Source of the DNA: Candidatus Sulfopaludibacter sp. SbA3
GTDB taxonomy: Bacteria; Acidobacteriota; Terriglobia; Bryobacterales; Bryobacteraceae
Assembly (NCBI GenBank): GCA_945890485.1
Contig: CAMDCN010000006.1
Coordinates: 310,001 to 374,000 of the forward strand
Reading direction: 5' to 3'
Length of the DNA stretch: 64,000 nt
Of this stretch, positions 1-64,000 are shown in pieces. The notes under the pieces were generated by a model. It did not search any database and had not been told where the DNA came from. It was given only the letters and a program-made list of their open reading frames with translations. The first letter of the stretch is position 1; every line of letters begins with the position of its first letter. Both the position numbers and the translations under genes were made by a program.

Positions 1-2267
1 TCTTCTTCCAGGCGCGTCTGTACAGCTCTGGGATCGGTCCCGGCGGCGAACTCTTTCATCAGCGTTTGGCTGCCGATCAGCTTTCCGTTGAGCGAATAGT
101 TCATCTTGCCGGGATATAGCCGCTGCAGGGCGACTGCGAGCTCGACGCCGAACCGGACCGAATCAAAACCTTCGCGATCGGTGATGACGAAGCGGATTCC
201 CTCGATGGTCTTACCCTTCAGATTGGAATCGTTTGGCGTGAAACGGGTGGGGTACGTGCGGACTCCGGGGATTTTGCGGGAGTTCAGGTGGGCGGAAAGT
301 TCGCGGCCCTGGATGAATTCGGCTCCGATCTGCTCAAACGGCGCATCCGTGCCTCGCCCGACGGAGTAGTTTCGAGAGAACTCCAGCATGGCAATGCCGG
401 GATAGAGTAGTGCTGCGTTCAGGCTGCGCATATTGGGAGACGGGTTCACCCAAAGGACGCCAGTCGAATCCAGCCAGTCGCCCCGCTGCCAGCCTTTCAT
501 CGGAACCACTTCCAGCTTCGCATTGATCTGGAGTTCGGCATTGAGCATGCGGGCGAGTTCCCCCACGGTCATCCCATGGCGCAGAGGGAGGTTGTGGCAG
601 CCAATAAAGCTTTGGAACTCCGGATCGAGCAACGGACCCTCAACGCGGACGCCGGTAATTGGATTGGGCCGGTCCAGCACGTAGAACGGAATTTTCGCCG
701 CAGCCGCGGCCTCTAGCGTGTTCTTAACGGTACACGTGTAGGTGTAGAAGCGGGCGCCAACGTCCTGGATGTCGTAGACGAGGGCGTCGAGTTCGGCGAG
801 GACGGCAGGCATCGGCTTCCGGTTGGCCTGGTTATAAAGGCTGTAGATGCGGATGCCGGTCTGCGGCTCACGGCCGTCGGCGACGTCTTCGCGGTCTTCG
901 GTGCCGGAGATTCCATGTTCGGGCGAGAAGAGAGCGGTAATGTTGACCCCCATCTCCTTCATCACGACGAAGCCCGGCCGGCTGGTGAGGGTGAGGCCCG
1001 TGTGGTTTGTGATGAAACCGACGCGCTTGCCCTTGAGCCGGGCAAACTTTTCCGCGATGAGGACATCGAGGCCGGTGTGTACCTGACCAACGCGATTGAC
1101 GTGGCGGCGGACGCCGGACATGGTTTCGTTGTAGCCGGTGAGGGTAGTGCGGGGGGCGTCGACGCCCAGGCTGGCGGCGGCGATGGTGGCGATTTTCGCG
1201 CGCAAGGGCGTGATGGCCGGGCGCCGGTTCGGATGGACAGTGTTGGCGAGCAGGATGACGTAGGACTGGGTGGCGGGGTCGATCCAAATCGAGGTGCCGG
1301 TGAAGCCCGTGTGCCCGACCGACCCAATTGGAAATAGTTCTCCGCGGTTTGCCGAGAACGGCGAATCGAGATCGAAACCGAGGCCGCGGAGGATGGGCTG
1401 GTCGGAGGGTGTCTGCGGCTCCATGAACTTGCGAAGGGTGAGCGGGCTCCAGATCCGGACGCCATTCAGCTCGCCGCCATTCAGGATGGCCTGGGCGAAG
1501 TGGGCCAGGTCGTCCGCGGTGGTAAATAGTCCGGCATGGCCGGCTACGCCGCCCATGAAGCGAGTCGTTTCGTCATGGACGACACCGCGGAGGGGAGCCG
1601 TCATACCGGGGTACTGTTCGGTGGGGGCGATCCGGGCCGTCAGATCGGGGGATGGGCGGAAGCCGGTGTCTTTCATGCCCAGCGGTTTGAAAATTTCTTC
1701 CTGCGCATACTGATCGAGAGGGCGCCCGCTGACCTGACGGACGATTTCGCCGAGGAGGATGAAGTTGATGTCGCTGTAGACGAAGCGTTCGCCGGGGGCG
1801 TTGACGGGTTTGTCGATGAGCGCCTTCTGGATGCCGAGTTCATAGCCGGACCATTCGGGCTTGAGATCGAGGTCCGGGCGGAGGCCGGAGAAATGCGTGA
1901 GGAGCAGGCGGATCGTGATGTCGCTTTTGCCGCCCTGGTAGTTGGGCAGATAGGTGGTGACCTTGTCGTTGAGGCGGATGCGGCCCTGCTCGACCAACTT
2001 CATGATCGACGCCGTCGTGGCGACAACCTTGGTGAGTGACGCGGCGTCGAAGATGGTGTCGGCCGTCATGGGCTCGACCGCCGGGACGAGAGCGCGGGAC
2101 CCGTGGACGCTTTGATGGACCACGCGTCCCTGATGGCTGACGAGGCAAACCGCGCCGGGCAGTTGGCCGGCCGTGACCGCTTCATCGATAACGCGACGGA
2201 TCTCCGCCAACTCCTGCGCGACAGCAAGTCCGGCGCAGGCAAACAAAACGAACCCAATCTTTTTCAT
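1..2267 (-). CDS. Secreted AmiE-like serine hydrolase fused to NamZ-like exo-N-acetylmuramidase (3' end outside window)
   Basis: The reading frame is open from an ATG at 2267 to the window edge, about 755 residues, with no stop, so the C-terminus is missing. A short signal peptide ends near Ala-Gln at 18-19. Residues about 20-380 are a serine beta-lactamase/PBP4-like domain: the SxxK motif is SLTK (Ser77, Lys80), with a later YSD box and HTG. Residues about 397-755 match the DUF1343/NamZ family (SPEHG, a DIQDVGARFYTY stretch, VLDRPNP). In Bacillus separate proteins of these two families (AmiE and NamZ) strip stem peptides and release MurNAc during cell-wall recycling; a fused enzyme doing both is my inference. 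An AGGGG box precedes the start. It follows phhB by 7 bases and is probably cotranscribed. Confidence 0.85.
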   Translation of the reverse strand, partial: MKKIGFVLFACAGLAVAQELAEIRRVIDEAVTAGQLPGAVCLVSHQGRVVHQSVHGSRALVPAVEPMTADTIFDAASLTKVVATTASIMKLVEQGRIRLNDKVTTYLPNYQGGKSDITIRLLLTHFSGLRPDLDLKPEWSGYELGIQKALIDKPVNAPGERFVYSDINFILLGEIVRQVSGRPLDQYAQEEIFKPLGMKDTGFRPSPDLTARIAPTEQYPGMTAPLRGVVHDETTRFMGGVAGHAGLFTTADDLAHFAQAILNGGELNGVRIWSPLTLRKFMEPQTPSDQPILRGLGFDLDSPFSANRGELFPIGSVGHTGFTGTSIWIDPATQSYVILLANTVHPNRRPAITPLRAKIATIAAASLGVDAPRTTLTGYNETMSGVRRHVNRVGQVHTGLDVLIAEKFARLKGKRVGFITNHTGLTLTSRPGFVVMKEMGVNITALFSPEHGISGTEDREDVADGREPQTGIRIYSLYNQANRKPMPAVLAELDALVYDIQDVGARFYTYTCTVKNTLEAAAAAKIPFYVLDRPNPITGVRVEGPLLDPEFQSFIGCHNLPLRHGMTVGELARMLNAELQINAKLEVVPMKGWQRGDWLDSTGVLWVNPSPNMRSLNAALLYPGIAMLEFSRNYSVGRGTDAPFEQIGAEFIQGRELSAHLNSRKIPGVRTYPTRFTPNDSNLKGKTIEGIRFVITDREGFDSVRFGVELAVALQRLYPGKMNYSLNGKLIGSQTLMKEFAAGTDPRAVQTRLEE

Positions 2268-2274
2268 CGAACCC

Positions 2275-2568
2275 CTATCCGAGCAGTTTTTGCGCGATTG
2301 CTTCGAGCTTGTTGGCTAGGAGAATGTCCTTCGAAGTGATGCCGCCCAAGTCATGGGTGGTGAGGTCGACGGTGACCTTGTTCCAGACGTTGGACCACTC
2401 CGGATGGTGCTCCATGGCTTCAATCGCAATGGCGGAAGTCGCCATAAATCCAAACGCGTGAACGAAGTCCGCAAAAGCGTACTCGCGATGCATTTTTCCG
2501 TCCACGAGCGTCCAGCCCGGAAGGGATTCGAGCGCCGCCTCGAGTTCCGTGTCGTTAAGTTTGGCCAT
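2275..2568 (-). CDS. phhB: Pterin-4a-carbinolamine dehydratase
   Basis: A 97-residue protein of full family length. It carries the PCD/DCoH signature HHPEWSNVWN, with the catalytic histidine pair, and a C-terminal THDLGGIT stretch. The enzyme dehydrates 4a-hydroxytetrahydropterin and so recycles the pterin cofactor of aromatic amino acid hydroxylases; no such hydroxylase lies in the window. Its start at 2568 is only 17 bases from the divergent MEMO gene. A TATGAT hexamer 6 bases before the ATG suggests a leaderless transcript. The stop is 7 bases before the downstream hydrolase fusion. Confidence 0.93.
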   Translation of the reverse strand: MAKLNDTELEAALESLPGWTLVDGKMHREYAFADFVHAFGFMATSAIAIEAMEHHPEWSNVWNKVTVDLTTHDLGGITSKDILLANKLEAIAQKLLG

Positions 2569-2585
2569 GCCCTTATCATAGACGC
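2569..2585. promoter_or_regulatory. Putative bidirectional leaderless promoter between phhB and MEMO
   Basis: The whole gap is 17 bases. TATCAT at 2574-2579 sits 6 bases before the plus-strand ATG at 2586. Its near mirror image, TATGAT on the minus strand (2575-2580), sits 6 bases before the minus-strand ATG at 2568. Both are good -10 elements, and at this distance transcription would begin at or next to the start codons. No clear -35 boxes were identified; they would have to lie inside the opposing coding regions. Confidence 0.6.
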
Positions 2586-3686
2586 ATGGGTATACGCCCG
2601 GAAATCGATGGGTTTCCTTCGAACGATCCGCAACAGCCTGGATTGGTGCTGCACGATCCCACCGGCATTGCCACGGCGATGCTGTTGATCCCGCCGGGCC
2701 TGGTTCCTGCGCTGGCGGAAGATCCTCTGCCGCCGGAGTTGGCCGAGGCTCTCAGCCTGGCCGGATTTCTCGACGATGATAACTTCGCCCGGATGTTTGA
2801 GGCCTTTGCCCGCGCGGAGACGTTGCCGGCCCGTCATGGCGGACTAGGGAACTATCCGACTGAGGGGGTCGCGCTACGGCAGCTTTTCGATACCTGGTTT
2901 GCCGAGCCGGGTGCGGCGCGTCCGCTGCATGCCATCGCCTCGCCGCACGCGAGCCCGGAGCCGGCGCGCGGGTCGTATGTGAGCGCCTATACGGCCCTGG
3001 CAGCCAGCCTTACCAAAGCCGAGGCTGCCGAGAAGACCTTCGTCGTGCTCGGGACCTCCCACCAAGGGGCGCGAGACCGGTTCGGCATGACGAGAAAGCG
3101 CTTTGCCACGCCGGTGGGAGAGAGCCGGGTACGGGTTCCAGAAAAGCTGGCGGCATTGGCGATGATGGAGGATCCTTGCTTCGCCGTTGAGCACTCCATC
3201 GAGTTCCAGGTGGTGTTTCTCCAGTATCTTTACGGGCCGGATATCGAGATTGTGCCGATATTGTGTGGCCCGCTCACATCGCCGGGGCATCCGTTTCTGC
3301 AGGAGTTGGGCGAATGGTCGGCGAAGGAGGGAGACCGGCTGCGCTGGGTGCTTGGCGTCGATATGGCGCATAAGGGTCCTCGCTACGGTGACCGCGAGGC
3401 GCGGCGGGCGTATACGGACTCGATGGCGGAAATTGAAGTGCGGGACAGGGGGCGGATAGCCTCGCTCGCGGCGGGCGACCAGGAGGCCTTCTGGGCACAG
3501 GTTCGGGAGCGAAACGACGATTTGAACTGGTGCGGCACCGCCCCTTTCTATTCCTACCTTGCTGCGCATCCGGGGATGCACGGCGAGCTATTGACGTACG
3601 AACACTGGCAGATCGATCCGCGGAGCGTCGTGACGTTCGCCGGGATGACCTTTGAAAAAGGTACGGGGAAGAGCCTAGAACCCTGA
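2586..3686 (+). CDS. MEMO1 family protein (AmmeMemoRadiSam system protein B-like)
   Basis: A 366-residue protein. The C-terminal two thirds match the MEMO family, related to class III extradiol dioxygenases: SPHASPEP replaces the usual SPHAGY, followed by LGTSH, EHSIEFQ and VDMAHKG, which supply the putative His/Asp metal ligands. The first 80 or so residues resemble the N-terminal extension of bacterial MEMO proteins (HDPTGIA, LLIPPG), which supports the early start. The biochemical role of bacterial MEMO is unsettled. Partner genes of the AmmeMemoRadiSam set (an AMMECR1 protein and a radical SAM enzyme) are not in the window. Confidence 0.85.
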   Translation: MGIRPEIDGFPSNDPQQPGLVLHDPTGIATAMLLIPPGLVPALAEDPLPPELAEALSLAGFLDDDNFARMFEAFARAETLPARHGGLGNYPTEGVALRQLFDTWFAEPGAARPLHAIASPHASPEPARGSYVSAYTALAASLTKAEAAEKTFVVLGTSHQGARDRFGMTRKRFATPVGESRVRVPEKLAALAMMEDPCFAVEHSIEFQVVFLQYLYGPDIEIVPILCGPLTSPGHPFLQELGEWSAKEGDRLRWVLGVDMAHKGPRYGDREARRAYTDSMAEIEVRDRGRIASLAAGDQEAFWAQVRERNDDLNWCGTAPFYSYLAAHPGMHGELLTYEHWQIDPRSVVTFAGMTFEKGTGKSLEP

Positions 3687-3702
3687 GTACTCGGGTTCCA
3701 TA

Positions 3703-3760
3703 GGTCGGTAAGCGTCCGGGAAATACCTTAGGGTTATCCCAATGTTGAAGCGAACCGACC
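3703..3760 (+). repeat. Seven-base inverted repeat in the leader of the 72-residue membrane protein
   Basis: GGTCGGT at 3703-3709 is complementary to ACCGACC at 3754-3760, which ends one base before the ATG at 3762. If transcribed, pairing would close a loop of about 44 bases and bury the ribosome-binding region of the small membrane protein. This may be chance; no known riboswitch is recognised here. Confidence 0.3.
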
Positions 3761-3761
3761 G

Positions 3762-3980
3762 ATGCGTAATCCTTTGGCTGTAGGTATTTGGCTGCTCCGC
3801 TTTTGTGCCGCGATACTGGCCGCCATCTGGCTGTACCAGGATGGCGCCTTAGCGGCATCGACCTCTTTCGAGACTGTTCATGAAGCCGTGGATCAACTGT
3901 CCGCGGGTTCGTTTTTCCTGTTGGCGGGCGTTCTGCTGGTGGGCCTGGGAATGAAAGGCCGCCGTTCGCGTGCTGACTAA
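3762..3980 (+). CDS. Small two-helix membrane protein of unknown function
   Basis: A 72-residue protein with two hydrophobic segments, about residues 8-32 and 50-66, separated by a short polar loop with ETVHEAVDQLSAG, and ending in a basic tail (MKGRRSRAD). The positive tail predicts a cytoplasmic C-terminus. No family is recognised. It follows the MEMO gene by 75 bases. Its stop shares four bases (CTAA) with the stop of the convergent gene. There is no clear Shine-Dalgarno box before the ATG. Confidence 0.6.
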   Translation: MRNPLAVGIWLLRFCAAILAAIWLYQDGALAASTSFETVHEAVDQLSAGSFFLLAGVLLVGLGMKGRRSRAD

Positions 3981-5158
3981 ATCGCGAGACGCTGCTGCAT
4001 GGCGATGAGCATGAGCGCGGGATTGCCGCTGCGTTCATAGGCGCGGAGGACACTTTCGTATTCGGCCTCCGGCAGACTGACGACGGAGGCGGGCAACGCA
4101 ATGGCTTGTTTGTACCAGGCGGGCGGGCTCTCGCGTTGCAGACTGGCTTGGGCCAGCACGTTAACGTACTCGGCAAGGACACTTTCGCGGATCAGCCCGC
4201 GGGGCGATGCGATGTAGGCGGCGCTGAACATCTCGGCTTGCCGGTCGAATGACGCCTTCCCGTCGCGGATGCGCTTGAGGTAGGCCGCGAACTTGTCCTG
4301 CCATTGCGGGGTGGTCTTGTCGCGGGTGAAGAGGAGCTCATGGAATAGCATCTGGCTCTCGCGGTCGTCTTCGAGCCAGTTGCGGGTTTCGAGGCCGGAA
4401 CCGATGGCGGGTGGCATCGTTTCGAGCTTAAACTCGGCGGCCGCGGCGGCGCGAGTATTGCGTTGCCAGCCCTCGGCGCCGCTTTCCTTGCAGGCTTCCG
4501 CTTCGAGGTTGCGTTTGACGTAGTCCTTCAGCGCGTCGCCGACGGGCAGACCGCGGAATTTGGCCAGGGTGTCGGGAAGCAAGCCCGTGAACAGCCGCTC
4601 CTCGCCGGTGAGCCGGGCGAGCGCGCCGCTGAGGGCGCCTTTAGTCACCTCATCGTCGGCGAGCCAGGCGGCGGGGGCGAGCTCGCCATGGCTGCGAAGA
4701 CTCTGGATGAACGATAGCTTGTCTTCGGTGGACCCGAAGACGCGGAGAAGCGCGGCGTACGCGGTGATGTCGTCGTAAAAATCGTCAGCGCAGGAGACGG
4801 GGCGTGGCGTGGGCCGGGGGACGGAACGAAATAGCTTGGCGCCTTCCTCGGGGTCGAGTTGCGTGAGGGCGAAGATGGCACGGGTTTCGAGCGAGAGACG
4901 ATCAAGGGCAACCTCCGGCAGTTTCTGTTGGTTCAGGCCGGGGATAGGGCGGCGAAGGACCGGTTCCTTCGCGAGACGGGCGAGTTCGGCGGCGCGTTGA
5001 ATGGTCTTCTTCTGTTCCGCGATCCCTTTCACGCGGCCCTTTTCGACGAGGCGGAGCAAAGCGTCGGCTCCAATTTCCGGCGCCACCTGAGTGGCTAGCT
5101 CCGGAATGTCGGCCGCGGCCAAGGCAAGTGGAATCAGGAGAAGACGAAAAAGGCGCAT
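3977..5158 (-). CDS. Secreted protein of unknown function
   Basis: A 393-residue protein beginning with a hydrophobic signal sequence (MRLFRLLLIPLALAAA). The mature part is mostly alpha-helical with many Ala/Leu/Glu residues, plausibly a helical repeat protein; no catalytic motif was recognised. It starts within the stop of the upstream ABC exporter gene (TAATG, one shared base), so the two are translationally coupled. That coupling suggests an envelope role linked to export, which is inference. Confidence 0.7.
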   Translation of the reverse strand: MRLFRLLLIPLALAAADIPELATQVAPEIGADALLRLVEKGRVKGIAEQKKTIQRAAELARLAKEPVLRRPIPGLNQQKLPEVALDRLSLETRAIFALTQLDPEEGAKLFRSVPRPTPRPVSCADDFYDDITAYAALLRVFGSTEDKLSFIQSLRSHGELAPAAWLADDEVTKGALSGALARLTGEERLFTGLLPDTLAKFRGLPVGDALKDYVKRNLEAEACKESGAEGWQRNTRAAAAAEFKLETMPPAIGSGLETRNWLEDDRESQMLFHELLFTRDKTTPQWQDKFAAYLKRIRDGKASFDRQAEMFSAAYIASPRGLIRESVLAEYVNVLAQASLQRESPPAWYKQAIALPASVVSLPEAEYESVLRAYERSGNPALMLIAMQQRLAI

Positions 5159-6924
5159 TAGGCTTCTTGGTATTGCAGTTGATAGAGCTTCCAGTACAGG
5201 CCCCGTTGCTGGATGAGTTCGGCGTGGGTGCCGGCCTCGCGGAGTTGGCCCTTGTGGAAAGCAAAGATGCGGTCGGCGTTCTGGATAGTGGAGAGGCGAT
5301 GGGCGATGGAGATAGAAGTTCTTCCGGTAAGGAGCTTCTTCTGAGCGTCGCGAATGCGTAACTCCGTATCAGTCTCGACGCTGGAAGTGGCCTCATCGAG
5401 TATAAGAATTTTGGGTTCGTGAACGAGAGCGCGAGCGAAGCTGACAAGCTGCTTCTGGCCGGTGGAGAGGTTGGCGCCTCGTTCGAGGATGGGTTCTGCG
5501 AAGCGGCCGGGGAGCCGGTCGATGAAATCGAGCAGATTGACCTCGGCGGCGGCGGCGGTGAGCCGGGCTTCGTCGATCCCCGCGCCACCGAGACTGATGT
5601 TGGAGCCTACGGTGCCGGTGAACAGGTAGGGGTCTTGGAGGACGATGGCGAAGCGGCGGCGGAGTTCGAGAGGGTCGAACTCGCGAATGTCGATGCCGCC
5701 GATTTTGATGGCGCCGCGCTGGACGTCGTAAAAGCGGAGGAGGAGATTGGTGACGGTAGTTTTGCCTGCGCCGGTGTGGCCGACGATGGCGATGGCTTCT
5801 CCGGGGGCGATGGAGAAGCTGACGTCGCGGAGGACCCAATCTTCGGCCGCATAGGCGAACCAGACATTTTCAAACGTGATGGTGAGGTCGTCCGGAACCG
5901 GTTTCGGATCAGCCGGGGCGGCGATGGCGGCGGGGGTATCGAGAAGTTGGAAGATGCGTTCGCTGGCGGCGGTGGCCGACTGGAGAATGTTGTATTTCTC
6001 GCTCAGGTCTTGGATGGGCCGGAAGAAGCGGAGGGCGAACTGGAAGAAGGCGATGAGGACGCCAAGCGAAAGGCCGCCGCCAGGCACCTGCCAGCCTCCG
6101 TAAACGAGGATGCCGGCGAAGGCCAGCATGCTGAGGAATTCGACGACCGGGTAGAACCAGCCATAGGCGAAGACGCTCTGCTTGAAGGCGAGCATGTGCT
6201 CCCGGTTGATTTCGGCGAACTCGTCGCGGGCGGCTTGCTCCCGGTTGAAAGCCTGCAGGACTGCGATGCCATTGATGTGCTCGTTGAGGAAGGCGTTGAT
6301 GCGGGCGACGGCGAGGCGAATGCGGCGGTAACTGGCGGAGACCTGGGAGCGGAAGAGCATGGTGGCCCAGTAGATGGCCGGGGTGACGATGAGGATCAAC
6401 GCTGTGAGGCCGGGGCTCATCCAGAGCAGGACGCCAAGCAGCCAGGTGAGCATGATGGCGTCGCCGAGGATGGCCACCAGGCCGGAACTGAAGAGTTCGT
6501 TGAGGGTATCGACGTCGCCAGTGACGCGGGTGACGAGGCGGCCGACGGGGTGCTTGTCGAAGTAGGCGATATCGAGCTGATGCAGCTTAGCCATCAGGTC
6601 GCGGCGGAGGGCGAACATCGCCTGTTGGCCGGTCCATTGCATGAGCAGCGCCTGGCCGAACTCCGCGAGCAACATAAGCACGGAGACGCCGAGCATAATT
6701 AGGGAGAGTTGGGCGATGCCGTCCCAAGCGCCGGGAGCGCGCTGGACCAGGTAACGGTCGACAGCGATGCTGGTGAGGATGGGCCCGACGGATTCGAGCA
6801 GGGAATGGACTGTGAGCAATCCGACGGTGGCAGCCACCTGTTTCCGGTACGGTTTCAGATAAACCGCGAGCCGGCGCAGCAACTGACTGTCATAAAGCTT
6901 GCCCTGAACCTGCTCTTGTTCCAC
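5158..6924 (-). CDS. ABC exporter, fused membrane and ATPase domains (MsbA/LmrA-like half-transporter)
   Basis: About 588 residues from a GTG start at 6924. An N-terminal six-helix exporter domain covers about residues 20-310, followed by a nucleotide-binding domain with Walker A GHTGAGKTT, signature LSTGQKQ and Walker B ILILDEAT. It would work as a homodimer, exporting lipids or hydrophobic compounds; the substrate cannot be read from sequence. The frame is open upstream to 7137, but those residues run antisense through truB and do not look like the family. The N-terminal sequence EQEQVQGKLYD matches how related exporters begin. TAGACT lies 7 bases before the GTG, so the mRNA may be leaderless. 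Confidence 0.92.
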   Translation of the reverse strand: MEQEQVQGKLYDSQLLRRLAVYLKPYRKQVAATVGLLTVHSLLESVGPILTSIAVDRYLVQRAPGAWDGIAQLSLIMLGVSVLMLLAEFGQALLMQWTGQQAMFALRRDLMAKLHQLDIAYFDKHPVGRLVTRVTGDVDTLNELFSSGLVAILGDAIMLTWLLGVLLWMSPGLTALILIVTPAIYWATMLFRSQVSASYRRIRLAVARINAFLNEHINGIAVLQAFNREQAARDEFAEINREHMLAFKQSVFAYGWFYPVVEFLSMLAFAGILVYGGWQVPGGGLSLGVLIAFFQFALRFFRPIQDLSEKYNILQSATAASERIFQLLDTPAAIAAPADPKPVPDDLTITFENVWFAYAAEDWVLRDVSFSIAPGEAIAIVGHTGAGKTTVTNLLLRFYDVQRGAIKIGGIDIREFDPLELRRRFAIVLQDPYLFTGTVGSNISLGGAGIDEARLTAAAAEVNLLDFIDRLPGRFAEPILERGANLSTGQKQLVSFARALVHEPKILILDEATSSVETDTELRIRDAQKKLLTGRTSISIAHRLSTIQNADRIFAFHKGQLREAGTHAELIQQRGLYWKLYQLQYQEA

Positions 6925-6931
6925 CCTTACC

Positions 6932-6939
6932 AGTCTACT
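6932..6939. promoter_or_regulatory. Overlapping -10 elements for the ABC exporter and truB
   Basis: The minus-strand TAGACT (6932-6937) lies 7 bases before the GTG of the exporter. The plus-strand TCTACT (6934-6939) overlaps it and would give truB a leader of about 13 bases containing GGAAG. The same AGTCTA core recurs in the divergent gap at 27723-27730. Confidence 0.5.
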
Positions 6940-6958
6940 TGTGCCAACCTGGAAGTTG

Positions 6959-7831
6959 ATGGACGGAGTGATCGTGGTGGATAAGCCCACCGAATGGACG
7001 TCGCACGACGTAGTAGGCAAGATGCGGCGGTTGGCGCAGACAAAACGCGTGGGGCACTTGGGAACATTGGACCCGATGGCGACCGGCGTATTGCCGCTGG
7101 TGCTCAACCGGGCGACACGGCTGGCGCAGTTTTTCACGAAGGCCGATAAGGTCTACGAGGCCACCATTCGCTTTGGCTTCGCGACGAATTCGTACGACGC
7201 CGATGGCGAGGCGACGACGGAAGCGGTGCCGGTGAATCTGGATGCGGCCGTGCTCGAACGGGCGCTGGACGCCTTCCGCGGCGAAATCGTGCAGATGCCG
7301 CCAGCGGTTTCCGCGAAGAAGATCAACGGCGTGCCGGCGTATAAGTTGGCGAGGCAGAACAAGCCGGTCGAATTGAAGGCTGTGCCGGTGACGATTCACG
7401 AGCTGGAGCTAGTGGAATGCGGGGCGGATACGGCACGGGTGCGGGTACATTGTTCGACGGGGACCTACATTCGCAGTCTGGCGCATGACCTGGGCGTGGC
7501 CTTGGGGTGCGGAGCGCATCTTTCGGCGCTACGGCGGACGCGGGCCGGGATGTTCACGCTGGACCATGCCCGGACCTTGGAGCAGTTGGCCGACCCTGCG
7601 GTGCTGGCGGGGGCGTTGATTCCATCGAACGCCTTACTGCCGGAGTTTCCGGCCGAGCGCGTCGACGCGGTGACGGCGGGCTTTATCCGGCAGGGCCGGG
7701 ATTTCCGCGTGAACCCGTTTCGGGTGCAGCAAGGGGCTCAATACGTCCGGGCGGTTGATGGCGCCGGGGCGCTGGTGGCGATTGGCGAGATTAAGCTGCC
7801 GAATCTGTATCACCCGTTTCTGGTGCTGTAA
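6959..7831 (+). CDS. truB: tRNA pseudouridine(55) synthase TruB
   Basis: A 290-residue enzyme that converts U55 of the tRNA T-loop to pseudouridine. The family core is clear: DGVIVVDKP near the N-terminus, HLGTLDPMATGVLPL with the catalytic Asp, and a STGTYIRSLAHDLG motif. A C-terminal part of about 70 residues follows. I chose the ATG at 6959 because TruB proteins begin almost exactly at MDG-VDKP and GGAAG lies 3 bases upstream; a GTG at 6941 is the alternative. It is divergent from the ABC exporter. Confidence 0.95.
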   Translation: MDGVIVVDKPTEWTSHDVVGKMRRLAQTKRVGHLGTLDPMATGVLPLVLNRATRLAQFFTKADKVYEATIRFGFATNSYDADGEATTEAVPVNLDAAVLERALDAFRGEIVQMPPAVSAKKINGVPAYKLARQNKPVELKAVPVTIHELELVECGADTARVRVHCSTGTYIRSLAHDLGVALGCGAHLSALRRTRAGMFTLDHARTLEQLADPAVLAGALIPSNALLPEFPAERVDAVTAGFIRQGRDFRVNPFRVQQGAQYVRAVDGAGALVAIGEIKLPNLYHPFLVL

Positions 7832-7849
7832 CTCCTGGGTCCCGGGTGG

Positions 7850-7855
7850 TATCTT
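7850..7855 (+). promoter_or_regulatory. TATCTT -10-like element before the lipoprotein gene
   Basis: The hexamer lies exactly 6 bases before the ATG at 7862, matching the leaderless arrangement seen elsewhere in the window. The intervening CAGGGC could also be read as a weak, badly spaced ribosome site. Confidence 0.45.
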
Positions 7856-7861
7856 CAGGGC

Positions 7862-8113
7862 ATGAAGACCCTTCTGATTCCCATAACGATCGCCGCGCTG
7901 ATGCTGGCGGGATGTTCGGAGGAGAAGAACTCCGATCTTCGCCGCGAGAGCAAGGAAGCTGGCCAAGCGATTAAGGAAGCCGCCAAAGAGACGGGCGATA
8001 TGGCCAAGGAAGTTGGCAAAGAGATTGCAGATACGACTCGGAAGGGTGTCGGCATCGCTGCCGAGGCCACCGAGAAGGCAGCCAAGAAAGTGAAGGAGAA
8101 GGTGAAGGACTAA
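7862..8113 (+). CDS. LEA-like amphipathic lipoprotein
   Basis: An 83-residue protein with a type II signal peptide ending in the lipobox LAGC (Cys18). The mature part is a single Lys/Glu/Ala-rich amphipathic helix in which phrases such as KEAAKETGD, AKEVGKEIAD, AAEATEKAAK recur at roughly 11-residue spacing. This resembles group 3 LEA (desiccation-protection) repeats or a membrane-lying apolipoprotein-type helix. A role in envelope stabilisation under stress is inference. Its stop shares four bases (CTAA) with that of glmU on the other strand. Confidence 0.7.
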   Translation: MKTLLIPITIAALMLAGCSEEKNSDLRRESKEAGQAIKEAAKETGDMAKEVGKEIADTTRKGVGIAAEATEKAAKKVKEKVKD

Positions 8114-9477
8114 TCCTTCTTCTTGGCCACCCAGCCCGGTTTGTTCACTTGGCGTCCCCGACCGATGCCGAGTGCGCCGCCGGGGACGGCATCGGTGATG
8201 ACGCTGCCGGCGGCGATATAGCTGCTGGTTTCGAGGGTCACCGGGGCAACCAGCGTCGAGTTGCTGCCGACGAAGACGCCTTCGCCGATCGTCGTCTGGT
8301 GCTTGTGGACGCCGTCATAGTTGCACGTGATGGTTCCTGCTCCGACGTTGGTGCGCGCGCCAATGACGGCGTCGCCGAGGTAGGCCAGATGGTTTGCTTT
8401 GGCGCCGTTGCCGAGCTGCGTCTTCTTGAGCTCGACGAAGTTGCCGATGTGGGCGTTTTCGCCAACCACGTTGTGCATCCGGAGCCGGGCGAAGGGGCCG
8501 ACACGGGAGCCGGCGCCGATGACGGAATCTTCGATGACTGAATAGGGATGAACCAGAACGTTGTCCGCGAGCGTCGCGTTGGTCAGGATGGACCCGGCAC
8601 TGATGCGGCAGTCCGCGCCAATCCGCGTCTGCCCGAGGAGGCGGACGCCGGATTCGATGATGGTGTCGGCCTCGACGGCCACATCGACATCGACGGTGAT
8701 GGTCTCCGGCTTTTCCATCGTGACGCCGCTGAGCATGAGTTCGTTGACTTTGCGGGCACGGAAGATGGCGTCGACCTTGGCGAGTTCCACTCGGGTGTTG
8801 ATGCCGAGTAACTCGTCGGGATCGGCGAGGATACGGGCCTGGGTCAGGTGGCCGGCCGCGCGGAGCAGTTCGACGATATCGGTGAGATAGAATTCGCCGG
8901 CTGGATTGTCGGTGCCAATGGCGTCGATATGCGCCCAAAGCTTTTCGGCGCGGAAGCAATAGATACCCGAGTTGATTTCGCGAATCTCGCGCTGCGCGTT
9001 GGTGGCGGCTTTGTGTTCGACGATGCCGGCGACGTGGCCTTCGGGGTCGCGGAGGATTCGGCCGTAGCCGGTGGGGTCGTCGAGGATGGCGGTGAGGACC
9101 GTGGCGGTCTCCGGGCGGTCGCCGACGAGGGCGGCGAGGGTGGCGGCGGTGAGGAGTGGGGCATCCCCATAGAGGATGGCGAGATGGCCGGTGGCCGGCG
9201 CGGCGGCGCGGGCACAGCGGACGGCGTGGCCGGTGCCGAGTTGCTCGGTCTGCTCGGCGGTGCGGACGCCGTAGGGCGCGAGCACGGCCCGGACATCATC
9301 AGCTCCGTGGCCCACGACGACGACGATGTTGTCCGGTTCAGAAACCGTGAGCGCGAGGCGCACGACGTGTTCGATGAGGGTAAGCCCGCCGGCGCGATGG
9401 AGCACTTTCGGTGTCTTCGAACGCATGCGAGTGCCCATGCCAGCGGCAAGGATGACGACGGAAACAGGGGTGGTCAT
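8110..9477 (-). CDS. glmU: Bifunctional GlmU (glucosamine-1-phosphate acetyltransferase / N-acetylglucosamine-1-phosphate uridyltransferase)
   Basis: A 455-residue protein of normal length. The N-terminal half is a nucleotidyltransferase with LAAGMGTRMRSKTPKVLH. The C-terminal half is a left-handed beta helix of hexapeptide repeats with NFVELKKT and an NYDG motif, the acetyltransferase active site. It makes UDP-GlcNAc for peptidoglycan and lipopolysaccharide. Its ATG overlaps the yvcK stop by four bases (ATGA), so it is translationally coupled to yvcK at the distal end of the valS-to-glmU chain. Confidence 0.96.
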   Translation of the reverse strand: MTTPVSVVILAAGMGTRMRSKTPKVLHRAGGLTLIEHVVRLALTVSEPDNIVVVVGHGADDVRAVLAPYGVRTAEQTEQLGTGHAVRCARAAAPATGHLAILYGDAPLLTAATLAALVGDRPETATVLTAILDDPTGYGRILRDPEGHVAGIVEHKAATNAQREIREINSGIYCFRAEKLWAHIDAIGTDNPAGEFYLTDIVELLRAAGHLTQARILADPDELLGINTRVELAKVDAIFRARKVNELMLSGVTMEKPETITVDVDVAVEADTIIESGVRLLGQTRIGADCRISAGSILTNATLADNVLVHPYSVIEDSVIGAGSRVGPFARLRMHNVVGENAHIGNFVELKKTQLGNGAKANHLAYLGDAVIGARTNVGAGTITCNYDGVHKHQTTIGEGVFVGSNSTLVAPVTLETSSYIAAGSVITDAVPGGALGIGRGRQVNKPGWVAKKKD

Positions 9478-10541
9478 TGGGAGAAAGGTGCTCCTTGGAT
9501 TTGGCGGCGCCGCCGGCCGAGGCGGGCCAGTTTCAGGACAACGTCAGCCGTTGCATCAGGATTGTGGCGAATCTTTTCGCCTTCGCTGAGGAGTTCGGCC
9601 TTCAGAATCTGCAGGCCCATCTCCCGTAGGGCCACCATATCATTTTCGACGGGCAGAGCCTGCTTCGCGGCGTAGCGCCCGAGTTGGCGCGGATGGATTC
9701 CCTGGGAATTCAGGATGATGTAGTCGAGGAATCGAGTGCGATCCTCGCCAGTGAGTCCCGTGTGGCGAAGGATGGCGCGGATATGATCTGACGCGGTGAA
9801 GTTGACGGTTTCGCCGGGCTGCCACATCAAATTGCCAACGCACACTTTCAGGGCGGGGCTGGCGGCGATGGCATGGGGGATTCCCGCGACGAGCAGGTTC
9901 GGGATGATGCTCGTGAAGAGTGAGCCGGGGCCCAGTGTGATGAGATCGGCTTCGGCGATGGCAGCCAAGGCCTCGGGCAGGGGCTTGGGGCGCTTGGGGA
10001 CGATGCGGACGTCTCGAATGGGCGACCGAGTTTTTGAGATGTTGCTTTCGCCGGATACTAGCGTGCCATCCTGCAGTTTAGCGGTGATGACGACGTTTTC
10101 CGCGGTGGAAGGAATGATCTCTCCGCAAGAGGCGAGGACACCGCTGGCAAAGCGGACGGCGCTGGCGAAGTCGCCGGTGAGATGAGTCAGAGCGGTGAGA
10201 AACAGATTACCGAAGCTGTGACCTTTGAGGCCGCGGCCGCCCGTAAACCGGTACTGAAATAGCTGGCTGAGCAACGCCTCCTCTTCGGCGAGGGCCACGA
10301 GGCAGTTGCGAACATCGCCGGGCGGAAGGACGGCAAAGTCCCGCCGGAGACGGCCGGAACTGCCGCCATCGTCGGTGACGGTGACAATAGCCGTCAGCGA
10401 GACGACGGGCTCCTCGGCGGAGGCGTGCTGCTTCAAACCTTTGAGAAGTGAAGAAAGCCCCGTGCCGCCGCCAATGGTGACAATGCGCAGCGGGCCGCGA
10501 AGCGTGACTCTAGTGCCCGGCGATTTTTTCGCTGTAGACAA
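9474..10541 (-). CDS. yvcK: YvcK/GlmR-type gluconeogenesis factor, CofD fold
   Basis: A protein of about 355 residues with the CofD/YvcK fold: IVTIGGGTGLSSLLKGLK at the N-terminus, TDDGGSSGRLR, and GPGSLFTSIIPNLLV. In Bacillus the family binds UDP-GlcNAc and stimulates amino-sugar synthesis, and is needed for wall integrity on gluconeogenic carbon. The start is uncertain. TTG at 10541 has GGGA four bases upstream; ATG at 10574 or 10586 would overlap the previous gene further. All choices overlap the preceding TPR gene. The conserved domain begins just after the overlap. Confidence 0.85.
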   Translation of the reverse strand: MSTAKKSPGTRVTLRGPLRIVTIGGGTGLSSLLKGLKQHASAEEPVVSLTAIVTVTDDGGSSGRLRRDFAVLPPGDVRNCLVALAEEEALLSQLFQYRFTGGRGLKGHSFGNLFLTALTHLTGDFASAVRFASGVLASCGEIIPSTAENVVITAKLQDGTLVSGESNISKTRSPIRDVRIVPKRPKPLPEALAAIAEADLITLGPGSLFTSIIPNLLVAGIPHAIAASPALKVCVGNLMWQPGETVNFTASDHIRAILRHTGLTGEDRTRFLDYIILNSQGIHPRQLGRYAAKQALPVENDMVALREMGLQILKAELLSEGEKIRHNPDATADVVLKLARLGRRRRQIQGAPFSQ

Positions 10542-11052
10542 GTTCCCTGACCGGAGAGTGCTGGAGCACTTCATGGAAGTCTGCATCGGCGCGGGCAGCG
10601 GCGCGGTTTCCGGGCTGGATCTCGATAGCGCGCGACAAGCTTTCGGCGGCCCCGCGGTAGTCGCCTTGCAGGCCTCGAGCGAGAGCCAAGGCGTAGTGGA
10701 TGTGGTCGGCCCGGGGTGCGAGAGTGGCCGCCTTGGCGAGCGACTTCTCCGCCTCCGGATACTTTCGCTGATTAGTTAGCGCCAGCCCGTAGGTGTAGTA
10801 ATCCTCGGCCGAGACCAGCGTCGGCTGCTGCGAGGCTCCGAGGCGCTGCTGGCACATCCGGGCGTGCATTTGCGCGGTCTGCCCGACATCCAGGTTCGGC
10901 CCTTGACCCGCTTGGCTGAACAACGGCATAGCCGCGGCGAACTCACGGCGATGGAATAACTGCATCGCCTCTTCAAAGGCCGCCAACTGTGGATCCACCA
11001 CCTTGGCAGGCGTTTGGGCAGGCGCGTTCTTGCTGGGTCCCGGTTTAGACAT
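10510..11052 (-). CDS. TPR-repeat protein
   Basis: A 180-residue soluble protein without signal peptide. After a proline/alanine-rich N-terminus (PSKNAPAQTPAK) there are about three or four tetratricopeptide-like helical pairs, for example AFEEAMQLFHRREFAAAMPLF, YYTYGLALTNQRKYPEAEKSL and GDYRGAAESLSRAIEIQPG. TPR proteins are protein-protein scaffolds; the partner is unknown. It lies between an unknown gene and yvcK, overlapping the yvcK start, so the product may work with the amino-sugar regulators. That is inference. Confidence 0.8.
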   Translation of the reverse strand: MSKPGPSKNAPAQTPAKVVDPQLAAFEEAMQLFHRREFAAAMPLFSQAGQGPNLDVGQTAQMHARMCQQRLGASQQPTLVSAEDYYTYGLALTNQRKYPEAEKSLAKAATLAPRADHIHYALALARGLQGDYRGAAESLSRAIEIQPGNRAAARADADFHEVLQHSPVRELVYSEKIAGH

Positions 11053-11067
11053 GAATGACCTGACTCA

Positions 11068-11730
11068 CTAGTATAGAAAGAATAGACTCAGTCTGGGGAT
11101 CCGGAGTTTCTCGAATAGTTGCCGGTCGAGAAAACTTTTTTCGAGCAGCGCGAGTTCGGCGGCGCCCATGCGGCTGCGATGTGGCTTCAACTGGGCTTCG
11201 AGGTCCTGCCGCAGGGCGACTAAGTCGGCCTCTTTCATCTGCAGGCGCGCGCGCGCCAGGACGCGCTCTTCGAGTGCGGTAAGCCGCTGCTCCAGGGCTT
11301 CCAGATCGGCGTGCGCGGTGTCGATTTGGGCGGCGATTTCGGCTAGGGAGTCGGCTTCTTCGGAGAAACCTTGTGTCCGCAACGCTTGGCTGTTGGTGGC
11401 TAGAAAAGCCTGCAGGCGATCCTGGGGAAGGGAATCCTCGTTAGTGGGTGCGACCTTGGCGGGGCGGTTTCGCGCCATATCTTCCGCCGCTTTTTTGATG
11501 GCCTGGCTGCAGTAACTGAGAGAGTTTACCTGTTGAAACTTTGGCCGCTTACGGGAGAACGCGTCGTCGATACCGCGGAGCACCGCTTCGAGCGGGACGC
11601 CCGTGGATTTCCAGGTTTCGACGAGCGCCCAATCAATAGGCGACATCAGGAAGAGACTGGTGCCGCGAGCCTTCTGGAAGTGGTCTTCTACTTCGGTGAA
11701 GTAGTTGAAATAATTCAGTTCCTCTCCCAT
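11068..11730 (-). CDS. Conserved-looking protein of unknown function with coiled coil
   Basis: A 220-residue protein. The N-terminal part (YFTEVEDHF, MSPIDWALVETWKSTGVPLEAVLRGIDDAF) looks like a small helical, possibly winged-helix, module. Residues about 125-180 (ALEQRLTALEERVLARARLQMKEADL) form a predicted coiled coil. I do not recognise the family. The start overlaps the end of coaX by 16 bases, placing it firmly in the cofactor operon. The Trp-containing N-terminal block resembles modules of replication or primosome loader proteins, but this is weak. Confidence 0.65.
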   Translation of the reverse strand: MGEELNYFNYFTEVEDHFQKARGTSLFLMSPIDWALVETWKSTGVPLEAVLRGIDDAFSRKRPKFQQVNSLSYCSQAIKKAAEDMARNRPAKVAPTNEDSLPQDRLQAFLATNSQALRTQGFSEEADSLAEIAAQIDTAHADLEALEQRLTALEERVLARARLQMKEADLVALRQDLEAQLKPHRSRMGAAELALLEKSFLDRQLFEKLRIPRLSLFFLY

Positions 11731-12476
11731 AGCAGGCGCAACCCCTTTAGCGTCAGGTCTTCATCGAGATGCTGGACGCGGCGGGACCCGGTACGGATCA
11801 GCGGCGCCTGCCCGCCGGTGGCGATCACCTGTGGCACGGCGCCAAGCTGCGCCGTGAGCCGTTCGAGCAGGCCATCCACCATGCCCATGGTGCCGTAGTA
11901 GAGTCCGCTTTGAATGGAGCCGACAGTGTTTGTGCCGATCAGCTTCGAGGGCTGCTCGAAGTTGACCTGCGGCAGCAGCGCCGTCTTGGCGAACAGGCCG
12001 GTGAGCGAGATGCCGATGCCGGGGTAGATAAGGCCGCCGAGGTACTCGGCATCGGCCGAAATGACGTCGAACGTGATGGCGGTACCGAGGTCGATGACGA
12101 TGGCCGGGCCACCGTAGAGATAGAACGCCGCGACCCCGTTAACGATGCGGTCCGCGCCGACTTCCTTGGGATTGTCGTAGCGGATCGTGAGCCCCAAATT
12201 CATCTCCGTCGAGACGAAGACGGCTTGGCGATCGAAGTACTTGCCGACCATTTCGGCCAACGTGCCGTTGATGACGGGGACGACGGAGGAGATGATGATG
12301 CCGCTGACGTCGGCCAGATTCAGGTTTGAAAGGGCGAAGACGTTGCGGAGCAGGATTCCCCATTCATCGGCGGTCTGCTCGCGGATGGTGCGGAGCCTCC
12401 ACCGGCCGATGAGCACCTCGCCACGGAAGGCGCCGATGGTGATGTTGGTGTTGCCAACGTCGAGAGCTAAGAGCAT
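11715..12476 (-). CDS. coaX: Type III pantothenate kinase
   Basis: A 253-residue member of the ASKHA-fold CoaX family. LALDVGNTNITIG at the N-terminus is the phosphate-binding loop, GADRIVNG and VIDLGTAITFD are the other conserved boxes, and IYPGIGISL follows. It phosphorylates pantothenate in the first step of CoA synthesis and, as is typical of type III enzymes, should not be feedback-inhibited by CoA. Its start overlaps the end of birA by 10 bases, a common birA-coaX arrangement. Confidence 0.95.
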   Translation of the reverse strand: MLLALDVGNTNITIGAFRGEVLIGRWRLRTIREQTADEWGILLRNVFALSNLNLADVSGIIISSVVPVINGTLAEMVGKYFDRQAVFVSTEMNLGLTIRYDNPKEVGADRIVNGVAAFYLYGGPAIVIDLGTAITFDVISADAEYLGGLIYPGIGISLTGLFAKTALLPQVNFEQPSKLIGTNTVGSIQSGLYYGTMGMVDGLLERLTAQLGAVPQVIATGGQAPLIRTGSRRVQHLDEDLTLKGLRLLWERN

Positions 12477-13189
12477 GGGCGGACGCCTCCGGCGAGAATG
12501 GTGTGGCGACGGCCGTTGTCGTCATCGAGAAGCAGGTAACCATTGGCATCGAGGCCGGCGGTGATGCCGCGGACTTCCGTGCCGTTGAGCTCAACGGCGA
12601 CCCGGCGGCCGCGGACGTAGCTCGATTGCTGCGTGAAGGCGGCGAGCACGGCATCCTGCGGGAGGCGGAGGAAGGCTTCAATGCTGTTGAGCACTTCGAT
12701 GAGCAACGCCTCGCGCGGCCAAGTACGGCCGGTTTCGACACGAAGGCTGGTGGCGATCGCATCCAACTCGAAGGGGAACGATTCGTGGTTGACGTTAATC
12801 CCTATGCCGGCCAAGACGCGCTCCTCATGCAACTGGGTGAGAATGCCGCAACACTTCTTGCCGTTGGCAAGGAGGTCGTTGGGCCAACGGATGTCGCAGT
12901 GCAGGCCAGTATACCGGGCGATCGCCTCTTGAACGGCGAGACCGATGGCCATCGTCAGGACGGGCAGCGGCGTCGTACGCAGCACGACCGTGAAGTAGAG
13001 GCCGTCACTCGGCGCAGAGTGCCACGGACGGTTGTAGCGGCCGATGCCGCCGGTTTGGGAGTCGGCGATGATGACTGCGCCGTCCTCGTGTACCTTGGCG
13101 GCCAGCGTCATGGTGGAGCCCGTCTCTTTGTAGAAGTCGACGCGGCGGCCAGGAAAGGCGGCGCGAACCAGATCTGGATTAAACGGCAT
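12467..13189 (-). CDS. birA: Biotin-protein ligase, catalytic form without DNA-binding domain
   Basis: A 240-residue protein with the BPL catalytic domain: TGGIGRYNRPWHS as the biotinyl-AMP loop, which is less basic than the usual GRGRRGR, then WPNDLLANGKKCCGIL and GIGINVNH, and a short C-terminal SH3-like domain. There is no N-terminal helix-turn-helix, so it is a monofunctional ligase rather than a repressor. Likely substrates are acetyl-CoA carboxylase carrier protein and, within this window, the biotin domain of the urea/guanidine carboxylase. Its ATG shares one base with the nadC stop (TGATG). Confidence 0.93.
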   Translation of the reverse strand: MPFNPDLVRAAFPGRRVDFYKETGSTMTLAAKVHEDGAVIIADSQTGGIGRYNRPWHSAPSDGLYFTVVLRTTPLPVLTMAIGLAVQEAIARYTGLHCDIRWPNDLLANGKKCCGILTQLHEERVLAGIGINVNHESFPFELDAIATSLRVETGRTWPREALLIEVLNSIEAFLRLPQDAVLAAFTQQSSYVRGRRVAVELNGTEVRGITAGLDANGYLLLDDDNGRRHTILAGGVRPCS

Positions 13190-14032
13190 CAGGCTTCCAG
13201 TTGCAGTCGGAAGTTCATGTCGACGGCCACGGCGGAATGCGTCAACGCGCCAACGGAAATGAAGTCCGGGCCGGTGACGGCGTAGTCGCGGAGCTTTTCC
13301 AGGCGCATGCCGCCGGAGAGTTCGACCGTGGCCCGCTTATTGATCACACGGATCCACTCTGCGGCCTCGGCGGGGGTGAGGTTGTCGAGCAGCAGATGCT
13401 CGGCGCCAAAGGTGAGCGCTTCTTCGAGTTCGAGCCGCGTACGGACTTCGATTTCGATGCGAACTCCGGCGGGAATGCCCGCGGCGCGGACGGCGGCAAT
13501 CGCCTGCTCCACGCCGCCCGCGGCCGTGATGTGGTTGTTCTTGATCAGCACCGCGTCGAACAGGCCGAGGCGATGATTCACCGCGCCACCGGCGGCAGTG
13601 GCCATCTTTTCGAGGCGTCGCAGGCCAGGCGTGGTCTTCCGCGTATCGAGGATCCGGCAGCCGGTGCCGGCGATCGCGTCGACGTGTTTGCGCGTGAGCG
13701 TGGCGATGCCGGAGAGCCGCTGCATGAAGTTGAGGCCCACGCGCTCGGCCGTGAGTAACGTGCGGGCTTTGCCGCGGACGGTGGCGAGGACGTCACCATC
13801 GGCGACGCGGTCCCCGCTGGCGACATGGAGGCCGAGGAAGTCTACGCCGCCGAGTTCGGCGTAGATGAGCGGCAACAGTTCGACACCGGCGACAACCATG
13901 GGCTGGCGCGCGATGAAGCGGCCAGTGGCGTAGCGGTCGGCTGCGACGGTGGAATTGGTGGTGATGTCGCCGGAGCCGATGTCTTCAGCGAGGGCGCGTT
14001 TCACGGCATCCAGAATCTCCGGATGCTGAAAA

Positions 14033-14043
<11 letters not shown>
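13189..14043 (-). CDS. nadC: Quinolinate phosphoribosyltransferase (carboxylating)
   Basis: A 284-residue protein of family length. Motifs are ALAEDIGSGDITT at the N-terminus, RILDTRKTTPGLR with the substrate-binding Arg/Lys, NHRLGLFDAVLIKNNH, and LSGGMRLEKL near the end. It makes nicotinate mononucleotide from quinolinate and PRPP in NAD synthesis; nadA and nadB are not in the window. The start overlaps the valS stop by 11 bases and the stop touches the birA start, so it sits in one tightly coupled operon. Confidence 0.96.
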
Positions 14044-16687
<2,644 letters not shown>

Positions 16688-16692
16688 TCGTG

Positions 16693-16698
16693 AATCTA
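16693..16698 (-). promoter_or_regulatory. TAGATT -10-like element before valS
   Basis: The hexamer lies 5 bases before the valS ATG at 16687 in the 50-base gap to serS. It would drive the operon running through glmU as a leaderless transcript. Confidence 0.45.
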
Positions 16699-16725
16699 CC
16701 AGTTTACCAACTCCGCCAGCCACGC

Positions 16726-16731
16726 TAGCAT
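16726..16731 (+). promoter_or_regulatory. TAGCAT -10-like element before serS
   Basis: It lies 6 bases before a GTG at 16738 but abuts the ATG at 16732. The spacing therefore favours the GTG as the true, leaderless start of serS. Confidence 0.4.
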
Positions 16732-16737
16732 ATGAGG

Positions 16738-18021
16738 GTGCACGAACTATCCCATTTTCGGGCGAATGTAGAAGCAATTGCCGGCCGCCTGGCCACCCGC
16801 GGGTTCGCTTTTGACGTTGAGCAGTGGAAGGTGTTGGACGCGGAACGCCGCTCGGCCGTCACCGAAGCCGAGCAGTTGAAGGCCCAGCGGAACGCGCAGA
16901 GCCTGGAGATCGGCAAGCTGAAGAAGGCCGGAGCAGATACCACTGCGGTGCAGGCCGAGGTCCGCGCAATGGGCGACCGGATCGCCGAGTTGGATGCCAA
17001 AGTGGTGGCCGTGGACGAACGGTTTCGCGATCTCTTGACTGCGATTCCGAATCTGCCGAGCGAGTCGGTGCCGTTGGGAACCTCGGCCGACGACAACGCC
17101 GAGATCAAGCAAGTTGGTACGCCGCGGACGTTCGATTTCGAGCCGAAGGCCCATTGGGATCTCGGCGTCGACCTCGGCATCCTGGATTTCGAACGGGCGG
17201 CCAAGATCACCGGCGCGCGGTTTGCCGTCTACTTCGGACTCGGCGCGCGGTTGGAACGGGCGCTGATGAACTTCATGCTCGATGTCCACACGCGCGACCA
17301 CGGCTACACGGAAGTATTCCCGCCGTTCCTCGTCAATTCGGCGAGCTTGTTCGGCACGGGCAACCTGCCGAAATTCGGGGCGGACCTGTTCAAGATTGAG
17401 AACTCAGACTACTGGCTCGCACCCACCGCCGAAGTGCCGGTGACGAATCTATTGCGGGACGAGACGTTGGAGCCGGAGCAGTTGCCGATCCATTTCTGCT
17501 CCTACACCTCCTGCTTCCGGAGTGAAGCCGGAAGCCATGGGCGTGACGTCCGCGGCATCATCCGGCAGCACCAGTTCCAGAAAGTGGAGTTGGTTAAGTT
17601 CACGACCGCCGAGACAAGTTACGACGAGCATGAGAAGCTGACCCAGGACGCCGAAGACATTCTCGAACGGTTGGGCCTACCTTACCGCCGGATGCTGCTC
17701 TGCACGGGCGACATGGGCTTCTCTTCAGCGAAGACGTTCGACCTGGAAGTTTGGCTGCCGGGGCAGGCGACTTACAAAGAGATCAGCTCCTGCAGCAATT
17801 TCGAAGCGTTTCAGGCGCGGCGGGCGGGCATCCGCGTGCGCACGGCGAAGGGCAAGTCGGAGTACGCGCACACCATCAACGGCAGCGGCTTGGCCGTGGG
17901 CCGGACGTGGGTGGCGATCGTCGAGAACTATCAGCAGGCCGATGGGTCGATTGCCGTACCGGCCGTGCTGCAGCCTTACCTGCAGGCCGAAGTGATCACC
18001 AAGTCGGGGATCCTGCGCTAG
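16738..18021 (+). CDS. serS: Seryl-tRNA synthetase
   Basis: About 427 residues, class II synthetase. An N-terminal antiparallel coiled-coil arm (about residues 25-100) binds the long variable arm of tRNA-Ser. Class II motif 2 is [21 protein letters not shown], and motif 3 is [14 protein letters not shown]. Two starts compete: ATG at 16732 and GTG two codons later. I prefer GTG because the family usually begins near M-[HL]-[DE]-L, and a TAGCAT hexamer lies 6 bases upstream. Divergent from valS; the stop shares four bases with the convergent enolase-superfamily gene. Confidence 0.95.
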
Positions 18022-19133
18022 TAAGCGTACTGCTTGAGCTTGGCGTCGTTGAGTTCGACGCCAAGGCCCGGGCGGGCGGAAGCGCGAACGCGGCCGTCGG
18101 CGTACTCGATGGGTTCCACGACAACGTCGTCTAAGTAAGACACGGGCCCGAGGATGTCGCACGGGAACTCTTCGGCGCCGATGCCGGGGCTGGCCATGGC
18201 CAGATGAGCCATCGCGGCACTGGCCACGCCGAGTTCGAGGTTGCTGCCGACGGTACACGTGAGGCCGGCCGCTTCGGCGATCGCGGTGATCTTGCGAGCG
18301 GAGCCGATGCCGCCACCCTTGCCAACGTAGACGGAAAGAATATCGGCCGCACCGGCGCGGACCAGCGCCATCGCGTCCTGGGGAGTATTGCAGCTTTCAT
18401 CGGCCATCACGGGTACCGAAACCGCCTGGCGAACATCGACCATCCATTGCATGTCGAGCGCGGCAACGGGCTGCTCGGCAAAGATGATGTTGCAGGTATC
18501 GTGGATCTCGCGAATGCACTGAATCGCCACGCGAGGGCTCCATCCACCATTGGCGTCGACGCCGATGGGGAAGTCCGGGCCGACGGCGGCGCGGACGGCT
18601 TGCACGCGAGCGATATCGGCTTTGGGTTCGATGCCGGTTTTCACTTTCAGGGCGCGAATGCCAATGCTCATCGCCCATTCGGCGCGCTTGGCGGCGGGGC
18701 CGGGTTCGAGGCCGGAAACGGACATTTTGATGGGCACCCATTCGCGGATAGCGCCGCCGAGGAGGCGGTAGACGGGCAGGCCGGCGGCTTTGCCGAGAAT
18801 GTCCCAGAGCGCCATTTCGAGGCCGGCTTTGGTGAAGAAGTGGCCGAAAACGGCGCGACGCATCTTGACGGTGAGCCGTTCAATATCACGAGGGTCTTCG
18901 CCGAGGAGAGCGGGGACCAGAAATTTTTCAAGAATGTAAACCGCGGTAACGGCGTCTTCGCCACTCCAAACCGCGGTGCTCGAAACCTCGCCGATGCCGG
19001 TAATGCCTTCGTCGGTGCGAACCTTCAGCAGGACAAACGGCGAATGATCGTGGATGCCAAGGCTGCCCCGAATAACCATTTCGGGCCGGATGGGGACCCG
19101 GACCGGGAAGGTCTCGACGCTCGTAATCTTCAT
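18018..19133 (-). CDS. Enolase-superfamily enzyme (mandelate racemase/muconate lactonizing group)
   Basis: A 371-residue protein with the capping domain followed by a barrel. The expected acid/base and metal residues are visible: the KxK motif in ALKVKTG, Asp in GVDANGGW, Glu in FAEQPV, Asp/Glu in MADESCN and a later Lys in YVGKGGGIG. The paired-lysine arrangement is that of the muconate lactonizing enzyme subgroup, which includes cycloisomerases, dipeptide epimerases and o-succinylbenzoate synthases. The substrate is not predictable, but coupling to an RraA-type aldolase suggests carboxylate or sugar-acid catabolism. Its ATG overlaps the RraA stop (ATGA). Confidence 0.88.
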
Positions 19134-19798
19134 AGGACGCCGTATTTGGCAAAAACGTCGCGGAGGTAGGCGCCTTTCTGTAACTCGGCGCGGGAGTTGT
19201 TCTCGCGGCGCACCTTGTCGCTGGCGATGCTGAGCACCTCTTCCACGATGGCGGACGGGACGACGATGATGCCGTCATGATCGCCGAACACAAAGTCGCC
19301 GGGATTCACGATGACTTCGCCGCATTCGACGGGCACGTTGTAAGCCGTCACGACGCCGCGGCCCATCGAGTCGACGGGTTTAATGCCGGCCGCGAAAACG
19401 GGGAACGAGATATCTTCAATTTTGCGAATGTCGCGGACGAGCCCATCGACGACAGCGCCGCGGGCGCCGCGGGCCTTGGAGGCGGTGGAGAGCAGTTCGC
19501 CCCACGGAGCGTTACGGACCGATTTCTGGGTGCCAACGACACAGATCTCGCCGGGCTGAAGGCTATCAATCGCCTCGATCTCGAGTCCGTACGGATCTTC
19601 CGGGATATGGTAAATGTCGGAGCAAGTGACCGTGCGGGCCCAGCCCGCCATCACACAGCCGGGATGCACCGGCCGGAGGTATTCCCTCATCGCCTGATGG
19701 CGTACCCCTAATTGATCTAAGGCATCGGAAACTACTGCCGTGTAGAGTTCCCGCTCGGCCATCTCGGCGAGTTCTATCTGCTTGGCTAGCTCGATCAT
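19130..19798 (-). CDS. RraA/HMG aldolase-like family protein
   Basis: A 222-residue member of the RraA-like family, which includes 4-hydroxy-4-methyl-2-oxoglutarate/oxaloacetate lyases and RNase E regulators. Conserved pieces are VSDALDQLG, APWGELLSTASKARGARGAVVDGLVRD with the metal/pyruvate-binding Arg-Asp, and PGDFVFGDHDGIIVVP. Catalytic use as a class II pyruvate aldolase is more likely than RNase regulation because it is coupled to an enolase-superfamily gene. I place the start at ATG 19798; the frame is open a further seven codons. TAATAT lies 8 bases upstream. Confidence 0.85.
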   Translation of the reverse strand: MIELAKQIELAEMAERELYTAVVSDALDQLGVRHQAMREYLRPVHPGCVMAGWARTVTCSDIYHIPEDPYGLEIEAIDSLQPGEICVVGTQKSVRNAPWGELLSTASKARGARGAVVDGLVRDIRKIEDISFPVFAAGIKPVDSMGRGVVTAYNVPVECGEVIVNPGDFVFGDHDGIIVVPSAIVEEVLSIASDKVRRENNSRAELQKGAYLRDVFAKYGVL

Positions 19799-19861
19799 CG
19801 CCAACCATATTATCCACAACGCCCCGAACCGCGCCCGGGGCGTCCAGAATGCGGATCAGAA

Positions 19862-20749
19862 TTAGCGAAGGTACTTCGCGAAGTGGTCAAGCGTGCGCTG
19901 CCACGAAAGCTCGGCCGCGGCTTTGTCAAAGCGAGGGGTCGTGTCGTTGTGGAAGCCGTGGTTGGTGTTGTCGTAGATATGCGCTTCGTACTTCTTGCCG
20001 TTGGCTTTGAGTGCTTCTTCGTAAGCGGGCCAGCCGCCGTTTACGCGGGTATCGAGTCCGGCGTACTGCAGTAGGAGAGGGGCCTGGATCTTCGGCACAT
20101 CGGCCGCCGGGGCCTGGCCGCCATAGTAGGGAACGGCCGCGTTCAGGTCGGTGCCCATGCGGACGGCGAGAGCGTTCGAAATCCCTCCGCCGAAGCAGAA
20201 GCCCACTACGCCGACCTTGCCGTTGCCTTCCGGGTGGGCTTTCAACCAGCGGGCAGCGGCTTCGAAATCGTTCAGCATCTTGGCCCGGTCGACGGTGCCG
20301 AACAGCTTGCCACCCTTTTCGTCGTCACCTGGATATCCGCCGACGGACGTGAGGCCATCACCGGCGAAAGCGAGGTAACCAGCGGTGGCCAGGCGGCGCG
20401 CAACGTCTTCGATGTACGGATTCAGGCCGCGGTTTTCGTGGACGACCAGGACGGCGGGGAACTTGCTGCCCTTGGCCGGCTTGGCGAGGTGGCCGCGCAT
20501 TGCGCCGTTGCCGTTGGGGGAGGGAACCGTGGCCGTGGAAGTGACGATGCGCGGATCGTTCTTCGGTACCTGCTCGGCCCAGGCGTAGTTGGCCCGCAGG
20601 CTTTCCCAGAGGCCGATGGCTGTCACCCCGCCGACGGCGAAACGTTTGGCACCTTCGAGAAAGTCGCGGCGTTCGATGTCACCGTGTACGTACAGGTCAA
20701 ACAGGTTGAGGAGTTCCTGCGGGTAGTCTGAGGCTTTTTTGCGGTCCAT
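19862..20749 (-). CDS. Secreted dienelactone hydrolase family protein
   Basis: A 295-residue alpha/beta hydrolase. Residues about 27-50 hold a Tat-like signal, with the twin arginine in ERRDFLEGAK followed by a hydrophobic stretch (AVGGVTAIGL). The catalytic cysteine is in GFCFGGG, the Asp near AGLDTRV and the His in NHGFHND, which is the DLH triad. Such proteins hydrolyse lactones or esters; the natural substrate is unknown. It lies 63 bases upstream of the RraA/enolase pair on the same strand and may supply a lactone-opening step for that pathway, which is inference. Confidence 0.88.
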   Translation of the reverse strand: MDRKKASDYPQELLNLFDLYVHGDIERRDFLEGAKRFAVGGVTAIGLWESLRANYAWAEQVPKNDPRIVTSTATVPSPNGNGAMRGHLAKPAKGSKFPAVLVVHENRGLNPYIEDVARRLATAGYLAFAGDGLTSVGGYPGDDEKGGKLFGTVDRAKMLNDFEAAARWLKAHPEGNGKVGVVGFCFGGGISNALAVRMGTDLNAAVPYYGGQAPAADVPKIQAPLLLQYAGLDTRVNGGWPAYEEALKANGKKYEAHIYDNTNHGFHNDTTPRFDKAAAELSWQRTLDHFAKYLR

Positions 20750-20782
20750 AGGCCTGAAAAGACGGAATTCCGGACGGGCACG

Positions 20783-20813
20783 TTACCAGCGTTCGCCAGG
20801 ATTATGGTAAAGT
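20783..20813 (+). promoter_or_regulatory. Possible tRNA-His promoter
   Basis: TTACCA (20783-20788) and TAAAGT (20808-20813) are separated by 19 bases and lie just before the tRNA. An alternative -10, TATGGT at 20803-20808, would have a 14-base spacer. Both are imperfect, so this is tentative. Confidence 0.3.
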
Positions 20814-20826
20814 GAAACTGTCTGCG

Positions 20827-20902
20827 GTGCCCTTAGCTCAGCTGGTAGAGCGTCGGATTGTGGTTCCGAATGTCGCGGGTTCGAACCCCGTAGGGCACCC
20901 CA
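20827..20902 (+). tRNA. tRNA-His (anticodon GTG)
   Basis: A complete cloverleaf. The acceptor stem GTGCCCT (20827-20833) pairs with AGGGCAC (20892-20898), followed by discriminator C and an encoded CCA (20900-20902). The anticodon stem TCGGA/TCCGA encloses TTGTGGT, giving anticodon GTG. The T-arm contains GGTTCGAACCCC. The base before the acceptor stem is G (20826), facing discriminator C73, the extra G-1 that marks tRNA-His. It is the only tRNA seen in the window and lies 50 bases before the kinase gene. Confidence 0.97.
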
Positions 20903-20952
20903 ATCGAACTGGATTTGTGCCAGTATCGTAGGGAAGGTTTCTTCCCCCTCGC

Positions 20953-23319
20953 ATGCCCTTAAGCGCTGATACGCGCATCAATGAGTACCGAGTTGTCCGG
21001 CTTCTCGGTAAAGGTGGCATGGGTGAAGTGTATCTGGCGGAGGATACCAAGTTGGGCCGGGAAGTGGCCCTGAAGGTGTTGCCAGCCGAGTTCGTGGCGT
21101 CCCCCGCGCGCAGCAAACGCTTCCTGCAGGAGGCGAAAGCGGCCTCCCGTTTGAGCCATCCCAACGCCGCCCATGTTTACTCTTTTGGGGAGTGGGAAGG
21201 CGGGGCCTTTATGGCCATCGAGTACATCGCTGGCGACACGCTCAGCGCGAGAATTCAGAAGGGAACCCTCGCTTGGGAGGAGGTAGCGCGGATCGGAATC
21301 CAGATGGCTGAGGTGTTGCAGGCGGCTCACGATCTCGGGATCGTCCATCGCGACGTGAAAAGCCAGAACATCATGGTGGGCCCGAATGGCATCGTGAAAC
21401 TTCTCGATTTCGGCCTGGCCAAACTCGCGACGGAAGTAGCCGGTGCCGCGCCATCTGAAACGGAAACCCAACTCACCGCCGAGAACGCCGTGGTGGGTTC
21501 GATGGGGTACATGAGCCCGGAACAGGCTCTCGGCAAGCCGCTCGACGGCCGCAGCGATCTGTTTTCATTCGGCATCGTCCTCTACGAAATGGCGACGGGT
21601 CGGCGTCCGTTCCCGGGAGCGAATCCGGTGGAGATTCTCTCGAAAGTCATCTCTACCGCGCCGGATCCGCTCTCCAAGTGGAACTACGCAACGCCGGAGG
21701 AGATGGACCGGATCATCCGCAAGTGCCTCGAGAAAAATCCGGACGACCGCTACCAATCGGCGCGCGAGATTGCGATCGACCTGCGCGCGTGGCTGGGCGT
21801 GAATACGTTGCGGGGTTCGGTAACGCATTCGCGCCTCCCCGTTCCCGTGCCGCGTGCGCCGATCTCCCGGCGCAAGCTTGCGTTTGGCGCCGCGGGGGCC
21901 GTGACTGTGGCTGCTATTGGTTGGGGCACCTACCGGCTGATCACGCCCGCGGGACCGGCCTCCCTGGCGGTGCTCCCGTTTGAGAATGAGTCCGGTGCGG
22001 ACGATGCCCCGCTGAGTGATGGGTTGACCGAGGCGTTGATCAATCTGATTGCCGCCGCCGGGGATGTGAGAGTGATCTCGCGCAGCGCCGTTTTTCGCTT
22101 CAAAAAGATCGACGATCCATTGGCCGTGGCGCGCCAGTTGAATGCGGCGGTGATGATGGTTGGGCGCTTGCGGCGGGTACAGGGCGCGATCAACATTTCG
22201 GTGGAAGTCGTGGATGTTGCCACGGCGCAGCAGCTTCTGAGCCGGCAGTTTTCGACATCGATGAGCGGGTTTCAGGGCATCGCACAGCAGATTGCCGAGT
22301 TGGTGATGCAGTCGCTCGGGGTAGCCCGGCGTGGTGCGGAGCAGCCGAAAGCTCATATTGCGGATGGCGAAGCCCACCTGCTGTATCTGAAGGGCCGGCA
22401 TGCTCTCAACCGCCGGGTTCCGGACGCCTTCGCCAAGGCCCAGGATCTGTTCCAGCAGTCGATTGAGGCCGACCCTTCCTACGCTCCGCCCTACGCCGGC
22501 TTGGCCGATGTGTACTCGCTGCAGAGTGGCGGGAGGCCGCCCAACGACGTCTGCCCGAAAGCGAAGGCCGCGGCTTTGAAGTCGATTGAACTGGACCCGT
22601 CGCTGAGCGAAGGGCATACGACGCTCGGGTTTGTGCAGATGCACTATGACTATGCCTGGGGCGCTGCGGAGGCGTCGTACCAACAGGCGTTGGCGTTGAA
22701 CCCCAGCTACGCGCCGACGCACTCGTATTATGCCCGGCTCCTGACGGCGCTGAAGCGGTTCTCGGAAGCAGAAGACCGGCAGAAACGCGCCATCGAATTG
22801 GACCCGCTTTCGCCGGCGCTCGCTACGGCGCTAGGGGTGACTTACTACCACTCGCGGCGGTACCCCGAGGCCGAGAAGACGTTGCTCGGGGTGCTGGCCG
22901 ACCAGCCGAAATTCATTCAAGCGCAGGCGATGTTGGGAGTGGTTCGGATCGCGATGCAGCAGTACGCAACGGCGATCGCCGATCTTGAAAAATGCCTCGA
23001 AATGATCGGGGAGGATGACTATGGGGTGGTGAGCGACTGGGGGTTGGCGCAGGCTTTGAATGGCAACCGGGACAAGGCGCGGGACGCGATCAAGCGGATT
23101 GAGGCGATCGCCGCGAAGGGCTATGTCGCACCGTGTTTTCTGGCCGGGCCGTTTATCGGCTTGGGCGAGACGGCCAAGGCGTTAGATCTGTTGGAGCAGT
23201 CTGTCGATCCGGACCACTCCTGGCCTGTTTACTACTACGGGGTCGAACCGAAGCTCGACCCCGTGCGGCGGGAGTCGCGTTTTCAAAAGCTGATCACGCG
23301 GCTGGCGTTACCTATCTAA
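20953..23319 (+). CDS. Membrane serine/threonine protein kinase with TolB-like and TPR regions
   Basis: A 788-residue Hanks-type kinase. The glycine loop is LGKGGMGEVY (from residue 17), the catalytic loop HRDVKSQN (His132-Asp134) and DFG is at 152-154, with SPEQA as the substrate-binding loop. One transmembrane helix follows at about 308-328. The outer part has a TolB/adenylate-cyclase-associated beta domain (about 336-450, SLAVLPFENESG, LSDGLTEALI) and then TPR repeats to the C-terminus. This architecture is frequent in Acidobacteriota. It probably senses an envelope signal and phosphorylates cytosolic targets; ligand and targets are unknown. A plausible cognate phosphatase is not in the window. 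Confidence 0.93.
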   Translation: MPLSADTRINEYRVVRLLGKGGMGEVYLAEDTKLGREVALKVLPAEFVASPARSKRFLQEAKAASRLSHPNAAHVYSFGEWEGGAFMAIEYIAGDTLSARIQKGTLAWEEVARIGIQMAEVLQAAHDLGIVHRDVKSQNIMVGPNGIVKLLDFGLAKLATEVAGAAPSETETQLTAENAVVGSMGYMSPEQALGKPLDGRSDLFSFGIVLYEMATGRRPFPGANPVEILSKVISTAPDPLSKWNYATPEEMDRIIRKCLEKNPDDRYQSAREIAIDLRAWLGVNTLRGSVTHSRLPVPVPRAPISRRKLAFGAAGAVTVAAIGWGTYRLITPAGPASLAVLPFENESGADDAPLSDGLTEALINLIAAAGDVRVISRSAVFRFKKIDDPLAVARQLNAAVMMVGRLRRVQGAINISVEVVDVATAQQLLSRQFSTSMSGFQGIAQQIAELVMQSLGVARRGAEQPKAHIADGEAHLLYLKGRHALNRRVPDAFAKAQDLFQQSIEADPSYAPPYAGLADVYSLQSGGRPPNDVCPKAKAAALKSIELDPSLSEGHTTLGFVQMHYDYAWGAAEASYQQALALNPSYAPTHSYYARLLTALKRFSEAEDRQKRAIELDPLSPALATALGVTYYHSRRYPEAEKTLLGVLADQPKFIQAQAMLGVVRIAMQQYATAIADLEKCLEMIGEDDYGVVSDWGLAQALNGNRDKARDAIKRIEAIAAKGYVAPCFLAGPFIGLGETAKALDLLEQSVDPDHSWPVYYYGVEPKLDPVRRESRFQKLITRLALPI

Positions 23320-25240
23320 TAGCGAGCGGGACATCCAGCGGCACGCGCGGGAACGTGCGTGGGTTTCCGTCGAACAGCGCAAACAACGTGAGCGGTTGAT
23401 TCCCAGGTTGAAGCCCAGAGGGAACCTTCGCCCGGATTACCCAAGCTCCGGGGACCCCGGGGACCGGTTCGGGAATCGCGGAGATGTTCTCACTCTCACC
23501 GATGCGCACAAAGTACTTGAGTCCCGTCTGAACGGCGATGCCGGTGCAATAGATCTCCAGTTGGTCTCCAGCCGTGGCCGGAGTAGCTGGCCGAACCGGT
23601 GTTCCGGAACCGGCGACGTAGATGGCAGGCCCCAAGAAGATGAACGGCTCGACAACGTCCACGGTCAGGGTCGACGTCACCGAGGTCGCCTTGGGGATAT
23701 TCACGAGGAGAAGCGTTTTCCAGATCAAAGGACTTGTTTCCATGGCGGTGGACAACCCCTCGGGCAGTCGAATATTGATCTGGTTCGGGCTGGCGTATAG
23801 GATTTCCGCCGGCAAACCTTCCACGGTCACGGCCGCGTGGTTGGCGCGCGCCGGGAAGGAGCGGCCAAAGATACTGACGATGGATCCGGGCGTAGAGATC
23901 TCGGGGAGGAGTTGTGTGATCGCCATGGCCGGCGAAGCCAGTTCCGGCAGTGGCGGTACCGCGGTGAGGACAATGGCTCCCTGAGAATCCACGGCGGTGT
24001 TTAAGCGAGCGCTTAACGTGGCCGGGGTGAGCAGATAAGTCAGCAACTCGTCGTCGCCCAGCAAAAGATAATCCTGATAAAGGGAGGTATCCCCGCTCGC
24101 GCTGACGCTCGTGTTATTGAGAGCGGATTGCACGGCGAGAGTACGAACCGGCGGCACGAAGACGGTCAAGCCGGTCAACACCGTATTGGGACGCGTGAAA
24201 CCGCTGGCTCCCAGACCGAAGTTGGCGAGGCCGGCCAACACTTTTCCGGTTTCGTCGCGGAGGGTCTCCACCGTTACGAGACCGCTGACTTTCGCCGACT
24301 CGGGCGTGGCCGAGGTGGTGACGCGTGCTCCGCTAACGGCATAAGTGAAACTCTCCGGCTTCTGCAGCAAGGCGCCGCCGTTTCCTACGCTGGTGCGAAG
24401 TTGGGCATACAAGGATGACGGATTCTGCAACATGGCTTCGAGCGCGGCCATGGCCGCGGTGTTCGATGGATCGAGAATCTGCCGGAAGCTGATGGTACCG
24501 GTGCTGCCCGAGGTGACCACGGTGGACGGAATCGGCGCTTCGATCACGATGGGGCCAAAGGCCGCGATGCTGCGTAAGGCTAAGCCGGTGATTGATGCGG
24601 CAGCGTTTCCGGTCCGGTAGCGCACGTGATACTGAAGCTCCGCCGCCGAGATCGGCGAGGTGAGTGTGCGCCGGAGATAACTGGCGCGAATCGACACCGT
24701 TGCGACCTCCAGGTCCCGGGGGGGACTCAAACTTGCCAAGGCTACGGCCTCCGACCCTGCCACGGTGAAGGCCGGATTCAGAGCATAACCCTCGGGTCTA
24801 GCTTCGGTGCGCAGAAACAGTGTCCAGCCGTTGTCGCTGCTGGTGGCATCTTTAATCGTCGACCCTCGCAGCACGACCGTGCTTCTGCCAGCCGGAAGGG
24901 CGACCGGGTTGGCCGCCGTGATACTGAAGGTGATCTCTTTCGTCCCGCGCCGGAGCGTGACCTCCGTCAGGCGGACGGCCCGATCCATCACCGCATCGAG
25001 AAGCAATTCCGAGGTTGCGGAGTAACTGCTCAGCCGTTGTTCCGGGGTGAGGCTGTCGATCCGTAACTGCGCCTGGATCGTCCCTAGACCATCTGGGAGA
25101 AGGATCGGCCCCTGGGGGCGCAGGGTACGTCGAGGCCGGGAGTTCGGGTCGCCACCACCATCAGGTCCGCATCTGCCACATTGCGCCATAGCCGGACCGG
25201 ACGCTAGAAAAGCGCAAAAAAGAGCAATACCGAGTTTCAT
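23312..25240 (-). CDS. Secreted protein with TIGR03437-type C-terminal domain
   Basis: A 642-residue protein with a cleavable signal peptide (ends near AMAQ). The middle is beta-rich with many Thr/Ser/Val. The C-terminal third contains the Bryobacterales-type repeat domain: PEISTPGSIVSIFGRSF, VTVEGLPAEILYASPNQINIRLP, LEIYCTGI. Proteins with this domain are secreted or surface-attached with no assigned function. The domain is the best taxonomic marker in the window. The stop overlaps that of the kinase gene by 8 bases; the upstream neighbour is another secreted protein on the same strand. Confidence 0.85.
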   Translation of the reverse strand: MKLGIALFCAFLASGPAMAQCGRCGPDGGGDPNSRPRRTLRPQGPILLPDGLGTIQAQLRIDSLTPEQRLSSYSATSELLLDAVMDRAVRLTEVTLRRGTKEITFSITAANPVALPAGRSTVVLRGSTIKDATSSDNGWTLFLRTEARPEGYALNPAFTVAGSEAVALASLSPPRDLEVATVSIRASYLRRTLTSPISAAELQYHVRYRTGNAAASITGLALRSIAAFGPIVIEAPIPSTVVTSGSTGTISFRQILDPSNTAAMAALEAMLQNPSSLYAQLRTSVGNGGALLQKPESFTYAVSGARVTTSATPESAKVSGLVTVETLRDETGKVLAGLANFGLGASGFTRPNTVLTGLTVFVPPVRTLAVQSALNNTSVSASGDTSLYQDYLLLGDDELLTYLLTPATLSARLNTAVDSQGAIVLTAVPPLPELASPAMAITQLLPEISTPGSIVSIFGRSFPARANHAAVTVEGLPAEILYASPNQINIRLPEGLSTAMETSPLIWKTLLLVNIPKATSVTSTLTVDVVEPFIFLGPAIYVAGSGTPVRPATPATAGDQLEIYCTGIAVQTGLKYFVRIGESENISAIPEPVPGVPGAWVIRAKVPSGLQPGNQPLTLFALFDGNPRTFPRVPLDVPLAIR

Positions 25241-25289
25241 GGATGCGGAGATCGTAACTCGGAGGCGTTACAAATGCAACGGGCAATTC

Positions 25290-27230
25290 TTATCGCCCGG
25301 CGTACACCACTACTGCTGTCGCGCTGTGCGTCAGACCGTTTTGTGCCGTGACGGTCAGCTCGAATCGATACTCGCCCGGCCCGCCAGCGAACTGCACCAC
25401 GACGCGTGATCCACGCTCATTCGTTAGCGCGGCGGGGCGCCCAGTGACCCGCCACTGGTAGCTGACAATCCTGCCGCCCCCCGGAACCACGGACGGGGAA
25501 CCGTCGAGCTCCACCTGGCGATTCAATACGGCGCCGACGGTGGGTTGGATACTGGCGACCGGCCGGTAGATAATTTTCGCGGCCTCTTCGGCAGCCTGTT
25601 GGGGCGATTGTTCGATCAGGTCCGGCTCCGGGTAGACCGCGCCGAAACGCAAAGAGTCGTTTTGGAACGTGTAGACCAGTTTCTTCCAATCGTCGAAGCC
25701 GCGGAGAATTGTGCCGAGGCCTCCGTTCAGGTCGGCCTGTACGAGCCGGTCGCCGTCGCTTCCATTACAGTTCCAGTCGAGCCCGGCGCCATCGACTACG
25801 GGCTCCACTATCGTGCCGGTGACGCAGTTATAGGCAACCGCTGGGGTTTCTGTGCGTTCCTCGATGCTGTTGTTCGGACGGCGCCTTCGAGTCCTGGCTT
25901 GTAGACCGTTGACCGGATAGATGGGCGACCTTTCGTCGAGCGCCGATTCGTTCAGAGTGGGCAGGATCAATCGAGAAAAATCGATGCGGTGAGACATCTC
26001 CTCCGAGTCTGTCCTTACCGCTTCACCAGACTCTCCAACTGTCGAGATCTTTACCTGGTAGGGGACCCCCTCGTACTGATGGCGGTAGTTCATCACGCTC
26101 CGGTAGTTGGGTTTGTTATTGATATCGTCGCCCCCTCCGTGATGCAGGCCGAGGCTGTGGCCCAGTTCATGCATCAAGGTTCCCGCCTCGCCTTGCACGC
26201 TCGGACTCGTCAGGGTGACCATCAGGTCGTCGCCTGGCGTTTCGCTCACTCCTCCACTCTGGTTGTCCGCGCTACCGTACCGATGCCCATAGATCACGTA
26301 TCGAAATACGAATCGACGGGGATTCTTGTCGCCAAAATAGGATAAATTCTTTTTTATGGCCGCGAAGTCCGGCCCGAAGCTAATGACGTCCTGGTGGGGG
26401 ATCTCGTTGCTGACGTCCACATGCAGGGTGATGCCGGTTGATCCGTCGGGATTTTCGACAGGAGCGTTGGCAAAGGCGTCGACGACAGTTTGAACTGCTT
26501 CCGCGGACGGCCTGTGGTCGTGGCTTTGGTCGGGAGCCGTGCCCATATAGTCGATCTCCAGGAAGACGTCTTTGCGTCCGGGCTTCGCTCCCAAGGCCGG
26601 CAGGTCGAGGTCGATCTCGCCGTCGCCGTCGGTGTCGACGCCGAACGTTTCCCAGTCGTCCCACAGGCCGTCCCCATCACTGTCCCGTTCAACGCGGAGG
26701 TATAGAATGCTGTCGTTGAAGTCCTGGTCGCCGTTATTGCGGCTATCCTCCCAACCCAGTTGAATCAAGCTGCCGCGATATCGTTCCGGCCGAATCGGCT
26801 TCTGCAGAAGATGGTCGGCTGAGTCGGAGTTCTTGTTCCGGTTGCTCGACCAGAAATCGTCGCAGACACCGACATGGGTCTTGTCGACGCAAAGGCCGAG
26901 CTCAAAGGACGTGCCGGCAGGAAATGCGTCAATCTGATTCGTCGTGGCCGGATTGCTGTCGAGCGTGACGCGGCAGCCGAAAGCCGAGTGCTTGTCCGTG
27001 ACGAGGGCGATGCCTTGCCCCTTCTGTGGCGAATCGGCCTTGCAGCCGGAGGAGGCAAGCCTAACCGTGCCGCCGCCGGGGTACGTGGCCTGTACGAGGA
27101 ATACCGTGTTGCGATATCCCGCCTCCATGTTGACGAAGTCGATGGAGACCCTCCCCGTTTCTGTGAGCTCGATGTCTTTTCCGGACAGGACTATCGCGGT
27201 CCCAAGAAACAGGAGGCATTTTACGGTCAT
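25290..27230 (-). CDS. Secreted metzincin-type metalloprotease with DUF4114, calcium-binding and PKD regions
   Basis: A 646-residue protein with a short N-terminal signal-like segment. In order: a DUF4114-like module (WEDSRNNGDQDFNDSILYL), calcium loops of the DSDGDGLWDDWE and DTDGDGEID type, a zinc protease core with HELGHSLGLHHGG and Met-turn SVMNY, and a C-terminal PKD/Ig-like domain (VELDGSPSVVPGGG, YQWRVTGRPA). The third zinc ligand and the Met-turn place it among metzincins. It is probably an extracellular calcium-stabilised protease. TAGACT lies 7 bases before the ATG. Confidence 0.85.
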   Translation of the reverse strand: MTVKCLLFLGTAIVLSGKDIELTETGRVSIDFVNMEAGYRNTVFLVQATYPGGGTVRLASSGCKADSPQKGQGIALVTDKHSAFGCRVTLDSNPATTNQIDAFPAGTSFELGLCVDKTHVGVCDDFWSSNRNKNSDSADHLLQKPIRPERYRGSLIQLGWEDSRNNGDQDFNDSILYLRVERDSDGDGLWDDWETFGVDTDGDGEIDLDLPALGAKPGRKDVFLEIDYMGTAPDQSHDHRPSAEAVQTVVDAFANAPVENPDGSTGITLHVDVSNEIPHQDVISFGPDFAAIKKNLSYFGDKNPRRFVFRYVIYGHRYGSADNQSGGVSETPGDDLMVTLTSPSVQGEAGTLMHELGHSLGLHHGGGDDINNKPNYRSVMNYRHQYEGVPYQVKISTVGESGEAVRTDSEEMSHRIDFSRLILPTLNESALDERSPIYPVNGLQARTRRRRPNNSIEERTETPAVAYNCVTGTIVEPVVDGAGLDWNCNGSDGDRLVQADLNGGLGTILRGFDDWKKLVYTFQNDSLRFGAVYPEPDLIEQSPQQAAEEAAKIIYRPVASIQPTVGAVLNRQVELDGSPSVVPGGGRIVSYQWRVTGRPAALTNERGSRVVVQFAGGPGEYRFELTVTAQNGLTHSATAVVVYAGR

Positions 27231-27237
27231 GCCGAAG

Positions 27238-27243
27238 AGTCTA
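27238..27243 (-). promoter_or_regulatory. TAGACT -10-like element before the metalloprotease gene
   Basis: The hexamer lies 7 bases before the ATG at 27230, in the 21-base gap after the PCYCGC-type gene. It is identical to the elements before the ABC exporter and the PCYCGC-type gene. Confidence 0.45.
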
Positions 27244-27251
27244 CTCCATCT

Positions 27252-27716
27252 TCAATGGCTGGATTGGACGTTCTCGAGATCGACGGTTTTCCAGTCGCCG
27301 CGCATAATCGCCGTCCGAATCTCGGCTGGGGTGTACTTCTCGTCATGTAGTTTCTTGGCGAGGATCGCTTCTTTCATACAGGTACCGCAGTGGGAGCTGT
27401 GGTTGTCCCGGAAACAGTCGAGCAGGCCCTTGTGGCCGGCCGACCGGTCGCAGTAGCAGTAGCAGGGCTGCTGGGCGAGGATCTCCGGGATCTCCTTCGC
27501 GATCTGATAAGCCTTCTGGATGATCGGGTCGGTGAATGTTTTTGGATCGAGCGTTAATGGCAGCGGCTTGGCGGCGGCGACGGTTTCGTGGAAGTACGGT
27601 ACGGGCGCCGCTTCGGGGATCTTCTTCGTACCGGCGATCGGGGTAGGCGTGGTGGGGGATTCGGTGGTGCAGCCGACCAAGGCTAGCAAAGGGAGTAAGA
27701 GTACGAAGGCTCGCAT
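27252..27716 (-). CDS. PCYCGC-motif-type lipoprotein
   Basis: A 154-residue lipoprotein with lipobox LVGC (Cys16) and a low-complexity Pro/Thr linker. The cysteine-rich core PCYCYCDRSAGHKGLLDCF continues with SHCGTCMKEA, matching the PCYCGC family, in which clustered cysteines are thought to bind a metal or undergo redox chemistry. Here the canonical PCYCGC is PCYCYC, so one Gly is replaced by Tyr. The C-terminal block (YTPAEIRTAI) is also family-like. The function is unknown; it is anchored in the cell envelope. Confidence 0.8.
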   Translation of the reverse strand: MRAFVLLLPLLALVGCTTESPTTPTPIAGTKKIPEAAPVPYFHETVAAAKPLPLTLDPKTFTDPIIQKAYQIAKEIPEILAQQPCYCYCDRSAGHKGLLDCFRDNHSSHCGTCMKEAILAKKLHDEKYTPAEIRTAIMRGDWKTVDLENVQSSH

Positions 27717-27722
27717 AGTTCT

Positions 27723-27730
27723 AGTCTAAT
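27723..27730. promoter_or_regulatory. Overlapping divergent -10 elements, PCYCGC-type gene and cupin gene
   Basis: The minus-strand TAGACT (27723-27728) lies 6 bases before the ATG at 27716. The plus-strand TCTAAT (27725-27730) lies 6 bases before the ATG at 27737. The 20-base gap leaves no room for leaders on either side. Confidence 0.55.
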
Positions 27731-27736
27731 GGGGAG

Positions 27737-28048
27737 ATGATCAATCTGCTGACAGCGCCAGAGTGGAATGGGCGCACGATGGTAAGCCGGACGGTGGCCA
27801 GTGAGCCGGGGTTGAAGGTGGTGGTGCTGCAATTTGCGCCTGGGCACGAGTTGAAAGCCCACACCGCGCCCGCCCCGATCTCGCTGCATTTTCTGGCTGG
27901 AGAGGGGGCTCTGTTGCGGGGCGGGGAATGGTTGCCAGTCGAAGTGGGTTCGTTCTTTGTGCTCCCGGCGGGAGAGGTGCATGGAGTTCGCGCGACCACC
28001 TATATGACGCTGTTGCTGACGCTGGGCGGCCGGGGTCCGGTAGACTGA
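27737..28048 (+). CDS. Small cupin-domain protein
   Basis: A 103-residue single-domain cupin. Motif 1 is FAPGHELKAHTAPAPISLHFL and motif 2 is VLPAGEVHGV; the conserved His residues could bind a metal. It is probably a small sensor or stress protein of the quercetinase-like or ChrR-like kind, but no substrate is indicated. It precedes an export permease by 10 bases and may be cotranscribed with it. Confidence 0.8.
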   Translation: MINLLTAPEWNGRTMVSRTVASEPGLKVVVLQFAPGHELKAHTAPAPISLHFLAGEGALLRGGEWLPVEVGSFFVLPAGEVHGVRATTYMTLLLTLGGRGPVD

Positions 28049-28058
28049 GGTAGACTCC

Positions 28059-28865
28059 ATGGGGCTTCCCGGTACATTGTTTTTGCGCAATCTGTTTGCG
28101 CGCCGTAACCTGCTTTATCAGCTCATTCAACGCGACTTCCGCCAGCGGTATATTGGCTCGGCGGCGGGCTGGTTGTGGGGTTTGGTCCATCCGATTGTGC
28201 AGTTGGCGAGTTGGACGTTCGTCTTTTCCTACTGCATGAAGACGCCGATGCCGCCCGGCGAGGCGACGGAGAACTACACGCTGTTTCTGCTGTGCGGCTA
28301 CCTACCGTGGATGCTGTTTCAAGAGACGGTGCAGCGGAGCGCGAACTCCATCCTCGACCACTCAAACCTCATCACGAAGACTCTGTTCCCGAGCGAGATG
28401 CTCCCGATCTCGGTCTTCTTTTCGTCAATGATGAACCATCTTCTTGCCGTGTTGCTGGCGGTGACGGCGGTGGCCTTCTGGGACGGCCATTTCTATTGGA
28501 CGCTGCTCTTCCTGCCCATATACACCGGGCTGTTGGGGATGCTGGCGATCGGCATCGGCTGGATCTTCGCGAGCCTGCAGGTGTACCTGCGGGACACGGC
28601 GCAAGCCGTGATGGTGATTCTGACGCTCTGGTTCTGGGTGACGCCGATCTTCATTAGCGAAGATCAGGTGCCGGAGGGCGTCCGGTTCCTTTTGCGGGGG
28701 AACCCGCTGTCGCTATTCGTAAAAGCCTACCGGGCCCGGCTGCTCTCTACAGAGCTGCCGAACCTGGATGAGCTGGCCGCGATGGCCTGTTGGAGCGTGG
28801 GTGCCTTCTTCGTGGGCGGCCTGTTCTTCCGCCACTTGAAACGCGGGTTTGCGGACGTGCTTTAG
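28059..28865 (+). CDS. ABC-2 type polysaccharide-export permease (Wzm/TagG/KpsM-like)
   Basis: A 268-residue protein with six predicted membrane helices. The family hallmark follows the N-terminus: LLYQLIQRDFRQRYIGSAAGWLWGLVHP. Later pieces LCGYLPWMLFQETVQRS and PLSLFVKAYR are typical. Wzm-type permeases move O-antigen, teichoic acid or capsule chains with a Wzt-type ATPase. No such ATPase gene lies next to it, which is unusual. A GAGG box lies 8 bases before the ATG. The stop shares four bases (TTAG) with the convergent aminotransferase. Confidence 0.9.
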   Translation: MGLPGTLFLRNLFARRNLLYQLIQRDFRQRYIGSAAGWLWGLVHPIVQLASWTFVFSYCMKTPMPPGEATENYTLFLLCGYLPWMLFQETVQRSANSILDHSNLITKTLFPSEMLPISVFFSSMMNHLLAVLLAVTAVAFWDGHFYWTLLFLPIYTGLLGMLAIGIGWIFASLQVYLRDTAQAVMVILTLWFWVTPIFISEDQVPEGVRFLLRGNPLSLFVKAYRARLLSTELPNLDELAAMACWSVGAFFVGGLFFRHLKRGFADVL

Positions 28866-29974
28866 AGCGCTTCCTTGATGGCGGAGAGCAGCAGGTCGAC
28901 GTGGGCGGACTGCGAGCCTTCGCCCATCAGGCCGATGCGGAACACCTGGCCGGCCAAGGGGCCGAAGCCGCCGAGGATCTCGATGCCGTGCCGCTCCATG
29001 AGTTTTTTGCGGACTTCGAGATCGCTGACGCCGGCGGGGACCTTCGGCGTATGCAGCGCCCACATGCGGTGTTCCGCGGGGACGAGCATTTCAAGGCCCA
29101 TCGCTTCGAGGCCGGCCGTGAGCTTGGCGGCGTTCTGCCGGTGGCGCTCAAAGCGGGCTTCGAGGCCTTCATCGAGGATCAACGCGATGCCCTCGCGCAA
29201 GGCGTAGAACATGGAGATGGGTGCCGTGTGATGGTAGCGGTGGGCGCCATCGTAGTACTCGCTGAGCAGCTTGAGATCGAGATACCAGGTGCGCTGCGGG
29301 CATTTGCGAGCGCGGAGGCGATCCATCGCGCGGGGCGAGCAAGAGATGGGCGAGAGGCCGGGGGGGCAGCTCATACCTTTCTGCGTGCAGCTATAGGCGA
29401 TGTCGATACCGGTCGCGTCGAGGTTGATGGGCATGGTGCCGAGCGAGGTGACGCAGTCGGCGATGGTGAGGGCGTCGATTTCGCGGGCGGCTTTGGTGAT
29501 GGCGTGGCCCGGAGTCGAGACGCCGGTGGAGGTTTCACCGTGAACGAATGCAACCACCTGCGGCTTCTCGCGATGGATCGCTTCGGAGACTTCGGCGTCG
29601 GTAAACGTCTGGCCCCAGGGCTTTTCGATGCGGACGACCTGGGCTTCCTGGCGGTTGCCCATTTCGGTGAGGCGGTCGCAGAAGAAACCGTTGGCGAAGA
29701 TCAGGAACTTCGAGCCGGGTTCGACGAAGTTGGTGACAGCGGCTTCCATACCCGCGCTGCCGGTGCCGGAAAGGGCGAGCGTGAAGGGGTTCTGAGTGCC
29801 GAAAACGTGTTGAAGGCCCGCGCGGATCTCTTCGTTGACTTGGAAGAAGAATGGGTCCAGGTGACCAACGACAGGTTTTGCCATTGCCTCATACACGCGA
29901 GGTGCCACCATGGACGGACCAGGTCCAAACAATAAGCGCTTTGGCGGAGATAACGGAGCAAGTGTATAAGACAT
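28862..29974 (-). CDS. Class V PLP-dependent aminotransferase (alanine-glyoxylate/serine-pyruvate type)
   Basis: A protein of about 370 residues. LLFGPGPSMVAPRV at the N-terminus, the SGTGSAGMEA loop and HGETSTGV fit the alanine-glyoxylate/serine-glyoxylate group, and the PLP lysine is in CTQKGMSCPPG. It should move an amino group from Ala or Ser to glyoxylate in photorespiration-like or serine metabolism. The ATG at 29974 is preferred to the longer frame because the family begins around PPKRLLFGPGP. TATCCT lies 6 bases before it. Confidence 0.92.
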   Translation of the reverse strand: MSYTLAPLSPPKRLLFGPGPSMVAPRVYEAMAKPVVGHLDPFFFQVNEEIRAGLQHVFGTQNPFTLALSGTGSAGMEAAVTNFVEPGSKFLIFANGFFCDRLTEMGNRQEAQVVRIEKPWGQTFTDAEVSEAIHREKPQVVAFVHGETSTGVSTPGHAITKAAREIDALTIADCVTSLGTMPINLDATGIDIAYSCTQKGMSCPPGLSPISCSPRAMDRLRARKCPQRTWYLDLKLLSEYYDGAHRYHHTAPISMFYALREGIALILDEGLEARFERHRQNAAKLTAGLEAMGLEMLVPAEHRMWALHTPKVPAGVSDLEVRKKLMERHGIEILGGFGPLAGQVFRIGLMGEGSQSAHVDLLLSAIKEAL

Positions 29975-29979
29975 CTGGA

Positions 29980-29986
29980 TAGGATA
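29980..29986. promoter_or_regulatory. Bidirectional leaderless promoter, aminotransferase and hrpB
   Basis: The plus-strand TAGGAT (29980-29985) lies 6 bases before the hrpB TTG at 29992. The minus-strand TATCCT (29981-29986) lies 6 bases before the aminotransferase ATG at 29974. Gap size, spacer length and one-base offset are identical to those at 2569-2585. Confidence 0.6.
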
Positions 29987-29991
29987 ACGTT

Positions 29992-32313
29992 TTGAGACTT
30001 CCGATTGACAGTCTGCTGCCGGAGATCGTGGCATCGCTCGAAAAGACGCCCAATCTGGTGATTGAAGCGCCACCGGGGGCGGGGAAGACGACGCGGGTTC
30101 CCGCGGCGTTGCTGGCCGCAGGGATGGGCGAGGTACTGGTGCTGGAGCCGCGGCGGCTGGCGGCCCGGTTGGCGGCCCGGCGGGTGGCCGCGGAGCTCGG
30201 CGAAAAGCTCGGCGAAAAGCTCGGCGAGACGGTGGGTTACCAGGTTCGTTTTGAGGACGTGAGCGGGCCGCGGACGCGGTTGCGGTTCCTAACGGAGGGG
30301 GTGCTGACGCGGCGCCTGCTCAGCGATGCCACGCTGCGCGGCGTGCAGGTGGTGGTGCTCGACGAGTTCCACGAGCGGCACTTGGATGGGGATCTGGCGT
30401 TGGCGTTATTACTGGACCTGCAGCGGCGGAAGCGGCCGGATTTGCGGTTGGTCGTGATGTCGGCGACGTTGGACGCAGCGCCGATTGCGGCGCATCTGGG
30501 CGGCTGCCCGGTGTTGACGAGCGCGGGGAAGTTATTTCCGATGGAGGTGGAGTACACGCCGCATTCGGGGGCAACGCTGGAGCAGTTGGTGGCCGGGGGC
30601 GTCGAGCGGTTGGCGAAGAAGGGGCTGACGGGAGACGTGCTGGTGTTTCTGCCGGGGATCGCGGAGATGCGGCGGGCGCAGCGGCTGTTGGCTTCGTTTC
30701 GTACTTTTCTATTGCACGGGGATATGACGCCCGAGGAACAGGACCAGGCGCTGGCGGAACGAAACGAACCCAAGGTGATTCTGGCGACCAACGTAGCCGA
30801 AAGTTCGATCACGATTCCGGGCGTGACGGCGGTGGTGGATAGCGGCTTGGCGCGGGTGGCGGTGGATTCGCCATGGACGGGGATGCCGTCGATTGAAGTG
30901 GCCAGGGTGAGCCAGGCGTCGGCCACGCAGCGGGCGGGGCGGAGCGCGCGAACGGCGCCGGGGCGGGTGATCCGGTTGTACTCGCAGGAGGAGTTCGTGC
31001 GGCGTCCGGCGCAGGACGCGCCGGAGATTACGCGGCGGGAGTTGTCGCAGTTGCTTGTGAATCTGCATGGCTGCGGGGTTAAGGATGCGCTGGCGTTACC
31101 GTGGCTGACGCCGCCTCCGGGGCCGGCGATTGCGGCGGCGGAGACGCTGCTGGGGCGGTTGGGCATCGTCGAGAACGGAGTGTTGACTCAATTGGGGGCA
31201 AAGATTTCCCAGTTGCCGGTGCATCCGCGGTTGGGCCGGTTGATTGTGGATGGCGGTGAGGACGGATGCCGTGCCGCGGCGGTGCTGTCGAACGGCGACC
31301 GGTTGGAGGGCAAGCCTCCGCATCTGGTGGATTCGGACCTGTTTTTGCTTTTGGAAAGGCCTTGGGGGCCGCAGACGATCCGGACCTATGAACAGTTGCG
31401 GAGGGCGGCGCGGCCACAGCGGAAGGACGACCACGCGTTGCTGTTGGCGCTGACCGCGGCGTTCAGCGACCGATTGGGGAAGCGTCGCCCGAATGGTGAG
31501 ATTCTTTTGGTCGCCGGAGGGCAGGCGGCGCTGGCGGAGAGTTCCGGGGTGCGGCAGGCGGAGCTGGTGGTGGCGATTGAAATGGAGAACCGGGGGACGC
31601 CGCTGATTCGCCTCGCCAGTAAGGTGGAGCCGGAGTGGCTCCTGGATCTGTTTCCCGAGCGGATGGATAGCCGGGATGGCGTGGAATGGAACCGGACCGC
31701 CGAACGGGTAGAACGGGTGAGTGCGCTGCTCTTTGACGGGATGGTGATTGAGGAGACGCGCAGTGGGGGACCGGACGCGGAGCAGGCGGCGGAGCTATTG
31801 GCGGCAAAGGCGCTCGAGGCCGGGATTGAGCGGTTCGCCGATGTATCGGGCTTGATGGCCCGTTGGCGCTTTGCTGGGGTGCCGGAGCCGGATTTGAAAC
31901 GGGCGATTGCGGGAGCTTGCTACGGGCTGCGGAGTTTCGCTGAGCTGAAGGGGCTGCTGGGAGACGGCGGACTGGAGCGGATTCTGCTGGACGGCATGAC
32001 GGACCGGGCCGTGCTGGAGGCAAAAGCGCCGGAGCGGGTGAAGTTGGCCAAAGGCCGCTCCGTGGCTGTCCACTATGTGGACGGGCAGCCGCCTTGGGTG
32101 GCCTCGCGCCTGCAGGATTTCTTCGGCATGAGGCAAACACCGCGGGCGGGGCAGACGCCGGTCGTTGTGCATTTGCTGGCCCCGAACCAGCGCCCGGTGC
32201 AAGTTACGCAGGACCTGGCTGGTTTCTGGGAGCGGCACTACCCTTCGTTGCGGAGGGAGCTGGGCCGGAGATATCCACGGCACTCGTGGCCGGAAGATCC
32301 TCTCGAAGAGTGA
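29992..32313 (+). CDS. hrpB: ATP-dependent RNA helicase HrpB
   Basis: A 773-residue DExH helicase. Motif I is APPGAGKTTRVP, motif II DEFH within VVLDEFHERHLDGD, motif III MSATLD, motif VI QRAGRSAR. The HrpB-specific C-terminal domain (EDPLEE ending) is complete. It starts at TTG 29992, supported by TAGGAT 6 bases upstream. Near residues 69-79 there is an in-frame repeat, GEKLGEKLGE, from a 12-base unit duplicated at 30196-30219. The cellular role of HrpB is poorly known. The last 110 bases overlap the convergent glycosyltransferase-like gene. Confidence 0.95.
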   Translation: MRLPIDSLLPEIVASLEKTPNLVIEAPPGAGKTTRVPAALLAAGMGEVLVLEPRRLAARLAARRVAAELGEKLGEKLGETVGYQVRFEDVSGPRTRLRFLTEGVLTRRLLSDATLRGVQVVVLDEFHERHLDGDLALALLLDLQRRKRPDLRLVVMSATLDAAPIAAHLGGCPVLTSAGKLFPMEVEYTPHSGATLEQLVAGGVERLAKKGLTGDVLVFLPGIAEMRRAQRLLASFRTFLLHGDMTPEEQDQALAERNEPKVILATNVAESSITIPGVTAVVDSGLARVAVDSPWTGMPSIEVARVSQASATQRAGRSARTAPGRVIRLYSQEEFVRRPAQDAPEITRRELSQLLVNLHGCGVKDALALPWLTPPPGPAIAAAETLLGRLGIVENGVLTQLGAKISQLPVHPRLGRLIVDGGEDGCRAAAVLSNGDRLEGKPPHLVDSDLFLLLERPWGPQTIRTYEQLRRAARPQRKDDHALLLALTAAFSDRLGKRRPNGEILLVAGGQAALAESSGVRQAELVVAIEMENRGTPLIRLASKVEPEWLLDLFPERMDSRDGVEWNRTAERVERVSALLFDGMVIEETRSGGPDAEQAAELLAAKALEAGIERFADVSGLMARWRFAGVPEPDLKRAIAGACYGLRSFAELKGLLGDGGLERILLDGMTDRAVLEAKAPERVKLAKGRSVAVHYVDGQPPWVASRLQDFFGMRQTPRAGQTPVVVHLLAPNQRPVQVTQDLAGFWERHYPSLRRELGRRYPRHSWPEDPLEE
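30196..30227 (+). repeat. 12-base in-frame tandem repeat inside hrpB
   Basis: The unit CTCGGCGAAAAG occurs at 30196-30207 and 30208-30219, with a partial third copy to 30227. It encodes LGEK twice. The alignable E. coli segment is four residues shorter here, which is consistent with one extra unit gained by slippage. Confidence 0.75.
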
Positions 32314-33901
32314 GCGGGCGGATCCAAAGATGGCTTGTGCCGTCGAGCAGGTCGACCGGGGCCGGCAGGCGCGTCCAGCCCGCTGTATCGGCGTTTGCAG
32401 GGACGGTGTGCGTAACGACGAAACGGGCTCCGGCGTTGGCGAAGGCGTTGAAGACGCGTTGGCGGGCCGCCGCGGAGCCGTTCCAGAAACGATCGAGGTT
32501 GGCGCAGTTGAAATTGACGCGGCGGTAGGGGCCGGGGTCCCGATCGTAGGTGACCGGGATGTCTCCGACGATCCGCAATTCCGCTTGCCGTGCCCACTCC
32601 GGGTTCTGGGTCAGGCCAATGAGCGCGACGGGCGTTCCGGGTGTCGCGCCCGCTGCGTGGAGTTCCTTTGCAACTACAGCGAACGGATTCGGGGTGTTTC
32701 CGGCTACGAGCAGGCTGGTGGCGGAGACGATCAACTGGGGCGCCAAGGCGAAGAGGAGCGCGGCTGCTGCTGCCCACGGGAATAGCCAGGTTGCGGGATG
32801 CCCACAACGCCGGTAAGCCGCATGGAGGGGGATCGTTCCCAGCAGGAAATACTGGGGGGCGAGATAGCGGGTTTCAAAGAAGACCGCTACGTACATGCCG
32901 ACGGTTGCGATCGCTGGCACTGCCAGCAGCCAACGGCTGCTGAGTTCGGCCAGGAATCCGGACCAATCCCTGACGCGAGTGTAGAGAACCAGGAATGCGA
33001 GGAGGCCGGGCGTCGAGAGCCAATGCCAAAGGGCAGGGGCGCCGTTCTCCTGAATGGCTCGGAGCTGATTCGCCCAGGAAAACTGAGGCTTTTCGAGTCC
33101 GGCGAACCAATAGGATGGTTCGTACCAAGGCGGATAGGTCGTTTGAAACGGCTCGGGATAGACAAAGGCGTCCGGCGTGGACGAGACTTGGACCGTGGTG
33201 TGAGCGCCGCCTTGCCCGTGGATCCAGCGAGTGACTCCGTTGACCTCCCACGCGTGGTTGATGGGACCGGAGTCGCCAATCGTCCAGCGGCCCGTATGAT
33301 GGCGAAGCGCGATCCACCACGGGGCGCAGCAGGCTATGACAACCGCGCCGGCGAGCAGGGCATGGCGGCGGTGAACGAACCACCAGCACGTGAGCAAGAC
33401 AGCCGCGAATGGCAGCAGGGCCGCCTTGGTCAGGTATCCCGCAGCGAGAGCCAGACCGAGCGGAACAGGCCGGCGCTGCAGCAGAAAGACGCAAGCCGCG
33501 AGATAAAAGCACGCGGCGAGAATGTCGGGCTGGGCCAGATGGACACCCGCGAGACCGAAGGCCATCCACCAGGCGACCATCCAGCGCGTGATCATCCAGC
33601 CGCGATTCTCGGCCGTTTCTGGAGAGAGACGCCGCCATAGGTTATCCGCCAGCAGGACGGCAACAACGGCGAAGACCCCCTGCAGAGCGTGGACGGCGAC
33701 CGCCGACCAAGCCAAGGGAACGATGCGGACGATGGGGACGAGCAGCCAGGAGAAGAGCGGGCTCCAGTACGCATTGACGTCGAGGGTTCGCGCGACCTCG
33801 AGATAGGCGACACCATCGGAATCGATATGGAAGCGGCTCTGCCAGAACTGCAAGAAGGCGATCAGCAGCGTGCAGGGGAACAGGATTCCGCGAGTTGTCA
33901 T
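32204..33901 (-). CDS. Multi-spanning membrane protein, PMT/ArnT-like glycosyltransferase family
   Basis: About 565 residues from ATG 33901, with around ten hydrophobic helices. An early acidic pair follows helix 1 (FHIDSDGVAYLEVARTL), the position of the catalytic Asp in lipid-linked GT-C enzymes such as ArnT/PMT, and a large periplasmic domain with many aromatic residues occupies the C-terminus. It probably transfers a sugar from a polyprenyl carrier to lipid or protein at the outer face. AGGA lies three bases before this ATG; ATG 33925 is an alternative. Its last 110 bases run antisense to hrpB. Confidence 0.75.
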   Translation of the reverse strand: MTTRGILFPCTLLIAFLQFWQSRFHIDSDGVAYLEVARTLDVNAYWSPLFSWLLVPIVRIVPLAWSAVAVHALQGVFAVVAVLLADNLWRRLSPETAENRGWMITRWMVAWWMAFGLAGVHLAQPDILAACFYLAACVFLLQRRPVPLGLALAAGYLTKAALLPFAAVLLTCWWFVHRRHALLAGAVVIACCAPWWIALRHHTGRWTIGDSGPINHAWEVNGVTRWIHGQGGAHTTVQVSSTPDAFVYPEPFQTTYPPWYEPSYWFAGLEKPQFSWANQLRAIQENGAPALWHWLSTPGLLAFLVLYTRVRDWSGFLAELSSRWLLAVPAIATVGMYVAVFFETRYLAPQYFLLGTIPLHAAYRRCGHPATWLFPWAAAAALLFALAPQLIVSATSLLVAGNTPNPFAVVAKELHAAGATPGTPVALIGLTQNPEWARQAELRIVGDIPVTYDRDPGPYRRVNFNCANLDRFWNGSAAARQRVFNAFANAGARFVVTHTVPANADTAGWTRLPAPVDLLDGTSHLWIRPLTLREDLPATSAVDISGPAPSATKGSAAPRNQPGPA

Positions 33902-33962
33902 TCGTCCTACCGGTCTATCGGCCATTTTCACGAACTGGTTTATGGCAAAATCAGGAGCAACA

Positions 33963-35009
33963 ATGATCACGCGAAGAGATCTGATGCTGAGCTTGGCTGC
34001 GCCGTTGAAGCTGCCGCGGAAGTTGCGCCTGGCGGTGATTGGAACCGTAGGGCACATCGGCGACGTGCTGACGCCGTTGCCGAAACTGCCGGATGTCGAA
34101 TTGGTGGCCGTGGCGGAGTCGGATCCGGATGGGTTGAGGATCGTCGCGGGGCGGCCGGTGCTACGCAATGCGAAGCAGTACACCGGTTACCGGAAAATGC
34201 TCGACGAAGTGAAGCCGGACGTCGTGGCGATCTGCAACGACAACGGTGCGCGGGCGGGGGCGGCGTTGGCGTGCGCGGAGCGGAAGCTGCCGATGATTGC
34301 GGAGAAGCCGCTGGCGATTGACCGCAAAGAGTACGAGAAGGTGAAGAAGGCGATTATCCGCTCAGGACAGCCGGTGCAACTGATTCTACCGATGCGGTAC
34401 GAACCGCATTACCAGAAGCTGCGCGAAATTGTATCCAGCGGCATCATTGGCGAAGTGGGGCAGATCAGCAGCCAGAAGAGCTACAAAGCGGGTAACCGTG
34501 CGCAGTGGTACCGCAATCCGGCTACCTATGGTTCGACGATTCTCTGGATCGGGATCCACATGTTCGACTTGATGCGCCATTGCTCTGGCCGCGAGTTTAC
34601 GGAAGCCTTCTCCTACCAGTCGCAAGTGGGCGCTGGGGCGGGCCTAGGGCAGATGGAGAATACGACGACGACGATCCTGAAGCTCGATAACGGCGGCTCC
34701 GCTTCGCTCCACATGGACTACTACCGGCCTGACGAGGCGCCGACTCACGGAGACGACCGCGTCAGGATTGCTGGTTCGAAGGGAGTGGTCGAATACATGG
34801 CCGCTACCGGGGTGACTTTGATGGAACGCGGAAAGAAACCGGTCGTAGTAAGTCAGTTGCCGGAGGCTGGACAGATCTTCGTCGACTTTCTAGGGTGGGC
34901 GTTCGCGGGCCAGAAATGCTCGATGCCGCTAACTGATGTTTGGGCTGTGAATGAAACGACGTTAGCGGCGCATGAATCCGTGGCCGCGCATCGGCCGGTT
35001 CGGATTTAG
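33963..35009 (+). CDS. Gfo/Idh/MocA family oxidoreductase with Tat-like signal
   Basis: A protein of about 348 residues. The N-terminus TRRDLMLSLAAPL has a twin-arginine pattern followed by a short hydrophobic stretch. The Rossmann fold follows (KLRLAVIGTVGHIGDVL, in which the usual GxGxxG is altered), then AEKPLAID with the conserved EKP lysine and a C-terminal substrate domain with GIHMFDLM. Such enzymes oxidise sugars or sugar acids using tightly bound NAD(P). AGGAG before ATG 33963 decides the start. The stop shares four bases (TTAG) with the PEP-CTERM gene. Confidence 0.88.
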   Translation: MITRRDLMLSLAAPLKLPRKLRLAVIGTVGHIGDVLTPLPKLPDVELVAVAESDPDGLRIVAGRPVLRNAKQYTGYRKMLDEVKPDVVAICNDNGARAGAALACAERKLPMIAEKPLAIDRKEYEKVKKAIIRSGQPVQLILPMRYEPHYQKLREIVSSGIIGEVGQISSQKSYKAGNRAQWYRNPATYGSTILWIGIHMFDLMRHCSGREFTEAFSYQSQVGAGAGLGQMENTTTTILKLDNGGSASLHMDYYRPDEAPTHGDDRVRIAGSKGVVEYMAATGVTLMERGKKPVVVSQLPEAGQIFVDFLGWAFAGQKCSMPLTDVWAVNETTLAAHESVAAHRPVRI

Positions 35010-35635
35010 AGTCTACGCCGCCGGTACAGTCCCAGCCCGACCATGGCGCCTCCCACTAGCAAGAACGTCGCTGGCTCTGGAACGCCGGGAATTGCGGTGG
35101 GTTGGAAGGTTCCGATGAGTGCCTGGGCCGGCGTGCTTCCGTTAAAGTTGATGTAGATGGATGCGGCGGTGCTGCTTTGGCCTGAAGTCGCGGTCAGATA
35201 GTTAGTCCACGCAGTGGTAACCGTGCTAGAGGTGTTGCTGGAACGGCGGATGGTTCCAGCGTTGATGCCATCGCCGCCATCATGAATGATGTCCCAGATA
35301 GCCAACTGCATCGCTTGGCCCAAGGCGACCGAGCTGACACCAGCCAGATAGTTCACATATAAATACGTCGCCCGTAGCTCGTTGGTCGAACTTGGCAACC
35401 TCGGTTCAGAGGAATAGGTGGAGAGGCTGATCGAAGTGAAGAGATCGACGCAGAACATCGACTGGGAGGGACCGCCGTTGTAGGTCCCCAGAATAATCCC
35501 GGCAAAGTGCTGTTCTTCCGTCCCGTTCACCAGGAACCTCAGGTTGCCTCCCCGGCTTGTGTTCACTCCGGTTAGTGTGATCGTCCCCGCTGTTGCGCTA
35601 AGCGCCGAGATCAGGAGGAGGAGTGCGGTCTTCAT
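35006..35635 (-). CDS. PEP-CTERM sorted secreted protein
   Basis: A protein of about 209 residues with a signal peptide (LLLLISALSATAG) and a C-terminal PEP-CTERM signal: VPEPATFLLVGGAMVGLG, then YRRRR. The middle part (MFCVDLFTS, LAIWDIIHDGGDG) resembles small beta-sandwich domains common in such proteins. An exosortase should recognise it at the inner membrane; none is in the window. I chose ATG 35635, with GGAAG upstream, because the longer frame would run into the terminator at 35660-35693. Confidence 0.85.
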   Translation of the reverse strand: MKTALLLLISALSATAGTITLTGVNTSRGGNLRFLVNGTEEQHFAGIILGTYNGGPSQSMFCVDLFTSISLSTYSSEPRLPSSTNELRATYLYVNYLAGVSSVALGQAMQLAIWDIIHDGGDGINAGTIRRSSNTSSTVTTAWTNYLTATSGQSSTAASIYINFNGSTPAQALIGTFQPTAIPGVPEPATFLLVGGAMVGLGLYRRRRL

Positions 35636-35659
35636 ACTTCCATCCTGGGACCGGTGCAG

Positions 35660-35693
35660 AAAAAACCCCATTAGGAGAGTTCTCCAAATGGGG
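35660..35693 (-). terminator. Rho-independent terminator of the TIGR00300-queF-methyltransferase operon
   Basis: A 13-base-pair inverted repeat with one mismatch (CCCCATTAGGAGA against TCTCCAAATGGGG, 35666-35693) and a very short loop. On the minus strand the hairpin is followed by six T residues (35665-35660). It lies 58 bases after the methyltransferase stop and just before the PEP-CTERM gene. It is the only clear intrinsic terminator seen in the window. Confidence 0.85.
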
Positions 35694-35751
35694 TAGAGAG
35701 GTTACCTAGTACAAAGTCTACGGTTAGTGCCGGAGTCCTATCGCGGTGGGA

Positions 35752-37185
35752 CTATAGTTTTGTGCCGATGGCGGCATAGTCGAGACAGCCGAAGAAGGCT
35801 TCCCGAAAGTCGGCTGGCAGCGAGGCGAGCGAGGGCATCGACTCGATGGCTGGGGTGAGCCGGCGGATCTCCAGGCTGCCATAACCGGCCTCTTCGAGGT
35901 AGTGGGCCGCGAGCGCGGGCGGTACTGGGCGCTGGTGCGTTGGATCGAGGTAGAAGTGCGAGGCAAAGATAGCCAGGCATTCCGGGTTTGGCGTTTCGAA
36001 TACGGCAATAGCGCCGGGGCGGGACTTGGCGGCGCAGAGGTTAAAGAGCCGGGGAACGAGCGGAGGCGGTAGATGTTCGATTACCTGGCCGCAGAAGACG
36101 CCGTCTAGGGAATGGTCTGGCTGCGACTCGAGCCAAGTAAACAGGTCCGCTTCGACGGCCTGCAGGCCTTTGGAGTGGCAAATGCCGACCGACTCGGCAT
36201 CGCCGTCAACGCCGATGGCCGTGAGCCCATTCTGCGAGAGCAGCTCAAGGAACTCACCACGGCCGCAGCCGAGGTCGACGATGTTCGGGCGTCCGGCGAA
36301 CAGCGGAAGGTAGGCGGCGAAGCCGGAGCGGACGTACTCTTCGGGGCCGCGAAAGCGGTTGGCGAAGTGGACGAAATCGTAGGCGGGGGATTCGGGCGCC
36401 GGCGGCGGGGGATGGGCGGCTGCCGCGAAAGCCTTCTGCCGTATCGTGCGGAGTTCGGCGTGGATCATGCGTTCGTACTCTTCGCGCACTTTGGTGAAGT
36501 CGGCCCAGAAGCGGGCTTGCGTTTCGTCGCTTGCCCGGGCGACGAGACCTTCAAAATCGCGATGCTGGCGGGCGACGATCTCGCGGAAGCTGGCTTCCAT
36601 TTGCGCGGTGCGGTGTTGGTAGGCGCCGTTCAAGTCCGCCACGCTGCGAAGGAACTGCACTTCGTTAACGCTCAGTTTGCGTTCCCACTCCTGGCGCCAC
36701 TCGTGCCAGTGGACGCGCACATCAAGCAGTTCGCGGGCCTGCTCGCGGAGACCGTCGATGTTCGAGAATGCGGACTCGGCGGAGGCGAGACGCGATTCGA
36801 CAGCGTCGATCCGCCGGGCGTTTTCTTCGAGCGCCAGGGCGATGTCCTTGAGCGCGCGGTTGTGTTCATTCAGGGCTTCGAGCGTGGCTTGCGTTGCGTT
36901 GATCGAGCCTCGGTTGAACTCTACTTGCTCGCGCACATGCCAATCGAGCACGCGGGCGAGAAAGCGCTTCCACGTTTGGATCAGTGAGTTCTTCAGGCCG
37001 GGTGGGCGCGGGTTGACGGTGCCGATGGCGGCCACCTTGGCCTCCGCCGCATCGCGGGCGTGCAGCAAGGGCAGCAGGTCGGCCACAGGAATGGCGAAGC
37101 GGCTGTGCTGGCCCTGGGGATGCCGGGCCTGCACGCGTTCCCGGATTTCGCGGACCGCTTGTTCTAGGGGGTGCTCAGCGTCCAC
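35752..37185 (-). CDS. SAM-dependent methyltransferase with long N-terminal coiled coil
   Basis: About 477 residues. Residues about 80-290 are mostly coiled coil. The C-terminal methyltransferase has motif I NIVDLGCGRGEFLELL, an acidic SAM-ribose residue in GVDGDAESV, and the signature FETPNPECLAIF followed by FYLDPTHQRPVP. That ending is common in polysaccharide-associated methyltransferases that cap or measure chain length, so O-antigen-type glycan methylation is likely but not shown. GTG 37185 overlaps the queF stop by 11 bases. It is last in the operon, before the terminator at 35660-35693. Confidence 0.85.
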   Translation of the reverse strand: MDAEHPLEQAVREIRERVQARHPQGQHSRFAIPVADLLPLLHARDAAEAKVAAIGTVNPRPPGLKNSLIQTWKRFLARVLDWHVREQVEFNRGSINATQATLEALNEHNRALKDIALALEENARRIDAVESRLASAESAFSNIDGLREQARELLDVRVHWHEWRQEWERKLSVNEVQFLRSVADLNGAYQHRTAQMEASFREIVARQHRDFEGLVARASDETQARFWADFTKVREEYERMIHAELRTIRQKAFAAAAHPPPPAPESPAYDFVHFANRFRGPEEYVRSGFAAYLPLFAGRPNIVDLGCGRGEFLELLSQNGLTAIGVDGDAESVGICHSKGLQAVEADLFTWLESQPDHSLDGVFCGQVIEHLPPPLVPRLFNLCAAKSRPGAIAVFETPNPECLAIFASHFYLDPTHQRPVPPALAAHYLEEAGYGSLEIRRLTPAIESMPSLASLPADFREAFFGCLDYAAIGTKL

Positions 37186-37585
37186 GCTTGCCCTTCCTGA
37201 CGTAGCGGGCGGTGATCTTCGACGGGATGCCGCCGCGGGGCATGAAGTCGCCGATGACGGTGGCTTCAATCGGCTTGGCGGCGCGGACCAGGTCGGCCAG
37301 GAACCGGTTGACGACGTTCTCCTGGAAGATGCCGAGGTTGCGGTACGCCAGCCAATACATTTTCAGCGACTTGAGTTCCAGGCAGTGTTCGTCGGGGATG
37401 TAGCGCAGGGTCAACGTGCCGTGGTCCGGCAGGCCGGTCTTCGGGCAGACGCTGGTGAACTCCGGGTTCACAATCTCAATTTCGTAACCGGTGCGGAACT
37501 GGTTGGGCCAGGTTTCGATATCGGGCAGCGGGGCGTTGACGCCCGCTTCGGCGTGTTCGTCGGTGTAGGCTTGTTTCTTACTCAT
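37175..37585 (-). CDS. queF: NADPH-dependent 7-cyano-7-deazaguanine reductase QueF
   Basis: About 136 residues, the short single-domain form. It has the catalytic nucleophile Cys47 in EFTSVCPKTG, the general acid Asp54 in LPDHG, and the NADPH motif. It reduces preQ0 to preQ1 on the way to queuosine in tRNA. queC, queD and queE are not in the window, so the pathway is split. ATG 37585 matches family length; the longer frame is antisense-like. It overlaps the TIGR00300 gene by 8 bases and the methyltransferase by 11. Confidence 0.95.
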   Translation of the reverse strand: MSKKQAYTDEHAEAGVNAPLPDIETWPNQFRTGYEIEIVNPEFTSVCPKTGLPDHGTLTLRYIPDEHCLELKSLKMYWLAYRNLGIFQENVVNRFLADLVRAAKPIEATVIGDFMPRGGIPSKITARYVRKGKRGR

Positions 37586-38795
37586 GGCCGGGTACCAGCT
37601 TCTTGGCGAGATGGTCGAGGAATAGGCCGACGTCCGTAACGACGCCGACGGCCTGGCCGGTGCCGCGGTCACTGAGTTTGGTGGCGACGGCGGGGTTGAT
37701 GTCGACGCACACCGTCTTCACCCAGCCGGGCAGCATGTTGCCGGTGGCAATCGAATGGAGCATGGAGCTGAGGCAGAGGACGAGGCCCGCGCCGTGGGCG
37801 TGTTCGTTGTAGGCATCCTGCGCCTTGTTCATGTCGGTGATGGTGTCGGGCAGGGGGCCGTCGTCGCGCAGGCTGCCAGCGAGGACGAAGGGCACGTTGG
37901 CCTTCACGCACTCGTACATGATGCCGCTCTGCAGCCGCCCGCTTTCGACGGCGCCGCGGATGCCGCCCGCGTGATAGATGGCATTAATGGCGCGCATGTG
38001 ATTGCGGTGGCCGTGTTCTTCGAGGCGCCCATCCTGCATGCGGACGCCGAGCGAAGTACCGAGCAGGGCCGCCTCAATATCGTGAACGGCCAGCGCGTTG
38101 CCACATAGCAGTGCATCGACAAAGCCGCCGCGGATCAGCGCGCCAAGGGGCTTGACGCCGCCGGTGTGTACGACGACAGGGCCTGCCACGACGACGACTG
38201 TTTTGCCTTCGGCGCGCATCTGCTGCATCAAGCTGGCGGTTTGGCTGACCGCGGTTTCCACCTGCCGTTCCGAGCTGATTTCGTTGCTCATGAACGCGAA
38301 GCCGTGGCGATCGCGCTCTTTCGATTCCGGAATGACACGAATACCGCGCATGCCTACGACGACGGAGTCGCCGGCCTTGACGTCGCGAAGCTTGCGGCAC
38401 CAGGGAGCGCCGTTTTCAATGACGATGCAGGCGTCCATGCGCTGCTTCCCAACCGTATGCCACGCGCCGCTGTAGCGGATTTCCGTGCGCTGGTTGGTCG
38501 TCGAATAAAAATCTTCCGGGGCGCAGCAGTCGCGTTCGACGACGCGGATTTCGGCATCGCGCGAGTCGACCGGGGTGCAACCGAGGCCGATCAACTGGCC
38601 GAGCACCTTGTCCATCAGATCGCCGGTGGGCGTCTCAATGCGGAGCCGCAGATGCGACGGTTCGCTGTTGGTGCGTCCGATCTGGAAGACTTCTACTTCG
38701 AAGCGGCCTTGGTATTCGACGACAGTGTCGAAGATCCGCTCCATGATGTGACTGTCGATCAGGTGACCCTGCGCTTCGACCGTTTCTTGAAACAT
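37578..38795 (-). CDS. LOR/SDH-domain protein, TIGR00300 family (archaeal-type ornithine cyclodeaminase-like)
   Basis: A 405-residue member of the TIGR00300 family. The N-terminal alpha/beta part begins [15 protein letters not shown] and holds [21 protein letters not shown]; the C-terminal Rossmann part contains [13 protein letters not shown] and [18 protein letters not shown] relative, the C-terminal domain of cyanobacterial ArgZ/AgrE, and some archaeal homologues convert ornithine to proline, so ornithine cyclodeaminase activity is plausible. The start lies 24 bases from the divergent acyl-CoA ligase, with AAGGA upstream. Confidence 0.8.
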
Positions 38796-38807
38796 GCGTC
38801 CTTACAG

Positions 38808-38813
38808 GATAAT
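38808..38813 (+). promoter_or_regulatory. GATAAT -10-like element before the acyl-CoA ligase
   Basis: The hexamer matches TATAAT at five of six positions and sits 6 bases before the ATG at 38820. Read on the other strand, the same site (TATCCT, 38806-38811) is 10 bases from the TIGR00300 start, so it may also serve that gene. Confidence 0.5.
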
Positions 38814-38819
38814 GGATTC

Positions 38820-40670
38820 ATGCCCGAAGCTATAGTCTGGCGACCGGACGCGGAGACGATCGCGCGGGCGCAACTCACCCGATTCCTGCGTCAGGCCGGC
38901 GTTGAGTCGTTCGCTGAGTTGGAAACGAAGGCGGCGGCGGAGCCGGCTTGGTTCACCGAACAGGTGCTGCAGTTCCTCGATTTGCCGTGGGATCGGCCGT
39001 ACACGCAGGTGATGGATTCCTCGCGCGGTATCGCGTGGACGCGATGGTGCGTGGACGGGGAATTGAACATCGGGACGGCTTGCCTGGCGAAAGGCCCGGA
39101 CCGGCAACCGGCCGTGGTGTGGGAAGGCGAGGAAGGCGTGACGCGGTCCTGGAGCTATCGGGCGCTGCGGGTGGCCGTGCAGCGGTGCGCGAGCGGATTG
39201 CGGGCGATTGGCATCGGCAAGGGCGATGCGGTGGGCGTGCATCTGCCGATGATGCCGGAGACGGTGGCCGTGATGGTGGCGTTGGCGCGGGTAGGTGCCA
39301 TCGCGGTTCCGCTGTTCACGGGATTTGGGCCGTCGGCGATTGCGGCGCGCTTGCGGGACGTGGGGGCGAAGGCCGTCTTTACCTGCAACGCGTTTCCCCG
39401 GCGGGGGAAGCTGGTGGAGGCTAAGCGAGCGGTGGACGAAGCCGACGCCGCGCCGCTGGTGATCGTGGTGGAGCGAGTGGAAGGGCATGCGGTGGCGATG
39501 CGCGAAGGCCGGGACATCCGCTGGCAGGACTTTTGCGACATGCCGGGGTCGCATGCGCCGGATCCAACGGCGGCGGAAGATCCGCTTCTGCTGATTTATA
39601 CCTCCGGAACGACCGGGGCACCCAAGGGAATTCTCCATACGCACTGCGGGTTTCCCGTGAAATCGGCGCAGGACATGGCGTTTGGGATGGACGTGGGCCC
39701 AGGGACGCGGATCAGTTGGCTGACCGATATCGGTTGGATGATGGGGCCTTGGCTGATCTATGGTGCGCTGCTGCTGGGCGGGACGATGGCGCTTTACGAT
39801 GGCGCGCCAGAGCATCTGTGGGCGTTTGCCGCGCGGCAGGGAGTAGAGGTGTTGGGCGTATCGCCGACGCTGGTACGGACGCTGATGGGCGTGCCGATCC
39901 GGAGTGATTTGAGCCGGCTCCGGCTGCTGGCTTCGACGGGGGAGCCGTGGACGCGGGACGCGTGGATGTGGCTGTTCGAAACGGTCGGCGAGGGGAAGCT
40001 GCCGCTGATTAACTACTCGGGGGGGACGGAGATTTCGGGGGGGATCCTGTGCTCGAATCCGCTGCTGCCGATTAAGCCATGCGCCTTCTCGGCGGCCTGC
40101 CCCGGGATTGCGGCGGATATCGTGGACCCGGATGGCCAAGGGGTTGGTGAGTTGGTAATCCGGCAGCCGTGGATTGGCATGGCGCGCGGGTTCTACAAGG
40201 ATCCCGAGCGTTATGAGGAGACCTACTGGTCGCAGTTCCCGGGCGTGTGGCGGCATGGGGATTTCGCCGCGCGGGATGACGACGGCTTCTGGTATATCCA
40301 TGGGCGCAGTGACGACACCATTAAAGTGGCGGGCAAGCGGGTGGGGCCGGCTGAGGTGGAGACCATCGTCACCTCGCATGCGGCGATCCGCGAAGCGGCG
40401 GCGATTGGCGTGCCGGATGAGTTGAAGGGGAGCGAACTCATTGTGTACTGCGTGCGGCAGGGAGAAGTATCCGCGGCGGAGGTGCAGGAGCTGGTGGCGC
40501 GGGAGTTGGGCAAGCCGCTGCGGCCCCGCGAGGTGCGATTCGTCTCGGCGCTGCCGAAGACGCGGAACGGGAAAGTGATGCGGCGTCTGGTGCGGGCGGC
40601 GCGATTGGGGCTGCCGTTGGGCGATACGAGTAATCTCGAGAATCCGGAAGTTCTGCAGGAGTTTCAATAG
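38820..40670 (+). CDS. AMP-forming acyl-CoA synthetase (acetyl/propionyl-CoA synthetase-like)
   Basis: About 616 residues of the ANL adenylating family. [19 protein letters not shown] is the P-loop, [12 protein letters not shown] the A5 motif, and [10 protein letters not shown] the C-terminal A10 motif with Lys585, the residue acetylated in Acs enzymes. The first 100 or so residues, including LNIGTACL, resemble the ACAS N-terminal domain. The A5 motif reads YSGGTE rather than the TWWQTE of Acs, so the carboxylate is probably not acetate. It is 4 bases before a homogentisate-dioxygenase-like gene, so the substrate may be aromatic or acetoacetyl-like (inference). Confidence 0.85.
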
Positions 40671-40674
40671 AAAC

Positions 40675-41661
40675 ATGCCGATTTATCATCAATTGGGGGT
40701 AGTGCCGAGAAGGCGCACCGCCACGTATTTGAAGGCCGATGGCGGGGAGCATTTCGTCGAGCAGGTGGGTAGCGCCGGACACGGCGGAGCCTCCGCCCGG
40801 CTCTATCATTTGCATGACCCGTCGCACGTGATTTCGACCCGGCAAGCCTTTGAGCTGGTGTGGAAGCGGGAACAACCACGCCCGCTGCGCTACCGTCATT
40901 TCCGGACGCACCGGATGCCGGCGGTGGATCGGATTCCGTTAGTGTTCAACGACGACGTCGCGTTGCATACCTGGACGCCGCACAAGAGCGGCTTCTATCG
41001 GAATGCGCAGGCGGACGAGGTTCTATTCGTCACCGAGGGCGCGGGGACGTTGGAAACGCAGATGGGCGAACTGCCGTATCAGGCGGGCGACTACGTGGTG
41101 ATTCCGCGGGGCATCATCCACCGATTGCGAATGGACCCGGTGCGCCACCGGTTCCTGGTGATCGAGAGCCGGGGGGCGGTGCGGATCCCGCGGGGGCACC
41201 GGAACGGATTGGGACAACTGCGGGACGACGCGCCGTATTGCGAGCGCGACATCCGGCGTCCGATGTCGCTGCCGGTCCACGATGAGCGCGGCGAGTTCTC
41301 GTTGGTGGTGAAGAAGGATAACTGGCTGCAGGAGGTGGTGATAGACCATCATCCGTTCGACATAGCGGGATGGGATGGCTACTTCTACCCGTGGGCGCTG
41401 CAGTCGAACGACTGTCTGCCGGGCAAGTTGTTTTCGGGGGATGGCTTCTCGATCGGCGAGCCAGAGTTGGGCGAGGAGGCGGTCTATTGCGTCAAACCCA
41501 ACGCCGCAGGATTGGAGCGCGGGTCGTTGTTGCTTCATCCCGAAGGCCTGACGCCGAAGCGGCCGGGCGCCGAGGCAGCCGTGAGGTTGCGGGTGTCGAA
41601 GCCGCTCGAAATCGGAGAGGGTTCGCTTCCGGTGGAGGATGTGGAGTATTCTCGTTCGTAA
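40675..41661 (+). CDS. Homogentisate 1,2-dioxygenase family protein, apparently lacking the iron ligands
   Basis: A 328-residue protein. Pieces ADEVLFVTEGAGTLE, YQAGDYVVIPRGIIHRL, VIDHHPFDIAGWDGYFYPW and ERGSLLLHPEGL align with homogentisate dioxygenases. The family active site is missing: the YNHSN...DSDEV segment is shortened to GEEAVYCV, and the PHGPHPG histidine box reads TPKRPGAE. The ending VEDVEYSR remains collinear, so this is an internal loss, not a frameshift. It may be a non-catalytic or repurposed cupin. The Thr/Tyr of the first cupin is His here (IIHRL), which could create a different metal site. Confidence 0.75.
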   Translation: MPIYHQLGVVPRRRTATYLKADGGEHFVEQVGSAGHGGASARLYHLHDPSHVISTRQAFELVWKREQPRPLRYRHFRTHRMPAVDRIPLVFNDDVALHTWTPHKSGFYRNAQADEVLFVTEGAGTLETQMGELPYQAGDYVVIPRGIIHRLRMDPVRHRFLVIESRGAVRIPRGHRNGLGQLRDDAPYCERDIRRPMSLPVHDERGEFSLVVKKDNWLQEVVIDHHPFDIAGWDGYFYPWALQSNDCLPGKLFSGDGFSIGEPELGEEAVYCVKPNAAGLERGSLLLHPEGLTPKRPGAEAAVRLRVSKPLEIGEGSLPVEDVEYSRS

Positions 41662-41666
41662 CTGGA

Positions 41667-42470
41667 ATGAATATTGCCTTGCGCGATTCGTTGCGGGGCG
41701 CTTTCGATTACGCTGGCCTGTTTCCGCCGGCGGATTTACCGCTGGAGCAGGCGATTGCCAACTACGCTGCCTATCGGGAGAGCGAGCATCGCGATCTTTT
41801 GGGTTCTTTTGTATGCCCGTCGAACCGGTTAGCCGAGTTGGAGAGCTTGGTGCCCGGGGGCGGCGAATGGCCGTTGGCCGTGGTGGGCGTCTCCGACCTG
41901 CCTCGGGACTTTGATGCCGTTTTGGCGTTCAATCAACGGATGCAGGGTGTCGCCCGGATCCGGAGTTTCGAACTGCCGTTTGACGGGGTGTCGCCCATTC
42001 CGGGCGGTCTGAAGTCGATGCAGGGTAAAGGCGTGCGGGTCTATTTGGAAGGGCCGTGGTCCGGGAATGGGATGGAATCGGTGAAGTACTTTGGCTTGCA
42101 GGCGCAATTGCGGATGGGTGGCGCGGAGCAGGCGGCATTTCCTTCGGCGGCGGTGGTAGCGGCTTGGCTCCGGAAAGGCGCTGAGCTGGCGTTGCCGTTT
42201 CGGGCGACCGCGGGCTTGCAGCATCCCGTGCGCTGCGTCCGGTTTTTGAGCTGGGGGCCGGACAATACAACGGCACGGATGCATGGATTTTTGAATCTGG
42301 TTGCGGCGACGTCGGCGGCCAGCCGAGGCGGGCCAGTGGAGCGTCTGCTCGAAAGCGAAGAACCGAGCGAACTTCTGCCCTGGCTCGGCGGGAATTGTTT
42401 GTTGCAAGGGCTGGCCACATGTTCGTTTGAGGAGCCGGTGGCCGGGTTACAGGATTTGCGGCTGATTTAA
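41667..42470 (+). CDS. Unknown protein next to the homogentisate-dioxygenase-like gene
   Basis: About 267 residues, soluble, no signal peptide. It begins with ALRDSLRGAFDYAGLFPPADLPLEQAIANYAAY and continues as an alpha/beta protein with TIM-barrel-like strand patterns (PLAVVGVSD, GVRVYLEGP, FRATAGLQHPV). No family was recognised. ATG 41667 is 5 bases after the previous stop; the frame is open far upstream but that part is out of frame with the dioxygenase-like gene. It is tightly coupled to the two genes before it. Confidence 0.7.
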   Translation: MNIALRDSLRGAFDYAGLFPPADLPLEQAIANYAAYRESEHRDLLGSFVCPSNRLAELESLVPGGGEWPLAVVGVSDLPRDFDAVLAFNQRMQGVARIRSFELPFDGVSPIPGGLKSMQGKGVRVYLEGPWSGNGMESVKYFGLQAQLRMGGAEQAAFPSAAVVAAWLRKGAELALPFRATAGLQHPVRCVRFLSWGPDNTTARMHGFLNLVAATSAASRGGPVERLLESEEPSELLPWLGGNCLLQGLATCSFEEPVAGLQDLRLI

Positions 42471-42538
42471 ATCGCTTTATGAAGGGGCGGTTAGAATGGT
42501 GTATGCTACCATCCCAGCAACTAGGGGATTGATCGAAC

Positions 42539-43237
42539 ATGGATACTACACGCGTTCTTGTCGTTGAAGACGAGAAACGAATTGCCGACTTCCTGGGCCG
42601 GGGATTAGAAAGCGCCGGTTACAGCGTTACCATTGCACACGACGGCACGAGCGCACTCGAAGCGGTACACAGCCTGGAGCATGACCTGATTGTGCTCGAC
42701 CTGAATCTGCCAGACATGGACGGGTTGAAGGTGCTGGAGAAAGTGCGGAACCGCAAGGTGAGCCCTCCGGTACTGATTCTAAGCGCGCGGAGCAACGTGG
42801 ATGACCGCGTGAAAGGCCTTGAATCCGGCGCCGATGATTACATCAGCAAGCCGTTTGCGGTGGTTGAGTTCCTGGCGAGAGTGAAAGCTTTGTTGCGCCG
42901 CGGGGCGCCGCTGCAGGACCGTTTGCAGGTGGGTGACTTGACGCTCGATTGCATTCGGCGGAAGGTGACCCGTGCGGGCGAGAACATCGAGCTCGCGCCG
43001 AAAGAATTCAGCATTCTTGAATACTTGATGCGCAATCGCGGCCGTCCCTTGAGCCGGACCATGATTGTCGAACACGTCTGGGATATGGACTATGACGGGC
43101 TGACGAATATCGTGGATGTGTATATTCGGCACCTGCGAAGCAAGATTGACGATCGTTTTCCGGTGCGCCTGATTCACACAGTGCGAGGAATTGGCTACGT
43201 GATCGACGTTCCGGAGAAAGGCGCCGAGCAGGACTAG
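42539..43237 (+). CDS. OmpR/CusR-type response regulator
   Basis: A 232-residue two-domain regulator. The receiver domain has the acidic pair at 10-12, phospho-acceptor Asp54, a signalling Ser/Lys104 and ends at about residue 118. The C-terminal winged-helix DNA-binding domain contains ELAPKEFSILEYLMRN and VDVYIRHLRSKIDD. It would bind tandem sites upstream of target genes, perhaps including its own operon. Upstream, TAGAAT or TATGCT about 25-45 bases before the ATG could be its promoter. It is followed by its kinase after 3 bases. Confidence 0.95.
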   Translation: MDTTRVLVVEDEKRIADFLGRGLESAGYSVTIAHDGTSALEAVHSLEHDLIVLDLNLPDMDGLKVLEKVRNRKVSPPVLILSARSNVDDRVKGLESGADDYISKPFAVVEFLARVKALLRRGAPLQDRLQVGDLTLDCIRRKVTRAGENIELAPKEFSILEYLMRNRGRPLSRTMIVEHVWDMDYDGLTNIVDVYIRHLRSKIDDRFPVRLIHTVRGIGYVIDVPEKGAEQD

Positions 43238-43240
43238 GCC

Positions 43241-44737
43241 GTGCTGCAGAGGTTGTTGCTCAAGTTCGGCAAGACGGTGCGCGGCCTGCGCTTCCGGCTG
43301 ACCATGAGCTATGTCGTGATCTTTGGCTTGTTGTTGGTGGGAATTGGGCTCTATTTCCGATTGAGCCTCGAAAATCTCATCGAGGCCCGGACGCGGGAGC
43401 TGATTGAGGAAGAATGGCGCGCGGTGCGCGGATTCCTGCGGATTGAGCGGGGCCAGGCGAACTGGACCTTCGATCCGCGGGAATTGGATGACGCCTCGCA
43501 CGTGGAACGGCTGCGGAAACTGATCCTGATCACCGACCGCGAGGGCGCCGTGCTCGAAGTCTCGAACGGATATCGCGCCTTCGGCGTGGAGACTCCGGCG
43601 GAGATTCAGCAGATTATGGCGAACCGCATGCCGCAATGGAAGCTGAAAAAAGACGGCAAGGGGACGACGCTGCTGTTGCGGTTTGGGGTGATCCGTTCGG
43701 TGAACCAGCCTTACTTGCTGGTCGTGGGACGGACGCTCACTGACAACGAGACGCTCCCGGCGATGTTCGTGAGCAACTACTTTAGTGTGTTGCCATTGCT
43801 GGTTGGGTTGACCATGGTGTTGGGATGGATCATGGCCGGACGAGGATTGGAACCGGTCAATCGAGTGGCGGCCACGGCGCAGGAGGTGAGCAGTTCGACG
43901 CTGCACGTGCGGATTCCCGGGCGGAATAGCGACGATGAGTTAGACCGGTTGATCGATGCTTTCAACAAAATGATGGACCGACTGTCGCAGGGGTTTGAGC
44001 AGGTGCGGCGGTTCAGCACCGATGTTTCGCACGAGTTGCGTACGCCACTGACTTCCATTCGGGGACAGTTGGAAGTAGCGCTGTTCACCGCGAACACGAA
44101 AGAGCAGTACCGGGACGCCATTGTTAACGCGCTGCAGGATGTGGACCGATTGTCTAGTATTGTGCGGGCGCTGCTCCTCCTGTCGCAATCAGAGGCCGGG
44201 CACCTGGTTTTGAAGTTTTTGCGATTGGACTTGAGCGAGACGGTGAGGGACATCGTCGAGCAGTTCCAGATTCCGGCTGAGGATGCCGGGGTGACCTTGG
44301 ACGCCGAGTTACCTGCCGAAATCTGGGTGGACGCCGACCGCGTTCAGATGGAACGGCTGGTGGCAAATCTACTATCGAATGCCGTGAAGTATACGCCGCG
44401 CGGAGGCAAGATCCATGTGACGCTGCGGACATTGGTCAACGAACAGGGCGACCATGTGGAGATGTGTTTTTCGGACACCGGACAAGGGATTCCCGAAGAG
44501 AGTCTGCCCCACATCTTCGAGCGTTTCTACAAGGTGCCGGGAGGGGATCCGGACAAGGGTTTGGGTCTGGGATTGAGTTTTGTCTCCTGGATTGTTCGGG
44601 CGCACCACGGGAAGATCGAAGTGGATAGTAAGCTAGGCGTGGGGACGACGTTTCGGGTGTTGCTGCCGGCAAGTCCGGAGCCGGGGGCGGAGATGCCTTC
44701 GCTGGCCGGAATGGGAATTGAGGATACGCGAGGATAA
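43241..44737 (+). CDS. Sensor histidine kinase, CusS/HAMP type
   Basis: A 498-residue membrane kinase starting at GTG 43241. There are two helices (about residues 20-42 and 175-195) around a periplasmic loop, then HAMP, then a dimerisation domain with His264 in FSTDVSHELRTPLTS and an ATPase domain (LVANLLSNAVKYTP, FSDTGQGIP, GLGLGLSFV). The periplasmic loop is small and holds no recognised ligand motif. Related kinases sense copper or envelope stress. The TAA stop overlaps the ATG of the STAS gene (TAATG). Confidence 0.94.
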   Translation: MLQRLLLKFGKTVRGLRFRLTMSYVVIFGLLLVGIGLYFRLSLENLIEARTRELIEEEWRAVRGFLRIERGQANWTFDPRELDDASHVERLRKLILITDREGAVLEVSNGYRAFGVETPAEIQQIMANRMPQWKLKKDGKGTTLLLRFGVIRSVNQPYLLVVGRTLTDNETLPAMFVSNYFSVLPLLVGLTMVLGWIMAGRGLEPVNRVAATAQEVSSSTLHVRIPGRNSDDELDRLIDAFNKMMDRLSQGFEQVRRFSTDVSHELRTPLTSIRGQLEVALFTANTKEQYRDAIVNALQDVDRLSSIVRALLLLSQSEAGHLVLKFLRLDLSETVRDIVEQFQIPAEDAGVTLDAELPAEIWVDADRVQMERLVANLLSNAVKYTPRGGKIHVTLRTLVNEQGDHVEMCFSDTGQGIPEESLPHIFERFYKVPGGDPDKGLGLGLSFVSWIVRAHHGKIEVDSKLGVGTTFRVLLPASPEPGAEMPSLAGMGIEDTRG

Positions 44738-45138
44738 TGCAGATTACACAGCGGGAGAAAGAAGGGATTGTCGTTTTGGATTGCGTCGGCCAACTGGTGG
44801 CAGGCGAATCCACGGGGACCGTACGGGAAGCGCTAAACCTGTTGATTTCAGCAGGCAAGACCCGGCTGATCCTAAACCTGGGTGGGGTGACGTACATCGA
44901 TTCGTCGGGATTGGGGGCGCTGGTGATGTGCTTTTCGAGCTCGCGGCGCGCCGGGGGCACGATGAAACTGTTGAACCTTTCGCGACGGACGGTGGAATTG
45001 ATCGTGCTGACGCGCCTCGAAACGGTCTTCGAAGTCTTTGACGACGAGCAGTCGGCGGTGAACAGCTTCTTCCCGGACCGGGAGATCAGGAAGTTCGACA
45101 TTCTGACGTTCTTGCAGCAGCGTAAGAGCGAAGGGTAA
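44737..45138 (+). CDS. STAS-domain protein, anti-anti-sigma factor-like
   Basis: A 133-residue single STAS domain. The typical phosphoacceptor region is in VTYIDSSGLGALV, with Ser56/Ser57 in the DSSG motif; the C-terminal 30 residues extend beyond the family core. Such proteins bind anti-sigma kinases and free a sigma factor when dephosphorylated. No RsbW-like kinase or sigma gene is present here, and its coupling by one shared base to a histidine kinase gene suggests crosstalk with this two-component system. Confidence 0.9.
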   Translation: MQITQREKEGIVVLDCVGQLVAGESTGTVREALNLLISAGKTRLILNLGGVTYIDSSGLGALVMCFSSSRRAGGTMKLLNLSRRTVELIVLTRLETVFEVFDDEQSAVNSFFPDREIRKFDILTFLQQRKSEG

Positions 45139-45149
45139 CCTGGAAGCAG

Positions 45150-45650
45150 ATGGCAAACTCGATCTCCGAGATTCTGGGCTCCGCGGCGGCAATCGCCAAG
45201 GGCATGAGCGTCACTTTGAAGGAGATGATGTCTCCGACGGTGACGGAGGATTACCCGGACGCTCCGGCGAAGTTCCAAGAGCGTTACCGCGGGGTCCATG
45301 TACTCCAGCGCGATGAAGCGGGCCTTGAAAAGTGCGTGGCTTGTTTCCTGTGCGCGGCGGCTTGCCCGTCGAACTGCATCTACATCGAAGCGGATGAGAA
45401 CACGGAGAAGAAGCGGATCAGCGGTGGCGAACGGTACGCGAGCGTCTACAACATCGACTACAGCCGCTGCATCTTCTGCGGCTTCTGCGTGGAAGCCTGT
45501 CCGACCGATGCGATTACCCATGGCCACCAGTTTGAGATTGCGAGCTACAACACGTCGACGTTGATCTACCGCAAAGAGCAGATGCTGGTGAACATCGCCC
45601 CGAACGTAAAGGCCCCGGCGTTGCCCGTGGAAACAACCGGCGGACACTAG
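45150..45650 (+). CDS. nuoI: NADH-quinone oxidoreductase subunit I-like 2[4Fe-4S] protein
   Basis: A 166-residue protein with two ferredoxin-type motifs, CVACFLCAAACP and CIFCGFCVEACP, which bind the N6a/N6b-type clusters of complex I subunit I. GLEKCVACFLC and DYSRCIFCGFCVEACPTDAITHGHQFE are typical of NuoI. It lies 11 bases after a STAS gene, away from any other nuo gene in the window. It could be a duplicated or stray nuoI, or an electron carrier for another enzyme. A GGAAG box precedes the ATG. Confidence 0.9.
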   Translation: MANSISEILGSAAAIAKGMSVTLKEMMSPTVTEDYPDAPAKFQERYRGVHVLQRDEAGLEKCVACFLCAAACPSNCIYIEADENTEKKRISGGERYASVYNIDYSRCIFCGFCVEACPTDAITHGHQFEIASYNTSTLIYRKEQMLVNIAPNVKAPALPVETTGGH

Positions 45651-45656
45651 CGGCCG

Positions 45657-46706
45657 CTATTTCAGGTGGTATTGGCTACGGATACCGGCGGCGCTGCTGG
45701 CGGCTTGGTCCTTGAACGGTCCGGCGATGGTGGCGCATTCGGCGTGTAGCTTGTAGGCCTGCTCGATTCGCCGCAAGTCTTGTTTGGGCTCGCCGAGTCG
45801 CAAGTTGACGAAGCCCAGATGGAAGAGCGCTTCGCTTTTGAGCGCGGGGTGAGGATCGAGGTGGGGGATGGCGGCGCGGAGATGGGACTCAGCGTCGACC
45901 AAGCGGGCGTCCTGGGAGGCGATGACGCCGAGCATGGTGTGGCCGAGCGCAGCTTGGGTGGGCGTGGCTTTGCTCGTCGGGGCGACGAGACGCTTGGCAT
46001 AGAGGATTGCCTTCTGCGGGTCTTTCAAGCCGTCGTAGTAGTGCGAGGCGAGGAAGAGAAGCATGTCGGGTTGGTTCGGGTCCTGCTTCAGCTTGGCTTC
46101 AGCGAGGGCTAGGGTTTGGCCCACGTTGCCGGACTGGCGATGGAGGTGGAAGATGCGGGCGCGGAGTTGGGGCAGGTACTCGGAGGCGGGGTTCGATTTC
46201 TCGAGTTGGGCGGCGGCTGCCTGGAGTACTTTCGGCTCGTTCGACTGCAGAGCCGGGGCGTAGAGGAAGTACTCGGCGTAGGTGAGGCATTGGCGGGCGT
46301 AGTCGCTGGGCTCTGCCCGCAGGGCTGCTTCCGCTGTACGTTGGGCCCAAAGTTGGATCAGGTTCGCAGCGCCTTTGCCTTGGGCGGCCTGGAGCGCGGT
46401 GTGGACGGCGGGGAGGTCGGCGGGGTCGGCCTGGAGTAGGGTTTCGCCAGCGCGGATGGCGCTGTCGAAGTCTTTGACGGCGAGGTAGTGGGTTTGGGCC
46501 TCGCCAAGGACCCAGGTGAACGATTCGTGCTGGGGGAAGCGTTCGAGGAACATGCGGAGATAGACGGAGCGGCGTTCGGGGTCCGTCTCCTGCAGAATCT
46601 GTTGGATGATGAGTCCGGCGGGACCGGCGGTGGTCTCAGCCAGGTGGCGTTTCGCCGGCAGCGCGGCGAACGCACAGAAGAGGAGGGCAAGAATGGTCTT
46701 TCGCAC
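45657..46706 (-). CDS. Secreted TPR-rich protein of unknown function
   Basis: A 349-residue protein with an N-terminal signal sequence (ILALLFCAFAALPAK). The rest is helical repeats resembling TPR: SAIRAGETLLQADPADLPAVHTALQ, YDGLKDPQKAILYAKRLV and SHLRAAIPHLDPHPALKSEALFHLGF. It is likely periplasmic and a scaffold. The start is GTG 46706, with GGAGG five bases upstream. It is convergent with nuoI, 6 bases apart. Confidence 0.75.
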   Translation of the reverse strand: MRKTILALLFCAFAALPAKRHLAETTAGPAGLIIQQILQETDPERRSVYLRMFLERFPQHESFTWVLGEAQTHYLAVKDFDSAIRAGETLLQADPADLPAVHTALQAAQGKGAANLIQLWAQRTAEAALRAEPSDYARQCLTYAEYFLYAPALQSNEPKVLQAAAAQLEKSNPASEYLPQLRARIFHLHRQSGNVGQTLALAEAKLKQDPNQPDMLLFLASHYYDGLKDPQKAILYAKRLVAPTSKATPTQAALGHTMLGVIASQDARLVDAESHLRAAIPHLDPHPALKSEALFHLGFVNLRLGEPKQDLRRIEQAYKLHAECATIAGPFKDQAASSAAGIRSQYHLK

Positions 46707-46784
46707 ACGGGCCTCCGTTACTAGTTGGCCCGAGTGTACAGGACGTTCGTTTTCGGGGAAATCGAATGGAAGCCTGAGTTGGCG

Positions 46785-47813
46785 CTAGGGTACTTTCTGC
46801 GCGGCGAGGCGGATGTTTTGCTTGGTGGCGTTGTTCGTGAGGACGAGTTGGCCGTTCTCGTGGCGGACGTCGTCGACCTGATCGAAGCCGGGCGGTACGG
46901 CGGCGTAGAACATGACGAACTTGGCGGAGATCTTCGATTTGGCAGGGAGCCAGCGATAGGTGGGGACGTCGAAGAGTTTGCCTTCGCTGATGGCCTGGCG
47001 GCGGGAGACATCGAAGGGTTGGGTGCCGAATTCGAGGCCGCGGGAGAGTTCTCCGGAGGCGGGATAGTTGTGCCATTCCTGCAGCCAGGGGTAGTCGGCG
47101 CGGGGGAAGTAGTAGCCGAAGACGAGGCGCTTCTCCAGGTGAATGGCGGTGACGAAGCCGTGGGTGCGATTGGGGTCGATGGTGCAGCCGGTGTGGTCGA
47201 GGGAGTTGGCACCGGCGGGGACGGCGCGGAGGTTGCGGGTGCCTCCGGCGTTGAGGGGGACGTTGGGATAAGTGAACTCGACGCCGGCGTTGAGGGTGGA
47301 CTTGGGGCCGCCTTTTTCATCGGGGCGGGTGAGGCAGCGGCCGACCGAGGCGTCGACGACGGTTTTGCCGTGCGTCAGGAACGGCGCGCCGATGGTGGCG
47401 TGTTCGGCCCAGTTGATGGGCCGGTCGAAGCCGAGTTCATTTTCGAGGGTGGTTTCGACCGTGATGACCTGTTCGCCGGGGAGGAGTTTGATGCGGCGGG
47501 TGACCTTCTCCTGGACGATGGGGAGGCGGGTTTCGAAGACGCCGGGGGCGGTTTCGGTCCAGGATTGGCGGACAGCTTCGCCGTGGCCGGGGAGTCCGGC
47601 GGCTTGCTCTTCATTCGATGTGGGGCCGAAGCCATCGACGCAGAGGAAGTGGCCCATGTAGTTGCCGCTGCCCTTCCACATGGGGTTCGTTTCGTCTTTG
47701 TCGGCGAGGAGGCGGAGCTTGGTGAAGGCCCCTCCTGGATTCTGGACGGAAAGTTCGAGCTTATCGTTCTTGATCAGGGTGAGGTCGGCGAAGAGGAGGA
47801 GGAGCGCGAGCAT
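46785..47813 (-). CDS. Secreted aldose-epimerase-like (galactose mutarotase fold) protein
   Basis: A 342-residue protein with a short signal sequence. ELSVQNPGGAFTKLRLL near the N-terminus, NWAEHATIGAPFL with a conserved His, and FGYYFPRADYPWLQEW fit the galactose mutarotase-like beta-sandwich superfamily, the group with many uncharacterised sugar-binding proteins. Catalytic His/Glu residues cannot be assigned safely. TAGAAT lies 5 bases before the ATG at 47813. Confidence 0.7.
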   Translation of the reverse strand: MLALLLLFADLTLIKNDKLELSVQNPGGAFTKLRLLADKDETNPMWKGSGNYMGHFLCVDGFGPTSNEEQAAGLPGHGEAVRQSWTETAPGVFETRLPIVQEKVTRRIKLLPGEQVITVETTLENELGFDRPINWAEHATIGAPFLTHGKTVVDASVGRCLTRPDEKGGPKSTLNAGVEFTYPNVPLNAGGTRNLRAVPAGANSLDHTGCTIDPNRTHGFVTAIHLEKRLVFGYYFPRADYPWLQEWHNYPASGELSRGLEFGTQPFDVSRRQAISEGKLFDVPTYRWLPAKSKISAKFVMFYAAVPPGFDQVDDVRHENGQLVLTNNATKQNIRLAAQKVP

Positions 47814-47818
47814 GCTGA

Positions 47819-47824
47819 ATTCTA
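47819..47824 (-). promoter_or_regulatory. TAGAAT -10-like element before the mutarotase-like gene
   Basis: It lies 5 bases before the ATG at 47813 in the 26-base gap to the divergent gene. The plus-strand CAGAAT at 47828-47833 is 6 bases before the ATG at 47840 and may serve the other gene. Confidence 0.4.
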
Positions 47825-47839
47825 CGTCAGAATAGAGTC

Positions 47840-48199
47840 ATGTGGGGAATTCTTCTTTTTGCGGCGATGACGCTGGCGGACGTGGAAAAGCTGCTGGAAC
47901 AAGGGCGGAACCTGTCGGCAAATCCGCTGCAGCGCTTGGAGCAGCGCTTAAAGGAGAACCCGGACGACGCGGCGGTACGAATTCAGCTGCTGGCGTGGTA
48001 CACGGAGAACGCGTCGACGGCGGGAGAGGCGACGGCGAAGGCGGCGCGGGTGGACCACATCCTTTGGTTCCTGAAGTATGAACCGAAGAACCCGGTGTTG
48101 GCGCACTCGTCGGGGGTCGGCAAGCTGAATTGCGAAACGAAGCCAACGAGCCGGGACGAGGAGCACGCGTGTGAACTTCAGGAGCGCCAGCGGAAATAG
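47840..48199 (+). CDS. Small, probably secreted, unknown protein
   Basis: A 119-residue protein whose first 12 residues are hydrophobic and could be a weak signal. The rest is polar and helical, with RLEQRLKENPDDAAVRIQLLAWY, a TPR-like phrase, and a short basic C-terminus. No family is recognised. Its last 22 bases overlap the end of the convergent 95-residue gene, so one of the two may have a mis-assigned extent. Confidence 0.55.
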   Translation: MWGILLFAAMTLADVEKLLEQGRNLSANPLQRLEQRLKENPDDAAVRIQLLAWYTENASTAGEATAKAARVDHILWFLKYEPKNPVLAHSSGVGKLNCETKPTSRDEEHACELQERQRK

Positions 48200-48465
48200 A
48201 CGAGCGTGACGGCGCCGACGATAACGGCGACGACGAAGACGGCGTTGGCCGCCCAGATGAGCCAATAGAAGATACGCCAGCGGCGGAAGAGCGGATCCGT
48301 CGGCATGGCGGCGAGGCAGCGGTCGTACAGCGCGCGATCGGGCAGGAAGGGGTTGCCTTCGGGCGAATCGCGGAACTTCAGCCGGAGCTGGAAGCGGAGA
48401 AAGCTGTACGGAACGCTGACGCCAATTGCGGCGGCGATCAACGCGAAGATGAGCGCCGCCGGCAT
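48178..48465 (-). CDS. Small two-helix membrane protein
   Basis: A 95-residue protein with two hydrophobic segments, about residues 3-22 and 66-90. Between them is a polar stretch (EGNPFLPDRALYDRCLAAMPTD). It ends with YFRWRS. It starts 6 bases downstream of the xylose-isomerase-like gene and is likely cotranscribed. No family is recognised. Confidence 0.6.
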   Translation of the reverse strand: MPAALIFALIAAAIGVSVPYSFLRFQLRLKFRDSPEGNPFLPDRALYDRCLAAMPTDPLFRRWRIFYWLIWAANAVFVVAVIVGAVTLVYFRWRS

Positions 48466-48471
48466 GGCGGA

Positions 48472-49713
48472 CTAGACCGAGAAGATGCGGCCTTTGTTCT
48501 GACCGACCAGGATCTGGAAGAGGCGATGGCCGATGAGCTCGTGGAGGCTCCAGAGCTCGCGGTTGCTTTCGAACATGCCGGCGGCGTCGAGCGGGTTGGC
48601 GACGCGGGGGCCGGCGGTCTTGAGGGCCTCGGTGGCTTCCTTAATGATGGGGTCCGTGAGGACCTCGCCGGCCATCTCCCAAAGGGTGATGAAACGGTCG
48701 ACGGCGGTGGGGAAGCTGACGGCGAAGACGCCGTGCTGGCTGGTGGATCTGGGCGGCTTGTAGTCGAGATTGAACGGTCCGTTGAAGCCGTGGCTGCGGA
48801 GAAGCACTAAAACGTTCAGCCAGTCGAACGGGTTGATGAGGCCGACAGCGATGTCGACGTCGTGTTTGAGGCTGTAGCCATCGTTGATATCGAAGTGCCA
48901 GAGCTTGTTGGCGAAGAGCATGCGGGCGAGGGCGGCGCGGACGGCGGTGCCCCACATGCGCTCGTGCAAGTATTCGGGATTGAGGCCGACCATGGCGGGA
49001 TGCTTCAGCTTGCCGGAGAAGATGAAGGCCAGCATGGCGTCGCTGGTGGGGAGGAGGATTTCGGCGACGGGTTCGAAGGGCTTGGCCTCCATGCAGTGCT
49101 TCAGGGTGGCGCGGCCGAACTTTTTGGCAAGGTCGATGTCGGCGTCGCAGGCAGCGTTGAGCGTGTCGGCGTACCACTGCAGCATTTGGGTTTCGTCGAT
49201 GGCGCCTTGGACCCAGTAGCCGAGGGCGCCGGGCCAGTAGACGGCGAACTGAGCGCCGAGTTCATGGCCGATTTTCACGGTATTCGAGACGCGCCAGGCG
49301 GCGTATTCGCGGATCTGCGAGGCTTCTGGCGCGGAACTGGCGGCCCAGACGGGATTACTGAAAGTCTCGGTGGTGACCATCGAGCACTGAAGGCCTTCCT
49401 TCTTCAGGCTAGCGCCGATGCGGCCGACGATCTCGTCCTGTTGGGCGTTGCCGAGGCCGGTGGTGGGGATGACGTCCGTGTCGTGGGTACACCAGTAGCC
49501 GATGCCAATTTTGGCGTACTCCTCAATGATCCGTTCGAAGCCGATGGCGGGGCGGGTCTTGTCCTGGAAGAGCGAGTTGCCTTCATACGCCGCGGCCCAT
49601 TGGGGGCCGGTGATGAAGAACTTGCGCCGGGTTTCCGGGGAGTAGGCACCACCGCAGGCCGTGGCGAGGCGCTCGACGAGAGCTTGTTGCTGGTTGGGTT
49701 CGAGGACAGACAT
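48472..49713 (-). CDS. Xylose-isomerase-like TIM-barrel enzyme
   Basis: A 413-residue barrel protein. Metal-ligand motifs are present: EAKPFEP, GLNPEYLHERM and HFDINDG. The classical xylose isomerase WGGREG motif is absent; VYWPGALGYWVQG occupies that region. The protein is therefore a sugar isomerase of the XylA-like superfamily, with the exact sugar unclear. The start at 49713 is 47 bases from acs, with no good ribosome site. Confidence 0.75.
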   Translation of the reverse strand: MSVLEPNQQQALVERLATACGGAYSPETRRKFFITGPQWAAAYEGNSLFQDKTRPAIGFERIIEEYAKIGIGYWCTHDTDVIPTTGLGNAQQDEIVGRIGASLKKEGLQCSMVTTETFSNPVWAASSAPEASQIREYAAWRVSNTVKIGHELGAQFAVYWPGALGYWVQGAIDETQMLQWYADTLNAACDADIDLAKKFGRATLKHCMEAKPFEPVAEILLPTSDAMLAFIFSGKLKHPAMVGLNPEYLHERMWGTAVRAALARMLFANKLWHFDINDGYSLKHDVDIAVGLINPFDWLNVLVLLRSHGFNGPFNLDYKPPRSTSQHGVFAVSFPTAVDRFITLWEMAGEVLTDPIIKEATEALKTAGPRVANPLDAAGMFESNRELWSLHELIGHRLFQILVGQNKGRIFSV

Positions 49714-49747
49714 AAGGAGAAACGAGACACCATGATATCGCGGTTGA

Positions 49748-49753
49748 TAGAAT
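49748..49753 (+). promoter_or_regulatory. TAGAAT -10-like element before acs
   Basis: The hexamer matches the -10 consensus at five of six positions and lies 7 bases before the acs ATG at 49761. Confidence 0.5.
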
Positions 49754-49760
49754 CGCCTGA

Positions 49761-51713
49761 ATGACGCAAGACGCTAAACCCGTATCGCTCCCGACCCTGG
49801 TACCGCCGTCGGAGGAGTTCGTCCGGCAGGCCAACGTGAGCGGGATGGATGCTTATCGCGCGATGTACGCGCAGGCATTGAACAACACAGAAGAGTTCTG
49901 GGGCCAGTTGGCCGAGCAGGAGCTGGATTGGTTCCAGCGGTTCGAGAAGCCGCTTGATTGGAACCCGCCGTTTGCCAAGTGGTTTGTGGGCGGAAAGCTG
50001 AACGTCTGCTACAACTGCGTGGACCGGCATGCGATGGGCGGCCGGGGGAACAAGGCCGCGATCATTTTCGAAGGCGAGCCGGGCGACCAGCGGACGATTA
50101 CTTATCGCGAACTGCAGCGGTTGGTGACGCGGTTTGCGAGTTCGCTGCTGGAACTGGACTTGAAGACGGGCGACCGCGCCGTGATCTACATGCCGATGAT
50201 TCCGGAAGCCGCGATTGCGATGCTGGGTTGCGCGCGGCTGGGCATTCCGCACTCGGTGGTGTTCGGCGGGTTTTCGGCCGAGGCGTTGAAGGCGCGCATT
50301 CAGGATTTGGAAGCTTCTGTCGTGATTACGACCGACGGCGGCTGGCGGCGCGGGAAAGAGATCCGGCTGAAGGATGCCGTGGACGAAGCGCTGCGGGAGT
50401 GCCCGACCGTGCGGCACACGGTGGTGTATCAGCGGACGGGCTCGGAAGTGAAGATGGAGAAGGGCCGGGACCACTGGTGGCACGTACTGGACGAGGCTGC
50501 TTCCGAAGACGTGGCGCCGGTGGAAGTGGACAGCGAGCATCCGCTGTATGTGCTGTATACGTCGGGCACGACGGGCAAGCCGAAGGGCATTCTGCATACG
50601 TCGGCGGGCTATCTGCTGCAAGCGACGATGACGACCAAGTGGGTGTTCGACCTGAAGGAACACGACACGTACTGGTGCACGGCGGACGTCGGCTGGGTGA
50701 CGGGACACAGCTATGTGGTCTACGGGCCGTTGTCGTGCGGCGCAACGACCTTCATGTACGAAGGGGCGCCGGACACGCCGGCGTTTGACCGCTGGTGGCG
50801 GCTGATTGATAAGTACAAGATCTCCGTGTTCTACACGTCGCCGACGGCGATCCGGGCGTTGATCCGCCAGGGCGACCATTGGCCGGAGCGGCATAACCTG
50901 AAGTCGCTTCGCTTGTTGGGTTCGGTGGGTGAACCGATCAATCCCGCAGCGTGGGACTGGTATTACCGGGTGATTGGCGGGAGCCGCTGCCCGATCGTGG
51001 ATACGTGGTGGCAGACCGAGACCGGCGCGATTTTGATTTCGCCGATGCCGGGCGCTACGCCGTTGAAACCGGGTTCGGGCACGATGCCGATGCCGGGCAT
51101 TATTCCGGAGATCGTGGACCACAATGGTCACGCGGTGGAGGACGGCAAGGAAGGGTTCCTGATTATGCGGAAGCCCTGGCCGAGCATGCTGCGGACAATC
51201 TGGGGCGACCCGGAGCGCTACAAGGATCAGTACTGGTCGCGGTTCCCCGGCTACTACTTCACGGGTGATGCGGCGCGGAAGGACAAAGACGGCTACTTCT
51301 GGATCCTGGGCCGGGTGGACGATGTGATGAACGTCAGCGGCCACCGGCTGAGCACGATGGAGATTGAGTCGGCGCTGGTGAAGCATCCTTCGGTGGCCGA
51401 GGCTGCCGTGGTCGGCAAGCCGCACGAGATTACGGGTCAGGCTGTTTGCTGCTTTGTGACGTTGAAGAAGAGCGCCAAGGACGTGGATACGCTCGGCAAA
51501 GAGCTGCGGCAGTGGGTGGCGCACGAGATTGGACCGTTTGCGCGGCCGGAGGAGATTCGATTTACCGATTCGCTGCCGAAGACACGGAGCGGGAAGATTA
51601 TGCGGCGGCTGCTGCGGGAGATTGTGACGTCGAACACGGTGGCCGGCGACGTGACGACGCTCGAAGACATGAATGTGCTGACGTCGCTCGCGGCGCAGCA
51701 TGACGAGGATTAG
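49761..51713 (+). CDS. acs: Acetyl-CoA synthetase
   Basis: A 650-residue protein of full family length. Motifs are the ACAS N-terminal domain ([20 protein letters not shown]), [15 protein letters not shown], the acetate-pocket segment [16 protein letters not shown] with the Trp that limits acyl size, and SGKIMRR with Lys612, the site of regulatory acetylation. It activates acetate to acetyl-CoA. A second, more distant acyl-CoA ligase lies at 38820-40670. Confidence 0.96.
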
Positions 51714-51748
51714 TTTTTTGGATCAGCCTCAGTAGTAATTTTTTGCGC

Positions 51749-51797
51749 GGCGGTGGGGAATGCGTGCCATTCTAAGGTCATGCAGCCCCCCACCGCC
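51749..51797 (+). promoter_or_regulatory. Long hairpin in the leader of the guanidine/urea operon
   Basis: GGCGGTGGGG (51749-51758) pairs perfectly with CCCCACCGCC (51788-51797). The loop holds an inner arm, TGCGTG against CATGCA, with one G-U pair. A second hairpin (CGAGG...CCTCG) follows near 51808-51826. The overall layout does not match a guanidine-I riboswitch that I recognise. It lies 144 bases before the first gene and buries the start codon of a small open frame. A regulatory role is inferred. Confidence 0.5.
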
Positions 51798-51887
51798 AAT
51801 CAAACCCGAGGAGAAGTTTCCCTCGCGGTGATGTTGCGGTTGACGCGGATGGATGTCTGCTGCGGTCCCCCCTCCTTTCTCTCCTAG
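51780..51887 (+). CDS. Possible 35-residue leader peptide with tandem cysteines
   Basis: An ATG at 51780 preceded by AAGG opens a 35-codon frame ending at TAG 51885-51887. The second half reads MLRLTRMDVCCGPPSF, with two adjacent Cys codons. It faintly resembles the Arg-x-Asp-Leu/Val-Cys pattern of cysteine-responsive leader peptides in actinobacteria. The ATG sits inside the 3' side of the leader hairpin. Coding potential is unproven; an ATG at 51831 could be the true start. Confidence 0.3.
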   Translation: MQPPTANQTRGEVSLAVMLRLTRMDVCCGPPSFLS

Positions 51888-51940
51888 CGGTTCTCGCCTT
51901 TTCGTTCTCCCCACTTTTCAATTCACAGGAGTAAGTTCCC

Positions 51941-52660
51941 ATGTCGACGGAAACGTCCGTTCTTTGGGAAGAGTCCCTGCCTGGCGGCAGCATCTGGTCT
52001 CATGTATTCAAGCGCGGCACATCGTTGCGCGTGACGGATACAGAGGGCAGCGCCAACGTCTCGGTACTCTTCTATAACGCTGACAACTTTGTAGAGCGCT
52101 ACAACATGCCGGACACGTTGAAGTGTCAGCATACGGCGCATTTGACGCAGGGCCACTGCCTGTATTCGGATATGGGCCGGGTGCTCGCGTCGATTACGCA
52201 CGACGACCTGGGTTGGCATGATCCGCTGGCCGGTTTTTCAAACAAGGCTTGCGTGGCGCGGCAGTTTGGCGAGGGTACCTACCAGGCCTTGCGGAATGAT
52301 TGGCATACGAACGCGCATGACCTGATTCTGGTGGAGTTGGCCAAGTACGGGATGAACGAACGGGACTTCACGGCGAGCGTGAACCTGTTCAGCAAGGTGG
52401 TGGTGGAAGACGACGGTTCGTTCCGCTATGTGGAAGGCCACTCGCCGGCGGGGTCGACGGTGGAGCTGCGCAGCGATATGAATACGTTGATGATTCTGTG
52501 CACGTGTCCGCATCCGCTGGCGCCGGGCGGGGCGTGGGCGCCGAAGCCGGTGGGTCTGACGGTGAAGCGCGTGCCGCTGCCGACGCTGCATGATCCATGC
52601 CGGTTGTCGCGGCCGGAGAATGGGCGCGGGTTCACGTTGACGGAGAGGTATTTCCTATGA
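51941..52660 (+). CDS. Urea carboxylase-associated protein, probable carboxyguanidine deiminase subunit (DUF1989 family)
   Basis: A 239-residue protein of the urea-amidolyase-associated DUF1989 family. [19 protein letters not shown] at the N-terminus, [23 protein letters not shown] and [11 protein letters not shown] are typical of the first of the two paired subunits. Members of this pair are reported to form carboxyguanidine deiminase in guanidine-degrading operons, converting carboxyguanidine to allophanate. AGGAG lies about ten bases before the ATG. Its stop overlaps the next ATG (ATGA). Which of the two is subunit A cannot be settled here. Confidence 0.85.
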
Positions 52661-53298
52661 GCTTAGTCGAGAGCCAATTGACGCCGGAGACGGCCGTGTA
52701 CCGGCAGGTGGTGCCGGCGGGCGACGGCTGGATCCACGAAGTGAAGCAGGGGCAGGTGTTCCGGATCGTCGACCTCGAAGGGAACCAGGCGGCGGATACG
52801 TTGTTCTTCAACGCGCATGATTACAGCGACCGGTACAGCGCCGTGGACACGATTCGGGAGCAGGGGAACCTGTATCTGACGACGGGTTCGGAGCTAAAGA
52901 CGATTCATGGGCATACGCTGATGACCATCGTGGCTGATACGTGCGGGCGGCACGATACGGTGGGCGGGGCGTGCGCGATGGAATCGAACATGGTGCGCTA
53001 CGCGATTGAAAAGCGGTACATGCACGCCTGCCGGCAGACGTTTGTGCGGCTGGCGCTGGAATGGGGCGGAGGCCTCGAAAAGCGCGACATTACGCATAAC
53101 GTGAACTTCTTCATGAATGTGCCGGTGACGCCGGCGGGGAAGTTGACGTTCGAAGACGGCGTGAGCGCGCCGGGCAAGTACGTGGAGATGCGGGCGGAGA
53201 TGGACACGCTCGTTCTGATCTCGAACTGCCCGCAGTTGAATAACCCTTGCAACGCGTATAACCCGACTCCTGTTGAGGTCATGATCTGGGATGTTTAA
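52657..53298 (+). CDS. Urea carboxylase-associated protein, second probable carboxyguanidine deiminase subunit (DUF1989 family)
   Basis: A protein of about 213 residues, paralogous to the preceding one. [34 protein letters not shown], and [17 protein letters not shown] with a conserved Cys/His, are typical; Cys and His residues may bind zinc. The start at ATG 52657, overlapping the previous stop, is preferred over the longer frame at 52597. It overlaps the carboxylase gene by 8 bases, so all four operon genes are translationally linked. Confidence 0.87.
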
Positions 53299-56200
53299 GA
53301 AAGTACTCATAGCCAACCGGGGGGCGATTGCCTGCCGGGTGATCCGAACGCTGCGGCGGATGGGCATTGCCTCGGTGGCGGTTTACTCGGAGGCCGACAC
53401 GGGTTCGCTGCACGTGGCGCAGGCGGATGAAGCCGTGCTGCTGGGGGCGTCGTTGGCGGCGGAGAGCTATCTGGATGCCGCGAAGGTGCTGGCCGCGGCG
53501 AAGGCGACGGGGGCGGAGGCGATCCACCCTGGCTATGGGTTCTTGAGTGAGAACGCGGGCTTTGCCGAGGCGTGCCGGGCGGAAGGGATTGCGTTTATTG
53601 GCCCGGCTCCGGAGCACCTGCGGGCGTTTGGTTTGAAGCACACGGCGCGGGAGTTGGCGGCGGCGAATGCGGTGCCGCTGGCTCCGGGTTCGGGGCTGGT
53701 TGGCTCGCTTGCCGAGGCGCAGGCGGAAGCGGCGCGGATTGGCTTTCCGGTGATGCTGAAGAGCACGGCGGGGGGCGGGGGCATCGGGATGCAGGTGTGT
53801 TCCCGGGCCGAGGATTTGGCGGGCGCCTATGAGACCGTAGCGCGGCTGAGCCAGGCGAACTTCAAAGACGGGGGGATGTTCCTCGAGAAGTTTGTGGCGC
53901 GGGCGCGGCACATTGAAGTGCAGATTTTCGGGGACGGGAAGGGCGAAGTGATAGCCCTGGGTGAGCGCGACTGTTCACTGCAGCGGCGGAATCAGAAAGT
54001 GGTGGAGGAGACGCCGGCGCCGGATTTGCCGGAGAGCATTCGGCAGGAGTTGTTTGGCGCGGCGGAGCGGCTGGGGCGGGCCGTGAGCTACGCGAACGCG
54101 GGGACAGTGGAGTTCCTGTACGACGCCGATACGCAGGAGTTCTACTTCCTTGAGGTGAACACGCGGCTGCAGGTGGAGCACGGGGTGACGGAGCAGGTGA
54201 CCGGGGCGGACCTGGTTGAATGGATGGTACGGCAGGCGGCGGGCGAGTTGGAGCTGAAGCGCCCGGCGGTTTGCGGCGCGTCGATTCAAGTGCGCGTGTA
54301 CGCCGAAGATCCAGGGCAGAACTTCCGGCCTTCGTCGGGGCAGTTGACGGCGGCGAGTTTTCCGGGCGATGCGCGCGTAGAAACTTGGGTGGAGCGGGGC
54401 AGCGAGATTACCCCGTTCTATGACCCGATGATCGCGAAAGTGATTGTAACGGCCGAGAACCGGGAAGCCGCGATTGCGAAGCTGGAAACTGCGTTGGCGC
54501 AGACGACCGTGGCCGGGATTGCGACCAACGTGGAGTATCTGCGGCAGGTGGTTTCGTCGCCGGTGTTCCGGAACGCGGTGATGACGACGTCGTATTTGAA
54601 CACGTTCAACTATGTGTCCCATGCCGTGGACATCCTGGACGGCGGGACGCAGACGACGGTGCAGGACTATCCGGGACGGTTGGGTTACTGGGAAGTGGGC
54701 GTGCCTCCTTCGGGGCCGATGGATTCGCTCGCGTTTCGGTTGGCGAACCGCTTGGTAGGGAATGCCGCCGGGGCGGCGGGGTTGGAGTGTACCGTGACGG
54801 GCCCGACGCTGAAATTCCGCTGCGATGCGGTGGTGGCGTTGACGGGCGCGGACATGGAGGCCAAGCTCGACGGCAAGCGGGTGCCGCGGTGGCAGGCGAT
54901 CCCTGTGAAGGCCGGGCAGACGCTGCGGATGAACCAGGTGGTGGGCGCGGGGATTCGTGCGTACCTGGCGGTGCGCGGCGGCTTCGACGTGCCGGAGTAT
55001 TTGGGCAGCCGGGCGACGTTTGCGCTGGGCAAGTTTGGCGGGCATGGCGGACGGGTCCTGCGAGCTGGGGACCTGCTGCCGGTGACGGCGCTGGTGGATG
55101 GGGCGGCGGAGCACTTAGAGAATCCGCCGGAATACGGGAACCGTTGGGAGATCGGGGTCCTGTACGGCCCTTATGGCGCTCCGGACTACATGACGGATGG
55201 CGACATCGCCATGTTCTTTTCGACCGACTGGAAGGTGCACTACAACTCGGATCGCACGGGTGTGCGGCTGATTGGGCCGAAGCCGGAGTGGGCGCGGAAA
55301 GACGGCGGCGAGGCGGGGCTGCATCCGTCGAATGTGCATGACAATGCCTATGCTGTGGGCACTGTGGACTTCACGGGCGACATGCCGATTATTCTGGGGC
55401 CGGACGGGCCGAGCCTGGGCGGGTTTGTTTGCCCGGCGACGATTGTGGCGGCTGAGCTGTGGAAGATGGGCCAGTTGAAGGCCGGGGACGCGGTGCGGTT
55501 CCGGCGGATGACGAATCAGCAGGCCGTGCAGTTGGAGTGGGAACTAGACCGGGCCGTTGAGGGGCTGACGAAGCTGCCGGCGCTGTTTGCCGAGGAGGCC
55601 GTGGAGCCGGCGATTGTAAAGGCGCACGGCGATACGCTGTACCGGACGGCGGGCGATAAGTACCTGCTCGTGGAGTTCGGCGAGCCGGTGCTGGATATGA
55701 AGCTGCGCTTCCGGGTGCAGGCGATGGCGCACTGGCTGACGGACCAACAGATTCCTGGGGTGATTGATATCACACCAGGGATTCGAACGCTGCAGGTTCA
55801 CTACGACAGCCGGCAGCTTTCGCGGGCGGAACTGCTGGATATTCTGGCGCAGGCGGAGGGCCGGACCGAGGAGGAGGTTCCTTCGCGGATCGTGCATCTG
55901 CCGCTGAGTTGGGAAGACCCGCAGACGCTGCTGGCGATTCAGAAGTACATGCAGAGCGTGCGGCCGGATGCGCCTTGGTGCCCTTCGAATATTGAGTTCA
56001 TTCGGCGGATTAATGGGCTCGATTCGGTGGAGGACGTGAAGAAGATTGTGTTTGACGCTAGCTACCTGGTGATGGGTCTGGGGGACGTTTACCTGGGCGC
56101 GCCGGTGGCGACGCCGACCGATCCGCGGCACCGGCTGGTGACGACGAAGTACAATCCAGCGCGGACGTGGACGCCGGAGAACGCGGTGGGCATTGGCGGC

Positions 56201-56818
56201 GCCTACATGTGTGTGTACGGCATGGAGGGACCGGGCGGCTACCAGTTTGTGGGCCGGACGATCCAGATGTGGAACACGTACAAGAGCACGGAGGCGTTCG
56301 AAGCGGGCAAGCCTTGGCTGCTGCGCGGGTTCGACCAGATTCGGTTCTTCCCGGTGGGCGCGGACGAGTTATTGGAGTACCGGAAGGAGTTCCCGCTGGG
56401 GCGGTATCCGGTGAAGATTGAGCCGACCACGTACCGGTTGGCGCCTCCTCCGCCGGGAGCGGCGGAGTTTAAGGCCAAGCAGCAGGCGGCGTTTGAAGCC
56501 GAGCGCGAGCGGTGGGGAAAGAACGCTTCGGTGGCCGAGGTGTTTGAAGAGGCGCCGCCCGTGCCGGAACTGGACGTGCCGCCGGGTTGCCGCGCGCTGC
56601 GGGCACCGACGACGGCGAGCGTGTGGAGCGTGGAGATCGCCGTGGGGCAGATGGTGACCGAAGGGGGCCGGCTGGTGATCCTGGAGGCGATGAAGATGGA
56701 GGTGGCGGTCTGTTCGCCGGTGAATGGATTGGTTCGGCAGGTGTTGGTTGCCCAGGGCGGCGTGGTGCAGGCCGGGCAGGCGTTGTTGATTGTGGAGGAG
56801 GCGCCCGATGCTGAATGA
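53291..56818 (+). CDS. Urea/guanidine carboxylase (biotin-dependent)
   Basis: A 1175-residue multidomain enzyme. Residues about 1-450 are biotin carboxylase, with the glycine-rich ATP loop ([11 protein letters not shown]) and [10 protein letters not shown]. Residues about 465-1080 are the carboxyltransferase made of AHS2- and AHS1-type halves, including [13 protein letters not shown] and [14 protein letters not shown]. The C-terminus is a biotin carrier with EAMKMEV and biotin-acceptor Lys1135. It carboxylates urea or guanidine using ATP and bicarbonate. The two deiminase-type neighbours make guanidine the more likely substrate. BirA (12467-13189) should attach the biotin. Confidence 0.94.
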
Positions 56819-58598
56819 ACTGAGCTTTGATTTGCATACGCTGCGGAGCGGGTACCTCGCGGGGAAGTTTACTCCGGCCGAGGTGATCGCCGAAGCGCGA
56901 CGGCGGGCCGGGGGCGGGAATCCGGTTTGGATTTCGATGACGGACAACGCGCCGGCGGCGGCGTTTGATCCGGCGAAGCCGCTATCGGGGATTCCGTTTG
57001 CGGTGAAGGACAATATCGACGTCGCGGGGATGGAGACGACGGCGGGGTGCCCGGAGTTTGGGTATCGCCCGGAGAAGACGGCGACCGTGGTGCAGCGGCT
57101 GCTGGACGCGGGGGCGGTGCTGATCGGAAAGACGAATCTCGACCAGTTTGCGACGGGGTTGGTAGGGGTCCGGTCGCCGTACGGGGCCTGCGGGAGCGTG
57201 TTTGACGAGACGTATGTCTCAGGGGGATCGAGTTCTGGTTCGGCGGTGGCGGTGGGGAAGGGCATGGTGACGTTCTCGCTGGGGACGGATACGGCGGGGA
57301 GCGGAAGGGTGCCGGCGGCGTTCAATAATTTGGTTGGGTTGAAGGCGACCAAGGGATTGGTGCCGGCGAGTGGAGTGGTGCCGGCGTGCCGGACGCTGGA
57401 TTGCGTGACGGTGTTCGCGTTGACGTGCGGCGATGCGGATGCGGTGCTGAAAGTGGTGGGCGGGTTCGATGAGACGGACTCGTATTCGCGGCGGGCTCGC
57501 GTGGCGCCGCAGACTTGGGCGACGGGCTCGTTCCGGTTCGGCGTGCCGCAGAAAGCGCTTTTGCAGTTCTTTGGGGATGCCGAGGCCGAGGCGCTCTATT
57601 GGCGCTCGGTGGCGCGGCTGGAGGCGTTGGGCGGGACGAAGGTAGAGATCGATTTTCAAAGCTTCCGCGACAGTGCAGATCTTCTGTACGCGGGGCCGTG
57701 GGTGAGTGAACGGCTGGCTGCCATCTCGTCGTTTGTCGCGTCTAACGCGGCGGCGATGCACCCTGTAGTGCGTGAGATTATCCAGGGAGCCAGCCGTTAC
57801 ACGGCACAAGACGGTTTCGAGGCGGAGTACAAACTGGCCACGCTGCGGCGGCGGACAGAGGCCGAGTGGGCCAAGATGGACGTGATGCTGCTGCCGACGA
57901 CGGGGACGATCTACAAGATCGCGGCCGTGGAGGCGGATCCGTTCAAGCTGAATACGAACCTGGGATACTACACGAACTTTGTGAACCTGCTGGACCTGAG
58001 CGCAGTGGCGCTGCCGGCGGGGTTCCGGGGGAATGGGTTGCCGTTTGGCGTGACGCTGATGGCGCAGGCGTTTTGCGAGACGGGCCTGCTACAGATGGCG
58101 GACCGGCTGCATCGGGCGCAAGGGAAGCACCTGGGCGGCACGATGGCCGCGCTGAGCGATACGCCGCCGCTGGAGGCATCGACGGTGCCGCCGGGATGCG
58201 TGGCGGTGGCCGTGGTCGGCGCGCACCTGAGCGGGATGCCGTTGAATGGGCAGTTGACCGAACGCGGAGCGAAGCTGGTGCGGACGACGCGCACGGCGAT
58301 GCACTACAAGTTCTACGCGCTGCCGGGGACGACTCCGCCGAAGCCGGGACTGGTGAGGACATCGAGCGCGGTGGGATCGGGGATCGAAGTGGAAGTGTGG
58401 GCGATGCCGGTGGAGCACTACGGGAGCTTCGTGGCTCTGGTGCCGGCGCCGCTATCGATTGGCTCGTTGACGTTGGCGGATGGTTCGACGGTGCAGGGGT
58501 TCCTGTGTGAGCCGTATGCCGTGGACGGGGCGACGGAGATTACGCACTTGGGCGGCTGGCGGAACTATATGGCGACGTTGGCGAAGCCTTCCAAATAG
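56808..58598 (+). CDS. atzF: Allophanate hydrolase
   Basis: About 596 residues. The amidase-signature triad is visible: Lys67 in PFAVKDNID, cis-Ser141 in SGGSSSGS, and nucleophile Ser165 in DTAGSGR. A C-terminal domain of roughly 160 residues follows, as in AtzF/DUR1 enzymes, probably completing hydrolysis to ammonia and CO2. It begins at ATG 56808, preceded by GGAGG, overlapping the carboxylase by 11 bases. Its end overlaps the convergent phzF-family gene by 34 bases. Confidence 0.94.
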   Translation: MLNELSFDLHTLRSGYLAGKFTPAEVIAEARRRAGGGNPVWISMTDNAPAAAFDPAKPLSGIPFAVKDNIDVAGMETTAGCPEFGYRPEKTATVVQRLLDAGAVLIGKTNLDQFATGLVGVRSPYGACGSVFDETYVSGGSSSGSAVAVGKGMVTFSLGTDTAGSGRVPAAFNNLVGLKATKGLVPASGVVPACRTLDCVTVFALTCGDADAVLKVVGGFDETDSYSRRARVAPQTWATGSFRFGVPQKALLQFFGDAEAEALYWRSVARLEALGGTKVEIDFQSFRDSADLLYAGPWVSERLAAISSFVASNAAAMHPVVREIIQGASRYTAQDGFEAEYKLATLRRRTEAEWAKMDVMLLPTTGTIYKIAAVEADPFKLNTNLGYYTNFVNLLDLSAVALPAGFRGNGLPFGVTLMAQAFCETGLLQMADRLHRAQGKHLGGTMAALSDTPPLEASTVPPGCVAVAVVGAHLSGMPLNGQLTERGAKLVRTTRTAMHYKFYALPGTTPPKPGLVRTSSAVGSGIEVEVWAMPVEHYGSFVALVPAPLSIGSLTLADGSTVQGFLCEPYAVDGATEITHLGGWRNYMATLAKPSK

Positions 58599-59350
58599 AG
58601 GACGGCGCGGCCGCTGATCTTGACGCGGTCGCCCGCGAGTTCGACGAGCAGATCTCCGCCGCGGGCGGAAATCTGTTTGGCGGACATGGCCGGTTTATCG
58701 AGGCGGGCGGCCCAATAGGGCGTTAGGGTGCAGTGTGCGGAGCCGGTGACGGGGTCTTCGTCGATGCCTTGGGCCGGGGCGAAGAAGCGGGAGACGAAGT
58801 CGCAGTGGTGGCCGGGCGCGGTGGCGATGACGGCGAAGTGGGGGAGGGCGGCGAGGGCCTTCATATCGGGCTGGAGGGCGGCGACGTCCGCCTCGGTTGG
58901 GAAGACGCAGAGGAGGTCGCGGGCTTGGAATGCGGCCTCGGGCGCGCGGCCCAGGGCGGAGCTGAGGGCTTCGGAGATGGGAATCGGCGTGCCAGGGCGG
59001 GCAGGGAAGTCGAGGGTGTAAAGGTAGGCTTGACGGTGAACGGTGAGAGGGCCGCTGCGTGAGTTGAAAGTCACGTGGTCGGCTGGAAGGCCGAGGCATT
59101 CGAGGAGGACGAAAGCAGCGGCGAGGGTGGCGTGGCCGCAAAGGTCGACTTCGACGGCGGGCGTGAACCAGCGCAGGCGGTAGCCGTCAGCTTCTTTTAC
59201 GAAGAAGGCGGTTTCGGCGAGGTTGTTTTCCGCAGCGATGTGCTGGAGCAGCGCATCGGGCAACCAGCATTCTAGGGGGCAGATGGCGGCGGGGTTGCCG
59301 CCGAACAGCTTGGAGGTGAAGGCGTCCACCTGGTAGAGGGGTAACCGCAT
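58565..59350 (-). CDS. PhzF family isomerase/epimerase-like protein
   Basis: A 261-residue member of the PhzF family, which shares the diaminopimelate epimerase fold. YQVDAFTSKLFGGNPAA at the N-terminus, NLAETAFF with the conserved Glu, CGHATLAAAFVL, and DPVTGSAHC near the end are all family features. Most members are of unknown function; a phenazine pathway is not suggested here. TAAAAT lies 6 bases before the ATG. Confidence 0.9.
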   Translation of the reverse strand: MRLPLYQVDAFTSKLFGGNPAAICPLECWLPDALLQHIAAENNLAETAFFVKEADGYRLRWFTPAVEVDLCGHATLAAAFVLLECLGLPADHVTFNSRSGPLTVHRQAYLYTLDFPARPGTPIPISEALSSALGRAPEAAFQARDLLCVFPTEADVAALQPDMKALAALPHFAVIATAPGHHCDFVSRFFAPAQGIDEDPVTGSAHCTLTPYWAARLDKPAMSAKQISARGGDLLVELAGDRVKISGRAVLYLEGFANVAI

Positions 59351-59356
59351 GCCCCA

Positions 59357-59362
59357 ATTTTA
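59357..59362 (-). promoter_or_regulatory. TAAAAT -10-like element before the phzF-family gene
   Basis: The hexamer is five of six matches to the -10 consensus and 6 bases from the ATG at 59350. It partly overlaps the 19-base gap after the gene at 59370-59708. Confidence 0.45.
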
Positions 59363-59369
59363 CGCTGCG

Positions 59370-59708
59370 CTACTGAACTCTGCTGCGGCCCCGTTCGTTG
59401 AGGACGAGTTCGTCGAAGATGGCGAGAACCTGTTTGCGGTAGTTGTAGAGCTGCCGGAGGTTGTCGCGGAAGTTCCCTTCGTATTGGCGGCCCGACTCCC
59501 ATTTCTTCAGGAGCGGCACGGGGACATCAATGTCGCGGCGGAGGGAATCGACGGAGTGACCACGGAGAAAGAGACCATAGAACAGCGCCGCTTCCCGGCG
59601 AGGGGCCAAGGGATCGTGAAGATCCTTGTTGAGCGGGAGAAGCCGCGTGCCGACTTGTGGAAAGGTGCCCACGAAATCACTACTATAAACTCCCGAAGGC
59701 TTAGGCAT
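59370..59708 (-). CDS. Small possible DNA-binding protein
   Basis: About 112 residues. A central segment, GHSVDSLRRDIDVPVPLLKKWESG, has the helix-turn-helix spacing seen in MerR/Xre-like regulators, and NFRDNLRQLYNYRKQVLAIFDEL is a long helix that could dimerise. The N-terminal 35 residues are less ordered. No family is recognised. ATG 59708 is preferred over the TTG three bases earlier. It lies 12 bases after the stop of a 45-residue membrane peptide gene. Confidence 0.6.
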   Translation of the reverse strand: MPKPSGVYSSDFVGTFPQVGTRLLPLNKDLHDPLAPRREAALFYGLFLRGHSVDSLRRDIDVPVPLLKKWESGRQYEGNFRDNLRQLYNYRKQVLAIFDELVLNERGRSRVQ

Positions 59709-59720
59709 CAATGAAATTTT

Positions 59721-59858
59721 TTACCAGTCGAAAAGCCGGGATTCGATTCGCCGAACCCGGCGGGTGCGCGCTTGCTTGCGGTAGGTACGGAGGAGAAAAG
59801 CGACAACGCAAAACGTCGCCATGACTACATAGATGCTGAAGAACTCATTCGGTTGCAT
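59721..59858 (-). CDS. Very small single-pass membrane protein (45 residues)
   Basis: An open frame from ATG 59858 to TAA at 59721-59723. Residues about 7-22 (FSIYVVMATFCVVAFLL) are hydrophobic, followed by a strongly basic region with RTYRKQARTRRVRR. This pattern (short helix, positive cytoplasmic tail) is typical of small regulatory membrane proteins. It is 12 bases upstream of the possible DNA-binding gene and on the same strand. No clear ribosome site was seen. Confidence 0.5.
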   Translation of the reverse strand: MQPNEFFSIYVVMATFCVVAFLLRTYRKQARTRRVRRIESRLFDW

Positions 59859-59927
59859 GACTGGCTAATCGACTCAGAACTTAGGAACATTAGCCTCTAA
59901 GCGATGACGCCTAGTACTAGAATCGGC

Positions 59928-59933
59928 TATGAT
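59928..59933 (+). promoter_or_regulatory. TATGAT -10-like element before the small secreted protein gene
   Basis: It is 6 bases before the ATG at 59940, with the same spacing as at 2569-2585. Confidence 0.5.
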
Positions 59934-59939
59934 TCAGGC

Positions 59940-60251
59940 ATGAAAGCACTGCTTGGATTTGTGGCGTTGGCGACAGTGGCGGCTGCGGAGACCTGGACGG
60001 GGACCGTGGTGGACGTAATGTGCAAGGGGAAAGACTTGGCTTCGCACACGCGGGAGTGTGCCGTCGCTTGCGCCAAGGGCGGCTATGGCCTGGTGCTGGC
60101 CGATGGGAAGTTTGTAAAGTTTGACGAGGGCGGGAATGCTCGTACGCTGGGCCAATTGAAGAAGCTGACTCGGGATAAGGACTTGAAGGCGAAGGTGACG
60201 GGTGAGTTGATGGGGGACGTGATCAAGGTTCAAGAGGTGGAGTTCCAGTAG
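59940..60251 (+). CDS. Small secreted protein
   Basis: About 103 residues from ATG 59940. A signal peptide (ALLGFVALATVAAAE) is followed by a small domain with three cysteines (DVMCKGK, RECAVACAKGGYG) that may form a disulphide or bind a metal, and a beta-rich C-terminus (KAKVTGELMGDVIKVQEVEF). The pattern of a short periplasmic OB-fold-like protein is plausible. Its last 29 bases overlap the convergent gene. Confidence 0.65.
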   Translation: MKALLGFVALATVAAAETWTGTVVDVMCKGKDLASHTRECAVACAKGGYGLVLADGKFVKFDEGGNARTLGQLKKLTRDKDLKAKVTGELMGDVIKVQEVEFQ

Positions 60252-60654
60252 AGCGCTGTTGGAGCTGGATCCACAACGGGAAGACGGGCGGATTTTCGAG
60301 CCAGCGAATTATCCAGTCGATCTTGCGTTGGCGGTCGGCGGGGTGTGGGTCTTTTGAGAGAGCGAGCTTGGCGTGGGCTTTGGCTTCGAGGACGAGGGCG
60401 CGGGTTTGTTGCGGGGAATGTTCGTAGGCGAGTGAAAGAGCGGAGAGGGTGCGGGCCAGGTTCTTGAAAGAGTCTTGGACAACGCCTTCGACGGTGGCGA
60501 CGAGTGGAACGCCGGATTCGCGCAGGAGGCGGCGGAGATAAGACGCCGAGATGGGCGCGAGGGCTTGGGCGAGTTCGGCGGCGCGTGACTCGCTAATGGG
60601 CTCGCTGGGGAGCGGCGTTAAGAGTTGTTGGAGGCGCTGTTTTTTGCTGGCCAC
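60223..60654 (-). CDS. Unknown helical protein following mltG
   Basis: About 143 residues from GTG 60654. The sequence is mostly helical (LAQALAPISASYLRRLLRESGVPLVATVEGVVQDSF, then WIIRWLENPPVFPLW). It overlaps the end of mltG by 62 bases, which is long but common in this compact region. A longer frame to 60933 exists but its first 90 residues are low-complexity and antisense-like, so they are rejected. No family was recognised. Confidence 0.6.
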   Translation of the reverse strand: MASKKQRLQQLLTPLPSEPISESRAAELAQALAPISASYLRRLLRESGVPLVATVEGVVQDSFKNLARTLSALSLAYEHSPQQTRALVLEAKAHAKLALSKDPHPADRQRKIDWIIRWLENPPVFPLWIQLQQRSTGTPPLEP

Positions 60655-61621
60655 GGCGGTATTCGGTAACGGCGCGCTGGTGTGCGGCGGCGTTGGGAGA
60701 GAAGCGATGCCCGCCGGAGCCGTCGGCCCGCGCGACGAAAAACAGGTTGTCGGTGGCGGCCGGATGGAGAGCGGCGGCGAGAGCGGCGGATCCGGGGTTC
60801 GCGATGGGTCCGGGGGGGAGGCCGACGGTTTTGTAGGTATTGTAGGGGTGGTCGCGATCGAGGTCGGATCGATAGATTGTGCCGCGCCAGTTGCCGAGGA
60901 GGAGAGTGGAATAAATGGTAGTGGGGTCGGCATCGAGCTTCATACCGATGGCGAGGCGCTTGGCGTAGACTCCGGCGACGAGGGCGCGTTCGGAGGGGAT
61001 GGACGTTTCCTTCTCGACGAGGGAGGCGAGGATGACGGTGGGGAGAACGGGTTGCGTGGGTTTAAGCGCGGCCCATTCGCGGCGGAACTGGGCGACCATG
61101 AGAGCGCAGAGGGCCTCGGCGGTGGTTACACGGGTGAGGCGGTAGGTGGAGGGGAAGAGGAAGCCCTCGAGCGAGGGGGCGGTGGGGGCGAGGTCCTTGA
61201 TCAGCTTGGGATCTTGAGCCGCTTTGAGGAAAGCGGCCTCTGTGATGAGGCCTTGTTCGCCAACGGCCTTGGCGATGTCGAAGAGGTTGTAGCCTTCGGG
61301 GATGCGGAGTTCGTAGAAGTGGACATCGCCGCGGGCCAGGCGGTCGAAAACCTGCCATGGGGTGGCTGGTTTCGTGAATTGGTACTCGCCGGCCTGGAGC
61401 TTACGGTTGGGCTGGAGGAGGCGCACCAGGGCGAGTTGCCATCCGTAGCGGAGGACGCCGTGGCGGGCTAGTTGGTCGCCGATCTGCCAAGTGGAGGAAC
61501 CGCGATCGATGTCGATGATGGTGCCGGGCGGCGGAGCCTGCGCGGGGGCGACGAGCGAGACGGCCGCGGCGGCGAGCAACAGGAGGACGGCGGCGATGGA
61601 CCAGCGCAGGCGTTTCTTCAT
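60593..61621 (-). CDS. mltG: Endolytic murein transglycosylase MltG
   Basis: About 342 residues. One N-terminal membrane helix (WSIAAVLLLLAAAAVSLV) is followed by a LysM-like subdomain and the YceG/MltG catalytic domain. The catalytic Glu lies in ILASLVEKETSI, and the IYSTLLLG, SPYNTY-like (HPYNTYKTVGLPPGPIANPG) and NLFFVA stretches are family hallmarks. It cuts nascent glycan strands in the periplasm. Its ATG overlaps the ruvX stop (ATGA), a common gene order. Confidence 0.94.
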   Translation of the reverse strand: MKKRLRWSIAAVLLLLAAAAVSLVAPAQAPPPGTIIDIDRGSSTWQIGDQLARHGVLRYGWQLALVRLLQPNRKLQAGEYQFTKPATPWQVFDRLARGDVHFYELRIPEGYNLFDIAKAVGEQGLITEAAFLKAAQDPKLIKDLAPTAPSLEGFLFPSTYRLTRVTTAEALCALMVAQFRREWAALKPTQPVLPTVILASLVEKETSIPSERALVAGVYAKRLAIGMKLDADPTTIYSTLLLGNWRGTIYRSDLDRDHPYNTYKTVGLPPGPIANPGSAALAAALHPAATDNLFFVARADGSGGHRFSPNAAAHQRAVTEYRRGQQKTAPPTTLNAAPQRAH

Positions 61622-62025
61622 CCGATGGTTCCCAGGTAGCTGTTGAGGATGAGTTCCGCGGCCATGCGGTCGACGGTGCCGCGCTTGCCTTTGGCTCGAC
61701 CGGACTCGGCGAGATAGCGGCCCGCTTCCTTCGACGACATGCGTTCGTCCCACATCAGGAAGGGGACGCCGGATTCTTCAGAGAGTCGAGCGGCGAAGGC
61801 GCGGGCCTCGCGGGATAGCTCGCTTTCTTCACCGCTCATGTGGAGGGGATTGCCGATGACTATTTGGCCGACTTGTTGGTCATGAATGAGGTTTCTGAGG
61901 GTCAACATGTCGGTGCGGATATTGACGCGGTGGAGGGTGTCCTGGCCGTGCGCCATGATGCCGAGGGGATCGCTGAGGGCGATTCCGATTCGGCGGCGGC
62001 CATAGTCGAGAGCCAAGATGCGCAT
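61618..62025 (-). CDS. ruvX: Holliday junction resolvase-like protein RuvX/YqgF
   Basis: A 135-residue protein with an RNase H-like fold: LALDYGRRRIGIALSD, VIGNPLHMSGEES, WDERMSSKEAGRYL, and DRMAAELILNSYL carry the acidic active-site residues. In bacteria it acts in 16S rRNA 5' end maturation and perhaps in recombination. It is translationally coupled to mltG. TAACAT lies 4 bases before its ATG, a less good fit to the leaderless pattern. Confidence 0.95.
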   Translation of the reverse strand: MRILALDYGRRRIGIALSDPLGIMAHGQDTLHRVNIRTDMLTLRNLIHDQQVGQIVIGNPLHMSGEESELSREARAFAARLSEESGVPFLMWDERMSSKEAGRYLAESGRAKGKRGTVDRMAAELILNSYLGTIG

Positions 62026-62062
62026 CTACATGTTAGATTAACGGATATTCGGGGTTTCCCTG

Positions 62063-63241
62063 TTGGCCATTCAAGATCCCTCCACGTTACCGATTGTTAG
62101 GGTGCGCAACACGGGCAGTGTGTTGTTCACGTTGGGGGTGGTGTGCGCCCTGTTGTACTTGGGGCGGCTGTTTTTAGTGACGTTGCTGGTGGGAATTTTC
62201 ATCTCGTTTATTCTTGATCCGCTGGTGCGGATGTTCATGCGACTGCGGTTGCCGCGAGGATTTGCGAGCTTCCTGGTCTGCAGTTTGGCCCTCTTGATGC
62301 TGTACCTTGGGGCGTTATTGACGTTGTCCCAAGCCCAGGGATTGTGGGATGAGTTACCGAGCTATACGAAACGGGTGAACGATCTCAGCGATAAGGTTTT
62401 GATCGAAGTAGAGTCCGCGGAGAAGACCATCAACGACATGATGGCGCCGAAACGGGTGCGCGAGATGGAAGCACAGCGGTTGGAGCAGGAGCGGCAGTTG
62501 GCTGAGCAGCAGAAGCAGAGGCGGCGGCGAACCACGGATCCGCCGATGGCGCCACTATTGCCGCTCGCGGTGCAGGAGGTGCGAATTCGTCCGGAACGGT
62601 CGCCGCTGGTGGAGTACCTGTACTCGAACTGGCAGCAGTTTTACGACATCGCACTGATGGTGTCGTTTGTGCCGTTTCTGGTCTATTTCATGCTGGCTTG
62701 GCGGGACCACTTCGTCTACAATTTCCTGCGCGTGTTTCGGGGGGAGTCGCGGGCGATAGCGTCATCGACGATTGACGGGATTGCCCGCATGACGCGGGCG
62801 TATGTGGTGGGGAACTTCTTGCTGGGCGTGGTGTTGGCGCTGGTCAGCACAGGATTCTTTTGGATGGTGAAGGTGCCGTATTGGTTGCTGGTAGGGCCGC
62901 TCAGCGGTTTCCTGTCGCTGGTGCCATACATCGGACTGCCTTTGGCGATTCTACCGCCCGTGTTTGCGGCGTTAACTGTCTACGACAATTTGACGGCCTA
63001 TGTCGTGATTGGCACGACGGTGGCGTTCTTTCATCTGATGGCGTTGAACCTCTTGTATCCGAAGTTGGTAGGGTCGCGGGTCCATTTGAATCCGCTTGTC
63101 GTGACCGTTGCCTTGATGTTCTGGGGATTCCTGTGGGGCGGGATCGGGTTGGTGTTGGCGATTCCGCTGACGGCGGCTTTGAAAGCTGTCTGCGATCACT
63201 ATCCCGGGTTGTCGGCTTACGGCAAGTTGATGGGGGATTGA
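62063..63241 (+). CDS. AI-2E family transporter/permease
   Basis: A 392-residue membrane protein with about seven or eight helices. The family fits (YLGRLFLVTLLVGIFISFILDPLVR near the N-terminus, and GPLSGFLSLVPYIGLPLAILPPVFAAL later). Residues about 125-170 form a charged, Glu/Gln/Arg-rich loop. Members have been linked to export of AI-2 or to sodium/proton exchange; the substrate here is unknown. It starts at TTG 62063, 37 bases from divergent ruvX. Confidence 0.88.
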   Translation: MAIQDPSTLPIVRVRNTGSVLFTLGVVCALLYLGRLFLVTLLVGIFISFILDPLVRMFMRLRLPRGFASFLVCSLALLMLYLGALLTLSQAQGLWDELPSYTKRVNDLSDKVLIEVESAEKTINDMMAPKRVREMEAQRLEQERQLAEQQKQRRRRTTDPPMAPLLPLAVQEVRIRPERSPLVEYLYSNWQQFYDIALMVSFVPFLVYFMLAWRDHFVYNFLRVFRGESRAIASSTIDGIARMTRAYVVGNFLLGVVLALVSTGFFWMVKVPYWLLVGPLSGFLSLVPYIGLPLAILPPVFAALTVYDNLTAYVVIGTTVAFFHLMALNLLYPKLVGSRVHLNPLVVTVALMFWGFLWGGIGLVLAIPLTAALKAVCDHYPGLSAYGKLMGD

Positions 63242-63247
63242 TTGAGA

Positions 63248-63253
63248 TAAACT
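63248..63253 (+). promoter_or_regulatory. TAAACT -10-like element before the last gene
   Basis: The hexamer lies 7 bases before the ATG at 63261, partly over the end of the AI-2E gene. Confidence 0.4.
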
Positions 63254-63260
63254 GGGGCTC

Positions 63261-64000
63261 ATGAATCGTCGTGAACTTCTGGGAGCGTCCCTCGCTCTAC
63301 CGTTGACCGCATGGGCAAAGACTGCAAAGATTGATCGGCGAAGGCTGAGCAGCATCACCGATGAGAGCGGCGCGACGCCAGCCGAAGGGATTGCATTTGC
63401 GCAGAAACACGGTCTGCAATGGATGGAGGTGCGCGCGGTTCCAGGGGCCAAAAGGCACTACGCGGACTTGTCGGCGGAAGAGTTGAAGCGGGCGGCTAAG
63501 GAGTTCAAGGACGGCGGCATCAAAGTGTCGTTTTTCAATTCGGGCCAGTGCAAATACTTGTTGCCAGGAACGGTGGCGCTAAAGCCCCGGCAGGAAACTC
63601 CGGAGCAGCGCACGACGCGTTTGGCGCGGGAACAGCAGGCGTTTGATCGGCGGGAAGAGGATTTGCGAAAGTCCATCCGGGCGGCGCAGGCTCTGGGAAC
63701 TGACAAAGTCCGGGTGTTTGCGTTTCTGCGAACGGTTGATCCCGCCAAGGACATGCAGCGGATTGTGGATGTGCTGGGGCCGCTGGTGAAGATCTGCGAG
63801 AAGGAAGGGATCCGACTTACGCTGGAGAATGAAGTAGCCTGCAACGTGGCGCGATGTGACGAGATGGCTGCCTATATGAAGGCGATCCCGTCGAAGAATT
63901 TTGGGTTGAATTGGGATGCGTTGAACGGGAAGCACATGCAGGAGACGGCGTTTCCGGATGGGTATCGGCTGATTCCGAAAGATAAGCTTTGGAACGTGCA
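63261..64000 (+). CDS. Sugar phosphate isomerase/epimerase-like TIM barrel, Tat-type signal (3' end outside window)
   Basis: The frame runs from ATG 63261 to the window edge, about 246 residues visible, so the C-terminus is missing. The N-terminus NRRELLGASLALPLTAWAK has a twin-arginine pattern and hydrophobic stretch. The visible barrel part has GLQWMEVRAVPG and RLTLENEVACN with the conserved Glu of xylose-isomerase-like proteins, then FGLNWDALN. It probably isomerises or epimerises a sugar in the periplasm. Confidence 0.8.
   Translation, partial: MNRRELLGASLALPLTAWAKTAKIDRRRLSSITDESGATPAEGIAFAQKHGLQWMEVRAVPGAKRHYADLSAEELKRAAKEFKDGGIKVSFFNSGQCKYLLPGTVALKPRQETPEQRTTRLAREQQAFDRREEDLRKSIRAAQALGTDKVRVFAFLRTVDPAKDMQRIVDVLGPLVKICEKEGIRLTLENEVACNVARCDEMAAYMKAIPSKNFGLNWDALNGKHMQETAFPDGYRLIPKDKLWNV

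Follow-up and report, generated by a model that had tools for sequence, protein, structure and literature searches.

Gene Starts in the Window

The analysed window is a stretch of 64,000 nucleotides of DNA from Candidatus Sulfopaludibacter sp. SbA3, a member of the Acidobacteriota, which are common in soil. The preliminary description had listed 15 genes with the hexamer TANNNT 5–7 nt ahead of the start codon, and a literal scan of the window located the hexamer in all of them. At three places one box lies between the start codons of two divergent genes, as follows.

2574..2580, unstranded: putative symmetric −10 box TATCATA shared by phhB and a MEMO-like gene in the form CAT-N5-TANNNTA-N5-ATG, start codons 18 bp apart
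2275..2568, minus strand: phhB (pterin-4a-carbinolamine dehydratase), ATG at 2568, TANNNT at spacing 6; Pfam PF01329, E 3.5e-31
2586..3686, plus strand: MEMO-like gene, ATG at 2586, TANNNT at spacing 6; Pfam PF01875, E 2.1e-23
29980..29986, unstranded: putative symmetric −10 box TAGGATA shared by the aminotransferase gene and hrpB in the form CAT-N5-TANNNTA-N5-TTG, start codons 18 bp apart
28862..29974, minus strand: class V aminotransferase, ATG at 29974 (29911 according to our gene caller), Pfam PF00266; this start is kept together with the shared site
29992..32313, plus strand: hrpB helicase, TTG start; Pfam HrpB_C, E 6.2e-36
27722..27728, unstranded: box TAGTCTA shared by a PCYCGC gene (start 27716, minus strand) and a cupin gene (start 27737, plus strand), starts 21 bp apart; Pfam PCYCGC and Cupin_2

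The TAG of the TAGGATA box (29980..29986) doubles as the stop codon bounding the hrpB frame on its upstream side, and downstream of this stop the TTG is the first start codon. The other boxes lie before single genes.

6932..6937, minus strand: TAGACT, spacing 7 to GTG 6924, ABC exporter (literal scan)
7850..7855, plus strand: TATCTT, spacing 6 to ATG 7862 (literal scan)
16693..16698, minus strand: TAGATT, spacing 5 to valS ATG 16687, a weak case
16726..16731, plus strand: TAGCAT, spacing 6 to serS GTG 16738 (literal scan and relatives)
27238..27243, minus strand: TAGACT, spacing 7 to ATG 27230 (literal scan)
47819..47824, minus strand: TAGAAT, spacing 5 to ATG 47813, a weak case
49748..49753, plus strand: TAGAAT, spacing 7 to acs ATG 49761
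59357..59362, minus strand: TAAAAT, spacing 6 to phzF ATG 59350
59928..59933, plus strand: TATGAT, spacing 6 to ATG 59940 (literal scan)
63248..63253, plus strand: TAAACT, spacing 7 to ATG 63261, TIM-barrel gene

When the window genes were taken from our own caller, 13 of 54 had TANNNT at spacing 5–7 against about 1.2–1.7 expected from a per-position background of 0.74–1.04%; 12 of these 13 were already among the 15, and the remaining one is an RraA-like gene starting at 19798 on the minus strand. The caller failed on the starts of serS and the aminotransferase gene, where the starts proposed earlier are better, and left uncalled ATG 63261, whose gene extends past the window end. Placing the −10 box directly before start codons would affect start annotation, as the errors at these two genes illustrate. 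The gene at 27230 (minus strand), which corresponds by position to one previously named a metalloprotease, was found by Pfam to carry PKD and DUF4114 domains and no protease domain.

Genome-Wide Spacing of the Box

A sample of 2.064 of the 7.126 Mb of the genome was scored, with 1638 genes whose starts were called without upstream signals. Strict TANNNT ended 6–9 nt before the start in 232 of them, against 58.1±7.4 (maximum 85) in 100 dinucleotide shuffles, a strict excess of about 10.6% of genes. This scoring, which had been suggested earlier as a check, produced a peak at spacing 6, with a sharp onset there and a decay to about 11: at spacing 6 the box was present in 6.1% of all genes (background 0.74%) and in 8.9% of divergent genes (background 1.04%). 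Among candidate starts, 3.81% of 3597 near gene starts had the box at spacing 6 versus 0.27% of 17535 internal in-frame ones, and errors in our own gene starts dilute the signal. The originally proposed range of 5–7 should be shifted to 6–9, since at spacing 5 the frequency is close to background (1.3% vs 0.74%), which makes valS and the gene at 47813 the weakest cases.

Divergent genes gave the largest number of matches at spacing 6–9 (110 of 528, vs 24.9±4.2 in shuffles). Co-directional genes at a gap of 16–40 nt had the box in 29 of 150 cases, and those at gaps above 100 nt showed no clear excess (10/205 vs 6.0±2.4 shuffled). As to a concentration of the box in operon-first genes the picture is mixed, since genes at gaps of 15 nt or less carry it too (67/604). 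No peak at spacing 6–9 was seen in 89 genes of E. coli, and the 26 genes on a 50-kb plasmid stretch of D. radiodurans MP1 were too few for a positive control. Two other measures were abandoned: the raw genome count of TANNNTN{5,7}ATG against its reverse (2269 vs 2148) was too blunt, and an expectation-maximization (EM) estimate of the leaderless fraction was unstable, drifting to 0.86 for co-directional genes lying close together; its value of 0.54 for divergent genes was likewise not relied on.

The preliminary description knew of no detailed account for this lineage; however, Zheng et al. reported TA-led genes in 2011 for all three Acidobacteria genomes in their Table 2, with a mean of 13.3% and a range of 9.7–19.4 (PMC3160421). 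The signal described there is the same, with the first T of TANNNT lying about 12 nt ahead of the start codon and an excess over dinucleotide shuffles, and the excess found here falls inside that range in a different genome and genus. Similarly, in a study of Deinococcus-Thermus, another phylum, TANNNT stands a few bases from the ORF in about 30% of ORFs (PMC12340547); in mutation tests there it acted as a −10 element, whereas here this function is deduced. The domain-wide motif scan of that study may include Acidobacteriota. A literature search for a transcript-start map or dRNA-seq of Acidobacteria found none.

The Box as a Probable Promoter Element

The nature of the box is indicated by genes that are never translated. 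TANNNT was present 5–18 nt before 17 of 19 tRNA genes, compared with 5 of 19 when a control window of the same width was placed farther upstream, and one such gene lies in the window.

20803..20813, plus strand: TATGGTAAAGT, two overlapping TANNNT hexamers before the untranslated tRNA-His gene (20827–20902)

Because the same box precedes the tRNA genes, it is best regarded as an ordinary −10 element. As in extended −10 promoters, G is frequent two bases before the box, at position −14 (52% of 166 boxes vs 36% of 485 control boxes). At the distance expected of a −35 element (16–18 nt upstream, near −23), TTG was not enriched in this genome; extended −10 promoters can dispense with −35.

The motif adjoins start codons, and PMC9581028 and PMC5397173 treat AT-rich signals of non-Shine-Dalgarno type or S1 sites in other phyla, so TANNNT might instead be a translation signal (a ribosome-binding motif or S1 site) on transcripts with ordinary leaders. 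This is very improbable in view of the tRNA genes, of the rigid T-A-T positions and the G at −14, which resemble a −10 element, and of divergent starts only 15–30 bp apart, between which leaders would not fit unless each promoter lay within the opposite gene. We are highly confident, from the DNA, that TANNNT is a −10 element of sigma-70 type, which in a sizeable minority of genes sits at the start codon and would produce an mRNA that is leaderless or nearly so.

With the −10 box 6 nt, and up to about 11, ahead of the start codon, RNA polymerase would probably initiate at the start codon or within a few bases of it, and the resulting leaderless or near-leaderless mRNA would be translated without Shine-Dalgarno pairing; SD-free initiation is thus predicted for many genes. 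The earlier step from a −10 box at the start to abundant leaderless mRNA stands firmly as regards box placement, while transcript ends and the absence of leaders are what this placement suggests. Leaderless or nearly leaderless transcription for about a tenth or more of the genes is the best reading.

Shine-Dalgarno Boxes, Operons, and Stop Codons

Three genes of the window serve as contrast cases.

33953..33957, plus strand: Shine-Dalgarno AGGAG before ATG 33963
51927..51931, plus strand: Shine-Dalgarno AGGAG before ATG 51941
56794..56801, plus strand: Shine-Dalgarno GGAGGAGG before ATG 56808

The first AGGAG had been placed at 33963, which is the position of the ATG, the box itself being at 33953–33957. 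The accompanying idea that Shine-Dalgarno boxes replace TANNNT inside operons is right as a tendency and wrong as a strict division, since 67 of 604 genes whose co-directional upstream neighbour ends at most 15 nt away or overlaps carry TANNNT at 6–9 (15.4±4.4 in shuffles). Shine-Dalgarno boxes occurred in 0 of the 232 TANNNT genes, an exclusion partly forced by the overlap of the two search windows.

In 29 of the 67 close-gap matches the TA of the hexamer belongs to the upstream stop codon. This could mean that the whole signal is a by-product of TAA/TAG stops and of the base composition immediately ahead of start codons, an explanation to which we give almost no credence: divergent genes, which have no upstream stop there, give the largest number of matches, the counts are not reproduced by dinucleotide shuffles, and T at position +5 after TAA/TAG is itself enriched at gaps 9–12 (29/58 vs 46/234 at other gaps, p 7.5e-6). 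As the main explanation it fails because the spacing-6 peak exists in divergent genes. The sequences rather suggest that in co-directional pairs the next gene's −10 box can draw some of its bases from the TAA/TAG stop before it. With TGA stops as a control, the numbers were too small (4/9 vs 14/62). The final T of the box came from the T of the stop (gaps 4–7) in 11 of 88 cases vs 15 of 303 (p 0.025), which is only suggestive, because nearly all of these cases are from gap 4 (8/21).

Boxes in Relatives

At serS an ATG or GTG was found at the position of 16738 in 79 of 79 relatives listed, a further locus having no 5′ end, and the box was present at spacing 5–12 in 54 of 79 loci (one of 80, L027, was dropped). 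Their spacing peaks at 8–9, which allows a leader of 2–3 nt instead of none. For phhB the box was found in 15 of 27 loci, our own included, after three of 30 were dropped (L214, L227, and L228). In the 6 loci whose upstream neighbour overlaps phhB or stops no more than 3 nt short of it, there were 0 boxes and 4 Shine-Dalgarno sequences; the remaining 21 loci had 15 boxes and 2 Shine-Dalgarno sequences (Fisher p 0.003).

Among eight relatives sampled over 100 kb each, the spacing-6 peak was clear in three, namely, G004 (13.8% of 58 genes), G344 (8.2% of 61), and G214 (13.6% of 66); in the other five (G008, G349, G136, G050, and G221) it was weak or absent (0–4.3% of 47–66 genes).

Boxes Seemingly Shared by Divergent Genes

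With boxes at start codons, regulatory DNA would be compressed to the point where a single box does double duty: a symmetric TANNNTA between divergent start codons 18 bp apart would act for two genes, just as an upstream TAA/TAG stop would be built into part of the next gene's box. In the sampled genome, boxes on both sides occurred in 13 of 53 divergent pairs at 15–60 bp, in 2 of 200 above 60 bp, and in 0 of 11 below 15 bp.

Exact 18-bp sites numbered 59 in 19 genomes of the genus, in 26 distinct clusters, vs 6 in the reversed control, and sites with TTG on one side 63 vs 30 (summed by hand; p 0.0008). When N4–6 was allowed on both sides, 14 sites were found in the own genome vs 7 in the control, with 6 vs 0 in the N5/N5 subset, and the shifted spacing N7–8 was not enriched there (4 vs 7). 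A second acidobacterial family (f23, 21 genomes) had 33 sites vs 4. Elsewhere the excess was small, with 88 vs 65 in 117 further genomes from the family to which the genus belongs (p 0.075) and 121 vs 79 in 199 genomes from outside that family (p 0.004), and the exact pattern showed no excess in the 25 genomes of family f2 (6 vs 22). Any one genome has few shared pairs, and most other groups show the arrangement weakly or not at all.

Shared N7–8 sites had been predicted for family f2, and this prediction failed (39 vs 66 control in its 25 genomes). It assumed that f2 resembles 37 non-Bryobacterales loci, which need not belong to f2, whose single-gene spacing seemed to peak at 8–9 in a comparison of 79 of 80 loci (L041 was in neither group).

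Individual sites differ in their conservation. All 8 genus genomes whose hrpB is at least 90% identical, our own among them, keep the hrpB site with both start codons despite changed flanking bases, and none of the 8 genus genomes with hrpB at 67–71% identity keeps the site. At phhB the exact 18-bp arrangement is present in 5 of 15 genus genomes with a phhB match (own, G004, G366, G373, and G375) and also in G013 of another genus.

These data bear on the possibility that most of the 18-bp sites are palindromes arisen by chance, or drive one side only, instead of working as bidirectional promoters. In its favour are the credible genes on both sides at just 5 of the 14 N4–6 sites, the small excess outside the genus together with the f2 counts, and the hrpB orthologs that lack the site; it is nevertheless unlikely, given the counts in the genus and for the TTG form, the retention of the hrpB/aminotransferase site with both starts in close genomes, and the lack of enrichment at N7–8. 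We find it somewhat more probable than not that in the genus and in f23 near-zero leaders are so usual that divergent genes share one 7-bp symmetric −10 box with starts exactly 18 bp apart, in which case both mRNAs would begin with their start codons (the conserved UUG in hrpB), and that co-directional stops are built into the next −10 box.

If this is correct, the head-to-head spacing of start codons in DNA alone reports leaderless transcription as well as the symmetry of the promoter, and bidirectional leaderless promoters could be sought by screening genomes. With the 18-bp sites and the stop/−10 fusions, leaderless and bidirectional transcription could be tested from sequence alone in other genomes, and a few well-defined loci are at hand for testing them.

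Although the TA-led habit itself is already reported for the phylum, the sharing of one box by opposite genes at 18 bp between start codons and the stop-fused boxes were not found described in our literature search. In the main text of PMC3160421 neither was found, with a single mention of “divergent transcription” counted. Divergent pairs less than 40 bp apart numbered 0 of 19 in E. coli by our caller; they are rare there, not absent, because the RefSeq table has bioH/yhgH 38 bp apart. One close parallel is that of E. coli bidirectional promoters with a symmetric shared −10 element, where, in the main text of PMC12825309, from which the word “leaderless” is absent, divergent transcript starts are most often 18 bp apart, with 10 and 23 also common. 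There the 18 bp separate transcript starts, whereas here they separate the start codons themselves, with transcript starts deduced, so that both mRNAs would be leaderless. The 23-bp arrangement was also seen in the genus, weakly (28 vs 15, summed by hand).

The TANNNT box at start codons

A literal scan of the window (C6:310001-374000 of a 7.13 Mb genome in 35 contigs) recovered all 15 of the TANNNT hexamers (boxes) that the preliminary description had placed before start codons. Gene starts were taken from a 3-periodic Markov model blind to upstream signals, which avoids choice by eye, and 54 genes were called in the window and 1641 in a 2.064 Mb sample of the genome (1638 scored for the box). 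The called starts are imperfect, the better starts of serS (16738, + strand), of the aminotransferase and of the 33963 gene being missed, and box counts are therefore diluted. A box at a spacing (box end to start codon) of 5-7 nt was found in 13 of the 54 window genes and at 6-9 nt in 15; in the genome sample the peak sets in abruptly at 6. The + strand of window positions 1-64000 is markedly G-rich (36.1% G versus 26.2% C, with genes on both strands), perhaps by replication-strand bias.

Over the 2.064 Mb sample the peak expected genome-wide is present: 232 of 1638 genes carry TANNNT at spacing 6-9 versus 58.1±7.4 in 100 dinucleotide shuffles. By gene context in the same sample, the counts against shuffles were 110/528 versus 24.9 for divergent genes, 67/604 versus 15.4 at gaps of at most 15 nt, 29/150 versus 6.3 at gaps of 16-40 nt and 16/151 versus 5.4 at 41-100 nt, with no clear excess above 100 nt (10/205 versus 6.0±2.4). 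Counted strictly, the excess corresponds to some 10.6% of genes overall and 16% of the divergent ones; with a weight matrix at spacing 6-11 the excess is 20.7% of divergent genes. In a test at spacing 6 that is independent of which start the caller picks, the box preceded 3.81% of the 3597 candidates located around gene starts versus 0.27% of 17535 internal in-frame candidates. The observation is confirmed, and this kind of TA-led gene is already known: the preliminary description was aware of no detailed account for the lineage, but Zheng et al. 2011 (PMC3160421) give TA-led genes in three of three Acidobacteria genomes (mean 13.3%). For Deinococcus the motif was mutation-tested in a 2025 study (PMC12340547).

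Nature of the box

Of 19 tRNA genes, 17 carry the TANNNT hexamer 5-18 nt upstream of the mature 5' end (5/19 in a control window of equal width further upstream), and since tRNAs are not translated the box is a promoter element. G occupies -14 in 52% of 166 aligned boxes, compared with 36% of 485 controls. Among the three middle positions the second and third are A or C and seldom T, and no -35 element is visible. By usual promoter geometry a -10 element six nt before the start codon would place +1 at the start codon itself. The claim of many leaderless mRNAs is very likely correct.

Stop codons at gene junctions

A TAA or TAG stop 9-12 nt ahead of the following start would supply, with its own TA, the first two bases of a box spaced at 6-9. 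A T at +5 of such stops was found in 29/58 cases at these gaps versus 46/234 at other gaps of 3-40 nt (p 7.5e-6); TGA stops (4/9 versus 14/62) were too few to judge. The use of the stop T as the last T of the box (11/88 at gaps 4-7 versus 15/303; p 0.025) is only suggestive, being carried by gap 4 (8/21). Among 1110 co-directional neighbours of the sample the 4-nt overlap is the commonest junction (185 pairs), and the 9-nt gap is a local maximum (27 pairs), in part because TAA/TAG stops supply the TA of the next box.

Divergent gene pairs around one symmetric box

Starts are less than 40 bp apart in 41 of 264 divergent pairs of the sample. Boxes on both sides occurred in 0/11 pairs below 15 bp, 7/21 at 15-30 bp, 6/32 at 31-60 bp, 1/79 at 61-120 bp, 0/48 at 121-200 bp and 1/73 above 200 bp. 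Two window pairs share one symmetric TANNNTA.

Window pairs with a shared site
phhB (2568, - strand) and MEMO (2586, + strand): TATCATA, starts exactly 18 bp apart
aminotransferase (29974, - strand) and hrpB (29992, + strand): TAGGATA, starts exactly 18 bp apart

No other exact N5/N5 site lies between called genes anywhere in the 2.064 Mb, so the arrangement is rare. When N4-6 is allowed, 14 sites are found in the own genome, 5 of them with credible genes on both sides and three with Pfam support for both.

Own-genome N4-6 sites with Pfam support for both genes
phhB/MEMO: 18 bp
phosphotriesterase/PQQ protein: 18 bp
S15 peptidase/aminotransferase: 17 bp

At E. coli bidirectional promoters, divergent transcripts most often start 18 bp apart (PMC12825309), whereas here that distance separates start codons. 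What merits further attention is the shared bidirectional box, together with the stop/-10 fusion; no description of the shared box was found in open-licence literature on leaderless and divergent or bidirectional promoters, upstream stop codons and Acidobacteria transcript maps, which is weak evidence of absence.

With the reversed pattern as control, CAT-N5-TANNNTA-N5-ATG occurred 59 versus 6 times across the 19 genus genomes (the 59 sites form 26 clusters) and 33 versus 4 times in 21 genomes of another acidobacterial family, f23. Counts were 88 versus 65 in other genera of the family (117 genomes; p 0.075), 121 versus 79 in other families (199 genomes; p 0.004) and, fewer than control, 6 versus 22 in family f2 (25 genomes). 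Genus sites with TTG on one side numbered 63 versus 30.

Of the 15 genus genomes that have phhB, 5 show the exact site at its start, as does G013 from a different genus. All 8 genus genomes with hrpB at least 90% identical keep the hrpB site at the start of that gene, with constant start codons on both sides and altered flanking bases; none of the 8 with more distant hrpB has it. TTG is the sole start codon of hrpB between the upstream stop and the N terminus; at window position 29992 it coincides with the predicted transcript start, and it is conserved in 8 genomes. A UUG start of hrpB, if leaderless, would be unusual, since most descriptions of leaderless initiation concern AUG or GUG. A 23-bp shared site adjoining a DegT-type aminotransferase gene (C5:437022-437044 of the own genome) is letter-identical in 9/19 genus genomes, and its being more conserved than other shared sites suggests added constraint.

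Relatives

Own-genome serS shows 93% identity to that of one MAG, labelled Acidobacteriaceae, and 73% to that of another, from Paludibaculum. Bryobacterales or Bryobacteraceae is the label of many matches further down, and the genome is accordingly that of a Bryobacterales-like acidobacterium. TANNNT at spacing 5-12 precedes 54 of 79 serS loci (mode at 8-9); of the others, 6 have a Shine-Dalgarno (SD) sequence and 19 neither. A box precedes 15 of 27 phhB loci (the own one among them), SD 6 and neither 6, and the six whose upstream gene overlaps or ends at most 3 nt away include no box and four SD; therefore one and the same gene tends to be SD-led when tightly coupled and -10-led otherwise. 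The proposed use of SD inside operons is only a tendency, as 67 of 604 genes at gaps of at most 15 nt carry TANNNT at spacing 6-9.

Scored in 100-kb samples, the spacing-6 peak was clear in three of eight relatives: G004 from the genus, G344 from the family and G214 from family f23. In the other five it was weak or absent, and the habit thus varies within the phylum. For 37 serS loci from outside Bryobacterales (among L043-L080) the preferred spacing of the box is 8-9, not 6, and would imply either a leader of 2-3 nt or a different -10 to +1 distance; shared divergent sites in family f2 show no shift to match. In the single genome sampled from family f23 (G214, tiles L259-L263) the spacing-6 peak is very sharp, at 13.6% of 66 genes.
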